NCBI GenBank assembly: GCA_017477435.1
Contig: JAFUVV010000008.1
Coordinates: 1-62,611 of the forward strand
Direction of reading: 5' to 3'
DNA from: Prevotella sp.
GTDB taxonomy: Bacteria > Bacteroidota > Bacteroidia > Bacteroidales > Bacteroidaceae
Length of the DNA: 62,611 bases
This document shows, piece by piece, positions 1-62,611 of the stretch; the first letter of the stretch is position 1, and each line of letters starts with the position of its first letter. The translations under genes and the position numbers were made by a program. A model generated the notes under the pieces. The model saw nothing but the letters and a program-made list of their open reading frames with translations. It did not search any database and was not told where the DNA came from.

Positions 1-2
1 AG

Positions 3-338
3 AACGAGGTTAAGCGCGGTATGGTTAACACCCACCCGGGTGTCATCAAGCCCCTCAAGCGCTTCAAGGCTTCTATCTACGTGCTGAAGAAAGAAGAAGG
101 TGGCCGTCACACTCCATTCGGAAACAAGTATCGTCCACAGTTCTACCTCCGCACAATGGACTGCACAGGTGAGATCACTCTTCCAGAAGGCGTTGAAATG
201 GTTATGCCTGGTGATAACGTTGAGATTCAGGTTGAACTTATCTACGCTGTTGCTCTGAACGTAGGTCTGCGCTTCGCTATCCGTGAGGGTGGTCGTACCG
301 TTGGATCTGGCCAGATCACAGAGGTTTACGAGGACTAA
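3..338 (+). CDS. tuf: Elongation factor Tu, C-terminal fragment
   Basis: This is the last 111 codons of EF-Tu, the GTPase that delivers aminoacyl-tRNA to the ribosome; the start lies before the window. The visible part is domain 3: it contains the [16 protein letters not shown] stretch and ends [22 protein letters not shown], typical of EF-Tu C-termini. The reading frame is open from base 3, so the internal ATG at 21 is not the start. It is followed by an intrinsic terminator and then tRNA-Trp and secE, the usual Bacteroidota order. Identification is close to certain from the conserved C-terminus; only the length is unknown. Confidence 0.97.
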
Positions 339-361
339 TTCTCTAAATCACAATAATACGG

Positions 362-393
362 ATTCCCGCTGCCGTGGGCCGCGGGAATTTTTT
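362..393 (+). terminator. Intrinsic terminator after tuf
   Basis: ATTCCCGC (362-369) pairs perfectly with GCGGGAAT (381-388), followed by five T residues. It should end tuf transcription 24 bases past the stop codon, just before tRNA-Trp. Confidence 0.85.
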
Positions 394-466
394 ACGGGAA
401 TAGCTCAGTTGGTAGAGCATCGGTCTCCAAAACCGAGGGTCGTGAGTTCGAGTCTTACTTCCCGTG
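394..466 (+). tRNA. trnW: tRNA-Trp (anticodon CCA)
   Basis: The acceptor stem ACGGGAA (394-400) pairs with TTCCCGT (459-465), with discriminator G at 466. The anticodon stem TCGGT/ACCGA (420-424/432-436) encloses the loop CTCCAAA, whose anticodon CCA is at 427-429. The T arm carries GTTCGAGTC. The 3' CCA is not encoded and must be added after transcription. The gene sits 16 bases before secE, so the two are probably co-transcribed. Confidence 0.97.
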
Positions 467-482
467 CAAATTCAGACATACT

Positions 483-695
483 ATGTTTAAGAAAGTTAAG
501 AAGATTTTTAAGACAGTAGTAGATTATTGCAAGGCTTGCTATGACGAGCTTGCGCATAAGACTACTTGGCCGACACGTGCTGAATTAACTCACAGTGCAG
601 TGGTTGTTATTTCTGCTTCCCTTGTCATTGCACTTGTGGTATTCGCAATGGATTCGTTGTTCAGGTGGGTAATGAGTATGGTTTATCCAGGCTAA
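483..695 (+). CDS. secE: Preprotein translocase subunit SecE
   Basis: The 70-residue product is the small subunit of the SecYEG channel in the inner membrane. It has the family's single-span layout: a basic amphipathic N-terminal helix (MFKKVKKIFKTVVDYCK), the conserved ELAHKTTWPTRAEL hinge, and one membrane segment at about residues 38-58 (AVVVISASLVIALVVFAM). The length is normal for the short form of SecE. It follows tRNA-Trp by 16 bases and precedes nusG by 12, an arrangement conserved in many bacteria. The ATG at 483 is the only start that fits this N-terminus. Confidence 0.96.
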   Translation: MFKKVKKIFKTVVDYCKACYDELAHKTTWPTRAELTHSAVVVISASLVIALVVFAMDSLFRWVMSMVYPG

Positions 696-707
696 AGAGT
701 TTAGGAA

Positions 708-1256
708 ATGGCAGAGACAACAGGAATGAGTTGGTACGTGCTGCGTGCTGTTAGCGGAAAAGAGGCTAAGGTGAAAGAATACATCGAAGCTGAAATGAAG
801 CACAACACGCTGCTTCAGTCTAATGTTTCTCAGGTATTGATACCTATGGAGAAACAAGCTTCCTTACGCAACGGTAAACGTGTGGTAAAGGAGAAAGTTC
901 GCCTTGCCGGTTACGTGTTTATCGAGGCAAGACTGATAGGCGACGTGGCTCATACCCTGCGTTTCATGCCAAACGTCCTTGGATTCCTTGGCGGATTGGA
1001 TAATCCTTCGCCAGTACCTCAGGCTGACATCAACCGTATGCTCGGAACGGCAGAAGAAGACGAGATGACGGATGCTGTAAACATCCCATATGTTGTCAAC
1101 GAAACCGTGAAGGTGACGGATGGTCCGTTCAGTGGCTTCAGCGGAGTGATTGAAGAGGTTAATACCGACAAGCACAAACTGAAGGTAATGGTCAAGATCT
1201 TCGGTCGTAAAACGGCCTTAGAACTTAGTTTTATGCAAGTTGAAAAAGAAGGATAG
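708..1256 (+). CDS. nusG: Transcription termination/antitermination factor NusG
   Basis: The 182-residue product binds the RNA polymerase clamp and couples it to Rho or to the ribosome. The N-terminal NGN domain ([23 protein letters not shown], then [13 protein letters not shown] and FLGG) spans about residues 7-115. The C-terminal KOW domain begins near residue 128 ([19 protein letters not shown]) and ends [20 protein letters not shown]. It is 12 bases downstream of secE and 59 bases upstream of rplK. It is a normal full-length member with nothing missing. Confidence 0.96.
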
Positions 1257-1315
1257 TCATTGTTACGGATACTATCCGCTCTTTTTATAAAAATCAATTT
1301 TTAATATTAACAAAA

Positions 1316-1756
1316 ATGGCTAAAGAAGTTGCTGGATTAATCAAATTACAGATTAAGGGTGGCGCTGCGAATCCTTCTCCCCCGGTAGGACCGGCTCTCG
1401 GTTCGAAGGGTATCAATATCATGGGATTCTGCAAAGAGTTCAACGCCCGTACCCAGGATAAAGCAGGTAAGATCCTTCCTGTTGTTATCACTTATTATGC
1501 CGACAAGTCATACTCTTTCGTTATCAAGACTCCTCCCGCAGCTGTACAGCTGAAAGAGGCAGCCAAAGTGAAGAGCGGATCAGCTCAGCCTAACCGTCAG
1601 AAAGTCGCTTCGGTGACATGGGACCAGGTAAGAGCAATCGCAGAAGATAAGATGAACGATCTTAACTGCTTCACCGTAGAGAGCGCTATGAAACTTGTTG
1701 CAGGTACTGCTCGCAGTATGGGTATAACTGTAAAAGGGGACTTCCCTGGTAAATAA
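1316..1756 (+). CDS. rplK: 50S ribosomal protein L11
   Basis: The 146-residue product binds the GTPase-associated region of 23S rRNA. The N-terminal domain has the [21 protein letters not shown] signature in its first 35 residues, including the proline-rich thiostrepton-site motif. The C-terminal RNA-binding domain carries [18 protein letters not shown]. It opens the rplKAJL cluster and is followed by rplA after 21 bases. The start ATG is preceded by an A/T-rich leader with no strong Shine-Dalgarno site, as is usual in Bacteroidota. Confidence 0.97.
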
Positions 1757-1777
1757 TTTATAACTTCAATTAAGAAA

Positions 1778-2470
1778 ATGGGTAAACTGACAAAAAATCA
1801 AAAATCAGTAGCTGAAAAGGTTGAAGCAGGGAAGGCATACACATTGAAAGAAGCCACAGAACTGGTAAAGGAAATCACCACTACCAAGTTTGAGGCATCT
1901 GTAGATATTGATGTGCGCTTGGGTGTAGACCCCCGTAAGGCAAACCAGATGGTTCGTGGCGTTGTGTCACTTCCAAATGGAACAGGCAAGGTTACCCGAG
2001 TGCTGTGTCTCTGCACACCGGATCAGGAAGAAGCTGCTAAGGCAGCTGGCGCTGATTATGTAGGTCTTGACGAATATGTTGAGAAGATAAAAGGTGGTTG
2101 GACTGATGTTGATGTTATTATCACTATGCCTTCTTGCATGGGTAAGATAGGTCCTCTCGGACGTATCCTTGGTCCACGTGGACTCATGCCAAACCCAAAG
2201 AGCGGCACTGTGACAATGGACGTTGCCAAGGCAGTGAAAGAAATTAAGCAGGGTAAGATTGATTTCAAAGTCGACAAGGCTGGTATCATTCATACTTCAA
2301 TTGGTAAGGTGAACATGACTCCCGAGCAACTGTTCGGAAACGCTAAAGAGTTCATCGCTACCGTTATTAAGCTTAAGCCCGCAGCCGCTAAAGGTACATA
2401 CATCAAGAGTATCTTTATCTCAAGCACAATGAGTAAGGGTATCAAGGTTGATCCAAAATCAGTTGAGTAA
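1778..2470 (+). CDS. rplA: 50S ribosomal protein L1
   Basis: The 230-residue product forms the mobile L1 stalk near the E site. The sequence has the family hallmarks: [22 protein letters not shown] near residue 40, the L1 signature [29 protein letters not shown] around residue 120-150, and a C-terminal [22 protein letters not shown]. The length is normal. In many bacteria L1 also represses its own operon by binding the mRNA leader; no such site was identified here. Confidence 0.97.
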
Positions 2471-2488
2471 CTCTAAAAGTTTTGTAAA

Positions 2489-3004
2489 ATGAGAAAAGAA
2501 GTAAAAGATACTATAATCACCGAACTTGGTGAGAAGCTGAAGGAGTATCCTCATTTCTATCTGGTAGACGTTACCGGACTGAATGCAGGTGCTACAAGCG
2601 ATCTTCGTCGTAAATGCTTCAAGAACGAAATAAAGATGGTCGTTGTGAAGAATACTCTTCTCCACAAGGCATTCGAAGCATCTGATATCGATTTTGAGCC
2701 ACTTTATGGAATCCTTAAAGGAAGCACAGCTGTTATGTTCACAAAGACAGCTAACGTTCCCGCAAAGTTGCTCAAGGACTATACTAAGCAGGGTATTCCC
2801 GCATTGAAAGGCGCATATGCAGAGGAAAGCTTCTTCGTAGGTGCTGACAAGCTGGAAGAACTCGCTTCTATCAAGAGCAAGAACGAGCTCATCGCAGATG
2901 TTGTTGCTCTGCTGCAGTCGCCAATCAAGAACGTTATCTCTGGCCTTAATGCCGGCGGTAAGATTCACGGACTGCTCGACGCTATCGCTGAGCGTAATCA
3001 ATAA
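2489..3004 (+). CDS. rplJ: 50S ribosomal protein L10
   Basis: The 171-residue product is the base of the stalk that holds L7/L12 dimers. The family core is present: YLVDVTGLNAGATSDLRRK (about residues 24-42), then KMVVVKNTLLHKAF and LKGSTAVMFT. The C-terminal helix ends NVISGLNAGGKIHGLLDAIAER, the L7/L12-binding part. It lies 18 bases after rplA and 46 bases before rplL, so the two stalk proteins are produced together. Confidence 0.96.
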   Translation: MRKEVKDTIITELGEKLKEYPHFYLVDVTGLNAGATSDLRRKCFKNEIKMVVVKNTLLHKAFEASDIDFEPLYGILKGSTAVMFTKTANVPAKLLKDYTKQGIPALKGAYAEESFFVGADKLEELASIKSKNELIADVVALLQSPIKNVISGLNAGGKIHGLLDAIAERNQ

Positions 3005-3050
3005 GCGAAAAGAAATTCAAATTTAAAAACAATTAAAATCATTAATAAAA

Positions 3051-3428
3051 ATGGCAGATATTAAAGCTATTGCTGAGGAGTTGGTTAACCTCACAGTGAA
3101 AGAAGTAAATGAGTTGGCAACAGTCCTGAAGGACGAGTATGGTATTGAGCCTGCTGCTGCAGCCGTTGCTGTAGCTGCTCCTGCTGCTGGTGGCGCTGCT
3201 GCTGAGGCTGAGGAAAAGACATCTTTCGATGTTGTTCTCGCTGAGGTAGGTGCAACAAAGCTCCAGGTGGTTAAGGCTGTTAAGGAGGCTTGCGGTCTTG
3301 GTCTGAAAGAGGCTAAGGATCTCGTTGACGGTGCTCCTGCAACAATCAAGGAAGGTCTCTCTAAGGAAGAGGCTGAGAACCTTAAGAAGGCCATCGAAGA
3401 GGCTGGTGCAAAGGTAGAGCTCAAGTAA
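3051..3428 (+). CDS. rplL: 50S ribosomal protein L7/L12
   Basis: The 125-residue product is the multicopy stalk protein that recruits translation factors. It has the expected three parts: an N-terminal dimerisation helix (residues 1-35), an Ala/Val-rich flexible hinge (about 36-52), and a C-terminal globular domain with [22 protein letters not shown] and [21 protein letters not shown]. The length is normal. Two hairpins follow before rpoB, so expression of the ribosomal protein genes and of the polymerase genes may be set separately. Confidence 0.97.
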
Positions 3429-3448
3429 TCTTGATACACGCTACGGAA

Positions 3449-3480
3449 GATTCGCGGGACTATGCGCCCGGGAATCTTTC
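3449..3480 (+). terminator. First hairpin in the rplL-rpoB gap (possible attenuator)
   Basis: GATTC (3449-3453) pairs with GAATC (3472-3476), and CGGG (3455-3458) with CCCG (3467-3470), with one G-G mismatch between the two blocks. The T run that follows is short (TTTC). It starts 21 bases after the rplL stop and may work as a weak terminator or processing site. Confidence 0.55.
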
Positions 3481-3494
3481 TACTTATAGGAAAC

Positions 3495-3544
3495 ATGGTT
3501 AGGACTTGCCAAGTAGGCGATTCCTAACCATTTTGTGTCTTTTG
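3495..3544 (+). terminator. Second hairpin in the rplL-rpoB gap (intrinsic terminator/attenuator)
   Basis: ATGGTTAGGA (3495-3504) pairs perfectly with TCCTAACCAT (3522-3531), followed by TTTTGTGTCTTTTG. A 10-bp stem plus T-rich tail is a plausible partial terminator that would lower rpoBC expression relative to the ribosomal protein genes. Confidence 0.65.
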
Positions 3545-3597
3545 TTGATAAATTAGTCTTTGGCGCACAATCGCCGTGACCAATTAAAAATTCTTAT

Positions 3598-6500
3598 ATG
3601 ACAAAAATTGTTGATAACAGAGTAAATTTTGCAAGCGTACACAATCCGATGCCTTATCCGGATTTCTTGGATGTACAGCTGAAGTCGTTCAGAGATTTCT
3701 TGCAACTCGACACCCCTCCCGAGGAACGTAAGAAAGACGGACTGTACAAAGTCTTTGCCGACAATTTCCCTATTACGGATACACGCAATAACTTTGTATT
3801 GGAGTTTAAGGACTACTATATCGACCCGCCTCGCTATACTATTGAGGAGTGTCTTGAGCGTGGCCTTACGTACAGCGTTCCCCTGAAGGCAAAATTGAAG
3901 CTTTATTGTACCGATCCTGACCACACCGATTTCGACGATCAGACAACGGACGTGTTCCTTGGTACAATACCGTACATGACCGATAATGGAACATTCATTA
4001 TCAATGGTGCCGAGCGCGTCGTGGTGTCGCAGCTGCACCGCTCGCCAGGCGTATTCTTCTCACAGGGACAGCATGCCAACGGAACTATCCTTTATTCTGC
4101 ACGTATTATTCCGTTCAAGGGATCGTGGATAGAGTTCTCTACCGACATAAACAATGTGATGTATGCTTACATCGACCGTAAGAAGAAGTTGCCGGTAACC
4201 ACTCTGCTCCGTGCTATGGGATACGAGTCGGACAAGGATATCCTCCGACTGTTCGACCTTGCTGAGGAGATAAAGGTCAATAAGAGAAATCTTAAGGCAG
4301 CAATCGGCCGCAAGGTTGCAGCTCGTGTTATCAAGTCGTGGCCGGAGGATTTCGTCGATGAAGATACAGGCGAAGTTATCACCATCGATCGTCAGGACAT
4401 TATTCTCGAGCGTGAGACAGAACTCACTGAAGAGAATATCCTTCAGATTCTCGACAGCGATTCTAAGACAATCCTGTTGCATAAGGATGCCGAGGCGACA
4501 AGTAAGTTTGGCATCATATTCAACACATTGGCAAAAGACCCGAGCAATTCGGAAAAGGATGCTGTCAACTATATCTATCGCCAGCTCCGTAATGCAGAGC
4601 CAGCCGATGATAATAGTGCAAAGGAAGTATTCAACAATCTGTTCTTCTCAGAGAAGAGATACGATCTCGGCGATGTTGGCCGTTATCGTATTAACAAGAA
4701 ATTGAGTCTTGATACAAGCCTCGATATCCGCGTCTTGACACGTGATGATATCGTAGAGATTATCAAGTATCTTATAAAGCTTGTCAATTCGAATGCAACG
4801 GTAGACGACATCGACCATCTGTCAAACCGCCGTGTTCGCACAGTAGGCGAACAACTTGCCAATCAGTTCTCTATTGGTCTTGCCCGTATGAGCCGTACCA
4901 TCAGAGAAAGAATGAATGTGCGTGACAATGAAGTGTTCACTCCGACCGATTTGATCAACGCAAAGACCATGTCGAGTGTAATCAATTCGTTCTTCGGTAC
5001 CAATCCACTGTCGCAGTTCATGGACCAGACCAATCCACTTGCTGAGGTCACCCACAAGCGCCGTCTCTCGGCTCTTGGTCCTGGAGGCCTGTCGCGTGAA
5101 AGAGCCGGTTTTGAGGTCCGTGACGTTCACTATACCCACTATGGCCGTCTTTGCCCGATTGAGAGCCCTGAAGGTCCGAATATCGGACTTATCTCCTCGC
5201 TTTGTGTATATGCAAAAATCAACGACCTCGGTTTCATAGAGACACCATACCGCAAGGTGAAGAATGCTGTTGTCGATATGGACAATAAGGACGTTGTCTA
5301 CCTCACTGCAGAGGAAGAAGCCGATAAGATTATCGGTCAGGGAAATGCGCCTTTGAAGAAAAACGGCTCGTTCATCCGCACCTATGTGAAGTGCCGTCAG
5401 GATGCAGATTATCCAGTTGTGGCACCAGAGAATGTTGATCTTATCGATGTGTCTCCGCAGCAGATAGCATCTGTTTCGGCTGCACTTATCCCGTTCCTTG
5501 AGCATGACGACGGTCACCGTGCGCTGATGGGCTGCAACATGATGCGCCAGGCTGTTCCTCTGCTTCACAACGATGCACCTATAGTGGGTACAGGACTTGA
5601 GAAGCAGGTGTGTGAAGACTCACGTACAATGATCGTTGCCGAGGCAGATGGCGTCATTGAATATGTCGACTCTACAACAATTCGAATTCTTTATGATCGT
5701 ACAGACGATGAGGAATTCGTGAGCTTCGAGCCAGCACTTAAGGAATATCGAATACCGAAATTCCGCCGTACGAACCAGAACATGACCATCGACCTGCGTC
5801 CTATATGCGACAAAGGTCAACATGTGAAGAAAGGCGACATCCTCACCGAAGGCTATGCTACTGAAAACGGCGAGCTTGCTCTCGGTCGCAACCTCCTTGT
5901 GGCTTATATGCCATGGAAGGGTTACAACTATGAGGATGCCATTGTGCTTAGCGAACGTCTTGTCCGCGACGATATCCTTACATCAGTCCATGTAGAGGAA
6001 CTTGAGCTTGAAGTTCGTGAGACAAAGCGCGGAATGGAGGAATTCACGTCTGATATTCCAAACGTAAGCGAAGAAGCCACAAAGGATCTCGACGACAACG
6101 GTATAATCCGCATCGGTGCACGTGTAGAGCCAGGCGACATCCTTATTGGTAAGATATCTCCAAAGGGAGAAAGCGATCCTTCGCCAGAGGAGAAACTGCT
6201 CCGTGCCATCTTCGGCGACAAGGCCGGTGATGTGAAGGATACCTCTTTGAAGGCAAATCCATCGCTCAGCGGCGTCATTATCGACAAGAAGCTCTTCTCT
6301 CGTGCCGTAAAGACCAACGAGTCGAAAAAGCGCGATAAGATTGTGCTCCAGAAACTTGACGAAGAATACGAGGCCAAGAACAACGACCTCATGGACATCC
6401 TTGTCGACAAGTTGCAGACACTTACCGACGGTAAGATCTGTCAGGGAGTGAAGGATTCGTCGGGAACAGAAGTCATCAACAAGGGATTCAAGTTTGTCAA

Positions 6501-7425
6501 GGGCAACGAGACGACGATAGCAATATTTAAGAACCTGAGATATGATGATATCGAGTCTAATGCATGGACCGACGATGAGCATGTAAACTCTATGATTCGT
6601 CAGCTTATCATGAACTATATGCACAAGTATAAGGTTCTTGATGCAGAGATGAAGCGCCGCAAGTTTGCGATTTCTATTGGCGACGAGTTGCCATCCGGCA
6701 TACAGCAGATGGCCAAGGTCTATGTTGCTAAGAAGCGTAAGATCGGTGTCGGTGACAAGCTCGCAGGTCGTCACGGAAACAAAGGTATTGTTTCTAAGGT
6801 CGTACGTATGGAAGACATGCCGTTCCTTGAGGATGGTCGTCCTGTCGACCTCGTGCTCAACCCGCTCGGTGTGCCGTCACGTATGAATCTTGGCCAGATA
6901 TTTGAAGCCATCCTCGGTGCAGCCGGCAGACGTCTTGGCGTCAAGTTCGCTACCCCAATCTTCGACGGTGCCAAGCTCGACGACCTGTCTGAATGGACAG
7001 AAAAGGCAGGGCTGCCTCACCTCTGCTCTACACATCTTTATGATGGTGAGACCGGTGAGCGCTTCGACCAGCCGGCAACGGTAGGCGTCACCTACTTCCT
7101 CAAGCTCGGCCACATGGTGGAAGACAAGATGCATGCTCGTAGTATTGGTCCATACTCTCTTATCACTCAGCAGCCATTGGGCGGTAAGGCTCAGTTCGGC
7201 GGTCAGCGTTTTGGAGAGATGGAGGTCTGGGCTCTTGAGGCATTCGGCGCAAGCCATGTCCTGCAGGAGATCCTGACAATTAAGTCTGACGATACAGTGG
7301 GTCGCAGCAAGGCCTATGAGGCCATCGTGAAAGGCGATCCTATGCCTACTCCTGGTATTCCAGAGTCGCTCAACGTGCTTCTGCACGAATTGCGTGGACT
7401 TGGATTGAGTGTCAAACTGGATTAA
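3598..7425 (+). CDS. rpoB: DNA-directed RNA polymerase subunit beta
   Basis: The 1275-residue product is the catalytic-core beta subunit, full length for Bacteroidota. The rifampicin pocket is at about residues 466-495 ([19 protein letters not shown]); the residues matching E. coli D516, H526 and S531 are D476, H486 and S491, the wild-type (sensitive) state. Later conserved blocks are [49 protein letters not shown] and [21 protein letters not shown]. It follows a tandem-hairpin region and is 23 bases upstream of rpoC. Confidence 0.98.
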
Positions 7426-7448
7426 TTAGAATAAAGAATTTTATAGAT

Positions 7449-10400
7449 ATGGCTTTTAAGAAAGATATAAAAGTTAAGAACAACTTCTCAAAGATAACCA
7501 TCAGTCTGGCATCTCCGGAGGAGATCCTCGAGAATTCGTTTGGCGAAGTTACCAAGCCAGAGACGATCAATTATCGCACGTACAAGCCCGAGCGAGACGG
7601 ATTGTTCTGCGAGCGTATCTTCGGTCCAACCAAAGACTATGAGTGCGGATGCGGCAAGTATAAGCGTATCCGTTATAAGGGTATCGTCTGCGACCGTTGT
7701 GGAGTAGAGGTGACAGAGAAGAAGGTGCGCCGCGAGCGTTCCGGACACATTGAACTGGTAGTGCCCGTTGCCCACATCTGGTATTTCAGGTCTCTTCCCA
7801 ACAAGATAGGATATCTGCTCGGACTTCCCACAAAGAAGCTGGATTCCATCATCTACTATGAGAAGTATGTGGTCATTAATCCAGGTGTTCTCGCTCCTAA
7901 GGAAAAAGACGACGAGCGTGGTATAGAAGAAGGTGTATGCAGAAAATACGATCTTCTCACAGAGGAGGAATACATTAATCTCACAGAGAAATTCCTCCCC
8001 GAAGACAATGCTCGTCTTGAGGATTCCAACCCCGATAAGTTTATTGCAAAGATGGGTGCTGAGGCTATCTACGATCTGCTTGCATCAGTAGATACCGATG
8101 CTCTGTCGTACGAACTTCGCGACCAGGCAAACAACGACTCGAGCCAACAGCGTAAGACAGAGGCTCTGAAGCGCCTGCAGGTTGTGGAGGCATTCCGCAG
8201 CTCGAAGGAGGTGAACCATCCGGAGTGGATGGTTATGAAGATCATTCCTGTCATTCCGCCAGAGCTTCGTCCGCTTGTTCCACTCGATGGTGGACGCTTT
8301 GCTACTTCCGACCTCAACGACCTCTACAGGAGAGTGATCATCAGAAACAACCGTCTGAAGAGACTTGTCGAGATCAAGGCTCCTGAGGTCATCCTCCGTA
8401 ATGAAAAGCGTATGCTCCAGGAGGCGGTCGACAGCCTGTTCGACAACTCACGCAAGAGTTCTGCCGTCAAGAGCGAGAGCAATCGTCCGCTCAAGTCGTT
8501 GTCCGACTCACTGAAGGGTAAGCAGGGACGTTTCCGTCAGAATCTTCTCGGTAAGCGCGTCGACTATTCAGCCCGTTCGGTCATCGTTGTCGGTCCAGAG
8601 CTGAAGATGGGTGAGTGCGGTCTGCCAAAGCTCATGGCTGCCGAGCTCTACAAGCCATTCATCATTCGTAAGCTCATTGAGCGTGGAATCGTGAAGACCG
8701 TTAAGAGTGCCAAGCGCATCGTCGATCGCCGCGAGCCGGTGATCTGGGACATTCTCGAGAACGTGATGAAAGGTCATCCTGTGCTCCTCAACCGTGCTCC
8801 GACGCTTCACCGTCTCGGTATCCAGGCCTTCCAGCCCAAGCTCATCGAGGGTAAGGCAATCCAGCTCCATCCATTGGCATGTACGGCGTTCAATGCCGAC
8901 TTCGATGGCGACCAGATGGCTGTCCACCTCCCGTTGAGCAACGAGGCTATCCTCGAGGCACAGATTCTGATGCTCCAGAGCCACAATATCCTGAATCCTG
9001 CAAATGGAGCTCCTATCACTGTTCCTTCTCAGGACATGGTGCTCGGACTCTATTATATCACGAAGATCCGTCCGGGTGCAAAAGGCGAAGGACTGACATT
9101 CTACGGTCCGGAGGAGGCAATCATTGCCAACAATGAAGGCAAGTGTGACCTCCATGCCAATGTGAATGTCCTTGTCGACGATGTTGTCGACGGCAAGCCT
9201 GTTCGCCACATCGTGGAGACATCCGTAGGCCGTGTGATCGTCAATGGCATTATTCCTGAGGAAGTGGGATTCTTCAACGATATCATTTCTAAGAAGACCC
9301 TTCGCGGTATCATCGCCGATGTGATCAAGACCGTAGGTATGGCTCGTGCATGCGAGTTCCTCGACGGTATCAAGAACCTCGGCTACCGCATGTCGTATGT
9401 GGCAGGACTGTCGTTCAACCTCGACGACATCATCATCCCGCCAGAGAAGGAAGAGATTGTTGAGCGTGGTAACCGCGAAGTTGAGGAGATCACCAACAAC
9501 TATAACATGGGATTCATCACCGATACCGAGCGTTACAACCAGGTCATCGACACATGGACCCACGTGAACAACGAGCTCGGCGACGTTCTCATGAAGCAGA
9601 TGACCGAGGCCGACCAGGGCTTCAATGCCGTCTACATGATGCTCGACTCTGGTGCTCGTGGATCACGCGACCAGATCAAGCAGCTCTCCGGTATGCGCGG
9701 ACTTATGGCAAAGCCGCAGAAGGCAGGTGCCGAGGGTGCTCAGATCATTGAGAATCCTATCCTTTCCAACTTTAAGGAAGGAATGTCGGTGCTCGAATAC
9801 TTCATCTCTTCTCACGGTGCACGTAAGGGTCTTGCAGATACCGCTATGAAGACGGCCGACGCCGGTTACCTGACTCGTCGTCTTGTAGATGTATCCCACG
9901 ACGTTATCATCACCGAAGAAGACTGCGGAACGCTCCGCGGACTCCAGTGCTCGGCACTGAAGAGCGGCGAAGAAGTCATCTCCACTCTCTACGAGCGCAT
10001 ACTCGGTCGTGTGTCTGTCCACGACGTTATCAACCCGTCTACAGGCGAAGTTATCGTCTATGCCGGTGAGGAAATCACCGAGGACAAGGCCAAGGTCATC
10101 GATGAGTCGCCGATCGAGAGCATAGAAATCCGTTCGGTGCTCACTTGCGAGAGTAAGAAAGGCGTCTGCATGAAGTGCTACGGCCGCAACCTCGCAACGA
10201 GCCGCATGGTGCAGATGGGAGAGGCAGTAGGCGTCATCGCAGCCCAGGCAATCGGTGAACCAGGTACGCAGCTCACTCTCCGTACGTTCCACGCCGGTGG
10301 TGTGGCAGGTAATGCAGCTGCAAATGCGTCGATCGTTGCAAAGAACGACTCGCGCATCGAGTTTGAGGATCTGCGCACAGTGCCATACGTAGAAGGCGAG

Positions 10401-11792
10401 GGCAAGGACGCTGTCAAGTGTCTGATGGTAGTAAGCCGTCTGGCAGAAATCAGCTTCGTCGACGTAAATACTAACATTGTATTGTCGAAGATGAACGTTC
10501 CTTACGGTTCGTCGCTCTATTTCAAGCCGGGTGACAAGGTGAAGAAGGGTAATCTCATCGCACGTTGGGACCCATTCAATGCCGTTATCGTCAGTGAGTA
10601 TGCCGGTAAGCTCCGCTTCAAGGACGTTGTCGAAGGATCTACCTACAAGGCAGAGACCGACGACACGACCGGACTCACCGAGAAGATCATCACCGACTCC
10701 CGCGACCGTTCGCTCGTACCGACCTGCGACGTGCTCGACAAGAGCGGCAACGTCATCGGTACATACAACTTCCCCGTAGGCGGACACGTTGTTGTAGAGG
10801 ACGGTGCCAAGATACAGTCGGGTGCCACGCTTGTGAAGATACCACGTGCCGTTGGCGGCGCAGGCGACATCACCGGTGGTCTGCCACGTGTCACAGAGCT
10901 CTTCGAGGCTCGCAACCCGTCCAACCCCGCTATCGTGAGCGAAATCGACGGTGAGGTGACAATGGGTAAGGTGAAGCGTGGAAACCGCGAGATTATCGTT
11001 ACCTCTCGTACAGGCGAGCAGCGCAAGTACCTCGTGTCGCTCTCCAAGCAGATCCTTGTTCAGGAGCACGACGCCGTACGCGCCGGCACTCCGCTGTCAG
11101 ACGGTGTTATCACGCCAAACGATATCCTCGACATCAAAGGCCCGACGGCTGTGCAGGAGTATATCGTCAATGAGGTGCAGGACGTCTACCGTCTCCAGGG
11201 TGTGAAGATCAACGACAAGCACTTCGAGATCATCGTTCGACAGATGATGCGCAAGGTGAAAATCAACGATCCCGGCGACACCACGTTCCTCGAGGAGGAA
11301 CTCGTCGACAAGCTCGACTTTGCCGAGGAGAACGATCGCATCTGGGGCAAGAAGGTTGTCATCGATGCCGGCGACTCCGAGTCGATGAAGCCAGGACAGA
11401 TCGTTACGGCTCGCAAGCTGCGCGACGAGAACTCCAATCTGAAGCGCCGCGACCTCCGTACGGTGAAGGTGCGCGATGCCGTGCCGGCAACGTCTACCCA
11501 GATTCTTCAGGGTATCACGCGTGCAGCTCTGCAGACGAAGAGCTTCATGTCGGCCGCCTCGTTCCAGGAGACACAGAAGGTGCTCAACGATGCTGCCATC
11601 CGCGGAAAGGTGGACTATCTCGAGGGAATGAAGGAGAACGTCATCTGCGGTCACCTCATCCCGGCAGGAACAGGTCTGCGCCAGTGGGAGAAGCTCATCG
11701 TTGGATCGAAGGAAGAGTATGAGCGCATGGAAGCCAACAAGAAAAATGTGCTCGACTTTGTCGACGGCGAAGAACCGATGGAAGACAACTAA
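7449..11792 (+). CDS. rpoC: DNA-directed RNA polymerase subunit beta'
   Basis: The 1447-residue product carries the polymerase active site. The catalytic NADFDGDQM motif is present, with Mg-binding aspartates D484, D486 and D488. The N-terminal zinc site uses Cys66, 68, 81 and 84 ([20 protein letters not shown]). The second zinc site is in the [14 protein letters not shown] to [13 protein letters not shown] region. The bridge/trigger region includes [22 protein letters not shown], and [20 protein letters not shown] lies downstream. A strong terminator begins 21 bases after the stop codon, closing the cluster. Confidence 0.98.
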
Positions 11793-11813
11793 GTCTTTAT
11801 CTGATAATAAACG

Positions 11814-11850
11814 GAGGGGACCGTGCTTAGGCATGGTCCCCTCTTTTTTT
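11814..11850 (+). terminator. Intrinsic terminator of the rpoBC operon
   Basis: A 13-bp stem (11814-11826 with 11831-11843, one G-T pair) closes the 4-base loop TTAG and is followed by seven T residues. It is one of the strongest terminators in the window. Confidence 0.95.
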
Positions 11851-11883
11851 GTTTGTCGTTGCCGATAGATTATGCTGGTCCGA

Positions 11884-12010
11884 CTATCTGTGCTTGATAG
11901 TGGTGGTATCTGGCTTTGATAGTGTTGGTATCTGGCTTTGATAGTGTTGGTATCTGGCTTTGATAGTAGTGGTATCTGTGCTTGATACTGGCGGTATCTG
12001 GCTTTGATAC
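11884..12010 (+). repeat. GATAG-family 22-bp tandem array, six units (locus F)
   Basis: Six armed units of 17 bp repeat with a strict 22-bp period; the GATAG/GATAC arms start at 11896, 11918, 11940, 11962, 11984 and 12006. Each unit is CTATC or GTATC, then a 7-base spacer (TGGCTTT four times, TGTGCTT twice), then GATAG or GATAC; linkers of 5 bases vary. The flanking half-units (from 11874 and to 12022) have lost their outer arms. The array lies just beyond the rpoC terminator. The gap 11793-12160 otherwise holds only the two terminators. Confidence 0.93.
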
Positions 12011-12082
12011 TGGCGGCGTGTCTTTTCATAGGTGGCTGTAGAAGTACGTGCCAATTGTCATGTCATTGTCTGGAATGAAGAA

Positions 12083-12118
12083 AGGGTCTCTAAGCTGGTG
12101 GCTTGGAGACCCTTTTTC
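12083..12118. terminator. Bidirectional terminator between rpoC and DUF3467 gene
   Basis: AGGGTCTCTAAGC (12083-12095) pairs with GCTTGGAGACCCT (12101-12113), 13 bp with one wobble and a 5-base loop. T-rich tracts follow on both strands (TTTTTC on plus; TTCTTC on minus). It most likely ends the minus-strand DUF3467 transcript. Confidence 0.8.
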
Positions 12119-12160
12119 TTTGCTTGATAATCAGTGTGTTATCCGGGCGGTTATGTTTCC

Positions 12161-12478
12161 CTATGCTTCGCCTTTGTCGTTGCCGAACGGCGAGATGGTC
12201 TGTTTCACGGGCATGTCAACGCGTATGGGTCCGAAGTGGCTCTCGTAGATGTTGATGTTGTCCTGCAGTGCGAAGAGCAGTCGTTTGCAGTTCTCCGGTG
12301 TGAGGATGATGCGGCTTGCCACCTCGGGACGGATGAGTCCTGGGAGCATGCGTGCGAAGTCGATGATAAACTCGGTGTTGGAGTGTGTGATGAGCGAGAT
12401 GTTGGAATATACTCCGTGTGCCACCTCGGGCGTTATGGCCATCTGCGGCTCTTTCTTGATGTTGTCGTTATCGTTCAT
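12161..12478 (-). CDS. DUF3467 family protein
   Basis: The 105-residue acidic protein has no signal peptide or membrane segment, so it should be cytoplasmic. The central part (PEVAHGVYSNISLITHSNTEFIIDFARMLPG, then PEVASRIILTPENCKRLLFALQDNI) matches my memory of DUF3467, a small family of unknown function common in Bacteroidota. It is transcribed towards the rpoC terminator region as a single gene and ends before a bidirectional hairpin. A TAACTTCG element upstream on the minus strand (near 12509-12516) is a weak promoter candidate. The function is unknown. Confidence 0.85.
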   Translation of the reverse strand: MNDNDNIKKEPQMAITPEVAHGVYSNISLITHSNTEFIIDFARMLPGLIRPEVASRIILTPENCKRLLFALQDNINIYESHFGPIRVDMPVKQTISPFGNDKGEA

Positions 12479-12687
12479 AGCGGTTTTATTTGTTTGTTGC
12501 TGCGAAGTTAGTAAGAAAAATGTGAAAAAGTGATATTATATGATTAAAAAAATAGAATAAAGACATCATTTTCTTATTTTTTGCATCTTTTTTGAGTGTT
12601 TTTGTTGATATTTTGTAAATATTTTTGCTCATTTCCTTACTTTTTGTTGATTTAAATCAAGACTATCTATTGTTTTAACACAAAAAG

Positions 12688-12719
12688 TTTGTGAAAAGTG
12701 TCAAACTTGCATAAATTTG
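12688..12719 (+). promoter_or_regulatory. Bacteroidota-type promoter of susC
   Basis: TTTG at 12688-12691 and TAAATTTG at 12712-12719 are separated by 20 bases, matching the known -33/-7 consensus of the Bacteroidota housekeeping sigma factor. The expected transcription start is near 12724, about 50 bases before the susC start codon. Confidence 0.85.
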
Positions 12720-12775
12720 CAGTCGTAAATATTGTTTTGCAATTATTAAGTGTTTTAATTTAAAAAGATGTTTTT

Positions 12776-15700
12776 ATGGAGAAAAAGTTAACTATGCTTC
12801 TTGCGAGCCTCTTCCTGGTATTGGGCGGAGCGTTTGCGCAGACAACGGTTAATGGAACAGTTGTGTCTGAAGACGGCAACGAGCCTGTTATCGGTGCCAC
12901 CGTGCAAGTGGTCGGCGCCAGTAATGTAGGCACAGTGACCGATGTCGACGGACAGTTCACCATTACCTGTCCGGAAGGGAAGAATGTTCTTCGCATTTCT
13001 TACCTTGGCATGCAGCCAATAGAGGTGATTGCCAGAAAGAACCTGCGTGTCGTTCTTCGCGACGACAGCAACGACCTCGACGAGGTGATTGTGACGGGTT
13101 ATGGTAATGTGAAGAAATCATCATTCACCGGTGCTGCTGCCACCATCAACACGGAGGCCCTTTCCGACGTGCCGACGGTGAGCCTTGAGGACAAGCTCGC
13201 CGGTGGAGTGCCGGGAGTGTCTATTTCGACCACATCGGGTGCGCCGGGTGCTGTCAGTAGCATTCGTATCCGTGGTATGGGTTCTATTAATGCCGGTAAC
13301 GACCCGCTCATCGTCATCGACGGTGTGCCAATGGTCAGCGGTGACATCAACCCGGTCGGAGCAGGTGGATACAACGATGCTGGCACTAACTCGCTTTCTA
13401 CACTCAACTCAAACGACATCGAGTCGATGACAGTCATCAAGGACGCTGCCGCTGCTTCTCTTTATGGATCACGTGCTGCAAACGGTGTGATCGTCATCAC
13501 CACAAAGAGTGGTAAGAAGGGTAAGACCAATGTTGAGTTCCGCAGCGACTGGGGATTCTCTAACGCTGCTGTCGACTATCGTCCACAGCTCAGTGGTGAC
13601 GAACGCCGCAACCTGCTTATCAAAGGTCTTGAGAACTACCTCATGTATGGCGAGGGCGCTCCTGCCGACGTGGCAAGAGAGTTCGCACTGGAGAACATCG
13701 ATGCCTTCGCGCCAATTCCCGAGGGTGGCTACACCAACTGGAAAGACCTGCTCTTCAAGACCGGACACCACCAGAACTATCAGGTGAGCGTCAACGGAGG
13801 ATCTGACAACACACAGTTCTACTCGTCAATATCTTATGTTAAGCAAGACGGTATCCTGACCAATCAAGGAATGGAGCGCTTCACGGGCAATGCCAACGTG
13901 TCGCATAAGTTTGGACGCTTTACAGTTCGCCTGTCGACAATGTTCTCGAAGGTGAACCAGAGCCTTGCAAACGAAAAAACCTCATTCGACGGAACGATAG
14001 CCAACTATGCCTTCTTCCAGAGCCCGAGCGACGTGCCCTTCTTTGAAGATGGTTCGTTCAACAGAGAAATTGGTTTCACGGGCGTGAACCCGCTGTATGA
14101 ATATCTGCACAGCAGTGATCGCACTCGTATTAATCGTATGATGAACACCCTGCAGCTCACATATAATATATGGGACAACCTGAACATCTCTGAGAAAGTG
14201 TCTTACGACTTCTCGTCGAATTCTGAGGATGTGCTTTGGGATAAGTATTCAAACAATGCTTCGAACTACGGCGGTCTCCTGCAGCGTTTTGGTTCACGTT
14301 TCTCTCAGTTGAATACTCAGACTCAGCTCACATATATCAAGAGCTTCGGCAATCATAACATCGACGCTCTGGCAGGATTCGAGACTGAAGATTTCAATTT
14401 CATAAGCGAATATATGAGTGGTTTGGATTATCCTGGCGAACTCTACGAAATTGCTAATGCCGGTGAAACTGATTCTGAGACATCGAAGAGCGGTTATCGC
14501 ATGACATCGTTTATCGGACGCCTGAACTACAACTACGACAACAAGTACTACGCCGGACTGAGCTATCGTCGCGACGGCACATCGCGCCTTGCCAAGGAGA
14601 ACCGCTGGGGCGACTTCTGGTCGGTGAGCGGAGCATGGCGATTCACAGGCGAGAGCTTCATGGAAGGCATCAAGAATACCCTGACCGACGGTAAGCTGCG
14701 CATCAGCTACGGTGTCAACGGTACACAGCCTTCAGGCTACTACGGCTACATGAACCTCTACCGCTACGGTGTGATGTACAACGGCTCGTCAGGTATGGCC
14801 ATCATCGGTGTAGGTAATCCAAACCTGAAGTGGGAGAAGAACCACGCATTCAACGTCGGTCTCGACCTCACCTTCTGGAACCGGCTCACCTTCGGCATCG
14901 ACTTCTACACCCGCACGACGAAAGACCTTATCTACGACCTGCCCATCTCGGCAGTGCCCGGTTATTATTCAACTGACGATGATGGCAACCCGATTATCGC
15001 AGCTGCACAGAATGTGGGCTCACTGAAGAACACTGGTATTGAGGTGACAATCAACTCTGTAAACATCCAGAAGCCAGACTTCGAGTGGACCACACAACTC
15101 AACTTCGGTCACAACCACAACAAAGTTGCCAAGCTCGACGGAGAGATGGAAGAGATCATCGATGGACCAATGATTCACCGCGTGGGTGAGACCTACTGGT
15201 CGTACTACCTCTATGAGTATGCAGGAGTAGACCCAGAGACAGGACAGGAGAGCTACTACATCAACGATCCTGATGCTAAACCTGGAAAAGAACGTGCTAC
15301 TACAATAGATTCAGGCGAGGCCAACAAGGTGATCGTGGGCAATCACGAGCCAGTGATTGAAGGCGGTCTGTCAAACAACATCCGCTGGAAGTTCATCGAC
15401 TTCAGCTTCACGATGACCTTCTCGCTCGGTGCCGACGCTTACGACTGGGCTACATGGCAGCACTGCAACGGAGGTGCGTACCTCTATTATGGAGCCGTTC
15501 CTTCCTACTACGACATCGACAAGATGTGGACAGGTCCTGGCGATACACAATGCACACAGCCTAAGTTCCAGTATGGTAGCGACAGAATTGCCTCTTCACG
15601 CTGGCTCATGCCTGCCGACTACCTGCGTGTGAAGAACCTCACAGTAGGTTTCACAGCTCCGCGCCAGTGGACATCGAGAATCGGTGTGAGCAAGGCTCGT

Positions 15701-15841
15701 GCTTACTTCTCGGCAAGCAACCTGCTCACCTTCAAGTCGAAAGACCTCTTCGTAGATCCAGAGATGCCGGTACATGGAGCATGCACATTCGAGACTCCTG
15801 CGCTCCGCACATTCACGTTCGGTATTGAATTAGGATTTTAA
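12776..15841 (+). CDS. SusC/RagA-type TonB-dependent outer membrane transporter
   Basis: The 1021-residue product is an outer membrane barrel that, with its SusD partner, imports glycans or peptides using TonB energy. A signal peptide (MEKKLTMLLASLFLVLGGAFAQ) is followed by a carboxypeptidase-like domain (about residues 24-95, VNGTVVSEDG...SYLGMQP), the DEVIVTGYG motif near residue 103, and a plug with SSIRIRGMGSINAGNDPLIVIDGVP. The rest is the beta barrel, ending in an aromatic residue (GIELGF). susD follows after 28 bases. No sensor, sigma factor or glycosidase is adjacent, so the substrate cannot be inferred. Confidence 0.95.
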   Translation: MEKKLTMLLASLFLVLGGAFAQTTVNGTVVSEDGNEPVIGATVQVVGASNVGTVTDVDGQFTITCPEGKNVLRISYLGMQPIEVIARKNLRVVLRDDSNDLDEVIVTGYGNVKKSSFTGAAATINTEALSDVPTVSLEDKLAGGVPGVSISTTSGAPGAVSSIRIRGMGSINAGNDPLIVIDGVPMVSGDINPVGAGGYNDAGTNSLSTLNSNDIESMTVIKDAAAASLYGSRAANGVIVITTKSGKKGKTNVEFRSDWGFSNAAVDYRPQLSGDERRNLLIKGLENYLMYGEGAPADVAREFALENIDAFAPIPEGGYTNWKDLLFKTGHHQNYQVSVNGGSDNTQFYSSISYVKQDGILTNQGMERFTGNANVSHKFGRFTVRLSTMFSKVNQSLANEKTSFDGTIANYAFFQSPSDVPFFEDGSFNREIGFTGVNPLYEYLHSSDRTRINRMMNTLQLTYNIWDNLNISEKVSYDFSSNSEDVLWDKYSNNASNYGGLLQRFGSRFSQLNTQTQLTYIKSFGNHNIDALAGFETEDFNFISEYMSGLDYPGELYEIANAGETDSETSKSGYRMTSFIGRLNYNYDNKYYAGLSYRRDGTSRLAKENRWGDFWSVSGAWRFTGESFMEGIKNTLTDGKLRISYGVNGTQPSGYYGYMNLYRYGVMYNGSSGMAIIGVGNPNLKWEKNHAFNVGLDLTFWNRLTFGIDFYTRTTKDLIYDLPISAVPGYYSTDDDGNPIIAAAQNVGSLKNTGIEVTINSVNIQKPDFEWTTQLNFGHNHNKVAKLDGEMEEIIDGPMIHRVGETYWSYYLYEYAGVDPETGQESYYINDPDAKPGKERATTIDSGEANKVIVGNHEPVIEGGLSNNIRWKFIDFSFTMTFSLGADAYDWATWQHCNGGAYLYYGAVPSYYDIDKMWTGPGDTQCTQPKFQYGSDRIASSRWLMPADYLRVKNLTVGFTAPRQWTSRIGVSKARAYFSASNLLTFKSKDLFVDPEMPVHGACTFETPALRTFTFGIELGF

Positions 15842-15869
15842 TCGTTGAACCACTAAGAATAATAAGATT

Positions 15870-17402
15870 ATGAAATATTACAGTTATATTTTTAAGACCG
15901 TCCTCTGTGCCGCATTCGTGCTGGGACTCAGCTCTTGTGGCAACGATTGGCTCGAAGAGGAACAGCCTTCTACTGGCGTAAATGCCGAGACGGCTATTAA
16001 GAAGAGCAGTGATCTTGCGGCTGCCTATGTAGGTATGTACACCGCATTCAAAGGTACATCGAGTTTCACAGACTACTATGGTGCCAACATGTTCGTCTAT
16101 GGCGAGGTAAGTGGAGAGGATATGCAGTACAACAAAATAAACGGTTCTAACCGTGCATCTTTCTACTACTATCGCATATACACCACTGCCGATCAGTTCG
16201 GCGTTTCTAACGCAGTATGGGAAAGTCCGTATATCGTCATCAGCCGTGCAAACCACATTATTGCTGTCGAAGATAGCGAACTGGAAGACTTCGAGGAGGC
16301 TGCCGATGATATCGCACAGATGAAGAACGAGGCTAAGGTGCTCCGTGCATACGCCCTGTTCGACCTCGCACGCATCTATGGTAAGCCATATACACAGGAT
16401 GGTGGCGCTTCACTTGGTGTGCCGTTCTCTACAGAGCTCATCGATGCTGAAGCTAAGCTGCCACGTTCTACTGTAGCTGAGAACTATGCTCAGGTGGTGA
16501 AAGACCTCACCGAGGCAATATCTTCAGGCGCTCTTGCAGAAGATCCCACACCGGGATATGTCAACAAGTGGGCTGCTGAAGCTCTTCTCACACGTGTGTA
16601 TCTGACTATGGGCGACAATGCCAAAGCATTGTCAACGGCCGAAGATGTTATAAGCAGTTCTCCGTATAAGACTTGGACTCAAAGCCAGTATGTTAAGGCA
16701 TGGGACAAGAATGATGCTGCTCATATGAATGAGATAATATTTGAGATTGGTATCACAGGATCCAGTGACTGGACCGACCGCGAAGGTATAGCATATCTGT
16801 ATTGTGAGAACGGAGGTGCCAATGGCTCCGGATATGGCGACTTGGTGGCATCGAAAGCATTCTCTGATATGCTGGCTTCTGATCCTAATGATATTCGCAA
16901 CAATGTATTCCTGCCTGCAAATGGTAGTAATGCTAAGGCTGGATTCGGTACCGCCCGAGTGTTCCTCAACAAGATTCCGGCTATTGGCGGAGTTGTACAG
17001 TATCAGAACGTTCCTATGCTTCGCTTCTCTGAAGTCGTTCTCAGCGCTGCCGAGGCAGCGTTCAACACTGGCAACAAGGACAAGGCTGCCAAGTATCTGA
17101 ACGAGATTATCAAGAACCGTACCTCTGACGAGTCGAAGCAGGTAAGTGCTGCTACTGTCACTGCCGACCGCATCTACATCGAGCGCCGCAAGGAGCTCGT
17201 GGGCGAGGGACAGCGTTGGTTCGACGCTCTCCGCCGTGGTGAGACCATCACTCGCTATACCAGTGAGGACGACCGCGGATGGCACGATGTGCTCACACAG
17301 CGCGCTCGCTCATACAACCGCGAGTCGAAGTATGCTCTGCCACCAATCCCGCAGTATGAAATCGACGCTAACCCAGAGATTGTTCAGAACAGCGACTATT
17401 AA
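15870..17402 (+). CDS. SusD/RagB family surface lipoprotein
   Basis: The 510-residue product is the lid lipoprotein of the SusCD importer. A lipoprotein signal peptide ends LGLSSCGNDW, giving Cys23 as the likely lipidated residue. TPR-like helical segments follow (MKNEAKVLRAYALFDLARIYG; WAAEALLTRVYLTMGD), and the C-terminal family motif DRIYIERRKELVGEGQRWFDALRRGE is near residue 430. It is coupled to the susC gene 28 bases upstream and shares its promoter. A hairpin lies about 95 bases after its stop. Confidence 0.95.
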   Translation: MKYYSYIFKTVLCAAFVLGLSSCGNDWLEEEQPSTGVNAETAIKKSSDLAAAYVGMYTAFKGTSSFTDYYGANMFVYGEVSGEDMQYNKINGSNRASFYYYRIYTTADQFGVSNAVWESPYIVISRANHIIAVEDSELEDFEEAADDIAQMKNEAKVLRAYALFDLARIYGKPYTQDGGASLGVPFSTELIDAEAKLPRSTVAENYAQVVKDLTEAISSGALAEDPTPGYVNKWAAEALLTRVYLTMGDNAKALSTAEDVISSSPYKTWTQSQYVKAWDKNDAAHMNEIIFEIGITGSSDWTDREGIAYLYCENGGANGSGYGDLVASKAFSDMLASDPNDIRNNVFLPANGSNAKAGFGTARVFLNKIPAIGGVVQYQNVPMLRFSEVVLSAAEAAFNTGNKDKAAKYLNEIIKNRTSDESKQVSAATVTADRIYIERRKELVGEGQRWFDALRRGETITRYTSEDDRGWHDVLTQRARSYNRESKYALPPIPQYEIDANPEIVQNSDY

Positions 17403-17494
17403 GCAGATAAACAGGTTAACAAATTAACAGATAAACAGGTTTGAGTCAGCAAAGTCCCTCTTCGGGGGATAGCGTTGCACTAATATAGGTTTTC

Positions 17495-17533
17495 ATCGGG
17501 CGGTGCTCCACATCAGAGGGAGCGCCGCCCGAT
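17495..17533 (+). terminator. Strong hairpin downstream of susD
   Basis: A 15-bp stem (17495-17509 with 17519-17533, one G-T pair) closes a 9-base loop. The following tract TGCTTTC is only moderately T-rich, so it could be a terminator or a transcript-stabilising 3' end. The gap 17403-17822 also holds a GTAC array, two TTGCAAC palindromes and a promoter. Confidence 0.6.
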
Positions 17534-17568
17534 TGCTTTCATGAAGCATGAGATAGGGGCTGTCGGCA

Positions 17569-17651
17569 GTACAAGGCCCATGTACTCCGAGTACAAAGCC
17601 CATGTACTCGCAGTCGGACGCTTATGTACTCCGAGTACAAAGCCCATGTAC
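17569..17651 (+). repeat. GTAC-family 22-bp tandem array, four units (locus A)
   Basis: Four units of the form GTAC, nine bases (consensus AAAGCCCAT), GTAC repeat at 22-bp spacing across exactly 83 bp. The third unit is degenerate: its left arm is lost and its spacer is GGACGCTTA-like. The array starts after the susD hairpin and ends 93 bases before the -7 element of the metal ATPase gene. Confidence 0.93.
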
Positions 17652-17678
17652 TGAAGCCAGGACCGTCTGACGGCGGTC

Positions 17679-17732
17679 TTGCAACTGGGTTGCAATGTTG
17701 GCGGCAAGGGCGTGTTTGCAACCGAGTTGCAC
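17679..17732 (+). promoter_or_regulatory. Pair of TTGCAAC palindromes, candidate operator of the metal ATPase
   Basis: TTGCAAC-TGG-GTTGCAA (17679-17695) is a perfect inverted repeat. TTGCAAC-CGA-GTTGCAC (17716-17732) repeats it with one end mismatch. The two start 37 bp apart and lie immediately upstream of the probable -7 element of the ATPase gene, where a metal-responsive repressor or activator would bind. That role is inferred from position only. Confidence 0.5.
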
Positions 17733-17743
17733 TTTTTTCTTCG

Positions 17744-17751
17744 TAATTTTG
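17744..17751 (+). promoter_or_regulatory. -7 promoter element of the metal ATPase gene
   Basis: TAATTTTG fits TAnnTTTG and lies 71 bases before the start codon. No good TTTG lies 19-21 bases upstream; the second TTGCAAC palindrome occupies the -33 zone, which would suit a regulated promoter. Confidence 0.55.
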
Positions 17752-17822
17752 CAGCGAGAAAAGAATTTAAAACTATAAAGTAGCACCTGTTTTCATAGGG
17801 GCGAAGCAAAAAACAAAACGAT

Positions 17823-19856
17823 ATGTCACACGATCATCACGACGATCATTGCTCTTCTGAGCATCACGATCACGGTCACGGCGGCCACTGCTGCCATCAC
17901 GAACATCATCACAATCACTCTCACGACGGCCATTGCTGCCATCATGAGCATCATCACGCCCACGACCACGAGCATGGCGGCCTGCGCTCGCAGCTGCTGA
18001 AGATTGCCGTGGCCACGGTACTCCTCATCGCCTGTGTGGTGGCGGAGAAAACGTTGTCGCGGCCCACATGGCAGCTGCTCGCCATTTATCTCGTGCCCTA
18101 TCTGATAGTGGGCTTCGACACGCTGAAGGAGGCGTGGGAAGGAATAAGCCATGGCGATGCGTTCAACGAGCATTTCCTCATGTCGATAGCCACCATCGGG
18201 GCGCTGCTCATCGGATTCCTCCCCGGGGCTGAGACGCAGTTCCCCGAGGCGGTGTTCGTGATGCTGTTCTTCCAGGTCGGCGAGATGTTTGAAGGCTATG
18301 CCGAGGGCAGGAGCCGCGAGAGCATCGCCCATCTGATGGACATCCGTCCCGACGTGGCCTGCGTGGTGCGCGACGGCGAGGAGCAGAGCGTCGCTCCCGG
18401 CGAGGTGGCGGTGGGCGAGACCATCGTCGTGCGCCCAGGCGAGAAGATTCCTCTCGACGGAGTGGTGGAGGAGGGCAGTACAGCCCTCAACACCGTGGCA
18501 CTGACGGGCGAGACGCTGCCGCGCGAGGTGGGCGTGGGCGACGAGGTGATGAGCGGATGCGTAAACATCTCCGGTGTTATCCGCGTGCGCACTACGAAGG
18601 TGTTCGGCGAGAGCACCGTCTCGAAGATAATAGACCTTGTGGAGCATGCCTCCGACAATAAGTCGAAGAGCGAAGCCTTCATCACCCGTTTTGCCCGTGT
18701 ATATACCCCCGTGGTGGTGTTTGCTGCTATAGCCTTGGCCCTGCTGCCGCCGCTGTTCTCCGGCTCGTTCGGAGAGGCGTTCCCCACGTGGCTCTACCGC
18801 GCACTGATGTTCCTCGTCATCTCCTGCCCGTGTGCCCTGGTGCTCAGCGTGCCCCTGACGTTCTTCGGTGGCATCGGAGGAGCGTCGCGCAAGGGAATCC
18901 TGATAAAGGGCGCCAACTATATGGACGTGCTCTCGAAGGTAGACACCGTCGTGTTCGACAAGACCGGCACGCTCACTCGCGGACAGTTTGCTGTTGAGGC
19001 CGTCCATCCCGAGAGCTGCGACGAGCGCCACCTGCTTCACCTCGCCGCCCATGTGGAGCATTTCTCCACACACCCCATCGGTGCCGCCCTTCGCGATGCG
19101 TTCCCCGACGAAGCCGTCGACGGCTGCCGCGTGAGCGACGTGGAAGAGGTGGCCGGACAGGGCGTGAAGGCGCGCGTAGGCGATGACGTGGTGTGCGTGG
19201 GCAACGAGAAGATGATGGCCGCTGTAGGGGCGCAGTGGAAAGACTGCGACCGTGTGGGCACGATCATCCATGTGGCTATCAATGGCGTGTATGCAGGTCA
19301 TATCGTAGTCGGCGACCGCGTGAAGGACGATAGCGCCGAGGCTGTTGCAGCATTGAGTGGGCTGGGAGTGAGCCGTACCGTCATGCTCACCGGCGATCGC
19401 GAGGCAGTCGGTGCCGATGTGGCAAAGCGACTCGGACTCTCGGAGTATCATGCCGAACTGCTGCCGGGCGACAAGGTCGACCATGTCGAACGTCTGATAG
19501 GCGAAGAGCGCGAAGGGCAGTATCTGGCATTCGTGGGCGACGGCATCAACGATGCTCCCGTGCTTGCCCGCGCCGATGTAGGAATAGCCATGGGAGGCCT
19601 TGGCAGCGACGCAGCGATAGAGGCAGCCGACGTGGTGATCATGGACGACCACCCCTCGAAGATAGCCCTCGCCATACGCATCGCACGCCGCACTCTCGGC
19701 ATCGCAAAGCAAAATGTGTGGTTTGCCATCGGCGTGAAAGTAGCAGTCCTCATCCTTGCCACCTTCGGCCTCGCCACCATGTGGATGGCAGTATTTGCCG
19801 ATGTCGGCGTCACCGTCTTGGCCGTGCTCAACGCCATGAGAGCACTGAGGGCATAG
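17823..19856 (+). CDS. Heavy-metal-translocating P-type ATPase with His-rich N-terminus
   Basis: The 677-residue product exports divalent metal ions (probably Zn/Cd/Pb/Co) across the inner membrane. The family motifs are all present: the SCPC metal-binding motif in a membrane helix (Cys335-Pro336-Cys337), the phosphorylated Asp379 in DKTGTLT, the HP-locus His417 (STHPIGAA), TGES-like LTGETLP, and GDGINDAP near residue 573. In place of a CxxC metal-binding domain, the first 53 residues hold 25 His, with the block GHCCHHEHHH occurring twice (21-30 and 36-45). Paired palindromes upstream suggest metal control. CPC favours Zn/Cd or Cu over Co, and the exact metal is not certain. Confidence 0.93.
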   Translation: MSHDHHDDHCSSEHHDHGHGGHCCHHEHHHNHSHDGHCCHHEHHHAHDHEHGGLRSQLLKIAVATVLLIACVVAEKTLSRPTWQLLAIYLVPYLIVGFDTLKEAWEGISHGDAFNEHFLMSIATIGALLIGFLPGAETQFPEAVFVMLFFQVGEMFEGYAEGRSRESIAHLMDIRPDVACVVRDGEEQSVAPGEVAVGETIVVRPGEKIPLDGVVEEGSTALNTVALTGETLPREVGVGDEVMSGCVNISGVIRVRTTKVFGESTVSKIIDLVEHASDNKSKSEAFITRFARVYTPVVVFAAIALALLPPLFSGSFGEAFPTWLYRALMFLVISCPCALVLSVPLTFFGGIGGASRKGILIKGANYMDVLSKVDTVVFDKTGTLTRGQFAVEAVHPESCDERHLLHLAAHVEHFSTHPIGAALRDAFPDEAVDGCRVSDVEEVAGQGVKARVGDDVVCVGNEKMMAAVGAQWKDCDRVGTIIHVAINGVYAGHIVVGDRVKDDSAEAVAALSGLGVSRTVMLTGDREAVGADVAKRLGLSEYHAELLPGDKVDHVERLIGEEREGQYLAFVGDGINDAPVLARADVGIAMGGLGSDAAIEAADVVIMDDHPSKIALAIRIARRTLGIAKQNVWFAIGVKVAVLILATFGLATMWMAVFADVGVTVLAVLNAMRALRA

Positions 19857-19935
19857 TTAATAGTGCATAGAGCATAATAGATAGAAGTACTCACTTCGAT
19901 AAACTTAACATCTGCTGACACAATAAATCACCACC

Positions 19936-21108
19936 ATGGCTCGTTTATTCAGTATGCAGTGGACAGACAGGATTCGACAGGTGAAGATTCTGCTCGTGGT
20001 GGCAGCGGTGATTATCGCAGTCGCCTCGTTGCTCGTGTCGCACTATCTTGTCCGCGATCTGTCGATAGAAGAGCGCAACAAGATGGGTGTGTGGGCCGAG
20101 GCTATGCGCTCGCTGAACAATGCCGACGAGACTACCGACCTCAATCTTGTGCTCACCGTCATCGACGAGAACAACACCATTCCTGTGGTGGTGACCGACA
20201 AAGCCGGCCACGTGCAGACGTTCCGCAACGTGGAGATAAAGGCCGCTGACACGCTCGCATATCTCTCCAGCCTTGCTGAGAAGATGAAGGACGACAACCG
20301 GTTTATACGTATCGAGCTCGACGACAGCACCAATGCCGACTACATCGACGTGTGCTACGACGAGTCGGTCATGATAAAGCGCCTGAATGTCTATCCCTAC
20401 GTCTCGCTCGGCGTAGTGATGATCTTCGTCGTCGTGGCTATCTTCGCACTGCTGACATCGAAGCGAGCCGAGCAGAATAAGGTGTGGGTGGGCCTTTCGA
20501 AAGAAACGGCGCACCAGCTCGGAACCCCCATCTCGAGCCTCATGGCATGGACGGAGATACTGAAGGAGAACTATCCCGACGACGAACTCATACCTGAGAT
20601 GGACAAAGACGTGAAGCGCCTGCAGCTCATCGCCGAACGATTCTCGAAGATAGGGTCGCTGCCAGAGCCTGTGCCCACAAGCCTGAACGGCGTGATGCAG
20701 CACGTCGTGGAATACATGGACCGCCGCACATCGCAGCAGGTGAAGATGATCTGCCACATGCCCCCCGACGACATAATCGTGAAGATCAACGCCTCGCTCT
20801 TCGAGTGGGTGATTGAGAACCTCTGCAAGAACGCCGTCGACGCGATGGGAGGATCGGGCATCATCACCATCGACATGACGGAAACCCCCGACCGCGTCGC
20901 CATTGAGGTGGCCGACACCGGAAAAGGCATCAAGAAGAAAGACATCGACAACGTGTTCAAACCCGGCTTCACCACCAAGAAGCGCGGATGGGGACTCGGC
21001 CTCTCGCTGGCCAAACGCATCGTAGAGGAATACCACCGGGGAAAGATATACGTGAAGCAGAGCGAGGTAGGCAAAGGCACTACCTTCCGCATCGAACTGA
21101 AAAAATAG
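19936..21108 (+). CDS. Membrane sensor histidine kinase
   Basis: The 390-residue product is a two-component sensor in the inner membrane. Membrane segments are at about residues 15-35 and 152-172, enclosing a periplasmic domain of about 115 residues. The phosphorylated residue is His193 in the H-box SKETAHQLGTPISSL. The ATPase domain has the N-box (WVIENLCKNAVDAMGG), G1 (DTGKGIKKKD) and G2 (RGWGLGLSLAKRIVEEYH). No HAMP linker or response regulator gene is obvious, so it is an orphan here and its signal is unknown. The gene starts 79 bases after the metal ATPase, so a shared transcript is possible. Confidence 0.92.
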   Translation: MARLFSMQWTDRIRQVKILLVVAAVIIAVASLLVSHYLVRDLSIEERNKMGVWAEAMRSLNNADETTDLNLVLTVIDENNTIPVVVTDKAGHVQTFRNVEIKAADTLAYLSSLAEKMKDDNRFIRIELDDSTNADYIDVCYDESVMIKRLNVYPYVSLGVVMIFVVVAIFALLTSKRAEQNKVWVGLSKETAHQLGTPISSLMAWTEILKENYPDDELIPEMDKDVKRLQLIAERFSKIGSLPEPVPTSLNGVMQHVVEYMDRRTSQQVKMICHMPPDDIIVKINASLFEWVIENLCKNAVDAMGGSGIITIDMTETPDRVAIEVADTGKGIKKKDIDNVFKPGFTTKKRGWGLGLSLAKRIVEEYHRGKIYVKQSEVGKGTTFRIELKK

Positions 21109-21144
21109 CTTTTGCCACACAGCTACAGCAAAAGCTATTTTCTT
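21102..21144 (+). terminator. Intrinsic terminator of the histidine kinase gene
   Basis: A 14-bp perfect stem (21102-21115 with 21128-21141) has its 5' arm over the stop codon of the kinase gene and is followed by CTTTG. An A-tract before and T-rich end make it a possible terminator in both directions. Confidence 0.8.
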
Positions 21145-21189
21145 TGTATAGATTATATAGATGCTATAGATGGTATAGTGTCGGGTTTT

Positions 21190-21292
21190 GATAGCGTTGC
21201 TATCCGGCCTTGATAGTGCCGCTATCCGGCTTTGATAGAGCCGCTATCCGGCTTTGATAGCGTTGCTATCCGGCTTTGATAGTGCCGCCGTC
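21190..21292 (+). repeat. GATAG-family 22-bp tandem array, four full units (locus G)
   Basis: GATAG starts occur at 21190, 21212, 21234, 21256 and 21278, exactly 22 bp apart. Counted as CTATC-N7-GATAG, there are four intact units across 83 bp (21200-21282), with spacer CGGCTTT three times and CGGCCTT once. The inner palindrome is GATAGCGTTGCTATC in two places. The last right arm decays to CCGTC. The array ends 125 bases before the -7 element of the DUF177 gene and fills much of the gap 21109-21433. Confidence 0.93.
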
Positions 21293-21391
21293 CGGCTAAG
21301 GAAGGAGAGCCGCTTGCATTTGATGACATCGGGAGCAATACGACGTTTTTGAGGTTAAAAACCATGTAAGTCAAAAAAATATAAATTTTTA

Positions 21392-21424
21392 TTCGCTCTA
21401 AATGAAAAAAATGTTGTAACTTTG
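21392..21424 (+). promoter_or_regulatory. Promoter of the DUF177-rpmF-fabH operon
   Basis: TAACTTTG at 21417-21424 is a strong -7 match; TTCG at 21392-21395, 21 bases upstream, is a one-mismatch -33. The -7 element ends only nine bases before the ATG at 21434, so the mRNA would have a leader of about 4-6 bases. Confidence 0.7.
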
Positions 21425-21433
21425 CAGCCCGAT

Positions 21434-21979
21434 ATGAGTAGTCTCGATGAATTGAGGTTCGATCTGCTGCAGATGGGCAGTGTTGCCGACGAGCGCGAAG
21501 TGCATCTCACAGACGATTTTTTCAAGTCCGTCGGGGCGACCGAAGTCAGTCGCGGCGACGTTGATGTGACGCTGAAGGTGTCGGCTGTTGGCAGTAGCTT
21601 CAGAGCCGACTATGACTTCTGCGGCACGCTGGTGTTGCCGTGCGACATTTGTCTGGACGACATGGACCAGCCCGTGGAGGGCAGCGGGAGCCTTGTCGTC
21701 AGACTCGGTAAAGAGCCGGGCGAAGACGGCGATATCATCACCATCGACGAGAACGAAGGAATGCTCGACATGGCGTGGTACGTCTACGAATCGATAGCCC
21801 TTAGCATACCCATCAGGCACGTGCATGAGACTGGTAAGTGCAACGTTGCCATGACCGCACTCACCCGCGAGTACATCGCCGATTCCGACGGCGAGAGGAC
21901 AGCTGCCCGAAGCAGCGATGAGGAGCAGGACATCGACCCGCGCTGGGCAAAACTGAAGGGATTGAAAATCGAAGAATGA
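21434..21979 (+). CDS. DUF177 (YceD-like) family protein
   Basis: The 181-residue cytoplasmic protein belongs to the YceD/DUF177 family, whose gene lies next to rpmF in most bacteria and which has been linked to 23S rRNA/50S assembly. The family core is visible: DVTLKVSAVGSSFRADYDFCGTLVLPCDICLDDM, then SLVVRLGK and an acidic C-terminus ending DPRWAKLKGLKI. I chose ATG 21434 over the in-frame TTG at 21422, because that TTG is part of the -7 promoter element. L32 follows 116 bases later. Confidence 0.88.
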   Translation: MSSLDELRFDLLQMGSVADEREVHLTDDFFKSVGATEVSRGDVDVTLKVSAVGSSFRADYDFCGTLVLPCDICLDDMDQPVEGSGSLVVRLGKEPGEDGDIITIDENEGMLDMAWYVYESIALSIPIRHVHETGKCNVAMTALTREYIADSDGERTAARSSDEEQDIDPRWAKLKGLKIEE

Positions 21980-22095
21980 AAAATTGATTTCCCTGAAAAC
22001 GTAACGAAACAAGTATTAACAAGGAAGAGAGACGCAGCAGCAGACTGACACCTTCAGTCTGCAGGCTTCAATCTTCAATAACAAACAAAAAAATC

Positions 22096-22281
22096 ATGGC
22101 ACATCCTAAAAGAAGACAATCGAACACCCGTACCGCCAAGCGCAGAACTCACGACAAGGCTGTAGCTCCAACACTGGCAGTATGTCCAAACTGCGGCGCT
22201 TACTATGTTTATCACACCGTATGCCCCACATGTGGCTACTATCGCGGTAAAGTGGCTATCGAAAAAGAACTGGCTGAATAA
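22096..22281 (+). CDS. rpmF: 50S ribosomal protein L32
   Basis: The 61-residue protein starts MAHPKRRQSNTRTAKRRTHD, the L32 N-terminus. It keeps the four-cysteine zinc motif (CPNCGAYYVYHTVCPTCGYY), so this is the zinc-binding C+ form. It sits between DUF177 and fabH (8-base gap to fabH), the usual arrangement linking translation and lipid synthesis genes. Confidence 0.96.
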   Translation: MAHPKRRQSNTRTAKRRTHDKAVAPTLAVCPNCGAYYVYHTVCPTCGYYRGKVAIEKELAE

Positions 22282-22289
22282 GCTCTGCG

Positions 22290-23282
22290 ATGGGAAAAAT
22301 CAATGCGATAATCACAGGCGTCGGCGGATACGTGCCCGACTATGTGCTGACAAACGAAGAGTTGTCGCGCATGGTTGACACTACCGACGAGTGGATTATG
22401 ACGCGTGTCGGAATAAAAGAGCGCCACATTCTCACAGAAGAAGGCCTCGGCACGAGCTACATGGCCCGCAAAGCAGCAAAGCAGCTGCTGCAGAAGACTG
22501 GCACTGACCCCGACACCATCGACGCTCTGATAGTTACCACCACCACGCCCGACTATAAGTTCCCCTCAACGGCAAGCATCGTGCTGGGCAAGCTGGGACT
22601 GAAGAACGCCTTCGCGTTCGACTTCTCGGCCGCTTGCTGCGGATTTCTCTACTCCTTAGACGTGGCCGCCTCGATGATACAGTGCGGCCGGTATAAGAAG
22701 ATAATGGTCATCGGCGCCGACAAGATGTCGTCGCTCGTCGACTATCAGGACCGCGCCACATGCGTGCTCTTCGGCGACGGAGCCGGAGCAGTGCTCGTGG
22801 AAGGGACAGAAGAAGAAGGCATAGGAGTGCAGAACTCATTCTTCCGCACCGACGGAAAAGGACTGCCATACCTCCACCTGAAAGCCGGAGGGTCGGTATG
22901 TCCAGCAAGCCATTTCACCATCGACCATCGTCTGCACTACCTCTATCAGGAAGGGCGCACAGTGTTCCGCTTCGCCGTCACGGCAATGAGCGACGACGTG
23001 CTCGAGATAATGCGCATGAACAACCTGACCGCCGACGATGTCGACTGGGTCATCCCACACGAGGCCAACGTCAGAATAATCGAGGCAGTGGCAAAGAGAG
23101 CAGAGATACCCATGGAGAAAGTGGTGGTCAACATCGAGCGCTACGGCAACACCAGCGCAGCCACCATACCCCTCGCCCTCTGGGACCACGAGTCGCGACT
23201 GAAGAAAGGCGACAATATCGTCTTCACAGCCTTCGGAGCTGGATTCGTACACGGAGCCTCCTTCTATAAGTGGGCGTACTAA
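22290..23282 (+). CDS. fabH: 3-oxoacyl-ACP synthase III (KAS III)
   Basis: The 330-residue enzyme condenses acetyl-CoA or a branched acyl-CoA with malonyl-ACP to start fatty acid synthesis. The thiolase-fold catalytic set is present: Cys116 in SAACCGFLYSL, His in the IPHEANVRI motif, and Asn in GNTSAATIPLAL. The ending FTAFGAGFVHGASFYKWAY is typical. It follows rpmF by 8 bases, so it is probably translated from the same mRNA. In Bacteroidota the enzyme usually primes branched-chain fatty acids; that is inference here. Confidence 0.96.
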   Translation: MGKINAIITGVGGYVPDYVLTNEELSRMVDTTDEWIMTRVGIKERHILTEEGLGTSYMARKAAKQLLQKTGTDPDTIDALIVTTTTPDYKFPSTASIVLGKLGLKNAFAFDFSAACCGFLYSLDVAASMIQCGRYKKIMVIGADKMSSLVDYQDRATCVLFGDGAGAVLVEGTEEEGIGVQNSFFRTDGKGLPYLHLKAGGSVCPASHFTIDHRLHYLYQEGRTVFRFAVTAMSDDVLEIMRMNNLTADDVDWVIPHEANVRIIEAVAKRAEIPMEKVVVNIERYGNTSAATIPLALWDHESRLKKGDNIVFTAFGAGFVHGASFYKWAY

Positions 23283-23291
23283 TCTGTTGAT

Positions 23292-23377
23292 TGACAATTG
23301 ATAATCAGTGATTGACATTCAGCTGTCTGTGATGGTTGAAATGTCGTCGATGTGCGATTATCAGTTGTCAATTGTCA
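23292..23377. repeat. Inverted repeat in the fabH-era gap
   Basis: TGACAATTGATAATC (23292-23306) is inverted at 23356-23377, where the same arms recur with an extra GTTG-like insertion. It could fold into a long imperfect hairpin between fabH and era, or be a remnant of a dispersed element. There is no T run, so a terminator role is doubtful. Confidence 0.6.
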
Positions 23378-23402
23378 GTTTATATAACTAATAAAAACCG
23401 AT

Positions 23403-24329
23403 ATGCATAAAGCCGGATTCGTAAATATCGTAGGTAATCCCAACGTAGGAAAGTCGACGCTGATGAACCAACTCGTCGGCGAGAAAATATCCATCGCCAC
23501 CTTCAAGGCACAGACCACGCGCCACAGGATAATGGGAATAGTCAACACAGACGACATGCAGATCGTCTTCAGCGACACGCCGGGAGTGCTGAAGCCCAAC
23601 TACAAGTTGCAGGAGTCGATGCTCGCCTTCTCGGAGAGCGCCCTCGCCGATGCCGACGTGCTGCTCTACGTCACCGACGTGGTGGAGAATCCCGAGAAGA
23701 ACATGGACTTCCTGGAGAAGGTGCAGAAGATGGACATGCCCGTGCTGCTGCTGATAAACAAGATCGATCAGCTCGGCAAGAGCGACGGCGGCGAAGAGAA
23801 AAAGAAGAAACCGGCCAACCCCACCGAACTGCTCGGCCAGCTCGTGGAACGCTGGCACAAACTGCTACCGAAAGCAGAGATACTGCCGATATCGGCACTG
23901 AATAAGTTTGGAGTAGACATGCTCCTCAACCGCATCAAAGAACTCCTGCCCGACAGCCCGCCATATTTTGGGAAAGACCAGCTCACCGACAAGCCCGCAC
24001 GCTTCTTCGTGTCGGAGATAATACGCGAGAAAATCCTGCTCTACTACGACAAGGAAATACCATATTCCGTCGAGGTGCGCGTGGAAAGCTTCAAGGAAAG
24101 CGACAAACGGATAGACATCCGGGCAATCATCTACGTGGAGCGGGAGTCGCAGAAAGGAATCATCATCGGGCATCAGGGCGTGGCACTCAAGAAAGTAGGC
24201 ATGGAGTCGAGAAAGGCACTCGAGAAGTTCTTCGGGAAAAGCATATTCCTCGAGACATACGTGAAAGTCGACAAAGACTGGCGGAGCAATAAGCGCGAGC
24301 TCGACAGCTTCGGCTACAACCCCGAATAG
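23403..24329 (+). CDS. era: GTPase Era
   Basis: The 308-residue GTPase helps mature 16S rRNA and the 30S subunit. The G motifs are in order: [10 protein letters not shown] (G1, about residues 12-20), the switch QTTRHRIMG, DTPG (G3), NKID (G4), and ISAL (G5). A C-terminal KH RNA-binding domain includes KGIIIGHQGVALKKVGMESRKALEKFF. The length is normal. A charged Gly/Lys insertion (GGEEKKKKPA) follows the NKID motif. The gene is 53 bases upstream of der, so two ribosome-assembly GTPases are paired. Confidence 0.96.
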   Translation: MHKAGFVNIVGNPNVGKSTLMNQLVGEKISIATFKAQTTRHRIMGIVNTDDMQIVFSDTPGVLKPNYKLQESMLAFSESALADADVLLYVTDVVENPEKNMDFLEKVQKMDMPVLLLINKIDQLGKSDGGEEKKKKPANPTELLGQLVERWHKLLPKAEILPISALNKFGVDMLLNRIKELLPDSPPYFGKDQLTDKPARFFVSEIIREKILLYYDKEIPYSVEVRVESFKESDKRIDIRAIIYVERESQKGIIIGHQGVALKKVGMESRKALEKFFGKSIFLETYVKVDKDWRSNKRELDSFGYNPE

Positions 24330-24382
24330 GAGATATTTTTTTACCGACATTTTTCAAGTATAAATAGAGGAGGAACCATAAC

Positions 24383-25696
24383 ATGGGAAACTTAGTAGCG
24401 ATAGTAGGACGCCCCAACGTGGGCAAGTCGACACTCTTCAATCGTCTGACGCAGTCGCGCCAGGCCATTGTCAGCGATACTGCCGGCACCACCCGCGACC
24501 GTCAGTACGGTAAATGCGACTGGAACGGACGCGAGTTCTCCGTCGTCGACACCGGCGGATGGGTGGTGAACAGCGACGATGTGTTCGAGGAGGAGATACG
24601 CAAACAGGTAATTGTGGCCACCGAAGAGGCCGACCTGCTGCTCTTCCTTGTCGACGGGCAAAACGGTCTCACCGACTGGGATGAGGACGTGGCCCGCATC
24701 CTCCGACGCACAAAGCTGCCCGTGCTGCTCGTAGTGAACAAGGTCGACAACAACGAGAATATCTACATGTCGGCAGAGTTCTACAAGCTGGGCCTTGGCG
24801 AACCCATCTGCATCAGTGCCGCTACAGGGTCAGGCACCGGCGACCTCCTCGACGAGGTGATGTCGCGTCTGCCCGAAGGAAAGGCCGAACTGATAGAGGA
24901 AGGCATCCCCCGCTTTGCGGTCGTAGGACGTCCGAACGCCGGAAAATCAAGCCTCGTGAATGCCTTCATTGGCGAGGAGCGCCACATAGTGACCGACATC
25001 GCCGGCACCACACGCGACAGCATCTACACACGGTTCGATAAGTTCGGATTCGACTTCTATCTCGTTGATACAGCCGGCATACGCCGCAAGAACAAGGTGA
25101 CCGAAGACCTGGAGTTCTATAGCGTCATGCGCAGCATCCGTGCCATTGAGAACAGCGACGTATGCATACTCATGATCGACGCCACCAGAGGCATCGAAGC
25201 GCAAGACATGAACATCTTCCAGCTCATACAGAAGAACAACAAGTCGCTCGTGGTGGTTGTGAACAAATGGGATCTGGTTGACAACAAGGACCAGATAGTC
25301 ATAAAGACCTTCGAGAATGCCATACGCGAGAGAATGGCTCCCTTTGTTGACTTCCCGATCATCTTCGCCTCTGCGCTCACCAAGCAGCGCATCTTCAAGG
25401 TGCTTGAAAAAGCGAAGGAGGTGTATTTGAACCGCACGTCGCGGGTGGGAACTACTAAACTCAACGACGTGATGCTACCGCTCATCGAGGCATTCCCGCC
25501 GCCATCCATCAAGGGCAAGTTTATCAAGATAAAGTATTGCGCACAGTTGCCGGACACGCAGATTCCGTCGTTCGTCTTCTATGCAAATCTGCCTCAATAT
25601 GTCAAGGAACCCTACAAGCGCTTCCTTGAAAACAAGATCAGGGAAAACTGGCCTATGCACGGCTGCCCGATAAACATCTTCATACGTCAGAAATAG
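24383..25696 (+). CDS. der: GTPase Der (EngA)
   Basis: The 437-residue protein is a tandem GTPase needed for 50S assembly. It has two G domains, each with P-loop and DTxG motifs: [11 protein letters not shown]...DTGGW, and from about residue 178 [11 protein letters not shown]...DTAGIRRK, with NKVD and NKWD respectively. The C-terminal KH-like domain ends [17 protein letters not shown], as is typical. The next gene's ATG follows two bases after this stop, suggesting translational coupling. Confidence 0.97.
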
Positions 25697-25697
25697 G

Positions 25698-26093
25698 ATG
25701 AGAAAGTCTTTTTTAGTCATTGTCGTTGCCATTGCTGCGATGCTCGTTGCAGGGTGTCGCAACGATAACCAGGGCGAGCTTGCTGCACGCACTGCAAAGC
25801 TCTACTACGATGCTCTGCTCGAGGGGCGGTATGAGCAGTTTGTCGATGGAACTTATCATAAGGACAGCCTCCGTCCGCAGTATCGGCAGCAGCTGATAGA
25901 CAATGCCCGGATGTTCGTCGGTCAACAGCAGGACGAGCACCGCGGAATACGCGAGGTGAGGGTGTCCGACTATAAGCTCGACAGCATTACTACCGACTGC
26001 AATGTGTTCCTCGTCTTTGCCTATGGCGACAGTACGAGCGAGGAGGTACTCGTGCCGATGACGGAAAAGGACGGCGTATGGCTGATGAAGTAA
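25698..26093 (+). CDS. Small putative lipoprotein, NTF2-like
   Basis: The 131-residue protein starts with a lipoprotein signal (MRKSFLVIVVAIAAMLVAGCRND; Cys20 is the likely lipid site). The mature part reads like a DUF4878/NTF2-like fold: AKLYYDALLEGRYEQFVDGTY, then a strand-rich end with FLVFAYGDSTSEEVLVPMTEKDGVWLMK. Family membership is from pattern memory and is tentative. The gene begins one base after the der stop codon, so it is the last gene of the era-der group and is followed by a strong terminator. It would sit in the periplasm or on the outer membrane. Confidence 0.75.
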   Translation: MRKSFLVIVVAIAAMLVAGCRNDNQGELAARTAKLYYDALLEGRYEQFVDGTYHKDSLRPQYRQQLIDNARMFVGQQQDEHRGIREVRVSDYKLDSITTDCNVFLVFAYGDSTSEEVLVPMTEKDGVWLMK

Positions 26094-26139
26094 AAAGATC
26101 CTCTTACTTTCGAAGGTTATGTAAATAGGGATAAATAGT

Positions 26140-26180
26140 AAAGCCCTCTCTGTAAATCGTGTTGCAGAGAGGGCTTTTTT
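26140..26180. terminator. Intrinsic terminator between the der and mla transcripts
   Basis: AAAGCCCTCTCTG (26140-26152) pairs with CAGAGAGGGCTTT (26165-26177), 13 bp, followed by TTTTTT on the plus strand. On the minus strand the hairpin is followed by TTTACTATTT, so it may also end the ABC-transporter transcript. Confidence 0.92.
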
Positions 26181-26236
26181 GTGTTCTGAGGAGCATCTGT
26201 GCCCTTATGATGAGATTCGTCTGTAAGGCTGCTATG

Positions 26237-27013
26237 TCATTCGTGGGCTTCCATCTCGCGCTGTTCCTCTTCCTTCACTTTCTTCAGGAGGTCGCTGGCG
26301 AAGATGAAATCGCTAAGATGTTTGTTTGTGGATGAGATTATCTGGCTGCTGTTGCCTGTCCAGTCGGCTCGGCCTTTGTAGATGAACACGATATTCTCGC
26401 CGATGCCCATCACGGAGTTCATGTCGTGGGTGTTGATGATGGTCGTCGTGTTGAAATCCTTCGTGATGCCCGACAGCAGCTCGTCGATTACGAGGCTTGT
26501 CTTCGGGTCGAGGCCGGAGTTCGGCTCGTCGCAGAAGAGGTATTTCGGATTGAGCACGATGGCGCGTGCTATTGCCACGCGTTTCTGCATTCCTCCTGAT
26601 AGTTCGCCGGGGTATTTGTTTTGTGCGTCGACGAGCTTGACGCGTGCCAGACAGTCTTGTGCTCGTTTCACCCGTTCGCGGTAGTTCATTGTGGAGAACA
26701 TGTCGAGGGGGAACATCACGTTCTCCAGTACCGACATCGAGTCGAACAGGGCCGCGTTCTGGAATATCATGCCCATTTCCCGACGCATGTGTACCTTTTC
26801 TTTCTTCGACATTGCCACGAAGTTGCGACCGTCGTAGAGCACCTCGCCCGACGTGGGGTCGAGCAGTCCCACGAGGTTTTTCATGAGCACGGTCTTGCCC
26901 GAACCGCTTTGTCCGATGATGAGATTTGTGGTTCCGTCTTTGAACACGGCGTTGATGTCGTGAAGCACTTCCTTGTCTTCGAACGATTTATATAGATTTT
27001 TTACTTCGATCAT
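26237..27013 (-). CDS. MlaF-like ABC transporter ATP-binding protein
   Basis: The 258-residue ATPase would power lipid transport between the membranes (Mla system). It has Walker A GQSGSGKT near residue 34-41, the Q-loop region MIFQNAALFDSMSVLENVMFPL, the ABC signature LSGGMQKRVAIARAI, and Walker B YLFCDEPNSGLDP. DMNSV-type H-loop His is in NTHDMNS. The MlaE-type permease lies 728 bases upstream, separated by an inserted small gene and repeats. No mlaD/MCE gene is next to it in this window. Confidence 0.92.
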   Translation of the reverse strand: MIEVKNLYKSFEDKEVLHDINAVFKDGTTNLIIGQSGSGKTVLMKNLVGLLDPTSGEVLYDGRNFVAMSKKEKVHMRREMGMIFQNAALFDSMSVLENVMFPLDMFSTMNYRERVKRAQDCLARVKLVDAQNKYPGELSGGMQKRVAIARAIVLNPKYLFCDEPNSGLDPKTSLVIDELLSGITKDFNTTTIINTHDMNSVMGIGENIVFIYKGRADWTGNSSQIISSTNKHLSDFIFASDLLKKVKEEEQREMEAHE

Positions 27014-27029
27014 TGTGTTTGTTATTTAG

Positions 27030-27092
27030 CTGGGGAGTTAGCGGGAGTTAATGGGAGTTAGCCGACTTCGTCGGCGGGAGTTAACGGACATG
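27030..27092. repeat. Left repeat cluster beside the four-helix-bundle gene
   Basis: Short GGGAGTTA-type units of about 10 bp (GGGAGTTAGC, GGGAGTTAAT, GGGAGTTAGC) lead into the hairpin GCCGAC-TTC-GTCGGC and then GGGAGTTAACGGACATGT. The block is the inverse of the repeats at 27550-27735, so the small gene lies between inverted copies. Confidence 0.85.
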
Positions 27093-27124
27093 TGCAAGGC
27101 TATTTCTCTGCTTTTGGAGTTAAA

Positions 27125-27502
27125 TTAGTCTTTTATTCCATTATTATCGATAATACCTTTTGAATAGGCATTGAGAAGCCAACTTGTCTTTTCTATTTTC
27201 TCGTTCAGTTTATTATACTCTGTGGTGTCAATATAGTTCAAATCGTGTGCAAGTAATATGTAGTATCTGCATTCTTCCAAGCTTCCCTGTGATATATTTA
27301 GGAATCTCAACTTGTCAGGTTTGCTTAGCTTTCTATATCCCTCGGCAATGTTTGCTGCAATTGAGACTGCTGCTCTTTGAAATTGCGAACATAGTCCGAA
27401 ACGTTCATATTCAGGGAAATACTTGCATGTGGTATAAACTTCAAGCACGAATTCATGTGCTTTTTGCCATGCAATAATATCTTTAAACGATTGCGACGTC
27501 AT
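27125..27502 (-). CDS. Four helix bundle protein (23S rRNA intervening-sequence / Avd-like family)
   Basis: The 125-residue protein matches the four-helix-bundle family found in 23S rRNA intervening sequences and, as Avd, in diversity-generating retroelements. Characteristic stretches are FKDIIAWQKAHEFVLEVY at the N-terminus, FGLCSQFQRAAVSIAANIAEGYRK in the middle, and FLNISQGSLEECRYYILLAHDLNYI. No reverse transcriptase, template/variable repeat or rRNA is nearby. It interrupts a permease-ATPase gene pair and is bracketed by inverted repeats, which suggests a passive mobile cassette. Its function is unknown; nucleic-acid binding is plausible for the family. Confidence 0.9.
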   Translation of the reverse strand: MTSQSFKDIIAWQKAHEFVLEVYTTCKYFPEYERFGLCSQFQRAAVSIAANIAEGYRKLSKPDKLRFLNISQGSLEECRYYILLAHDLNYIDTTEYNKLNEKIEKTSWLLNAYSKGIIDNNGIKD

Positions 27503-27549
27503 TGTGTATTTATATTTTATTTCAATTATTCAAATCTCACATCTATAAA

Positions 27550-27735
27550 CTCCCATTAACTCCATTCCACCATAAAGTCAAATGTCCGTTAACTCCCGCC
27601 GACGCAGTCGGCTAACTCCTGCTAACTCTCATTAACTCCCATAACCTCCATTCTCCCGTAAGGTCAAATGTCCGTTAACTCCTGCCGACGAAGTCGGCTA
27701 ACTCTCATTAACTCCCGCTAACTCCTGTTAACGCC
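27550..27735. repeat. Right repeat cluster: two 86-bp-spaced copies
   Basis: The sequence GTCAAATGTCCGTTAACT starts at 27577 and again at 27663, 86 bp apart. Each copy is followed by a GCCGACG-N-AGTCGGC hairpin and a run of TAACTCC/ATTAACTCCC units. They are inverted relative to the copy at 27030-27092. The second copy ends next to the permease stop codon at 27742. Confidence 0.88.
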
Positions 27736-27741
27736 CTTTCC

Positions 27742-28500
27742 TCAGCTCAGCAGCTGTGTGAGGAAGACGTCGGAGAAGAGGATGAGAACGCTTGAGCACA
27801 CCACTGCGTCGGTCGATGCCTTGCCCACTTCCACCGATCCTCCCTCGACGGTGTAGCCGAAGAAGGAGCTCACGCTTGCGATGATGAAGGCGAAGAACAT
27901 GCTCTTGATGATGCTCATCCACACGAACCACGATGTGAAGGCGTGCTGCAGTCCTGCGGTGAGGTCGTCGGCAGAGAGTATTCCTCCCACCCATGCCGTG
28001 GCGTAGGCGCCCAGTATGCCTGTGGCGGAGGAGAAGATGACGAGGAACGGCATGATGGTGAGCAGGCCGCAGATCTTCGGAAGGATGAGGTAGGAGGCTG
28101 AGTTCACGCCCATTATCTCGAGCGCGTCTATCTGCTGTGTCACTCTCATCGTGCCCAGCTCGGAGGCGATGTTCGACCCCACCTTTCCCGACAATATCAG
28201 GCACATTATCGACGAGGAGAACTCCAGCAGGAGTATCTCGCGCGTCGTGTAGCCCACTGTCCAGCGGGGCATCCACGGGCTTTCGATGTTCACCTTCATC
28301 TGTATGCATATCACGGCTCCGATGAAAAACGATATGAGCAGTACGATGCCGATGGAGTCCACTCCCAGTGCCGACATCTCCTTCACGTATTGTTTCCAGA
28401 ACATGCGCAGCCTCTCGGGGCGGGCAAACGTGCGACCCATCAGTATGATGTACCGACCGAAAGTGGTCAGGGCATTGCTGACGATATTACCTTTGTGCAT
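27742..28500 (-). CDS. MlaE-like ABC transporter permease
   Basis: The 252-residue inner-membrane permease belongs to the MlaE family, which moves phospholipids with MCE proteins. Several hydrophobic helices are clear (SIGIVLLISFFIGAVICIQM; LPKICGLLTIMPFLVIFSSATGILGAYATAW; SMFFAFIIASVSSFFGY). The conserved ELGTMRVTQQIDALEIMGVN motif, which faces the ATPase, is near residue 133-152. It would normally be directly followed by the ATPase gene; here 728 bases containing a four-helix-bundle gene separate them. A TACTTTTG promoter element lies upstream, divergent from lptB. Confidence 0.93.
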   Translation of the reverse strand: MHKGNIVSNALTTFGRYIILMGRTFARPERLRMFWKQYVKEMSALGVDSIGIVLLISFFIGAVICIQMKVNIESPWMPRWTVGYTTREILLLEFSSSIMCLILSGKVGSNIASELGTMRVTQQIDALEIMGVNSASYLILPKICGLLTIMPFLVIFSSATGILGAYATAWVGGILSADDLTAGLQHAFTSWFVWMSIIKSMFFAFIIASVSSFFGYTVEGGSVEVGKASTDAVVCSSVLILFSDVFLTQLLS

Positions 28501-28547
28501 ATTTCTCTTTTTTATCTTCGCTATGCGTTGTTTTCTCTTTCCAACGG

Positions 28548-28555
28548 CAAAAGTA
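28548..28555 (-). promoter_or_regulatory. -7 promoter element of the MlaE-like gene
   Basis: On the minus strand the sequence reads TACTTTTG, fitting TAnnTTTG, about 48 bases before the start codon. No clear -33 TTTG is seen at the right distance, so strength is uncertain. Confidence 0.55.
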
Positions 28556-28629
28556 GTTAAAAATGAAAAAAAAACATAATAATCGCTTTGGTTTTTGCTT
28601 TTTATAAGTGTTGTTACGCCCTTTTTTCA

Positions 28630-28637
28630 TAATTTTG
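28630..28637 (+). promoter_or_regulatory. -7 promoter element of lptB
   Basis: TAATTTTG fits TAnnTTTG and ends 22 bases before the lptB start codon. It is back to back with the divergent MlaE-like promoter; the -33 match is poor. Confidence 0.6.
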
Positions 28638-28659
28638 CTTTCAAATAGACAATTATTCA

Positions 28660-29481
28660 ATGGATACAACCACCGACAGATATGCCGTCGACGTCTCCGA
28701 GCTCCGCACCGACGGGCTTGTGAAGATCTATGGCAAGCGCACCGTGGCCAACGGCGTGTCGTTCAACGTGCGCCAGGGAGAAATCGTGGGGCTGCTCGGG
28801 CCCAACGGAGCCGGAAAGACAACATCGTTCTACATGACAACGGGACTCGTAGTGCCCAATGCAGGCCACGCCTATCTCAACGACGAGGAGATAACCGCCT
28901 ACCCTGTCTACAAGCATGCGCGTGCCGGTATCGGCTATCTGCCGCAGGAAGCATCGGTGTTCCGAAACATGAGCGTGGAAGACAACATCCTCTCTGTGCT
29001 CGAGATGACCGGCCGCCCGAAGGACTATCAGATGGAGAAGCTCGAACAGCTCATCCGCGAGTTCCGCCTCGAGAAGGTGCGCAAGAACAAGGGCAACCAG
29101 CTCTCCGGCGGCGAGCGACGACGCACGGAGATAGCACGATGCCTCGCCATCGACCCGAAGTTCATCATGCTCGACGAACCATTCGCAGGCGTAGACCCCA
29201 TCGCCGTGGAAGACATACAGCACATCGTGTGGCGACTGAAATACAAGAACATCGGAATACTCATCACCGACCACAACGTCGACGAGACGCTCACCATCAC
29301 CGACCGCGCCTATATTCTCTTCGAAGGAAAGATCCTCTTCCAGGGCACCCCCGAGGAACTCGCCTCCAACAGCATCGTGAAGGAGAAATATCTCACCAAG
29401 TCGTTCGTCCTCAGAAAGAAAGACTTCCAGCTCATCGACGACGAGAAAACCGAGGCTGAAGCGTCTTCTGCCGAAGGCTAA
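28660..29481 (+). CDS. lptB: LPS export ABC transporter ATP-binding protein LptB
   Basis: The 273-residue ATPase drives LPS extraction by LptFG. Motifs: Walker [10 protein letters not shown] (about residues 47-55), Q-loop [21 protein letters not shown], signature [16 protein letters not shown], Walker [14 protein letters not shown], and H-loop [10 protein letters not shown]. An N-terminal extension of about 15 residues and an acidic C-terminal tail ([14 protein letters not shown]) exceed the E. coli length of 241. The stop codon and last three codons lie inside the first unit of a 22-bp repeat, so repeat spread may have reshaped the C-terminus. The OstA-like protein at 55620 belongs to the same LPS pathway. 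Confidence 0.95.
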
Positions 29482-29535
29482 AAGCCCCTTAGCCACAGGC
29501 TAAAGCCCCATCAGCCGAAGGCTACAGGGCGTTCA
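29470..29535 (+). repeat. GGCT/AGCC 22-bp tandem repeat overlapping the lptB stop
   Basis: Three 22-bp units start at 29470, 29492 and 29514. Each begins GCC(G/A)(A/C)AGGCT; the first two continue into AAAAGCCCC or AAAGCCCC. Read as arms, GGCT-N11-AGCC is joined by 3-base linkers (palindrome AGCC-GAA-GGCT). The AAAGCC core recalls the GTAC and GATAG families, and a GTAC array starts eight bases further on. Only two full armed units exist. Confidence 0.75.
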
Positions 29536-29542
29536 GACAACA

Positions 29543-29625
29543 GTACATGGCTTTTGTACTCCGAGTACAAAGGCCATGTACTCTTAGTACAACGTTCATC
29601 TACTCCGCGTACAAAGCCCATGTAC
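29543..29625 (+). repeat. GTAC-family 22-bp tandem array, four units (locus B)
   Basis: Four GTAC-N9-GTAC units at 22-bp spacing cover 83 bp. Spacers are ATGGCTTTT, AAAGGCCAT, AACGTTCAT and AAAGCCCAT; the third unit is degenerate, as in locus A. The array lies between the convergent ends of lptB and the small-peptide gene. Confidence 0.93.
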
Positions 29626-29731
29626 TGCCGCCAGCCACATTTCCCGCACCTCCCTCTCGTGCCTAGAGCGGTCTTGTCTCATACTCTGATATCGCCTTCC
29701 TCGTCCTGATGACCGGTTATGGCTAAGCCGG

Positions 29732-29769
29732 AAAAAGAAGCAGGAGGTGGTCTCGCGACTACCTCCTGC
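29732..29769 (-). terminator. Terminator of the LRR-small peptide operon
   Basis: GCAGGAGGT (29740-29748) pairs with ACCTCCTGC (29761-29769), extended by four more pairs around the loop TCGC. On the minus strand the hairpin is followed by TTCTTTTTCC, so it ends the minus-strand transcript 55 bases after its last stop codon. Confidence 0.88.
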
Positions 29770-29823
29770 AACGGAATTATTAAATAGTATTATAATATAA
29801 AAGACTTTAATTTTGTCCGGCTG

Positions 29824-30021
29824 TCAGTCCCAAAGGTTCACATCGTGGAGCTTCCAGATGTCTTCTTCCTCCCCGGGTTCGTTGCCCTTCGAGTCGATGG
29901 GATCGCCTTCTTCATAGTCGCCGCCCACACCAGGACTGGCTACGATCATCAGGTTCTCGCTCCTTGCGCAAAGAATCTCCGAGGTGGGGGCTACGTATAA
30001 TGATTTCTCTTGTATTTTCAT
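29824..30021 (-). CDS. Small uncharacterised protein with Trp-rich C-terminus
   Basis: The 65-residue protein starts MKIQEKSLYVAPTSEILCARSENLMIVASPGVGG, continues with an acidic stretch (DYEEGDPIDSKGNEPGEEED) and ends IWKLHDVNLWD. There is no signal peptide or membrane helix. I recall many Prevotella proteins of this build (Met-Lys, an xPxxE/ILC motif, a Ser-Pro-Gly turn, acidic middle, Trp near the end), with no known function. It begins 48 bases after the LRR protein gene and shares its terminator, so both are probably on one mRNA. It could be an accessory or signal peptide of the surface protein; this is speculation. Confidence 0.75.
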   Translation of the reverse strand: MKIQEKSLYVAPTSEILCARSENLMIVASPGVGGDYEEGDPIDSKGNEPGEEEDIWKLHDVNLWD

Positions 30022-30069
30022 TTCTTTATTATATATTATGAGTTTGTTGTTTTCAATGAGTCTTGCCTA

Positions 30070-33000
30070 TCACTTCACCACGAATTTCTTTCCGTTCTTG
30101 ATGTAGACGCCCTTGCGTGTAGTGTCGCCGACGCTCACACCCTGGAGGTTGTAAGTCTTTCCGTCGCCCACTACTTCCGAGCCGTCGACGATGGTATCGA
30201 TGCCTGTCACGTTGTCGTCGAAGTCGAACACGAGCTTAGCGCCCGGCTCAGAGTTCTCCAGCTGCAGGTATGCCTTGTGGAGAGGCATCGTGACGGTCTT
30301 GCCGTTGAGGGCCTTGAAGAGGCCGCCCGACATCACGTAGATGTTATTCTCCGAGTCAACGACCTGCTGCTCGTTGATCGTCACACCCTTCATTGCGCTC
30401 TCTGCAGCAACGTTCACGTCGCTCTCGCCGATGGTGTAGAAGAAGCCGTCGTCGGTCTTCTCGCCGCCATAGTATTTCAGCAGCACGCCAGTGCCGGCTG
30501 GGATGTAAGTGCCATCATAGCCTGCCGACTCGAGCGATGTCATGCGTACGTGGTACTCGCTCTCGCCGTAGTCGCCGCCACCTGGGCACAGACCCTCGAG
30601 CATAGCAGCGAAGGCAAGCACGTCGCCGGCTCCGGTCTCCTTCTTGAACTCCGACAGGTCGACGTCGAACTCACGCGAGAAGGTGCCATATTTCTTTGTG
30701 ATGGAGATGCCCGGAATCTTGTAGTCTATCTGGTCTGTGAAGTCTATCCATTCCGTCTTGTAGGCATCGCACTTGCTCTTCTTCACGTAAATCTTCTGCG
30801 AAGGCAGGAACTCCTTGAACTCCTCCGACAGACCGAAGTACTGGCGGCTCATCCATTCGGCAGGCTCGTTGGCTGTGAACACCACCTGCTCGATGGTCGA
30901 GGATACGGGCTTCACCTTTCCGTCGACGGTCTCCGTCTTGGTCACGAAAGCCATAGAGCCGATGTAGCCCACCTTGCTCTTCACCACCACTTCCTTGATG
31001 TTCTCGCTTGTGTTCTCGAAGGCATAGTCGCCGATGAGGTTCACGGCATAGGTGGCGCCGTCCTCGGTGTTGGTCACCTTCTCAGGAACGATGTACACTT
31101 TAGCCGTCGAACGTGTGCCGAGCAGGTTGGCAGCGGTGTTCGACATCGGCAGCAGCTCGTCCTGGCCGTCGTCGGTAGTGCGCTGAGCATAGAAAGAGGT
31201 CTTCATATCCTTGAACTGCGAGTAGTAGGTGTCGTACTTGTCGCCCTTGCCCTTGTGATTCTGGACGTAGTCATTATACACTTCTTTTCTCACGTAGATT
31301 GTGATGTTCTGGAACATGTCCTGGGCCTGTGTGCCATTATCGATGGCCATCTGGTTCTCGCCCTGCGCAATCTTGTCGGGGTCGATGAGTTCGTCGCCGA
31401 GGAATGCTATCGACTGCAGGCTGGCGTCGAGACCGAAGGCGCGCTTGCCGATCTGCTCAACTTTCGCAGGGATACAGATGTTCGTAAACTTCTCTCCGCA
31501 CTCGTAGAAGGCGTTGTCGCCAATCTTCGTGAGCGATGGAGGCAGCAGGGTGAAGTCTTCGCGGGCCATTCCCGGTGGAAACAGCTCGAGAGTGCTCTTG
31601 TCCTTCGAGCAGAGGTAGCCCTGTACGCTCGAGTAGCGTTCGTTGTTCTCATCTACTATAAATTCCTTCAGTTTCGTGCAGCCCTTGAATGCAGTCGGAC
31701 TGACGAAGGTTGTCGATGCCGGCAGCGAGACAGCCTCAAGCACGTCGCAGTTACGGAAGGCTTCGGCATAGATGTTCTTAACCTTGCCAGGGATTGTGAT
31801 CTTCTCTATTCCGCAGTCGGCAAAGGCGCCGGTGCTGATGGTCTCAATCACGGCATCCTCGGCAAACTCCACGGTCTTCAGGTTCTTGCAATTAAAGAAA
31901 GCTTTTGCATTGATGTCGGTAATCGACTTTGGCAGGTTGATGTATTCGAGCGATGTGAGGTCGGCGAAAGCTTCGCTGCCGATTACCGTCAGGTTGTCGC
32001 AGCTGCCCTCGAAAACAACCCTCTTCAGGTTGTTGTCATAAGCTACGAAGTCATTACTAATAGCCTTCAGCTGCGATCCGTCGGGGATGATGATTTCTTC
32101 AAGAGCATAGCAATACCCCAAGCATCTTTCTCCTGTATTAGTGAGTGATTTCGGAAGAGTAAATGACTTCATCGCATTGTTCCTGAAAAAGATAAGTTCT
32201 CCAAGATATGTCAGGCTCGATTCCTCGGCAAATATCATCTCAGAGAGTGGCACATCAGCAAATGCGCGTCCTTTTATCGACGTGACAGTCGAGGGGATTG
32301 TGATAGTGCTTAATTTAGTATTGTCAAATGCAAACATGCCTATGGTCTTCAATCCCTCGTTAAGTACAATACTCGTAAACTTAGCTCTTTGGAATGCACG
32401 GTCGGCTATGTTCTCAGTAGTTTCAGGCACAGTGTATTCCGTTGGCTCTGTTCTGCCTACAGGGTATGCCAAAAGGGTCTTGCTGTCGGCGGTAAAGAGC
32501 ACGCCGTCGATGTCTTTATACTCAGGATTTCCTTCTTTTACGAAAATGTTCTGAATCTTATTTCCAGCTATCGATCCCTCGGGAATCTTTGTCATTTCTG
32601 CCGGAATGTGGATAGTAATCAGGTTCTGTGCGTTGATGGTTGTATTGCCGAGTGTTTCTGCATGGCCGAGGTCGAGCACCTTAAACTTGGCGTTATAGAA
32701 TGCCATGTCGCCTATGGTCTTCACTCCATCGGGCACGGTATACGTTTCATCTGGCTTTGCCTCCGGATAGCGTACGAGTTTCGTCTTATCCTTGTTGAAG
32801 ATCACACCATCGATGCTGCAATAGGTGGCGTTCTCTGGAACTACTTCGAAGTACGTGATTTTCGAGCCGTTATCGATGTATCTGCGATAATTGTTGTCTA
32901 CTATTATCTGTACATTATTCACATTCTTTCCGATGACCACTTTTTTCACATACTTTTGATAGGCGAATGCCTGTGCTCTGATTTCCTCCACTGCAGGGTC

Positions 33001-33537
33001 TACTACGAACGTTTCGTCTACCACTTTAGCTCGTGGCACATAGACGAGAGCTTTCTTTCCCTTTGTGTAGAGTATGCCGTTTTCAGCCTCATAAGTCGCG
33101 TTTTCCGGATCTACCGTTATTTCTGCGAATCCTGTGGGCATAGTCCATCCATTGGTGTATGAGAAGCTTCTTAGATTTTTGGGAAAGTGAATCTTGGTGA
33201 TAGACGTATTGCGGAAAGACGCATAGTTGAGAATCTCCATGGTCTCCGGTAGCGTTATCGCTGTGATACCGCTGTTGAAACTTGTACCGTTACCATCGCC
33301 AATTTCTGTTACGGTAAATGTTACGTCCTTTCCGTCGAACACTTTGGCAGGAATTACCAGCTCTCCAGTCTTCGTACTTCCCATCACTTGGACTTTAACA
33401 GCATCACCACTGACGCTTGCCACTTGGTAGGTGATCTCGTCTATCGTCACGCGATCACCTTCGACATAGGCCTTCACCCCTGTCACGAAAGCAATCATCG
33501 CGACGAGGAGAAGGATTCTTTTTAAAAACCTTTTCAT
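30070..33537 (-). CDS. BspA-like leucine-rich repeat surface protein
   Basis: The 1155-residue secreted protein has a signal peptide (MKRFLKRILLLVAMIAFVTGVKA) and many LRR_5-type repeats of about 23 residues from residue 65 to about 770. Typical units are ITAITLPETMEILNYASFRNTSITKIHFP and LEYINLPKSITDINAKAFFNCKNLKTVEF. A less regular C-terminal part follows, with AGTGVLLKYYGG. The protein ends in the Prevotella-type tail KTYNLQGVSVGDTTRKGVYIKNGKKFVVK. BspA-like proteins bind host proteins or other bacteria; here adhesion is inferred from the family. No cysteine lipobox is present. The function of the tail in anchoring or secretion is not proven. Confidence 0.9.
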   Translation of the reverse strand: MKRFLKRILLLVAMIAFVTGVKAYVEGDRVTIDEITYQVASVSGDAVKVQVMGSTKTGELVIPAKVFDGKDVTFTVTEIGDGNGTSFNSGITAITLPETMEILNYASFRNTSITKIHFPKNLRSFSYTNGWTMPTGFAEITVDPENATYEAENGILYTKGKKALVYVPRAKVVDETFVVDPAVEEIRAQAFAYQKYVKKVVIGKNVNNVQIIVDNNYRRYIDNGSKITYFEVVPENATYCSIDGVIFNKDKTKLVRYPEAKPDETYTVPDGVKTIGDMAFYNAKFKVLDLGHAETLGNTTINAQNLITIHIPAEMTKIPEGSIAGNKIQNIFVKEGNPEYKDIDGVLFTADSKTLLAYPVGRTEPTEYTVPETTENIADRAFQRAKFTSIVLNEGLKTIGMFAFDNTKLSTITIPSTVTSIKGRAFADVPLSEMIFAEESSLTYLGELIFFRNNAMKSFTLPKSLTNTGERCLGYCYALEEIIIPDGSQLKAISNDFVAYDNNLKRVVFEGSCDNLTVIGSEAFADLTSLEYINLPKSITDINAKAFFNCKNLKTVEFAEDAVIETISTGAFADCGIEKITIPGKVKNIYAEAFRNCDVLEAVSLPASTTFVSPTAFKGCTKLKEFIVDENNERYSSVQGYLCSKDKSTLELFPPGMAREDFTLLPPSLTKIGDNAFYECGEKFTNICIPAKVEQIGKRAFGLDASLQSIAFLGDELIDPDKIAQGENQMAIDNGTQAQDMFQNITIYVRKEVYNDYVQNHKGKGDKYDTYYSQFKDMKTSFYAQRTTDDGQDELLPMSNTAANLLGTRSTAKVYIVPEKVTNTEDGATYAVNLIGDYAFENTSENIKEVVVKSKVGYIGSMAFVTKTETVDGKVKPVSSTIEQVVFTANEPAEWMSRQYFGLSEEFKEFLPSQKIYVKKSKCDAYKTEWIDFTDQIDYKIPGISITKKYGTFSREFDVDLSEFKKETGAGDVLAFAAMLEGLCPGGGDYGESEYHVRMTSLESAGYDGTYIPAGTGVLLKYYGGEKTDDGFFYTIGESDVNVAAESAMKGVTINEQQVVDSENNIYVMSGGLFKALNGKTVTMPLHKAYLQLENSEPGAKLVFDFDDNVTGIDTIVDGSEVVGDGKTYNLQGVSVGDTTRKGVYIKNGKKFVVK

Positions 33538-33640
33538 GATTGTTTTTATGAAAATAGCGGCACGCCAGTCCTACTATGCCATAAAATTAACAAAATTTTA
33601 CCATGAAGAAAACGTGAACTGAAAATGCCTCTATACCTTT

Positions 33641-33831
33641 GTCTTGTGGTCCTAGGAAAACCTGCATATAAAGATATAGTGATGTCAGTCCACGCTATCG
33701 CGCGGAGTTCCACTATGCCATCTTGTATATGCGTTTTGAAATTTCCTAGGTTTCAAGACACAAGAACGGACATAACGTCTCTCTATTAAACCCTCAAAAT
33801 CTGATGCATTTACCCCCTGGGGACTGACATC
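33641..33831. other. Nested inverted repeats upstream of the LRR gene (MITE-like or structured leader)
   Basis: GTCTTG...CCTAGGAAA...GCATATA (33641-33670) is inverted at 33726-33759 (TATATGC...TTTCCTAGG...CAAGAC). A second perfect 11-bp inverted repeat, GATGTCAGTCC (33681-33691) and GGACTGACATC (33821-33831), is interleaved with it. AGTCCTACTATGCCAT at 33567 recurs with two changes at 33706. No coding frame is convincing. The gap 33538-34342 also holds a GATAG array, two 28-bp palindromic repeats and a terminator. Confidence 0.6.
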
Positions 33832-33947
33832 GGTGGCAGAATTACTATTTTATATTATTATAGGCAAATTAATTATGATTTTTAACTAAAATTAATAGGT
33901 TTTTTTCTTTGTATAGTTATTGGCGACATGGGTATGTGCCTGCGGCA

Positions 33948-34052
33948 GTATCAAGCACGGATAGCGTTGCTATCAAGCCAAGATAGTGTTGCTATCAAAG
34001 CCAGATAGCGTTTCTATCAAACACGGATAGCGTTGCTATCAGAACCAGATAG
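33948..34052 (+). repeat. GATAG-family 22-bp tandem array, five units (locus H)
   Basis: GATAG arms start at 33960, 33982, 34004, 34026 and 34048, exactly 22 bp apart. Spacers between TATC and GATAG are AAGCACG, AAGCCAA, AAAGCCA, AAACACG and AGAACCA. The orientation is opposite to loci F and G. Outer half-units (33938 and after 34052) have degenerate arms, so the array boundary falls on intact arms. Confidence 0.92.
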
Positions 34053-34155
34053 TATTTCAGCGAAACACGAATGCTCCGTTTGGTCATGTGGGAGGATCGG
34101 CTCTCGGTGGTGTGGAGGCTGTGTCGTGCGTCGGGGGTGGAATGCATGGTCTGCG

Positions 34156-34183
34156 TTGCGGGCGGGGACGCCCGCGGTCCCAG
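34156..34183. repeat. 28-bp GC-rich palindromic repeat, copy 1
   Basis: The unit TTGCGGGCGGGGACGCCCGC plus GGTCCCAG occurs here and, identical, at 34310-34337. GGGCG and CGCCC form a hairpin around GGGA. It is far more GC-rich than the surrounding DNA. A partial copy (TTGCGGGCG) is at 34201. I recall this type of palindrome as a widespread repeat in unrelated bacteria. Confidence 0.85.
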
Positions 34184-34236
34184 GCTGCACTCCGACTGCG
34201 TTGCGGGCGATGATGAGGCTGTGGCTATATAATATA

Positions 34237-34274
34237 AATAAGGAACGCGGGCGAGAATGCTCGAGTTCCTTATT
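34237..34274 (-). terminator. Terminator downstream of the GH2 gene
   Basis: AATAAGGAAC (34237-34246) pairs with GTTCCTTATT (34265-34274), with an inner CGAG/CTCG stem. On the minus strand the hairpin is followed by TATATTATATAG, so it probably ends the glycosidase transcript about 70 bases after its stop. Confidence 0.7.
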
Positions 34275-34309
34275 CGTGTTTTGCGTTTTACATTTTACCT
34301 TCCGCAGCT

Positions 34310-34337
34310 TTGCGGGCGGGGACGCCCGCGGTCCCAG
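34310..34337. repeat. 28-bp GC-rich palindromic repeat, copy 2
   Basis: Identical to the copy at 34156-34183 and in the same orientation, 154 bp apart. It ends five bases before the stop codon of the minus-strand glycosidase gene. Confidence 0.85.
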
Positions 34338-34342
34338 AAAAG

Positions 34343-37300
34343 CTATTTCTTCATTTCATTGATGATTACCTGTATGTCGGCGGTGGATATTTTGCCGTCG
34401 CCGTTGAGGTCGTAGGTCATGTTCTGTGAGCTTTCGTCTTTTTTCATTTCGTTGATGATCACCTGTATGTCGGCGGTGGAGACTTTTCCGTCGTGATTGA
34501 GGTCGTAGGGGTTGGGCTTTTTCAGTCCCTTCAATCCGAAGTCGATATACTGTCCTCCTGCTGCCTGGTGGCAGTGTATGCCGACGATGTTGTCGGCGGT
34601 GGGAGTGATGGCTTGCAGTGCTTCGGGCGCGATGGCGATGTCTTCATAGGCGGTGAGGAATCCTGTGGCTGAGTAGGCGAGGACGCCGTTGATGTACACT
34701 TCCACGTCTTCGTCGTGATAGATTCGTCCCCAGATAGATTCTATCTCGTCGGGCGTTGCTCCTGTCAGGTCGAGCGTGTGTCGGAGGTAGATGTCGGCGG
34801 TGTTCCATCGGGTGCGTGTGACGGAGTTTGGCGGGTTGCCGTTGCCGAATCCGCTTATTCCGTTGTTCCAGCTGGAGCTGTCGAAGTCTTTCTGATTCCA
34901 GCCTTCCGCGGCCGCTGTGGTCCACTGCCATTGCTCGCTGTCGCTTTCCTCGGCTGTGGGCAGGAGGATGTCCTGCACGAAGTTGTTTGCGGCGATGATT
35001 TTCTCGAGTTCGTCTTTCGAGATGATGATTACGCTTCCTTGCTGTGCTCCCTCGGGGAACTTGACGTCGTCGGTGGTGACGGCTTTCCACGTCAGGTGTT
35101 CGAGGTCGGTGGTTCCGAAGAGTTTCATGTCGTTCTCGCTGCGGGCATACATATACATCCCCTCGCCGCCGAAGGTGATGAATGTGGCTGGCGACATCAG
35201 TCGGGGATACGTCTGTGAGAACATTCGTGTCGGGTTGTGGAAGAGTCCTCCGTCCTTGTCGAGCGAGGTGGCTGTGGCGCGATACATCTGCTCGTTGTCG
35301 AATCGCTGGAAGAAGGCCTGATAGGTGTCGCCGGTGCGAACGATGTGGAAGTCGTTCACGCCGATGTCGAAGTCGGCAAGCTCGTAGGCGTCGGTGAATG
35401 TCTTCCAGTCGCGAGTCGTCGTGCAGTAGGCTCTCATGCGGTTGTTGACGAGCGATGTCCAGTAGACATAGTATGTTCCGCTCTCCTCATCGAAGACGTA
35501 CTCCGGCGCGTAGGCATTTGCTGCTGTTACGCCTCCCAGGCTGCCGTCAACCACCATCACTTTGCCGTTTTCGCTGCCGTCGGCTGCTGTCCAGTGGATG
35601 AGGTCGTCAGACTGCCAGTGATAGATGCCGGGATTGTTGAGTCCCCAAGTGTGTACGAGGTGGAAGACGTCCTTTCCTCCTTCCTTCACTCGTCGTACGA
35701 ATGGGTCGCGAATGCGCAGGCTGGCGTCGTAGCCATTGAACACTCCCCGGCCCTCGTTGATGTACTGCCATGAGCGTCCGTCGTAGCTGTAGGCATAGAC
35801 GAGTCGGTCCTGGTTCGACGTGAAGCACGTCATGAGATAGACGGAGTCGGTGCTTTCCTCGGCTGCTGGCGGTGTCGCCTCGACGATATCGGTCACCTCG
35901 CAGCCGTCGTTGGCCTTGTATTTCTTCACACTGAAGCCTGCGTCGATATACTGTCCGCCCGCGCTCTGGTGGCAGTGGATTGCTATGAGGTTCTCGTCGC
36001 TGTTTTTTATCGCCTTCCGTCCTTCGGGCAGGATGTCTATCTCCTGATAGCGGGTGTTGTAGCCTGTTATCTTGCATGCGAGCACACCGTTGATGTAGAC
36101 CTCTGTGTCCTCGTCGTAGTACATGTGTAGGCACAGGTCGGCGAGTTCCTCTTCGGTGAGTTCGGGCATTTCGAACGTTCTCCGGAGCCAGATGTCGGAA
36201 GTGTTCCAATAGGTTCTCCGCCCGCTATTCGTTCCGAAGCCGGCCCTTCCCGTGCTCCAAGCGGTGTCGTCGAAGGTGTCGAGCTGCCATCCGTCGGCGG
36301 GTGCCGTGGTTGTGTATTTCCATCTGATGTTGTTGCCTGTGTCGCCGGCTTCCACTTTCACCTCTGCTCCTGTGTATCGATAGTTGATGGTCTTCACTAT
36401 CTTGTCGCGAATGAGCTTGCGTTGAGCGTCGGACACCTTGAGCACCTTGCGGTCGTAGGTGTAGAGTCCGTTCACCTCTTGCTCCACGTCGGTTATCTGT
36501 GTGTATACCGATCCCCAGAGGGCCTTGTCCTTCTGTAGCTCCTGTAGGCGGTCGGTATAGCTGTTGTAGAGAGCGGTGTAGTCGTCGCTGTTGGTGACTG
36601 AGGTGTAGACCTGCTGGCTTCCCGACCACAGATGGTCTTCCACTTCGAGCGTTATACCGCCGAACTCTCCGCAGACTACTACGCGTTCATTGGCCGGATT
36701 GTCGCTTGCTCCCGGTGCGGGATAGCTGTGGATATCGACGATGTCGCCTACTTCGAAGTCGGTCCATCCGGTCACGGCGTTGATGAGGCGGTACTGGTCG
36801 CGGTCGGTATTGCGCACGTTGTTCACGCCTTTGAACGTGTGTGAGCTTCCGTTGTCGGCGTCCTGTCCCCAGCCTTCGTTATATACCACCCACACCCCGA
36901 TCGACGGGTGCGACTGGAGGGTGTTTATGATGCGTCGGCATTCATCGTAGAATATCTCCTGCACCTCTTCTTTCGTGCCGAGCGTACCGCCTGTTCCGCC
37001 GTTGGGCATGTCCTGCCACACGATGAGTCCGTTGCGGTCGCACCACTCATACCAGAGATCGTTTTCCACCTTTATGTGTTTTCTGACCATGTTCATCCCG
37101 AACGACTTGATGGCCTGGAGGTCGAAGATCATTGCCTCGTAGCTTGGAGGTGTGAGCAGTCCGTCGGGCCACCAGCCCTGGTCGAGAGGTCCGTACATGT
37201 AGATGGGCTTGTTGTTCAGTAGGAACGCTGGGTGTCCGTCGACCATTCCGCGGCTGAACTTACGCATGCCGAAGTACCCCTCTGCCGTGTCTACGGTGTT

Positions 37301-38209
37301 GCCGTTCTGGGAGAGGGTGAACACGACGTCGTAGAGGTTTGGCTCGTCGGGCGACCACAGGTGTGCGCCGGGGATGCTGATGGTGAAGTCTTTGTCGGCG
37401 TCGACGTTCTCCACTCGTGTCACCTCCGTGCCTTCATATCTCACCGTTGCGCTCACTTTTGTTCCTTCTCCCGTGGCATGCACGCGGAGCGTCACCCGCG
37501 AGTTGTCGATGTCGGGCAGCACTTCGTAGCGCTCGATGTGAGCAGGACTCACTGGCTCGAGCCACACCGTCTGCCATATGCCGCTCACTGCGGTGTACCA
37601 TATCCCGCTGGGACTGATGGTCTGTTTGCCCAGTGGCTGTCCGCCGCGGTTCGTAGGGTCGTTGACAGCCACCTGCACCTCCTGCTCTCCCTCGTCGGTG
37701 AGGAACTCGGTGATGTCGATGGAGAACGGGTCGCTGCCGCCCCGATGCTCGCCTGCCAGCTGTCCGTTGATGTATACCTTGCACCACCAGTCGACGGCTC
37801 CGAAGTTCATCAGCACGTTCTTCCCTTTGAAAGACTCGGGGAGGGTGAACGTGCGGCGGTAGAACAGCGTGCTGTTGGCGTTGGCTGAATAGTCGGTGAG
37901 CATGATTCCCGAGAGTGCCGATTCAACGCCGAACGGTACGAGGATCTGCCTCGTGAACAGCCGTTCCCTGCTGACGTAGTTGAGGTTGATGGAGTTAGAC
38001 AGGCGGTAGTAGCCCCACGTGCCGTTGAGGTTCATCCATTCCGAGCGCTTCAGTTGCGGGCGCGGATACTCCTGCCACACGGCCTCCGGATTGATGTTCT
38101 CGCCCCATGGCGTCATGATGGGTGCGGAAAGCCGCTGCCAGTCGGCAGCATGAATGTTGCAGCAGCAGAGTATGAGCATTGCCGCAGTAATGATAATGAC
38201 TTTTCTCAT
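34343..38209 (-). CDS. Secreted multi-domain GH2 glycosidase with GH43-like and dockerin modules
   Basis: The 1288-residue protein has a signal peptide (to about residue 22). The GH2 sugar-binding, Ig-like and TIM-barrel parts span about 40-600, with candidate acid/base Glu445 (VYNEGWG, the NE pair) and nucleophile Glu515 (CGEFGG). A jelly-roll-like domain (about 628-760) is followed by a five-bladed GH43-like propeller (about 788-1075; RIRDPFVRR, NAYAPEYVFDEE), then a second copy of the jelly-roll (about 1091-1228). It ends in a type I dockerin (1233-1288) with two Ca-loop repeats (DLNHDGKVSTADIQVIINEM; DLNGDGKISTADIQVIINEM). The substrate is unknown; beta-galactosidase-like or arabinoside activity is possible. 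A consensus promoter lies upstream. Confidence 0.88.
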   Translation of the reverse strand: MRKVIIITAAMLILCCCNIHAADWQRLSAPIMTPWGENINPEAVWQEYPRPQLKRSEWMNLNGTWGYYRLSNSINLNYVSRERLFTRQILVPFGVESALSGIMLTDYSANANSTLFYRRTFTLPESFKGKNVLMNFGAVDWWCKVYINGQLAGEHRGGSDPFSIDITEFLTDEGEQEVQVAVNDPTNRGGQPLGKQTISPSGIWYTAVSGIWQTVWLEPVSPAHIERYEVLPDIDNSRVTLRVHATGEGTKVSATVRYEGTEVTRVENVDADKDFTISIPGAHLWSPDEPNLYDVVFTLSQNGNTVDTAEGYFGMRKFSRGMVDGHPAFLLNNKPIYMYGPLDQGWWPDGLLTPPSYEAMIFDLQAIKSFGMNMVRKHIKVENDLWYEWCDRNGLIVWQDMPNGGTGGTLGTKEEVQEIFYDECRRIINTLQSHPSIGVWVVYNEGWGQDADNGSSHTFKGVNNVRNTDRDQYRLINAVTGWTDFEVGDIVDIHSYPAPGASDNPANERVVVCGEFGGITLEVEDHLWSGSQQVYTSVTNSDDYTALYNSYTDRLQELQKDKALWGSVYTQITDVEQEVNGLYTYDRKVLKVSDAQRKLIRDKIVKTINYRYTGAEVKVEAGDTGNNIRWKYTTTAPADGWQLDTFDDTAWSTGRAGFGTNSGRRTYWNTSDIWLRRTFEMPELTEEELADLCLHMYYDEDTEVYINGVLACKITGYNTRYQEIDILPEGRKAIKNSDENLIAIHCHQSAGGQYIDAGFSVKKYKANDGCEVTDIVEATPPAAEESTDSVYLMTCFTSNQDRLVYAYSYDGRSWQYINEGRGVFNGYDASLRIRDPFVRRVKEGGKDVFHLVHTWGLNNPGIYHWQSDDLIHWTAADGSENGKVMVVDGSLGGVTAANAYAPEYVFDEESGTYYVYWTSLVNNRMRAYCTTTRDWKTFTDAYELADFDIGVNDFHIVRTGDTYQAFFQRFDNEQMYRATATSLDKDGGLFHNPTRMFSQTYPRLMSPATFITFGGEGMYMYARSENDMKLFGTTDLEHLTWKAVTTDDVKFPEGAQQGSVIIISKDELEKIIAANNFVQDILLPTAEESDSEQWQWTTAAAEGWNQKDFDSSSWNNGISGFGNGNPPNSVTRTRWNTADIYLRHTLDLTGATPDEIESIWGRIYHDEDVEVYINGVLAYSATGFLTAYEDIAIAPEALQAITPTADNIVGIHCHQAAGGQYIDFGLKGLKKPNPYDLNHDGKVSTADIQVIINEMKKDESSQNMTYDLNGDGKISTADIQVIINEMKK

Positions 38210-38240
38210 CTTGTTTTAGGTTTTGTATTTATTTCCGCAA

Positions 38241-38271
38241 CAAAGTTAGTGCAAACCGAAGGCAGAACAAA
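38241..38271 (-). promoter_or_regulatory. Promoter of the GH2 gene
   Basis: On the minus strand TTTG (38271-38268) and TAACTTTG (38248-38241) are 19 bases apart, a full match to the Bacteroidota -33/-7 consensus. The expected start is about 25 bases before the ATG at 38209. Confidence 0.85.
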
Positions 38272-38670
38272 ATAAAAGTCGAAGATTTTTGTTTTTTATG
38301 CAGAGGTGCAGCCTAACTTCTTCGAAGAAAAAGTTAGTGACGAGTTGTTGAGCAAAGCGAAAAAAGCTGAGTGCAAAACAAAAGAATCTGATAATTTTTT
38401 ACTAATCCCTGCATTACTGCCGCCCCTTATCAAGGGGCTCTAAATGCCGAAGCGCATCCTAACTTCTTCTTCTCGAAGGGAGAAAAAGTTAGTGCAAACC
38501 GAAGGCAGAGACTTGTCGAACGCAAGTGAGACCCACTGACCGCAGGGAAGTAACTAAAATAAAAGTCGAAGAATTTTATTTTTTATGCAGAGGTGCAGCC
38601 TAAACATTACCTTACCTTCTTCGCTTTGCTCGAAACGGTGACCTTCGGTTCTTCGAAGAAAAAGTTAGTG
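38245..38670. repeat. Degenerate duplicated region upstream of the GH2 gene
   Basis: GTTAGTGCAAACCGAAGGCAG at 38245 recurs at 38488. A 48-bp block (38269-38316) recurs at 38556-38603 with two mismatches. GAAGAAAAAGTTAGTG recurs near 38324 and 38655, and GAGCAAAGCGAA near 38349 appears inverted near 38619. GCCCCTT-ATC-AAGGGGC (38422-38438) is a hairpin. No gene is credible. The second copy of the promoter box has lost its first base (AAAAGTTA for CAAAGTTA). Confidence 0.75.
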
Positions 38671-38721
38671 AAAGTTGCCTACAGTACGACCTAAAATCGC
38701 ATGTCCTTCTTTTCGGCATTA

Positions 38722-38804
38722 GTACAAAGCCCATGTACTCTCAGTACAAGGCCCATGTACTCGGAGTACAAAAGCCATGTACTCGCAGTACAAAGCCCAT
38801 GTAC
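38722..38804 (+). repeat. GTAC-family 22-bp tandem array, four units (locus C)
   Basis: Four intact GTAC-N9-GTAC units at 22-bp spacing cover 83 bp; spacers are AAAGCCCAT, AAGGCCCAT, AAAAGCCAT and AAAGCCCAT. This is the best-preserved copy of the family. It ends 124 bases before the -7 element of tig. Confidence 0.95.
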
Positions 38805-38903
38805 TGCTGTCGGGAATCGCGGCCGGTGGATTCAGAAAACTCCTCCTGAGTGTATGAAAAACGTCTCCTGTGAGTTTAAAAAAATAAAATATGTGCTATA
38901 AAA

Positions 38904-38935
38904 TTAGGTATTTACGCAAAAAAGCAGTAATTTTG
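38904..38935 (+). promoter_or_regulatory. Promoter of tig
   Basis: TAATTTTG at 38928-38935 matches the -7 element; TTAG at 38904-38907, 20 bases upstream, is a one-mismatch -33. The leader would be about 50 bases. Confidence 0.65.
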
Positions 38936-38989
38936 CAACCCAATTTGGGCGATTGTGCCCCGAAGAAGATAAACAAACAAGCAAAAGAT

Positions 38990-40345
38990 ATGAACATTTC
39001 ATTTGAGAATCCCGACAAGGTGAATGGCCTCATGACCATCACCGTAGAAGAGAACGACTACAAGGAGAACGTAGAAAAGAGTCTGAAAGACTATAAGAAG
39101 AAAGCCAACCTGCCCGGCTTCCGTCCAGGCATGGTGCCGATGGGCATCATCCGTCGCCAGTTCGGCACATCGGTCAAGATGGACGCCATCAACAAGCTTG
39201 TCGGCGAGGCAATATATAATTATGTACGCGAGAACAAGATCCAGATGCTCGGCGAACCCCTTCCGTCCGACAAGCAGACGGCTGTCGACCTCGAGGCTGA
39301 GGCTCCCTACACCTTCATGTTCGACATCGCAGTGGCTCCGGAGTTCAAGATCGAGCTCAACGGCAAGAACAAGCTCGACTACTACACCATCGCCGTAGAC
39401 GACAAGATCATCGACGAACAGGTCGATATGTATGCTCAGCGCATGGGTAAATACGAACAGGCAGACGACTATCAGCAGAACGACATGCTCCGCGGCGACC
39501 TCCGCGAGCTCGATGCAGAAGGCAATACACTCGAGGGTGGCGTGACGGTTGAAGGCACTGTGATGATGCCCGAGTACATCAAGGTGGACGAGCAGAAGCA
39601 GCTCTTCGACGGAGCAAAGAAAGGCGACATCATCGTCTTCAGCCCACGCAAGGCCTATCCCGACAACGATTCAGAGGTGAGCGCACTGCTCAAGGTGGAG
39701 AAGGACGACCTGAAGAACCACGAGGGAAACTTCAGTTATCAAATCACCGAAATCACACGCTTCAAGAAGCACGACGTAGACCAGGAACTCTTCGACGGCG
39801 TGTTTGGCGAAGGCAACGTGAAGACCGTAGAGGAATTCCGTCAGAAGATAGCCGACAGCCTCAAGCCACAGCTGCAGCAGAACAGCGACTACAAGTTCCT
39901 GCTCGACCTCCGCTCCTACGTGGAGAAGAAAATCGGCAAGCTCGAATATCCCGACGCACTGCTCAAGCGCATCATGCTCGACAACAATAAGGACAAGGGC
40001 GAAGAATACGTAGAGAAGAACTACGACGAGAGCATCCGCCAGCTCACGTGGCATCTTGCCAAGGAGCAGCTCGTGGCAGCCCACGAGATAAAGGTCGGCG
40101 ACGACGACGTGAAGAAAGTGGCAAAAGAAATGGCACGCGCACAATTCGCACAATACGGAATGAGCAACGTGCCCGACGAGTATCTGGAGAACTATGCTGC
40201 CGACATGCTCAAGAAGCATGAGAACATGGATAGCATCGTCGACAGAGCCATCGACGACAAGCTCGTAGAAGCCATCAAGGGCGTCGTGAAGCTCAACGAG
40301 AAGACCGTGTCGCTCGAGGAGTTCAACGAGCTCATGCAAGACTAA
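38990..40345 (+). CDS. tig: Trigger factor
   Basis: The 451-residue ribosome-bound chaperone meets nascent chains at the exit tunnel. The ribosome-binding N-terminal domain carries the GFRPGMVPMGIIRRQFG signature (residues about 44-60; family GFRxGKxP). A divergent FKBP-like middle domain follows (about 150-250), and then a helical C-terminal domain ending LEEFNELMQD. ATG 38990 is chosen over the in-frame ATG at 38891, because the promoter element at 38928 lies between them. In Bacteroidota tig is commonly followed by clpP and clpX; here another gene is placed between. Confidence 0.95.
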   Translation: MNISFENPDKVNGLMTITVEENDYKENVEKSLKDYKKKANLPGFRPGMVPMGIIRRQFGTSVKMDAINKLVGEAIYNYVRENKIQMLGEPLPSDKQTAVDLEAEAPYTFMFDIAVAPEFKIELNGKNKLDYYTIAVDDKIIDEQVDMYAQRMGKYEQADDYQQNDMLRGDLRELDAEGNTLEGGVTVEGTVMMPEYIKVDEQKQLFDGAKKGDIIVFSPRKAYPDNDSEVSALLKVEKDDLKNHEGNFSYQITEITRFKKHDVDQELFDGVFGEGNVKTVEEFRQKIADSLKPQLQQNSDYKFLLDLRSYVEKKIGKLEYPDALLKRIMLDNNKDKGEEYVEKNYDESIRQLTWHLAKEQLVAAHEIKVGDDDVKKVAKEMARAQFAQYGMSNVPDEYLENYAADMLKKHENMDSIVDRAIDDKLVEAIKGVVKLNEKTVSLEEFNELMQD

Positions 40346-40360
40346 TACATAAACAACAAC

Positions 40361-40406
40361 CGAAGCCCATCCCGCACGAAAGCATAGGGATGGGCTTCGT
40401 CTTTTC
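40361..40406 (+). terminator. Intrinsic terminator of tig
   Basis: CGAAGCCCATCCC (40361-40373) pairs perfectly with GGGATGGGCTTCG (40387-40399), 13 bp, followed by TCTTTT. It overlaps the in-frame region before the next gene, which supports a start there at 40420. Confidence 0.9.
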
Positions 40407-40419
40407 CAACCCCTGCATC

Positions 40420-42519
40420 ATGAAACACATTCTTTCCCTTTTGCTTCTTTCATTCCTCGCCGTCGTCCCCTGCCAGGCTGGCAGCGACAATGTCGAGGCC
40501 CGTCAGAAATCGCCCCGCACGCTGTGGTGCATGGCCTCCGACGACAACGATCTGGCCCAGCTGCTCGAGAGCGAAGGCTTCAGCCTCAAGCGCGGCACGA
40601 CGCTGCAGGCGGTGCTCCGGCGCGCACCACGTCGTGCGGCAGTACTCCTCCTCGGCGACGGCACACGGCAGATGCAGCGCCTCTCGGCCGACGACCTGCG
40701 GCTGATAGAGGAAAAACAGCTCCGCGTGTTTGCCGACTTTGCCGCCATGCCCGGCGAAGAGCCGGAGCAACGCGTCGTGAACTTTGAACGCGTAGTGGTG
40801 GCTCAGCCGCTCGGAGAACTGAAACCGATGGACCTGCTCACCGTGAACAGGGCACGCTTCATCGTCGGACGAGCCGTCCGGCCACTGATGTATATCGCCC
40901 GTGTCGCAGGGTTCGACTACGCCCCCTTTGGTCTCACCGACACCGAGACCTTCCCCCTTGTCGACCAGCCACAGACGGATGTCTACGTCTCCACAGCCTG
41001 CCTGAGCGAGTTCTCCAAGCTCCGGTTGATGCCCGAACAGCGTTGGCAGGCGTTCTGGGAGGAGATGATCGGGCGGCTACTCGGCCGCGAGGTGGCGTTC
41101 TTACGCTGGCCCTCGCTCGTATGGCCGGCATATAGCGCCGACGAACAACTGCCCGATACGGCCAAGACCGAGGCAGTACGCCGCGGCGTGGAATGGTTCC
41201 GCGGCGCACATCTGCTGCTCCATCCCTCGTGGGCAGAGACATATCTCGAGCGCTACATGCACACCGATCCCCCTGTGGGACCCGCCCTGCCTGCCGATAC
41301 CCCCGACGGCGACGGCAGCATGGGAATCCTCGAAGGCCACTGCTCGGCCATCGATGCCGACGGACATCAGTCTTATCGCTACTGCGTGCGGGCCGATGTG
41401 CAGGGCGAGGCAGCCATGGCACTCGCACTGGCAGGACGGCTGCTTGGCGACGACGAATACAACAAGGTGGCCCACCGACTCATCGATTTCGCTATAGAGC
41501 ACTTCACCGCCGGCCCGCGCAACGACCCTCAGAGTCCGTCGTTCGGACTCGTGTCGTGGATGATACACGACAATTTCGTCAATGTCTACTACGGCGACGA
41601 CAACGCCCGCTTCCTCTTGGGAGCGTTGCTGGCCTCTCACATGCTCGGCGAGAGCTGCTGGGACAAGAAGCTGCGCGATGCCATCGACGGCAATTTCCTC
41701 ACGACAGGCAAGAACGGATTCCGCGGAGCACGGCTCGAAGATGCCGACATACAGAAGAACGGCCGCCAGTATTATGCCGACCGCGACCTCATAAATCCCC
41801 ATCCGCACTATGAGAGCTGGATGTGGGCCGTGTATATCTGGCTCTACTCCCAGACCGGCGAGCAGCGCTACCTCGACCTCAGTCGCCGCGGCATCGCCCT
41901 GACCATGGATGCCTATCCCGACGGGTGGCGCTGGACCAACGGCATACAGCAGGAACGTGCCCGCATGGTGCTGCCATTAGCATGGCTCTACCGCGTGGAA
42001 CCCACCGAAGAACATCTGGCGTGGCTGAAGACCATCGTCGGCGAGATACGCCGGAATCAGGCCTCCTGCGGAGCCATCCGCGAAGAGCTCGGCGACCCGG
42101 CAAAGGGTGACTTCGGAGGGCCGAAGCGCAACTCCGACTACGGACGATACGAGGCTCCACTCATCTTCAAGAACGGCGACCCCGTGGCCGACATGCTCTA
42201 CACGTCGAACTTTGCTGTCTTCGGACTTAACGAAGCCGCACGTGCCACAGGCGACAAAGACATCGAGACGACAGCCCGAGAACTGGCAGACTTCCTCGTC
42301 AGGATACAAGCACGCAGCCAGCAGTGCCGCGATATCGACGGAGCATGGTACCGCGCATTCAACTATCGCGACTGGAACTGGTGGGCTTCAAACTCCGATG
42401 CCGGATGGGGAAACCTCGGCACACTCGCAGGGTGGACACAGAGCTGGATAGTGGGAACGCTCGCAATGATGCAGATGAATACCAGCTACTGGGAACTCAC
42501 CCACGGCCAGGAGAAATAG
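40420..42519 (+). CDS. Secreted protein, probable alpha/alpha-barrel (six-hairpin) glycoside hydrolase-like
   Basis: The 699-residue product has a signal peptide (MKHILSLLLLSFLAVVPCQAG). The first 220 residues form a unique domain that reads like a ThuA-like or glutamine-amidotransferase-like fold without clear catalytic residues (LLLGDGTRQMQRLSADDLRLIEEK). From about residue 250 the sequence is rich in paired helices and Trp/Tyr motifs (YRYCVRADVQGEAAMALALAGRLLGDDEY; SWMWAVYIWLYSQTGEQRYLDLSRRG), as in six-hairpin glycosidases and lyases. I could not assign a family. It lies between tig and clpP, normally neighbours, and a GTAC array follows ten bases after its stop. Its start at 40420 is just after the tig terminator. 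Confidence 0.7.
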   Translation: MKHILSLLLLSFLAVVPCQAGSDNVEARQKSPRTLWCMASDDNDLAQLLESEGFSLKRGTTLQAVLRRAPRRAAVLLLGDGTRQMQRLSADDLRLIEEKQLRVFADFAAMPGEEPEQRVVNFERVVVAQPLGELKPMDLLTVNRARFIVGRAVRPLMYIARVAGFDYAPFGLTDTETFPLVDQPQTDVYVSTACLSEFSKLRLMPEQRWQAFWEEMIGRLLGREVAFLRWPSLVWPAYSADEQLPDTAKTEAVRRGVEWFRGAHLLLHPSWAETYLERYMHTDPPVGPALPADTPDGDGSMGILEGHCSAIDADGHQSYRYCVRADVQGEAAMALALAGRLLGDDEYNKVAHRLIDFAIEHFTAGPRNDPQSPSFGLVSWMIHDNFVNVYYGDDNARFLLGALLASHMLGESCWDKKLRDAIDGNFLTTGKNGFRGARLEDADIQKNGRQYYADRDLINPHPHYESWMWAVYIWLYSQTGEQRYLDLSRRGIALTMDAYPDGWRWTNGIQQERARMVLPLAWLYRVEPTEEHLAWLKTIVGEIRRNQASCGAIREELGDPAKGDFGGPKRNSDYGRYEAPLIFKNGDPVADMLYTSNFAVFGLNEAARATGDKDIETTARELADFLVRIQARSQQCRDIDGAWYRAFNYRDWNWWASNSDAGWGNLGTLAGWTQSWIVGTLAMMQMNTSYWELTHGQEK

Positions 42520-42528
42520 ATGGCCATA

Positions 42529-42611
42529 GTACAAAGCCCATGTACTCCGGGTGTGTGGGCTTTGTACTGAGAGTACATGGCTTTTGTACTGCGAGTACAA
42601 GAACCATGTAC
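42529..42611 (+). repeat. GTAC-family 22-bp tandem array, four units (locus D)
   Basis: Four units at 22-bp spacing cover 83 bp. Two spacers are inverted relative to the others (TGGGCTTT and ATGGCTTTT), and the second unit's left arm is degenerate (GTGT). It starts nine bases after the stop codon of the preceding gene and ends 134 bases before the -7 element of clpP. Confidence 0.93.
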
Positions 42612-42721
42612 TCTTTTCATGTCTTTACGCCGATGCCGGCAACCTGTGCTCGGAAACAATCCGAACGGCATGAGAGAGAACAGGAAAAAAGCGGATTTTT
42701 TTAAAAATAAATGTTTTTTTT

Positions 42722-42752
42722 CTTGGTTTCTCCTTCTTTTTGCTTATCTTTG
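42722..42752 (+). promoter_or_regulatory. Promoter of clpPX
   Basis: TATCTTTG at 42745-42752 fits the -7 consensus, with CTTG at 42722-42725 19 bases upstream as a one-mismatch -33. The start codon of clpP is 56 bases downstream. Confidence 0.7.
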
Positions 42753-42807
42753 TATTTACAAGTTGGAAAATAGCTAAATACTCCAAGAAAAAACAGAAAG
42801 GAAAAGA

Positions 42808-43470
42808 ATGGACGAATTCAGAAAATATGCTACGAGACATCTGGGCATCAATGGCCTCGTTCTCGACGATGTGATAAGCGCACAGTCGCAGTATATGAAC
42901 CCCTATATCCTCGAGGAGAGGAAACTGAACGTCACCCAGATGGACGTCTTCTCGCGCCTGATGATGGACCGCATCATCTTCCTCGGCACACCCATCGACG
43001 ACTACACCGCCAACGTGCTGCAGGCACAGCTCCTCTTCCTCGACTCCACCGACAGCGGAAGCGATATCTCAATCTATATCAACTCGCCCGGAGGAAGCGT
43101 CACCGCAGGACTGGGAATCTACGACACGATGCAGTTCATCACCCCCGACGTGCAGACCATCTGCACCGGTATGGCCGCATCGATGGCAGCTGTGCTGCTC
43201 GTAGCCGGTAAGGAAGGAAAACGCCAGGCACTGCCACACAGCCGGGTGATGATACATCAGCCGCTCGGAGGAGTGCAAGGACAAGCATCCGACATCGAAA
43301 TAGAAGCACGCGAGATACAGAAATATAAAAAGGAACTCTACACCATCATAGCCGAACATTCCCACACGCCATTCGAGAAAGTGTGGGCCGACAGCGACCG
43401 CAACTACTGGATGACGGCCGAAGAAGCAAAGGAATACGGAATGATAGACAACATCCTGAAGCGTAAATGA
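42808..43470 (+). CDS. clpP: ATP-dependent Clp protease proteolytic subunit
   Basis: The 220-residue serine protease forms the tetradecameric ClpP chamber. Catalytic Ser125 lies in [11 protein letters not shown] and His150 in MIHQPLGG; the Asp is in the region [20 protein letters not shown]. The N-terminal extension of about 30 residues resembles the ClpP propeptide/axial loops. The stop codon overlaps the clpX start (ATGA, four bases), so the two are translationally coupled. Confidence 0.96.
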
Positions 43471-44702
43471 CGAAGAAAAAGACATGTAGCTTCTGCGGCA
43501 GAGACGAGTCGGAAGTGAGACTACTCATCAGTGGGCTCAACGGACAAATATGTGAAAACTGCGTCGAGCAGGCCTACGAGATACTGCAGCAGGCAGGCTT
43601 GAACGCCGCCGGCAAGAAGAGAAAAGGCGATGCCGGAAAGCCCGACCTGAAGAGCGTGCCCAAACCGACGGAGATAAAAGCCTATCTCGACCAGTATGTC
43701 ATCGGTCAGGACGAGGCAAAAAGATTCCTCTCCGTGGCCGTCTACAACCACTATAAACGCCTCGGACAACCGAAGGACGACGACGGAGTCGACATCGAGA
43801 AGAGCAATATAATAATGGTGGGCAGCACCGGAACAGGCAAGACCCTGCTGGCACGCACCATAGCGCGACTGCTCGACGTGCCATTCACCATCGTCGACGC
43901 AACAGTGTTCACCGAAGCAGGCTACGTGGGGGAAGACGTGGAGAGCATCCTCAGCCGGTTGCTCCAAGTGGCCGACTACGACCTCGAAGCCGCACAGAGA
44001 GGAATAGTCTTCATCGACGAGATCGACAAGATAGCACGCAAGAGCGACAACCCGAGCATCACCCGCGACGTGAGCGGAGAAGGAGTGCAGCAAGGACTGC
44101 TCAAACTGCTCGAAGGAACAATGGTGAATGTACCACCGAAAGGCGGACGAAAACACCCCGACCAGGACTACATACACGTCGACACACGCAACATACTCTT
44201 CATCTGCGGCGGAGCATTCGACGGCATCGAAGCGAAGATAGCACAGAGAATGAACGCACACGTGGTGGGATTCAACTCGGTGCAGAACACCCGCAACATC
44301 GACAAAAACGACCTGATGAGATACATACGGCCGCAAGACCTGAAGTCATTCGGACTCATACCCGAAATCATCGGACGACTGCCAGTGCTCACATACCTGA
44401 ATCCGCTCGACCGCGACGCACTGAGCCGTATCCTCACCGAGCCGAAAAACTCCATCGTAAAACAGTATGAGAAACTGTTCCGCATGGACGGCAAGGAACT
44501 GACGTTCGACCGTGACGCACTCGACTTCATCGTAGACACGGCAGTAGAATACAAACTCGGGGCACGCGGACTGCGATCGATCGTAGAGACGATAATGATG
44601 GACCCCATGTTCGAAATGCCAGCAAAGAAAGAGAAAAAGTTCACTGTCACACTCGACTTCGTGAAAAAACAACTCGAAAAGGCAAACCTTAACCCAGTCT
44701 GA
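43467..44702 (+). CDS. clpX: ATP-dependent Clp protease ATP-binding subunit ClpX
   Basis: The 411-residue AAA+ unfoldase feeds substrates to ClpP. The N-terminal zinc finger has CSFCGRDE and CENC. Walker A GSTGTGKT is at about residues 119-126 and Walker [13 protein letters not shown] near 186-197. IGF loop-type and sensor motifs follow ([23 protein letters not shown]). The length is normal. It overlaps clpP by four bases and is 39 bases before recQ. Confidence 0.97.
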
Positions 44703-44741
44703 TAGAAACTATCGATTAGACAGACCTAAAAATCCAAGCCA

Positions 44742-46913
44742 ATGATAACAGAAAACACTCTTACCGAAAAACTGAAACACTACTTTGGATTCGACAAATT
44801 CAAAGGAGATCAGAAAGCTATTATACAAAATCTCCTCGACGGCAAGAACACCTTTGTGCTCATGCCGACGGGGGGAGGCAAGAGCCTCTGCTATCAACTC
44901 CCATCCATGCTCATGGAGGGAACAGCAATAGTCATATCACCACTCATCGCACTGATGAAGAACCAGGTGGACGTGATCAACTCGCTGAGCGAGAACGACG
45001 GCCTGGCACATTACCTGAACTCGTCGCTCAACCGGTCGGCAATAGGACAGGTGATGGACGATGTGCGCAGCGGAAAGACACGCCTGTTGTACGTCGCACC
45101 AGAATCACTCAACAAAGAGGAGAACGTAGAATTTCTCCGCACCGTAAAAATCTCGTTCTATGCCGTCGACGAAGCACACTGTATATCGGAGTGGGGACAC
45201 GATTTCCGTCCTGAATATCGAAACATACGTCCCACCATCAACAGCATCGGAAACGCACCGGTCATCGCACTCACCGCAACTGCAACCGACAAAGTACGCA
45301 CCGACATCAAGAAGAGTCTGGGCATAATGGACTCCGTAGAGTTCAAAAGTTCGTTCAACCGGCCGAACCTATACTACGAAGTGCGCCAGAAGAACAAGGA
45401 CATCGAGCGCCAGATAATCATGTTCATAAAGCAGCACGAAGGCAAGAGCGGTATCATATACTGCCTCTCCAGAAAGAAAGTAGAGGAACTTGCTGCCGTG
45501 CTGAGAGCCAACGATATAAAGGCCGCACCCTATCACGCAGGGCTCGACTCCGTCACACGTTCGCAGACGCAGGACGACTTCCTCATGGAGCGCATCGATA
45601 TCATCGTGGCTACGATAGCCTTCGGAATGGGAATAGACAAACCCGATGTGCGCTTCGTGATTCACTACGACATCCCCAAGAGTCTCGAAGGATACTACCA
45701 GGAGACAGGACGTGCCGGACGCGATGGCGGAGAAGGCATCTGCATAGCATTCTATGCCTACAAAGACCTGCAGAAGTTGGAGAAATTTATGGAAGGCAAA
45801 CCCATCGCCGAGCAGGACATCGGTCGGCAACTCCTGCAGGAGACAGCCGCCTACGCCGAGTCGTCGGTATGCAGAAGAAAGATACTGCTCCACTACTTCG
45901 GCGAAAACTATCTGGAGGATAACTGCCATTGCTGCGACAACTGCCTGTATCCCAAGGAGCGTCACGAAGCAAAGGACCTGCTCACGATCGTGCTACGGGC
46001 AGTGCTCGCCGTGAAGGAGAACTTCCGTCAGGATTACATCATCGACTTTGTGAAGGGTCGCCCCACCGACGACATAACCTCCCACAAGCACGACCAACTC
46101 GAGGAATTCGGCGCAGGCGAGGATGCCGATCCGAAACTCTGGAACCCCGTCATACGGCAGGCAATCATCGCAGGATACATGCGAAAGGACGTGGAGAACT
46201 ACGGCCTGCTGAAGGTCACGGCGGCAGGACGACGGTTCCTCAAGGAACCCACATCGTTCATGATTGTCGAAGACAAGAAGTTCTCGGAGTATGAGGAAGA
46301 ACCCACAGAGGGAAGCACAGCACTCGATCCCGAGCTCTACAGCATGCTGAAGGACCTGCGGAAAGAGGTGGCTCAGAAGCATAACCTGCCTGCATACGTG
46401 ATATTCCAGGATGTCTCGATCGAACAGATGGCAACCATGTACCCCATTACCGTCGAGGAGCTGCAGAATATCCAAGGCGTCGGAGTGGGGAAGGCACGGC
46501 GATATGGCGAGCCATTCCTCAAACTCATCAAGAAACACTGTGAGCTCAACGAGATAGAGCGACCGCAGGAACTGAGGGTGAAGACGGTGGCTAAGAAGTC
46601 TATCCAGAAGGTGAAGATCATCCAAAGCATCGACCGAGAGGTTGACCTCGACGATCTTGCCACGGCACAAGGGCTCGGCTTCGACGAACTGCTCGACGCA
46701 ATAGAGGCAATAGTATACAGCGGCACGCGGCTCAACATCGACTATTTCATCGACGAGGTGATGGACGAGGAGCACGTGGAGGATATCTACGAGTACTTCC
46801 GCGAGAGCGATACCGACGATATCGAAGATGCCCTCGACGAGCTGGATGGCGATTACACCGAAGAAGAAATACGCCTGGTGAGGATAAAGTTCTTGTCGGA
46901 ACAGGCAAATTAA
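44742..46913 (+). CDS. recQ: ATP-dependent DNA helicase RecQ
   Basis: The 723-residue 3'-5' helicase acts in recombination and fork repair. Walker A MPTGGGKSLCYQLP is near residues 41-54 and DEAH at 143-146 (DEAHCISEWGHDFRPEY). Motif VI reads GYYQETGRAGRDGG. The RecQ-Ct zinc-binding part (CRRKILLHYFGE...CHCCDNC), winged helix, HRDC domain (LRKEVAQKHNLPAYVIFQD) and a further acidic C-terminal extension follow. It is longer than E. coli RecQ (about 610) because of this extension, common in Bacteroidota. Confidence 0.96.
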   Translation: MITENTLTEKLKHYFGFDKFKGDQKAIIQNLLDGKNTFVLMPTGGGKSLCYQLPSMLMEGTAIVISPLIALMKNQVDVINSLSENDGLAHYLNSSLNRSAIGQVMDDVRSGKTRLLYVAPESLNKEENVEFLRTVKISFYAVDEAHCISEWGHDFRPEYRNIRPTINSIGNAPVIALTATATDKVRTDIKKSLGIMDSVEFKSSFNRPNLYYEVRQKNKDIERQIIMFIKQHEGKSGIIYCLSRKKVEELAAVLRANDIKAAPYHAGLDSVTRSQTQDDFLMERIDIIVATIAFGMGIDKPDVRFVIHYDIPKSLEGYYQETGRAGRDGGEGICIAFYAYKDLQKLEKFMEGKPIAEQDIGRQLLQETAAYAESSVCRRKILLHYFGENYLEDNCHCCDNCLYPKERHEAKDLLTIVLRAVLAVKENFRQDYIIDFVKGRPTDDITSHKHDQLEEFGAGEDADPKLWNPVIRQAIIAGYMRKDVENYGLLKVTAAGRRFLKEPTSFMIVEDKKFSEYEEEPTEGSTALDPELYSMLKDLRKEVAQKHNLPAYVIFQDVSIEQMATMYPITVEELQNIQGVGVGKARRYGEPFLKLIKKHCELNEIERPQELRVKTVAKKSIQKVKIIQSIDREVDLDDLATAQGLGFDELLDAIEAIVYSGTRLNIDYFIDEVMDEEHVEDIYEYFRESDTDDIEDALDELDGDYTEEEIRLVRIKFLSEQAN

Positions 46914-46936
46914 CATAACCATTCTAATATTACATC

Positions 46937-47857
46937 ATGAAATCAGCACTGACAATTAGACTTCGTCATTTATCCGCCTTTCTCGTACTTTCTGTCCTCG
47001 TCGCTGTGATGGCGTCGTGCGAACGGCCTATGTCTGAGGACATCGGTGACAGCGAGCCGACAGAGGAAGGCCTGGCGCATCTCCGCGTGAGTGCCATGAC
47101 GAGCAGCGAGGTGTCGTTCTCCGCCGTACAGCCGGCACGGCGGAAGGCATCGGCAGTGGCAAATGCTTGTAGCTGCATAACCTTCGCCATCTACAAGGAC
47201 GGCGAGAGGGTGGCAGTGGAAAACCAGAATGCCGATGACAGCGACTTCGGCGAGTGCGACATCGTCCTTCCCAAAGCAACGTATCGCATCGTGGTCGTGG
47301 GACATAACGGAACGTCGTCGGCAACGACAACAGAGGTGGAGAAAATAAAGTTCCCGAACAACAAGATGACCGACACGTTCTGGTGTACGTCGATAGTGAA
47401 CCTCGACAGCGATACCGACATCAGTCTCAACCTTCAGCGCGTGGTAGCCATGTTCCGCCTTGTCGTGAAAGACGAGATACCTGCCAACGTGGCCGAGATG
47501 AAGTTCTACTACACCGGTGGAAGCAGTACGCTGAGTGGCGTGACGGGCTTCGGTAGCGTCAACTCGAAACAGACGGAGGTGCGCACTGTCGATGAAAGCA
47601 CACGCAAGGGCGGGGCAGAGTTTGAGATCTACACTATCCCTCACGAGCAGACCGGCACGCTGACGATCACCGTCACCGCCCTCGATGCCAGTGGAAATAC
47701 GGTGAAGGAGACAACGTTCAATAATGTAGCCGTGACAGTGAACAAAATCCGACAGTATGAGGGTGAGTTCTTCAGCGAGTCGCCGGAGGAAGGACGCGGA
47801 AAGGCCGTTGTTACGGTCGACGACGAGTGGGGCGGCACCGACACCGAGGGGTATTAG
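46937..47857 (+). CDS. Putative fimbrillin/Mfa-like lipoprotein
   Basis: The 306-residue protein has a lipoprotein signal (FLVLSVLVAVMASCERP; Cys28 or so is the lipid site). The mature part is beta-rich and resembles Bacteroidota FimA/Mfa1/Mfa2-like folds: CITFAIYKDGERV, LPKATYRIVVVGHNG, LNLQRVVAMFRLVVKDEIPANVAEMKFYYTGG, and an acidic end (TVDDEWGGTDTEGY). The R-V/A-MFRL pattern is typical of minor fimbrial subunits. No other fimbrial gene is adjacent, so pilus assembly is unproven. It begins 23 bases after recQ. Confidence 0.65.
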   Translation: MKSALTIRLRHLSAFLVLSVLVAVMASCERPMSEDIGDSEPTEEGLAHLRVSAMTSSEVSFSAVQPARRKASAVANACSCITFAIYKDGERVAVENQNADDSDFGECDIVLPKATYRIVVVGHNGTSSATTTEVEKIKFPNNKMTDTFWCTSIVNLDSDTDISLNLQRVVAMFRLVVKDEIPANVAEMKFYYTGGSSTLSGVTGFGSVNSKQTEVRTVDESTRKGGAEFEIYTIPHEQTGTLTITVTALDASGNTVKETTFNNVAVTVNKIRQYEGEFFSESPEEGRGKAVVTVDDEWGGTDTEGY

Positions 47858-47947
47858 ACGGCGACGACTTATGCCGTGGCTGATACCCGTCGATGCGGCC
47901 GTCGTTTTATTGTGGTTAAGAGTATATATTATTCAAGCAAAACAGTA

Positions 47948-49165
47948 ATGAGGAAATTGTTAATTCTGCTGGCATTGTCGTTGACGTTGACGGCAACAGC
48001 AAAGAGTGGCCCGAAGAAATCGGGAACGAGTTATGCAAAAGAAGTGCTCCAACCTTATGTCGACAGCGGTCAGCTGCCCGGAGCCATCAGTGTGTTCTAC
48101 AAAGACGGCGTTCAGGAGACGTGCTGCGTGGGCTACGCCGACGTGAAGAAGAAGCGTCCGATAAAGATGGACAATGTCTTCATGCAGTGCTCGCAGACAA
48201 AAGGCTTCTGCGGCGTGACGATAGCCAAGCTGGTGGAAGAGGGACGCATATCGCTCGACGACCCCGTGTCGAAATACCTGCCTGAGTTCAAGGAACTGTG
48301 GGTGCTCGACGGCGAGAAAGACGGCGTAAAGACGCTCCACAAGGCAAAGAACGTGCTCACGATACGCATGGTGCTCAACCACACTGGCGGCTTCCCCTTC
48401 GAGATCAGTGCCAAAAGGGGTGACGTGAGAGGTGGCGGATGGTCGGGAGGTGCCCCGCTCCGACAGGTGGCATCGATAGCAGCCGCATCGCCTATACTCT
48501 TCGAGCCTGGCACACGTGAGCAATACTCCAACACAGGAATCGACATCGGTGCTGCCGTAGTGGAGGTCGTCACAGGGACGAAGTGGGAGCAGTATCTGAA
48601 GAAGACGGTGCTCGACCCTCTGGGGATGAAGTCAACATGGTTCTGGCCTACTGACAAGCAGCTGAAGACGAAGATAGAACTCTACGCCATGAAGGATAAT
48701 GCCCCTGCCGAATGGCGCGAGGAGATGGACATGCAACAGCGACCGTACAACGACTCGCACGTGTTTGCATCTGCAGGAGCAGGACTGTGGACCACGGCCA
48801 ACGACCAGCTGAAGTTCTACAAGATGCTCATGAACCTGGGTCTGGGTGACAACGGCGTGCGTATCTTGAAAGAGGAGACCGTGAAGAGCATCCTCGCCGT
48901 CAGCACTCGTCCTGAGGGGCTTGGCGGCTACTCGCTCGGACTCACTGCTCCTGTTAAGGACAGCGACGACGCATGGTTCGGACATGGTGGCGCATGGGGC
49001 ACAAACTGCTCAGTGAACTGGCACAAGAAGGAGCTCAAGCTGTGGGTTATCCAGAGTGTAGGCGGTCCTCAGCCATGGGGAGCGGGAATAGCCAAAGCTG
49101 CTGAGAAGTTCTTCGCACAGCCGATAAAGTCGGGTGTCGACGCTTACACAGGCAGGACAAGATAG
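47948..49165 (+). CDS. Secreted serine beta-lactamase-like hydrolase
   Basis: The 405-residue protein belongs to the class C beta-lactamase/esterase (DUF-independent 'beta-lactamase family') group. A signal peptide (MRKLLILLALSLTLTATA) is followed by the catalytic SxxK motif SQTK (CSQTKGFCG), the YxN motif YSN (EQYSNTGIDIG) and an HGG-type third motif (FGHGGAWGTNC). It is probably an esterase, peptidase or transesterase in the periplasm or outside; true beta-lactam resistance cannot be claimed. ATG 47948 is chosen because it gives a signal peptide; the in-frame ATG at 47876 would bury it. Confidence 0.88.
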   Translation: MRKLLILLALSLTLTATAKSGPKKSGTSYAKEVLQPYVDSGQLPGAISVFYKDGVQETCCVGYADVKKKRPIKMDNVFMQCSQTKGFCGVTIAKLVEEGRISLDDPVSKYLPEFKELWVLDGEKDGVKTLHKAKNVLTIRMVLNHTGGFPFEISAKRGDVRGGGWSGGAPLRQVASIAAASPILFEPGTREQYSNTGIDIGAAVVEVVTGTKWEQYLKKTVLDPLGMKSTWFWPTDKQLKTKIELYAMKDNAPAEWREEMDMQQRPYNDSHVFASAGAGLWTTANDQLKFYKMLMNLGLGDNGVRILKEETVKSILAVSTRPEGLGGYSLGLTAPVKDSDDAWFGHGGAWGTNCSVNWHKKELKLWVIQSVGGPQPWGAGIAKAAEKFFAQPIKSGVDAYTGRTR

Positions 49166-49494
49166 TCTTAACGGCTCCTTCTATAAAGAAAGGGGTGGGT
49201 TTCCGTACCACTTATAGCAACAGGGAAAATGTACTGTTGTGAAATTTGCTAGCAAAATTTTCAATAACTGGGCACTTTATTGCGATTAAAGAGGCTTCTT
49301 ATTCGAAATTTTGCTAGCAAAATTGTTGTTAGGGACAAGGAGTACAAGACAAATGACTCTACCTCCCCAACGGTATCAATGGTATCAAGGTATCAAGGTA
49401 TCAAAAACATGGGTGTAAGAGGTTTATTCCTTTTTTACTAATAATTATACAATTTAATATATAACACTTATATATATATCATTGGTTTGGTTAT
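49166..49494. other. AT-rich gap with two GCTAGC palindromes and a GGTATCAA repeat
   Basis: AATTTTGCTAGCAAAATT (49307-49324) is a perfect 18-bp palindrome; a close copy (AAATTTGCTAGCAAAATT, 12 bp perfect at the centre) is at 49242-49259, 65 bp upstream. GGTATCAA is repeated four times at 49372-49404, the first followed by one extra T. The rest is A/T-rich. No promoter is clear and no gene was recognised. Confidence 0.75.
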
Positions 49495-50916
49495 ATGACT
49501 AGTTTGGAGTCTATAGAAGGTCTGAATTATCTTAATACGAGTGAGGCGACAGACATGAGCCGCATGTTCTACATGTGCAACAGTTTGAAAAGCATAGATG
49601 TCAAGAATTTCAACACCTCAAAAGTTGAAGACATGAATAAGATGTTTGAAGGATGCCGTTCGTTGACAAGCATGGATTTGAGCAGTTTCGATACAAGGAA
49701 TGTGTCATTGATGGATTGTATGTTTTGTAATTGTTCATCATTGACGACTCTCAATCTCAGGAATTTCAATACAGGGAAGATAACTTATATGAATGAAATG
49801 TTTCGAGGCTGTTCTTCTCTGAAAACTATTGATGTAAGCTCTTTCGACACTGAGAATGTGGTTGAAATGAAAGAAATGTTCGAAGACTGTTCGTCTTTGG
49901 AGACTCTTGATTTAAGCAGTTTTGCCACGCAGAAAGTTGAGAATACAAGAAAAATGTTTGAAGGTTGCAAAGTGTTGCATACTATCTATGCGAGCGAGTT
50001 GTGGGATATGAGTGGCGTGTTGAGGGATTTGGGTTATGGTAACGATATGTTTTTCCGTTGTTTTGAATTGGTTGGCGGTGCGGGCACTATTTACAATTCA
50101 TACTACACTGATGAGAGATATGCCCGTATCGACGGTGGTCCCTCTGCCCCTGGATATTTTACAGAAAAGACGTCATACGACCTCTATGTAGGAGGCACTC
50201 AAGTGGGGACAAGCAACATGGCGGATATCTTGGAAGACGGAGTCTTCAGCTATGATGCGGATAATAATGTTCTATCCATTACAGGCAATTATAGCTTTGA
50301 TCATTATGATGGGTTAATTGTAAATAATCTATCCGATCTTACCGTTTATGTGGCGACTGATGCTGCTATAGAATGTAGAGGCGCTGCCTTCATTACGACG
50401 GCTAATCTTACTATCACAGGCCCTGGTCGTCTTACGTTACGTTCAGAAACCGACTGTGGCATTTATGCCAGATCAGGATCTTGCGTCACCTGAGACGGTA
50501 TTAATTTGGAAGCTCAGGGAAAGTGGGCTATTTCAGGACAGCCCAAAGGAGAAAAGTTGTTAATCCGCAACTCAACAATAAAGGCAGTGACTACATCGTC
50601 GTCTTATAGCGCTATTTGCGATTTCACCGGTGGCATTACACTTGAGGGCTGTAAAATAACAAAGCCCGTAGGTGGCAAGACACAGGGTGGCGACATTGTG
50701 AACGCTGATGGCTCAGTCACTCAAGAGATTGTAATAGAGATGGACAATCCCTACGACCTCAATGGCGACGGCAAGGTATCAACCGCTGACATACAGGTAA
50801 TCATCAACGAGATGAAGAAGCCTCAGGCTAGTCAGGACATGAAGTACGACCTCAACGGTGACGAGAAGATCTCGACAGCCGACATACAGGTTATCATCAA
50901 CGAGATGAAGAAGTAG
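49495..50916 (+). pseudogene. Broken DUF285 (BspA-like) surface protein with C-terminal dockerin
   Basis: Two open parts (49495-50493 and 50494-50916) are in the same frame and separated by a single TGA at 50491-50493. The first encodes DUF285 repeats (TSLDLSNF-like: LTSMDLSSFDTRNVSLMDCMF; LETLDLSSFATQKVENTRKMF), then a beta domain starting YDLYVGGTQVGTSNM. The second continues that domain and ends in a two-repeat dockerin, 49 of 56 residues identical to that of the GH2 protein at 34343. The start lacks a signal peptide and the frame closes at 49462, so the 5' end is also missing. Readthrough is possible but less likely than decay. Confidence 0.85.
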
Positions 50917-50958
50917 GACATCCCCCGAGGGGGATATAACGATAACGGGAATGAAAAC

Positions 50959-51010
50959 TAACGACTCCCTGTGGCATTGAGAGCAGGGAGTCGTTAGGTG
51001 TTTTGTATAG
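50959..51010 (+). terminator. Intrinsic terminator after the broken surface-protein gene
   Basis: TAACGACTCCCTG (50959-50971) pairs with CAGGGAGTCGTTA (50984-50996), 13 bp, followed by GGTGTTTTG. A small ATCCCCC-GA-GGGGGAT palindrome (50919-50934) precedes it. Confidence 0.8.
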
Positions 51011-51094
51011 CAGCTTATAACGCTCTTTCGCGTTAAATTGATTTAATAAAGTGTTATTTTCGGCAAATAGCATTTTTTTATAGAATTTTCTTAT

Positions 51095-51102
51095 TAAATT
51101 TG
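51095..51102 (+). promoter_or_regulatory. -7 promoter element of guaB
   Basis: TAAATTTG fits TAnnTTTG; a T-run sits at the -33 position instead of TTTG. It implies a leader of about 120 bases before the guaB ATG. That leader (51107-51226) contains GACAAC-ACCAT-GTTG-like pairing but no recognised riboswitch. Confidence 0.7.
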
Positions 51103-51211
51103 CACCCATAACAACGGTTGGTGCAACAGCTGTGGTTTCATTCCGTCGGGGACAACACCATGTTGCCTCCCGAATGATTGTAAACAGCACGCTGACCGAC
51201 ATAATCTCTAA

Positions 51212-52705
<1,494 letters not shown>

Positions 52706-52732
52706 AACAGAAACTATGAATTGAATAAAGAT

Positions 52733-54151
52733 ATGAAAAAGAACTTTATCCTCATGGCAATGATGAGCATCGCATGCTCCGTCTTTGCACAAAACGATCC
52801 TACGGTGATGACTATCAATGGTCAGCCGGTACCTAGATCAGAATTTGAGTATTCCTACAACAAGAACAATGCCGAGGGCGTGATCGACAAGAAATCGGTC
52901 GACGAATATGTAGACCTTTTCATCAATTATAAGTTGAAGGTTCAGGCAGCCCTCGATGCCAAGCTCGACACGCTCAGCTCGTTTAAGAGCGAGTTCGCCA
53001 GCTATCGCGACCAGCAGATAAAACCAGCTATAATTGACGACAGAGACGTGGAAGCTCTTGCCCACAAGATCTATAATGAAACGAAAGAACGCGTCGATGG
53101 TTCGGGCGGTCTTGTGAAGCTTTCGCACATACTGCTCCAGTTGCGGCCAAGCGACGATGAGGCAAAGAAGACGGCAGTGAAGACACGCATCGATTCTATC
53201 TATGCCGAACTGAAGAAAGGCGCCGATTTCGCCGATATGGCCCGCCGGTTCTCTCAGGATCCAGGCTCGGCACGAAAAGGAGGCGAGCTGTCGTGGGTGC
53301 AGAAAGGCATGACGTATAAGGAGTTTGAAGACGTTGCCTACGCATTGCAGCCAGGAGAGATGAGCGAACCGTTCCTCACTCAAGTGGGATATCATATAGT
53401 GCTCCAGCATGAGCGTGCAAACTTCTTTCCATACGACACCGTGCATGCCGATATACTGAGATTTATCGACCGTCGCGGACTGCGCAACAAGTTGATAACC
53501 GATAAGCTCGATTCCCTTTCGAAGGCAAATAATACCACTGCTGACGAGATACTCGCAGCCAAGCGTGAGGAGATGGAGAGCCAGGACCTCGACCTCCACT
53601 ACCTGATAAAAGAGTATCACGACGGTCTGCTCCTCTTTGAGATAAGTAACCGCGAGGTGTGGGGAAAGACTGCACAGAACGAAGCTCCGCTGGCCTCCTT
53701 CTTTAAGAAGAACAAGAAGAAATACCGCTGGGATGAGCCTCGCTTCAAGGGTATAGCCTATTATACTCGCGATGCTGCCGACATCGATGCTGTGAAGAAG
53801 GCGGTGAAGAATGCAAAGTTCGACGACTGGGCCGAGATTCTCCGTACGACATTCAATAACGACAGCGTACTCCGCATTCGAGTGGAAAAAGGCTACTTCA
53901 AGAAAGGCGACAATGCACTCGTCGACCACAATGTGTTCAAGAAAGACACGCTCGTGAAGGAACGCCCGGGATATCCACATATGGAGACATTTGGAAAAGT
54001 CCTGAAAGCACCGGAAGAGTATATCGACGTGAAAGGACAAGTGACCGCCGATTACAACGAGATGGTGGAGAAAAAATGGGTGGAAGACCTGAGAAAGAAA
54101 TATAAGGTGGTAGTCGACAAGGATGTCTTGAAGACTGTTAATAAGCATTGA
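52733..54151 (+). CDS. Periplasmic peptidylprolyl isomerase, PpiC/parvulin type
   Basis: The 472-residue protein has a signal peptide (MKKNFILMAMMSIACSVFAQ). One clear parvulin domain (about 122-230) contains VKLSHILLQLRP, FADMARRFSQDPGSARKGGELSWVQKGM, EFEDVAYALQPGEMSEPFLTQVGYHIV. A long C-terminal part with few known motifs follows. It should help outer-membrane protein folding in the periplasm. The start at 52733 is chosen over the upstream in-frame TTG. It is the first of two adjacent parvulin-type genes; the pair is common in Bacteroidota. Confidence 0.9.
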   Translation: MKKNFILMAMMSIACSVFAQNDPTVMTINGQPVPRSEFEYSYNKNNAEGVIDKKSVDEYVDLFINYKLKVQAALDAKLDTLSSFKSEFASYRDQQIKPAIIDDRDVEALAHKIYNETKERVDGSGGLVKLSHILLQLRPSDDEAKKTAVKTRIDSIYAELKKGADFADMARRFSQDPGSARKGGELSWVQKGMTYKEFEDVAYALQPGEMSEPFLTQVGYHIVLQHERANFFPYDTVHADILRFIDRRGLRNKLITDKLDSLSKANNTTADEILAAKREEMESQDLDLHYLIKEYHDGLLLFEISNREVWGKTAQNEAPLASFFKKNKKKYRWDEPRFKGIAYYTRDAADIDAVKKAVKNAKFDDWAEILRTTFNNDSVLRIRVEKGYFKKGDNALVDHNVFKKDTLVKERPGYPHMETFGKVLKAPEEYIDVKGQVTADYNEMVEKKWVEDLRKKYKVVVDKDVLKTVNKH

Positions 54152-54183
54152 TTGCATAGTCTTTGCTATAAAAAGTGAAATTG

Positions 54184-55623
54184 ATGAGAAATATATTAAG
54201 CAGAATATCTGTTGTCATTTTCTTTTTCTTTGCGACGACAGCGTCTGTCTATGCAGAGATGAACGACTCTACAAAGGTGCAATCGAAGGAATTTGATGCG
54301 CCAGAGCAGAGCATCGTCGACGAAGTGATATGGGTGGTAGGCAACGAAGCCATATTCAAGTCGGATGTTGAACGGCTCAGGATACAGAGCGAGATGGAGA
54401 ATGTCACATGGCCAGGCAATCCCGACTATCTCATTCCAGAGAACATCGCACTGCAGAAACTGTTTGTCCATCAGGCAGCTATCGACTCGATAGAAGTATC
54501 GGAGTCGGATGTGATGGCAAGGATTGATGAGCAGATAGAGGCATGGGTGAATATTGCCGGCTCTCGTGAAAAGCTCGAGGAATGGAAAGGACAGACAATC
54601 ACACAGATGCGCCAATCGCTGCACGACGAATTTAAGAATGTGGCACTGGCTCAGGAGATGAGACGAGAGATTGTGAAAGATGTGTCGGTAACGCCGTCGG
54701 ATGTGAGAAAATATTTCAAAGACATGCCCGAAGACAGCATACCCTTTGTACCTACAGAGGTGGAAGTGGAAATCATAACGATGCAGCCGAACATCCCACT
54801 CGAGGAAATCAATCGCGTGAAAGACGAACTGCGTAGCTATACAGAACGTGTCACAAGTGGCGAGACATCGTTTGCCACTTTCGCCAGACTATATTCCGAC
54901 GATACAGCGTCGGGACGACTCGGCGGAGAGCTCGACTACATGGGACGTGGACAACTTGATCCCGCATTTGCCAATGTTGCATTCAACCTGACTGACCCAA
55001 AGAAGATTTCGAAGATTGTGGAGTCGGAGTTCGGCTACCATATCATCCAGCTTATCGACAAGCGTGGCGACAGAGTGAAGGTGCGTCATATCCTGAAAAC
55101 TCCTAAGGTGTCGGCTGAGGCAATGGAGAAGTCGAAGAACAGACTCGACTCCATAGCCAACGAATTGAGAAACGGTACGTTCGAGATTCTTGGAACCAAA
55201 CTTAACTTCGAAGATGCCGCGACATATATCTCGAGCGACAAAGACACGAGAAACAACCATGGACTCATGTCGAACAACAATTCGCAGAGTACGTCGATCA
55301 CGTCGCGATTCAAGATGGCGGAGCTGCCGGAAGGCGTTGCGCGGCAGGTGGAGAAACTGAAAGTAGGAGAAATATCGGATGCCTTCGAGATGGTGAACAA
55401 TAAAAACCGGAAGGTGTGTGCCATTATTAAGCTTGTAAGCAGGACTGAAGGTCATCGTGCCACCATTACGGAGGATTATCAGGTGATGAAAAATGTAGTC
55501 CTCGACAAGGAAAGAGAGAAGGTACTTCATGACTGGGTGGTGAACAAGATTAAAAAGACCTACATCTACATGAAGGACAAATACAAAAATGGCACCTACG
55601 AATATGAAGGTTGGGTGAGATGA
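54184..55623 (+). CDS. SurA-like periplasmic chaperone/peptidylprolyl isomerase
   Basis: The 479-residue protein has a signal peptide (MRNILSRISVVIFFFFATTASVYAE). A SurA N-terminal chaperone domain (IVDEVIWVVGNEAIFKSDVERLRIQ) covers about 38-170. A parvulin domain follows (EVEIITMQPNIPLEEINRVKDELRSYTERV...FATFARLYSDDTASGRLGGELDYMGRGQL), and a second partial one after KVRHIL. It should escort barrel proteins to the Bam complex. The start is the ATG at 54184; GTG 54175 is also in frame. Its stop overlaps the next start (ATGA). Confidence 0.92.
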   Translation: MRNILSRISVVIFFFFATTASVYAEMNDSTKVQSKEFDAPEQSIVDEVIWVVGNEAIFKSDVERLRIQSEMENVTWPGNPDYLIPENIALQKLFVHQAAIDSIEVSESDVMARIDEQIEAWVNIAGSREKLEEWKGQTITQMRQSLHDEFKNVALAQEMRREIVKDVSVTPSDVRKYFKDMPEDSIPFVPTEVEVEIITMQPNIPLEEINRVKDELRSYTERVTSGETSFATFARLYSDDTASGRLGGELDYMGRGQLDPAFANVAFNLTDPKKISKIVESEFGYHIIQLIDKRGDRVKVRHILKTPKVSAEAMEKSKNRLDSIANELRNGTFEILGTKLNFEDAATYISSDKDTRNNHGLMSNNNSQSTSITSRFKMAELPEGVARQVEKLKVGEISDAFEMVNNKNRKVCAIIKLVSRTEGHRATITEDYQVMKNVVLDKEREKVLHDWVVNKIKKTYIYMKDKYKNGTYEYEGWVR

Positions 55624-57284
55624 TAAGTACAACGGGAAAAATCAGAATGATATACAGGCATGGGACAGCATTCGGCATCGTTCTATGCCTGTTTGTACTC
55701 TGTTCGAGTCTTTCTGCCTATGCCCAGAAGCGAACGGGCAAGGCTGCTGGCGACGACGACAGGGTGTATCTTCTGCATTCCGATGAACTTCTCTATGACC
55801 AGTATGGCAGTAATCCCGATGCTCAGATTGTGAGAGGACACGTGTCCTTCAGTCACAGAGGGGCAAGGCTCAGTTGCGACAGCGCATATTTCTATCAAGC
55901 CATAAACTCGGTGAAAGCATACGGACATGTACATTTCACTCAGGGCGACACACTCTCGCTTCGCAGTGACAGAGCCGACTACGACGGGGAGGAGCAGATG
56001 ATGAGAGCCCGCAATCATGTGGTGCTCAACCATAAAGGGCGTATATTGAATACAGATAGCCTTGATTTCGACAGACTTTATGGTAATGCTTATTTCTTTG
56101 AGGGCGGAACACTGACAGATAAGAATGACAAGCTTGTTGCCGACTGGGGACAATATAACACGTCGACACGTGAGGCGGTGTTCTACTATAACGTGAAGTT
56201 GCGCAGTGGCAAGAATACCGTCACCACCGACACTCTTCATTATTTCACCCGTGAGTCTCTTGCTCATGCCGTCGGACCTACGGTCATCGTTAGCGACACT
56301 ACGGTTGTGAACACTACCGACGCTTGGCTGGAGTCGGATTCCGACCTTGCCAGACTTTTCGGAAGGTCGACGATAGTAGATGGGAAGAAGACGATAGTGG
56401 GCGACACTCTGATTCATAATAATACCACAGGAGAGAATCGTGCCATCGGCCAGGTGGTTTATACAGATGACGAGAACAGGAATGCCTTGACATGCGACTA
56501 TGCAGAATACAACGAAAAAACGGGGTTCGGCTATGCCACAGGACGGGCGCTGCTGAAGGATTATTCGCAGGGCGATACGTTGTATATGCATTCCGACACG
56601 ATGAAGATCGTTACCTACGACATCGATACCGATTCTGTGCGGCGCGAGGTGCATGCCTACTCCAAAGTGAAGGTCTTCCGTTCCGATGTACAGGCGGTGT
56701 GCGACTCTCTCGTGTTCACAAGTGTCGACTCATGCCTGACGATGTATCGCGATCCGATAGTGTGGAACGACAATCGACAGTTGCTGGGCGAGAGGATAAA
56801 AGTCTATATGAACGATAGTACCATTCGTGAGGCCTACGTACTTGGACAGGCTCTGTCGATAGAAAAAATAGAAGGGGATAATCAGTACAATCAGGTGGCT
56901 TCGCGTGAGATGCAAGCATTTTTTATTGATGGAAAAGTACGACAGGCCGTGGCTATCGGAAACGTGAGGATAATCTTCTATCCTGTAGATGAAAAAGATA
57001 GTACCTATGTGGGTCTTGCCACTGGCGAGACCGACACGATGCGTATCTATCTGAGCGAGGCGCGACAGATGCAGAAAGTCGTCCTTACCCCAAGTCCTCA
57101 AGGAGTGTTATACCCGATGACGCAGATTCCACCTGAAAAATATTTTTTGCGCGAATTTGCCTGGTTCGACGACTTGCGACCGACAGACAAAGATGATGTC
57201 TTCGTCTGGCGAGGGAAAAAGGAGGAGGAAAAACTGAAGAAAATCGAGCGCACCGCCGCTCCCCTTCAACGGTTGGACGATTAG
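55620..57284 (+). CDS. OstA-like (LptA/LptD N-terminal) protein
   Basis: The 554-residue protein has a signal peptide (to about residue 36, LCSSLSAYAQ). The body is a repeated beta-jelly-roll of the OstA/LptA type, with the pattern VRGHVSFSHRGARLSCDSAYFYQAINSVKAYGHVHFTQGDTLSL recurring several times (HVVLNHKGRILNTDSLDF; VIVSDTTVVNTTD). These proteins form LPS-binding bridges across the periplasm. It overlaps the SurA-like gene by four bases (ATGA) and ends 19 bases before mutL, so it is in a folding-and-LPS operon. It acts with LptB at 28660 by pathway; direct contact is not shown. Confidence 0.9.
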   Translation: MISTTGKIRMIYRHGTAFGIVLCLFVLCSSLSAYAQKRTGKAAGDDDRVYLLHSDELLYDQYGSNPDAQIVRGHVSFSHRGARLSCDSAYFYQAINSVKAYGHVHFTQGDTLSLRSDRADYDGEEQMMRARNHVVLNHKGRILNTDSLDFDRLYGNAYFFEGGTLTDKNDKLVADWGQYNTSTREAVFYYNVKLRSGKNTVTTDTLHYFTRESLAHAVGPTVIVSDTTVVNTTDAWLESDSDLARLFGRSTIVDGKKTIVGDTLIHNNTTGENRAIGQVVYTDDENRNALTCDYAEYNEKTGFGYATGRALLKDYSQGDTLYMHSDTMKIVTYDIDTDSVRREVHAYSKVKVFRSDVQAVCDSLVFTSVDSCLTMYRDPIVWNDNRQLLGERIKVYMNDSTIREAYVLGQALSIEKIEGDNQYNQVASREMQAFFIDGKVRQAVAIGNVRIIFYPVDEKDSTYVGLATGETDTMRIYLSEARQMQKVVLTPSPQGVLYPMTQIPPEKYFLREFAWFDDLRPTDKDDVFVWRGKKEEEKLKKIERTAAPLQRLDD

Positions 57285-57303
57285 ACCACAAAACGACAAA
57301 GAG

Positions 57304-59100
57304 ATGAGCGACATTATACAGTTGCTGCCAGATTCGGTAGCCAACCAGATTGCAGCGGGCGAGGTGATACAACGTCCTGCGAGCGTGATTAAGGAACTTG
57401 TGGAGAATGCTATCGACGCAGGTGCCACACAGATAAATGTTATTGTCGTCGATGCCGGACGTACGAGTATTCAGGTCGTCGACAACGGTTGTGGCATGTC
57501 GTCTACAGATGCACGATTGTCGTTCGAACGACATGCGACATCGAAAATACGCAAGGCTGATGATTTGTTCTCACTCCACACCATGGGCTTCCGCGGTGAG
57601 GCCTTGGCTTCGATTGCAGCCGTAGCACAGGTGGAACTCCGCACGCGACAGGCAAACGACGAAGTTGGAACGGTGTTAAATATAAATGGCTCGCGGTTCG
57701 TCAGTCAGGAACCGTGCTCCTGTCCTGTGGGGAGTAGCTTTAAGGTGAATAATATATTCTATAATGTACCCGCGCGAAGGAAATTTCTCAAATCAAACTC
57801 CACAGAGCTCAATAATATCATATCAGCTTTCGAGCGAATAGTCCTCGTTTATCCCAACATTTCTTTTACTCTCCACAGCAACGATGCCGAGATCTTTAAC
57901 CTGAAGGCTGGAGGGCTCCGACAGAGGATTATCGATGTTTTGGGAAAGCGACTGAACCAAGATCTTCTTCCGCTCGAGGTAGACACTGTGATGTGTAAGA
58001 TAAAAGGTTTCGTCGGAAAACCGACATCATCGCGGAAAAAAGGAGCGCAGCAGTTTTTCTTTGTCAACAACCGCTATATGAAGCATCCTTATTTCCATAA
58101 GGCCATACAGAATGCCTACGACCGCTTGGTACCCGTAGGAGAACAAGTGCCATATTTCGTCTATTTCGATGTGCCGGCAGAGGATATCGACGTGAATATC
58201 CATCCCACAAAGACCGAAATCAAATTCGAAAACGAACAGGAAATCTGGCAGATACTCCTCGCAGCTGTCAGAGATGCAGTGGGCTTGTTCTCAGATGTTC
58301 CGACTTTGGATTTCAATCCTATCGACAATACAGAAATCCCCGTCTACGATCCGACGAAGCAGCCTGTCCAGCCGCAGGTGAAAATCAATCCTCAGTATAA
58401 TCCTTTCAACAATACTCACGGTACATCCCGTGCTACTCCGCATGAATGGGAAGATCTCTATGCCGGTCTCACTATGCCAAAGCGGCAGACGGAAGAAGCA
58501 ATCTTCGACACACCGGCCGACGATCTGTATTCCGAGCGTGCGCCAATACACTATCAGTACAAGGGAATGTATATACTGACGGCTGTCAAGTCGGGTCTCA
58601 TGGTCATCGACCAGCATCGTGCTCATCTGCGCATCCTCTTCGAGCAGTATAAGAGCCAAATAGAAAATAAGACAGGCAATAAGCAAAAACTCCTTTTTCC
58701 CGACATTGTCCATTTCTCAGCATCTGGAGTTAACACATTCCTTCAGGTCTCCGATGCGATGAAGGCTTTAGGGTTCGAACTCTCCGATCTCGGTCAGGGC
58801 GACTATGCCATCAATGCCATCCCCGCAGGGGTAGAAGGGATGAACAGCGTCAAGCTCGTGGAGGATATCGTCGCCACTGCGGCAGAAAGGGGCTCGTTTT
58901 CTTCCGACGAGATAAACACCTCGCTGGCCATCGGCCTTGCACGCGATGCTGCCATCCCCTATGGACAAGTACTCAGTAATGCCGAAATCGACGACCTCGT
59001 CAACGACCTTTTCGCATGTAGCAACCCAAACTATACGCCCGATGGGAAAAAAGTGCTTTCAATACTCCAACAACAAGAGTTAGAACGTATTTTAAGTTAA
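57304..59100 (+). CDS. mutL: DNA mismatch repair protein MutL
   Basis: The 598-residue ATPase links MutS to strand removal. GHKL motifs: KELVENAIDAG (about 29-39), DNGCGMSS (about 60-67), and the lid RHATSK...TMGFRGEALASIAAVAQVEL. The DNA-binding transducer domain has FFVNNRYMKHPYFHKAIQNAY and the IHPTKTEIKF motif. The C-terminal dimerisation domain ends GKKVLSILQQQELERIL. No DQHAxxERxxYE zinc-endonuclease motif is obvious: the equivalent reads IDQHRAHLRILFEQYK, so endonuclease activity is uncertain. It is the last gene before the ompA promoter. Confidence 0.95.
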   Translation: MSDIIQLLPDSVANQIAAGEVIQRPASVIKELVENAIDAGATQINVIVVDAGRTSIQVVDNGCGMSSTDARLSFERHATSKIRKADDLFSLHTMGFRGEALASIAAVAQVELRTRQANDEVGTVLNINGSRFVSQEPCSCPVGSSFKVNNIFYNVPARRKFLKSNSTELNNIISAFERIVLVYPNISFTLHSNDAEIFNLKAGGLRQRIIDVLGKRLNQDLLPLEVDTVMCKIKGFVGKPTSSRKKGAQQFFFVNNRYMKHPYFHKAIQNAYDRLVPVGEQVPYFVYFDVPAEDIDVNIHPTKTEIKFENEQEIWQILLAAVRDAVGLFSDVPTLDFNPIDNTEIPVYDPTKQPVQPQVKINPQYNPFNNTHGTSRATPHEWEDLYAGLTMPKRQTEEAIFDTPADDLYSERAPIHYQYKGMYILTAVKSGLMVIDQHRAHLRILFEQYKSQIENKTGNKQKLLFPDIVHFSASGVNTFLQVSDAMKALGFELSDLGQGDYAINAIPAGVEGMNSVKLVEDIVATAAERGSFSSDEINTSLAIGLARDAAIPYGQVLSNAEIDDLVNDLFACSNPNYTPDGKKVLSILQQQELERILS

Positions 59101-59185
59101 AAAATCTAAAATAGGGGGTAAAAAACCAACTTTTATCAATTTTTCTTTAAAAAAACGCACAAAATTCCCAAAAAAAGTGTTGGTA

Positions 59186-59218
59186 TTTGAAAATAATTAC
59201 TAACTTTGTGCCCAAATA
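59186..59218 (+). promoter_or_regulatory. Strong promoter of ompA
   Basis: TTTG at 59186-59189 and TAACTTTG at 59211-59218, 21 bases apart, match the Bacteroidota consensus fully. The leader to the ATG at 59268 is about 45 bases, in keeping with a highly expressed outer-membrane protein. Confidence 0.88.
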
Positions 59219-59267
59219 TGGATCGGAACTAACGAAATTTTTTTTGATTGTTAAATAATAAAAGGTT

Positions 59268-60425
59268 ATGAAAAAATTATTTATTATCTTGGCGTTCGCC
59301 GGTGTCACAATGACATCTATGGCACAAGACGCAGATCCTGTACAGAAGTACAGCGTAGCAACAAATTCATTCTGGAGCAACTGGTTCATCCAGGTTGGCG
59401 CTAACTGGGATGCATTTTATTCTGGCCAGGAGCACGGTCAGGGTCTCGAGAGAAGCCCGTTCAAGGGATTCCGTTCTCACGTAGGTGCTGCCGTAGCTCT
59501 CGGTAAGTGGTTCACACCAGGTATCGGACTCCGCACAAAGCTGCAGGGTATCTGGGGCAAGCAGGTTTACAATCCTCGCACTGGCGTTGTTGACAACGAC
59601 AACGACTTCTGGCTCCTCAACGAGCACGTGCTGTTCAACGTAAGCAACCTGCTTTGCGGTTACAACCCAAAGCGTGTTTGGAACTTCATTCCATTCGCAG
59701 GTGCTGGCTTCGGTCGTTCAATGACAACTAACCTCTACGGTATGGACCTCAGCGCTGGTATCCTCAACACATTCCGTCTGAGCAAGCACGTCCTCCTCAA
59801 CCTTGAGGTTGGTTACGTACGTACAGAGGGTGACGTTGACGGTTACGACCTGTCTTCTCTTGGAAACCGTGGTTGGGATTCTCACGACAACATGTTCTAC
59901 GGCGAACTTGGTCTGACCTTCAACCTTGGTAAGGCTACTTGGAACAAGGTGCCCGATGTGGACGCTCTCAAAGCTCTCCACCAGTCACAGCTCGACGCTC
60001 TCAACGCACAGCTCAACGATGCTAACGCTGAGAACGCTCGCCTGAAGAAGCTCCTTGCTGAGCAGAAGCCAGCTCCAGCTGCTGAGCCTAAGACTGTTAA
60101 GGAATTCGTTGGCACACCAGTTAACGTATTCTTCAACCTCGACAAGTACAACATCGCTTCGCAGAAGGATCTCGTAAACGTTCAGGGTATTGCTAAGTAC
60201 GCTAAGGACAATGGCGCTAACCTCCTCGTAACAGGTTATGCTGACAGCGCAACAGGTAAGGCTCCACACAACCAGTGGCTGTCTGAGAAGCGCGCAGAGA
60301 CCGTTGCTAACGAGCTCGTTAAGATGGGTGTAAGCCGTGATAAGATTGAAACAGCCGCTAAGGGTGGTGTAAACGATCTGTCGCCAATCAGCTTCAACCG
60401 TCGCGCTACTGTTCAGGTTAAGTAA
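59268..60425 (+). CDS. OmpA family outer membrane protein
   Basis: The 385-residue protein has a signal peptide (MKKLFIILAFAGVTMTSMA). An N-terminal eight-stranded-type beta barrel spans about 25-215 (WFIQVGANWDAFYSG, FRSHVGAAVALGKWFTPGIGL, LNLEVGYVRTEG). A heptad-like coiled coil, roughly 228-265 (QLDALNAQLNDANAENARLKKLLAEQKPA), leads to the C-terminal peptidoglycan-binding OmpA domain (VNVFFNLDKYNIASQKDLVNVQGIAKYA...NQWLSEKRAETVANELVKMGV), ending FNRRATVQVK. It should tether the outer membrane to the wall and is probably a major surface protein, given the strong promoter and favoured codons. Confidence 0.95.
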   Translation: MKKLFIILAFAGVTMTSMAQDADPVQKYSVATNSFWSNWFIQVGANWDAFYSGQEHGQGLERSPFKGFRSHVGAAVALGKWFTPGIGLRTKLQGIWGKQVYNPRTGVVDNDNDFWLLNEHVLFNVSNLLCGYNPKRVWNFIPFAGAGFGRSMTTNLYGMDLSAGILNTFRLSKHVLLNLEVGYVRTEGDVDGYDLSSLGNRGWDSHDNMFYGELGLTFNLGKATWNKVPDVDALKALHQSQLDALNAQLNDANAENARLKKLLAEQKPAPAAEPKTVKEFVGTPVNVFFNLDKYNIASQKDLVNVQGIAKYAKDNGANLLVTGYADSATGKAPHNQWLSEKRAETVANELVKMGVSRDKIETAAKGGVNDLSPISFNRRATVQVK

Positions 60426-60448
60426 TTTAGCTATTGAACTTAAAAACT

Positions 60449-60478
60449 AAAGCGTTTCCTTCGGGAAGCGCTTTTTTT
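60449..60478 (+). terminator. Intrinsic terminator of ompA with UUCG tetraloop
   Basis: An 11-bp stem (60449-60459 with 60464-60474, one G-T) closes a C(TTCG)G tetraloop and runs into TTTTTTT. It lies 24 bases after the stop codon. Confidence 0.92.
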
Positions 60479-60611
60479 GTTTCCATAAACGACCGGGCAC
60501 TGTTAATTAACGTCCGCAGGTCTAAGTTGCCATATTTTTTCTATCTGATTTCCACATCTCATCGGTGCTGACATAGGTGGGCGGAGCACAATTCCTGTTT
60601 GATTTTCAATC

Positions 60612-60694
60612 GTACATGGGCTTTGTACTGTGAGTACAGAGGCCATGCACTATTGGTACAGAACCCATGTACTGCGAGTACAAGGCCCATGTAC
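60612..60694 (+). repeat. GTAC-family 22-bp tandem array, four units (locus E)
   Basis: Four units at 22-bp spacing cover 83 bp. Spacers include ATGGGCTTT, AGAGGCCAT, AGAACCCAT and AAGGCCCAT; one arm is GCAC. It lies 130 bases after the ompA terminator and 334 bases before the next -7 element. Confidence 0.93.
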
Positions 60695-61027
60695 TGCAGC
60701 CGAAGCCTGCTCATAACCTCTCCATGGAGAAGGGTAGATGCAGCCTACTCATCCCTTGCCCGCTGCTTGTTCATTACTCACTCGCCGCCGTATTTCCACT
60801 CTTTCCTGAGGAGAGGAAAATGGATGGTGCACCTGCTGGGGAAGAAGCTCAGGGGGAGTGGGATGCATTGGATTCTACGGGAAACGTTTTCTGCCATAGG
60901 TTTCACGATGGAGTCTGTGGTAGGAAATCGCTACGAAATCCGTAGACAATTGTCATGATAATCACAGTTTTCTTTTATTATTAAGCAAATTTAACAAAAT
61001 GGGGGAAGTGATTTTAACTTTTATTCC
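60695..61027. other. Intergenic stretch with no recognised gene
   Basis: The stretch includes TCTCCATGGAGA (a perfect 12-bp palindrome near 60719-60730) and CTGAGGAGAGGAAAATGG. Short overlapping frames are open here but show no family features. It turns strongly A/T-rich from about 60960. Confidence 0.6.
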
Positions 61028-61035
61028 TAAATTTG
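61028..61035 (+). promoter_or_regulatory. -7 promoter element of the terminal LRR gene
   Basis: TAAATTTG fits TAnnTTTG, 65 bases before the ATG at 61101. No TTTG lies at the -33 distance. Confidence 0.55.
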
Positions 61036-61100
61036 CAAATGTGGTATAGTCTGCACGTATGAAATAATGTCGAATTATAATTAAAGCCAGCATTAAGATT

Positions 61101-62611
61101 ATGAAAAAAGCAACTTTTTACCTTGTTCTCTGCATTTTTATGAGTATGCACAGTACCAACGTCAGTGTTGCAGCCACGAATTATGGTTTCAGCGTCGGCG
61201 GTATTGATGTTACGTCTGACAATGCCTCAAACGTCACAGGCGATAATATCAAACAATATATGAATGGAAAAGACACTTATGTGAAATACGATCCTGACAC
61301 GAAGACGCTGCGTATGAGCAACATCGTCATTAGCCGCACCGGCAGTTACAACCGCGCTATTTATAACACGGCATGCACCGGGTTGAAAATCATTATCGAG
61401 ACAGCGTGCAAATTTGAGGCAGAGGATTCGTCGCCTGTAAGGCTTAATAAAAATACTACAATAGAAATCTTAGAGGACGAGAATTATCCTTATGGAACAT
61501 TTATCCGTGGCGGAAAAGAAGATGCTCTTACCATAGGTGGCGGAGCCTCGGTTGAGATTATAGGCGATGGACGGCTTGATATAGACTGCTCTCTCAATAA
61601 TGAAGGAAATGCAGTTGAGGGTGTCACTGGAGATGAAAAACTCTCAGTCAAGGGATTGGAAAAATTCGAAGCATACGGTTGTAAGAATTCTTTCTACAAA
61701 CTGGCTCAGCTGACATTGGAAGATGTTACGAAGGTGAATTGCTATTCATCAAAAGATGAACCCTGTGCAAACAACCTGAAAGCGTTTGTCAAAACGACGG
61801 ATATGTGTTATGCACCAAAGGGTACTTCTTTTGCCACTTCCTTCGATGCGAGCCAACAGACTTTTGTGCGCAGCGATGGATATCCTTCCGTACATCTTCT
61901 CATGTATAAAGGTGTGCCCGTTGACGAAGCTCACTTCCCAGATGCAACATTCAGAAACTATTTGCTGTCAGATGACTTCTCAATCGCAATACCAGGAGGA
62001 AACGGTGGATACATCTATTATTCTTTGGAGGAATTCGGTAACATTCTTGCCGACGAAATAGTGGATTATATCACCGAAATAAAGGTTCCTAACATGAATA
62101 TCTCCTCTCTCGAAGGAATACAATATTTCAGTGGATTGAAGACACTCGACTGCAGCAAAAACTCATTATCGAAGCTTGACGTGTCGGCTAATTTTAAACT
62201 GGTTAGTCTTGAATGCTCCAACAACACCTCACTCTCGGTACTGGGACTGCCCAAAACATCTTGGTTCCTCGGACAACCCAAGCTGAAATATCTGAGGTGT
62301 CAATATACTGCTCTCGCATCACTTGATTTGTCGGCTTTCCCAGATCTGCAGATACTATACTGCCGTGACTGTAAGTTGCAGATACTCACTCTGCCTGCAA
62401 CATCGAAACTGGGAACTGTGTATTGCATCAACAACGAACTGACAACTTTGGACGTATCGCAGAACACAGGGTTGACAGGATTGTATTGTAGCTACAATAA
62501 ATTGACAACATTGAAACTGCCCACCAGCAGCAACTCTATTCTTAAAACTCTGGATTGCTCGAATAACCAATTAGAGACGCTGAACCTCTCTAATTTCACA
62601 GGAATAACGAC
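61101..62611 (+). CDS. Leucine-rich repeat surface protein, 5' part (runs off the window)
   Basis: From the ATG at 61101 the frame is open to the window end: 503 codons plus two bases. It starts with a signal peptide (MKKATFYLVLCIFMSMHSTNVSVAA). A beta domain follows at about 28-270 (NYGFSVGGIDVTSDNASNVTGDNIKQ; VKYDPDTKTLRMSNIVI), the same domain type seen in the broken gene at 49495. Then LRRs of the LDCSKNSLSKLDVS/LYCSYNKLTTLKLP type run from about 330 on. The 3' end, and whether it too ends in a dockerin, is outside the window. The role is probably adhesion or binding of host or plant polymers, by family. Confidence 0.9.
   Translation, partial: MKKATFYLVLCIFMSMHSTNVSVAATNYGFSVGGIDVTSDNASNVTGDNIKQYMNGKDTYVKYDPDTKTLRMSNIVISRTGSYNRAIYNTACTGLKIIIETACKFEAEDSSPVRLNKNTTIEILEDENYPYGTFIRGGKEDALTIGGGASVEIIGDGRLDIDCSLNNEGNAVEGVTGDEKLSVKGLEKFEAYGCKNSFYKLAQLTLEDVTKVNCYSSKDEPCANNLKAFVKTTDMCYAPKGTSFATSFDASQQTFVRSDGYPSVHLLMYKGVPVDEAHFPDATFRNYLLSDDFSIAIPGGNGGYIYYSLEEFGNILADEIVDYITEIKVPNMNISSLEGIQYFSGLKTLDCSKNSLSKLDVSANFKLVSLECSNNTSLSVLGLPKTSWFLGQPKLKYLRCQYTALASLDLSAFPDLQILYCRDCKLQILTLPATSKLGTVYCINNELTTLDVSQNTGLTGLYCSYNKLTTLKLPTSSNSILKTLDCSNNQLETLNLSNFTGIT

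Follow-up and report, generated by a model that had tools for sequence, protein, structure and literature searches.

Most known short repeats in bacterial genomes are either single palindromes or tandem repeats of drifting copy number. The BOX elements of Streptococcus pneumoniae are modular and intergenic, their repeated middle modules lying between fixed ends. On lambdoid operators and on plasmid iterons, copies of one protein line up next to each other, on 17-bp dyads with short linkers or on tandem sites of ~22 bp. REP, BIME and REPIN elements, with RAYT, are described as short intergenic palindromes of high copy number whose families differ from species to species (PMC3733652). In Porphyromonas gingivalis, the BrickBuilt elements consist of intergenic 23-nt tandem repeats with small inverted-repeat ends, leader and tail segments of up to ~300 nt and ends like those of the IS5 family; there are 19 copies in one strain, and repeat numbers expand and contract between strains (PMC4596501). 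The same text mentions 22-nt tandem repeats of strain W83, which it does not describe further, and does not contain the term 'palindrom' (PMC4596501). The PINSR elements of Prevotella intermedia are intergenic and 188 bp long, are described as lacking terminal inverted repeats, number 177 in one strain and 184 in another and are confined to related species (PMC4755523).

We analysed a window of 62,611 nucleotides, the whole stretch of Prevotella DNA presented here, together with further parts of the host genome and of related genomes. The host is a relative of rumen Prevotella. By our estimate, its intergenic gaps hold more than 100 short arrays of 22-bp palindromes. These arrays keep unit number, period and layout constant, whereas the recognised letters differ from one family to another and from one sister species to the other. 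The use of one plan with different letters in related species indicates DNA landmarks of a family not yet described, and we found no published description of such arrays in the open-licence PubMed Central literature.

BOX modules are longer and variable in number, and they have no palindromic plan common to several arm families. Operators and iterons occupy one or a few loci per replicon, beside the gene of their own protein; no recurrent candidate gene for such a protein adjoins the arrays. CRISPR repeats differ from the arrays as well: the 7-bp cores come from a small set, an array has about four units and there are 390 exact pairs genome-wide. BrickBuilt resembles the arrays in bacterial order, intergenic location and nearly equal repeat length (23 nt), but the repeat number is near fixed here and long leader or tail segments are absent, as beyond 10 bp the flanks of the ten most alike array pairs match at only 13-23 of 60 positions, against a mean of 17 over all pairs. 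PINSR, compared by description only, is likewise intergenic, of high copy and limited to a lineage, and differs in its 188-bp size. The arrays share short intergenic palindromes, high copy number and family differences between species with REP, BIME and REPIN (PMC3733652). They differ in having no GTAG tag, a strict 22-bp period and a near-fixed unit number, and no RAYT gene flanked by arrays was found. In place of a GTAG at one palindrome end, the GTACA units have the profile AGTACA..TGTACT, and the units of the second family, S-TATC, carry no constant GTAG. The alternating orientation of BIMEs is also missing, since 48/70 GTACA and 21/24 S-TATC arrays of the host contain no unit of opposed core orientation.

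Anatomy and abundance of the arrays

The window contains 16 exact units of GTAC-N9-GTAC and nine of CTATC-N7-GATAG, all in register at 22 bp. They belong to five GTACA arrays of four units each and three S-TATC arrays of six, five and five units (Table 1). Tandem Repeats Finder assigned a period of 22 to all of these eight arrays but one, namely the GTACA array with a decayed second unit at 42529, which is missing from its list. The sequence-only reading had proposed two repeat families on one design, which our analysis confirmed far beyond chance. Its 17-bp unit and 5-bp linker are kept, but its 4+9+4 parse of the first family is better replaced by GTACA-N7-TGTAC, which makes the layout identical to that of CTATC-N7-GATAG. 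The common layout is thus tighter than had been claimed: a 5-bp arm, a 7-bp core and a second 5-bp arm form a 17-bp palindrome, followed by a 5-bp linker (5+7+5+5).

Table 1. Palindrome arrays in the window
Feature	Position	Strand	Basis
S-TATC array, 6 units, outer base C/G mixed, downstream of rpoC	11884..12010	.	exact matches and detector
GTACA-N7-TGTAC array, 4 units, third decayed; between SusD-like gene and P-type ATPase gene	17569..17651	.	
S-TATC array, 5 units, first decayed; after histidine-kinase gene	21178..21282	.	
Decayed TAA-type array (TAAAAGCCCCTTA..., period 22; 2 units by detector), adjoins GTACA array	29470..29524	.	
GTACA array, 4 units, core reversed in first unit	29543..29625	.	
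S-TATC array, 5 units	33948..34052	.	
GTACA array, 4 perfect-arm units, upstream of trigger-factor gene	38722..38804	.	
GTACA array, 4 units, second decayed; begins 9 bp past predicted stop codon	42529..42611	.	
GTACA array, 4 units, second decayed	60612..60694	.	

An AAAGCC core common to both families, as had been noted, is real, but it is variable and is better described as AAGCCCA and its relatives in either orientation. The core edges are AA or TT in 178/227 perfect-arm units. This mispairing at the loop edge is like the loop rule reported for REPs (PMC3733652), but a two-orientation mix of an asymmetric core gives the same result. The fourth arm base of GTACA is C in 51/52 outer units (both strands counted). 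The outer base of S-TATC is C or G, often both within one array, and the outer bases are non-complementary in 16/51 units (GG in 10, CC in 6). Arrays usually measure 83-127 bp overall and have a weak border of ~9 bp, YYKRCNGCA, whose profile pools both strands and is hence symmetric by construction. By eye, the outer flanks of the two families are alike, of the type CGGCNGCA / TGCNGCCG. The statement that no array mixes arms is true of the window; outside it, a scan of 507 kb for hybrids located two such arrays, with three hybrid units.

Exact adjacent pairs number 390 for GTACA and 51 for CTATC in the whole host genome, and zero for the backward-pattern control of each. When 437 kb of the host genome were scanned de novo for 5-bp arms of any sequence, with loops of 3-12 and periods of 14-39, loop 7 and period 22 gave 72 matches (55 GTACA, 9 CTATC, 6 GATAC and 2 singletons). 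We read the period-22 rows at loops 3, 5, 9 and 11 as alternative parses of the same arrays; every other combination gave at most one match. When GTACA arrays were masked, units at other loci were dyad-symmetric in 5/10 tandem segments at period 22 and in 4/85 at other periods of 15-35 (p = 0.0005, with 1-19% expected by chance for a segment, depending on its period and composition). Neither scan revealed the spread over many periods that would have made the shared 22 bp a coincidence.

Unit number is near constant and specific to the family. Four units are present in 66/70 GTACA arrays in 892 kb of host stretches, a set that includes 20 stretches chosen for holding array matches, and in all 26 arrays of the first 437 kb. 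The S-TATC arrays have five units in 14/22 cases. In another Prevotella, RGIG3793, all 23 fetched arrays have three units, and 11/12 arrays of a sister species have four. These numbers bear on a neutral origin, in which slippage would produce functionless minisatellites by tandem duplication. One array of five units and one of six do show a visible unit duplication, one of the 70 has two units, and units within one host array are alike in the same orientation. However, unit number stays near constant while cores and linkers diverge, the arms are far more conserved than the core (mismatch rate of 1.7% against a departure of 4-37% per core position), and dyad-symmetric units with unrelated arms concentrate at period 22. 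Neutral minisatellites, already disfavoured, are therefore very improbable. In a 96% tract shared with the sister species, two orthologous arrays differ at 0/80 arm positions and 5/86 other positions (p = 0.06), which is no more than suggestive.

Placement and turnover of the families

The arrays are intergenic: 0/70 GTACA and 1/24 S-TATC arrays overlap predicted genes. They lie closer to gene ends than to gene starts (median 127 vs 209 bp, starts being approximate), and 19/70 are between divergent genes. Pfam scans of 15 array-adjoining proteins found one MerR-type regulator and one NusG-like protein among mostly unrelated housekeeping proteins, which argues against a regulon. Among 501 flanking proteins, no family immediately adjoins arrays in more than three genomes. 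GTACA arrays stand in two gaps common to the host and a distant genome (Lon/methyltransferase and FtsK/exonuclease), too few to interpret.

Many Prevotellaceae have GTACA arms too, but combined with different linkers and numbers of units; Xylanibacter rodentium, for instance, has 8 exact pairs. Related genomes also carry 22-bp dyads with other arms (TAA-type, GTTTC, TCATT and TAAAA). GTACA pairs are absent from 35/35 same-genus genomes drawn, so this family is dispensable. Scanning 262 kb of sequence, with partly masked letters, from 20 genomes of the genus at period 22 gave no such array with exact arms.

Array families replace one another on one plan between sister species. At 14 host arrays with collinear flanks in the sister, the sister gap contains no GTACA or S-TATC array or near-perfect unit, and at seven of the 14 it contains a TAA-type 22-bp array. 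With stricter detection, TAA-type arrays were found in 4/15 sister gaps and 1/40 control gaps (p = 0.017). In the gap downstream of rpoC, a TAA-type 22-bp array of the sister takes the place of the S-TATC array of the host, and by eye the sister has another after the same gene end as the decayed TAA-type array of the host. The proposal of one element type with re-specified arms is thus borne out: geometry, a similar core, intergenic placement and (by eye) flanks are common to both families, and arrays on this plan but with other arms occur in related genomes and, in the sister, in the very gaps that hold arrays in the host.

Possible mobilisers and RNA roles

The arrays could be non-autonomous mobile palindromes of the REP or MITE kind. 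Whole arrays would be transposed in trans, recognised by their ends or as folded single-stranded DNA, and the arms would differ as element and enzyme co-evolve. Intergenic location, high copy number, patchy occurrence among species and the swap of families between sisters are consistent with this. So is the location of arrays near Y1 transposase genes: a hybrid array begins 45 bp after the stop of one IS200-type gene of the host (Y1-B), which counts against the absence of an array-flanked RAYT; a GTACA array is ~0.7 kb from the other (Y1-A); and TAA-type arrays are 1.8 and ~5 kb from the two Y1 matches of the sister. Similarity between arrays is also slightly higher in unit order than after order shuffling (74.03 vs 73.51; reached in 0/200 shuffles). 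Yet a Y1 match is present in 11/15 genomes with GTACA arrays and 6/11 without GTACA pairs, so that Y1 does not track the arrays across these 26 genomes, and neither GTACA nor S-TATC arrays occur in the 16 stretches taken from the surroundings of Y1 genes in other genomes. The suggestion that arm families equal Y1/RAYT paralogues in number is not supported: one genome (G061) has three dyad families (GTACA, TCATT and TAAAA) and no Y1 match. The host REP-type Y1 gene above the cut-off for REP-associated transposases sits between unrelated GC-rich palindromes on both flanks; a second, just below the cut-off, runs to a contig edge and shows only one flank. Recent copies are also missing: the best pair among the 66 four-unit arrays is identical at 79/83 positions, with flanks more than 10 bp out no better than average, and two array-free sister sites aligned for GTACA (L017:18680 and L030:6935, ~76-81% identity) show no clean junction or target duplication. 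We therefore rejected Y1/RAYT as the mobiliser and regard mobile palindromes in general as a possible rival, only a little less likely than the explanation preferred below.

Within an array, left and right flanks match about as well as flanks of different arrays in the host (4.62 vs 4.56 of 10), compared with 5.83 vs 4.82 in RGIG3793. In that genome, the reverse complement of unit 3 is similar to unit 1, and the two flanks form matching inverted repeats, which would fit a cruciform or a hairpin. RNA hairpin arrays in untranslated regions, either serial 5-bp hairpins or one long hairpin, might protect or mark mRNA ends. The RGIG3793 complementarity and the proximity to gene ends agree with such a role, as do the predicted folds of six arrays, which all have the stability (z -3.5 to -8.9) to be expected of tandem palindromes. 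A G-U pair is retained in 21/50 arm changes of the host. The core orientation of host GTACA arrays follows adjoining genes (26 sense, 8 antisense and 1 tie relative to codirectional neighbours, p = 0.003) but is independent of the strand of genes farther away, which fits an RNA or transcription-linked role. However, this bias is absent in other species (12:10) and in S-TATC (4:6). Compensatory arm changes are rare (none in the host, one in other species, one in the sister). The unpaired S-TATC outer bases and the arrays between divergent genes also argue against hairpins. By eye, a terminator-like hairpin, common with the sister, already stands between rpoC and the array. A known RNA family was rejected, as the arrays have no Rfam match at the gathering threshold. 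We consider an RNA role unlikely.

Proposed tandem sites for a putative binding protein

Our preferred explanation, tentative and with somewhat less than an even chance, is that the arrays are tandem operator-like sites for a putative dimeric DNA-binding protein, spread as intergenic repeats in families that succeed one another. The arrays are dispersed elements in which 5-bp linkers join 17-bp palindromic sites, in a number that depends on the family. The near-invariant arms are most likely the half-sites of the presumed sequence-specific dimer, and the 22-bp period could let several dimers bind cooperatively next to one another, much as proteins do on plasmid iterons or the tandem operators of phages. 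In line with half-sites, none of 40 host units with a change in one arm shows a change in the other, a weak result since only ~1.4 would be expected by chance. GTACA, S-TATC, TAA-type and other families, each with a presumed reader of its own, may succeed one another in related genomes, successive families filling the same kind of intergenic slots as older ones decay. Anatomy, abundance, near-constant unit number, intergenic placement, arm conservation and family turnover between sister species are observed; the binding protein, its cooperativity and the origin of new arrays are what we infer from them. No reader or mobiliser of the arrays was found in this analysis, nor a common factor that might recognise the spacer or the period.

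With a similar probability, somewhat below even, the arrays represent an undescribed element class, a dyad array of family-specific unit number and exchangeable arms. Conserved machinery would enforce the 5+7+5+5 plan and the number, each arm family would have its own reader, and families would replace one another slot by slot across the Prevotellaceae. If a protein reads the arrays, common rumen bacteria would have a DNA-binding system that spans the chromosome; if the arrays are spread by a transposase, the system would be REP-like but differently built. The question can be tested directly, as sister species hold different families in the same gaps.

Two other explanations were considered and rejected. 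For phage or plasmid origin, the two-unit pattern occurs in three viral contigs of IMG/VR, and one host array used as query gave no plasmid or phage match at E 0.001. For restriction avoidance, GTACA (0.97) and TGTAC (1.02) occur at expectation outside the arrays, and GTAC is somewhat below it (0.72).

Design, unit number and placement of the arrays

The positions of both repeat families in the window were confirmed. Parsed as GTACA-N7-TGTAC, the GTAC family has a layout identical to that of CTATC-N7-GATAG (the S-TATC family, outer base C or G): 5-bp arm, 7-bp core, 5-bp arm and 5-bp linker, with a period of 22 bp. When 437 kb of the window's own genome (2.32 Mb in 62 contigs, 78% complete; the window is contig 27) was scanned for any arm, loop and period, period 22 was essentially the sole result. 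Loop 7 was the best geometry with 72 hits (55 GTACA, 9 CTATC, 6 GATAC and 2 singletons), and combinations other than period 22 gave at most one hit each. The shared 22-bp design noticed in the sequence-only reading is thus not a coincidence among many periods. Exact adjacent pairs number 390 for GTACA and 51 for CTATC in the whole own genome, with none for either in the backward control.

Pooling both strands of the first 26 GTACA arrays gives the profile A-GTACA-WRGNCYW-TGTAC-TSNS and a weak border of ~9 bp, YYKRCNGCA; S-TATC borders are by eye of the same kind. In 66 arrays the GTACA arms are almost invariant (1.7% mismatches) and the core is looser, departing from AAGCCCA by 4-37% per position. 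The core is asymmetric and found in both orientations, on which the units of one array mostly agree (no opposed unit in 48 of 70). No unit among 40 own arm-changed units is changed on both arms (chance expectation ~1.4), and a G-U pair is kept in 21 of 50 own arm changes.

Four units are present in 66 of 70 GTACA arrays in 892 kb of own stretches, including all 26 in the first 437 kb. Of the four exceptions, one has 2 units, one (a hybrid array) 3, one 5 and one 6, and unit duplication is visible in the 5- and 6-unit arrays. Since stretches L232-L251 were chosen from places with known array hits and L145-L148 for Y1 genes, they are informative on unit number, not density; we estimate ~130 GTACA arrays in the own genome, extrapolating from 21 in about 374 kb (L016-L035). 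S-TATC arrays have 5 units in 14 of 22, 6 in five, and 2, 3 and 4 once each. In other genomes, GTACA arrays have 3 units at all 23 fetched loci of RGIG3793, 4 in 11 of 12 arrays of the sister species G064 (3 in one), 2, 3, 4 or 5 among seven arrays of RUG11493, and 2 or 3 in six arrays of Tb.RUG.323; unit number is more variable where few loci were fetched.

Genes were predicted with a purpose-built, simple codon-usage gene finder, and overlapped 0 of 70 GTACA and 1 of 24 S-TATC arrays. Neighbours of GTACA arrays are codirectional in 35 cases, convergent in 12 and divergent in 19, with 4 at stretch ends; a gap-length background of 0.67, 0.12 and 0.22, respectively, indicates no strong preference. 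The proteins scanned beside arrays are mostly unrelated housekeeping proteins.

Arm families across genomes

A two-unit pattern scan of named genomes matched at least 77 stretches, mostly rumen Prevotella and Prevotellaceae among the matches listed, which also include a single Bacteroidales and a single MAG with the label Gemmatimonadetes. Fourteen of these stretches each led to one genome, and these 14 genomes carry 3-106 GTACA pairs each (control 0); no such pair was found in 35 same-genus and 24 same-order genomes drawn as relatives. Between species the GTACA arms are constant, and linkers, unit numbers and borders vary. With GTACA arrays masked, and some letters masked in the second locus set, 5 of 10 period-22 tandem segments have a dyad-symmetric unit vs 4 of 85 at other periods of 15-35 (p = 0.0005; chance per segment 1-19%, by period and composition). 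Three of the four are A/T-rich simple sequences, and the remaining one is AAATC-N7-GATTT, whose linker is 4 bp.

The sister genome aligns to window 12500-32000 in pieces of 77-89% identity. For 14 own arrays the flanking DNA is collinear in the sister (68.7-90.6% identity). Seven of the corresponding sister gaps hold a 22-bp TAA-type array, with other arms, and seven lack one; no GTACA or S-TATC array or near-perfect unit was found in these 14. By stricter detection, TAA-type arrays lie in 4 of 15 sister gaps with an own array vs 1 of 40 without (p = 0.017; control gaps not length-matched), or 3 of 7 vs 1 of 14 for gaps of 150-600 bp. Replacement is clearest at L031:9251 and after rpoC, where the sister gap also holds, by eye, one degenerate S-TATC-like unit, ATATCTGGCATTGATAT. 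TAA-type arrays number 10 in the own sample (control 2) and 16 in the sister sample (control 0). No convincing S-TATC array was found in 916 kb of the sister, the best case being a single unit beside a decayed one (L216:15889). Of its 12 GTACA arrays, two are contained in a 96% tract and a third stands where a 97% tract ends; the other nine are without own counterpart in the sample. Arm families here turn over on one plan; arms do not change letter by letter at each site.

The claim that no array mixes arms holds in the window and fails elsewhere: three hybrid GTATC/GTACA units, the only ones in 507 kb, occur in two arrays 4.5 kb apart on L146, one of which starts 45 bp downstream of an IS200-type Y1 gene. 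They show that half-sites of the two families can mix.

Several own/G064 tracts of several kb are 96-97% identical, other aligned stretches mostly about 74-93%; one such tract ends beside a GTACA array. They look like recent exchange between the sister species or contig mixing in drafts. Several alignment or gene-order breaks fall at arrays.

Features and their coordinates (L numbers are DNA stretches)
Feature	Location	Remarks
Hybrid arrays	L146:10276; L146:14787	
TCATT-N7-AATGA	L059	period 22
GTTTC-N7-GAAAC	L161	period 22
TAAAA-N7-TTTTR	L065	period 22
TAA-type arrays	sister G064	period 22
Two arrays, only loose 5+7+5 fit	L051, L160	period 22
TAA-type array in both species	L031:13542	4 units; GTACA array 30 bp further on, own genome only
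Y1-A		closest to IS200-type
Y1-B		closest to IS200-type, under that model's cut-off
Third own Y1	contig edge	REP-type, just under cut-off
Fourth own Y1	within L148:8372-11938 (own contig C5)	REP-type, above cut-off; between GC-rich palindromes
Palindromes similar to these	window ~34200-34340	
High-identity tracts	L021, L032, L148	G064 loci L173, L100, L172
Own/G064 breaks at arrays	window 17569, 21178, 29543-34052; L028:18793; L033:5714	
GGAGTTA/TAACTCC units	window 27548-27736	second repeat family
GGAGTTA/TAACTCC copy, ~170 bp	L100:4807-4978	absent at L032:4356
45-bp tandem repeat	window 17862-17971	start of P-type ATPase gene

Transposases, binding proteins and other readings

Tandem operators and iterons have a plan that resembles that of these arrays. 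Together with this plan, the conserved letters, which suggest a sequence-reading factor, and the near-constant unit number lead us to prefer, tentatively, that the arrays have spread as intergenic repeats and are sites for a putative dimeric DNA-binding protein. Neutral repeats arising by slippage are very improbable, since unit number is near constant while cores and linkers have diverged. Counting against the binding-protein reading, no reader protein was found, arrays in RGIG3793 resemble whole-element inverted repeats, and own cores follow gene direction 26:8 (23:8 by a second measure), though the second measure gives no bias in other species (12:10). Genes farther along the stretch have no predictive value for own core orientation (33:34).

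That the arrays are RNA hairpins seems unlikely.

Palindromes driven by a transposase are a possible alternative to protein-binding sites. The proposed tie to Y1/RAYT genes was not borne out: a Y1 hit is present in 11 of 15 GTACA-array genomes (one under the curated cut-off) vs 6 of 11 without GTACA pairs, and the suggested equality of arm families and Y1 paralogues breaks down in the G061 draft, where no Y1 hit was found alongside three dyad families. The own genome has four Y1 hits. The one above-cut-off hit is a REP-associated tyrosine transposase domain set in frame within the gene of an MmeI-type restriction enzyme, whose methyltransferase domain match it splits.

No description of these arrays was found in the open-licence PubMed Central literature. 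The closest in print are PINSR (PMC4755523) and, from parts of their texts, BrickBuilt (PMC4596501) and the GTAG/CGTC REPs (PMC3733652).

Other repeats

The GGAGTTA/TAACTCC family is a MITE with a recent insertion. By eye, the copy present in only one of two 96.5%-identical stretches shows a direct duplication of 9 bp, AATAAACAC, together with inverted ends around TTTCGCAAGT. The 45-bp tandem repeat encodes a histidine-rich stretch.
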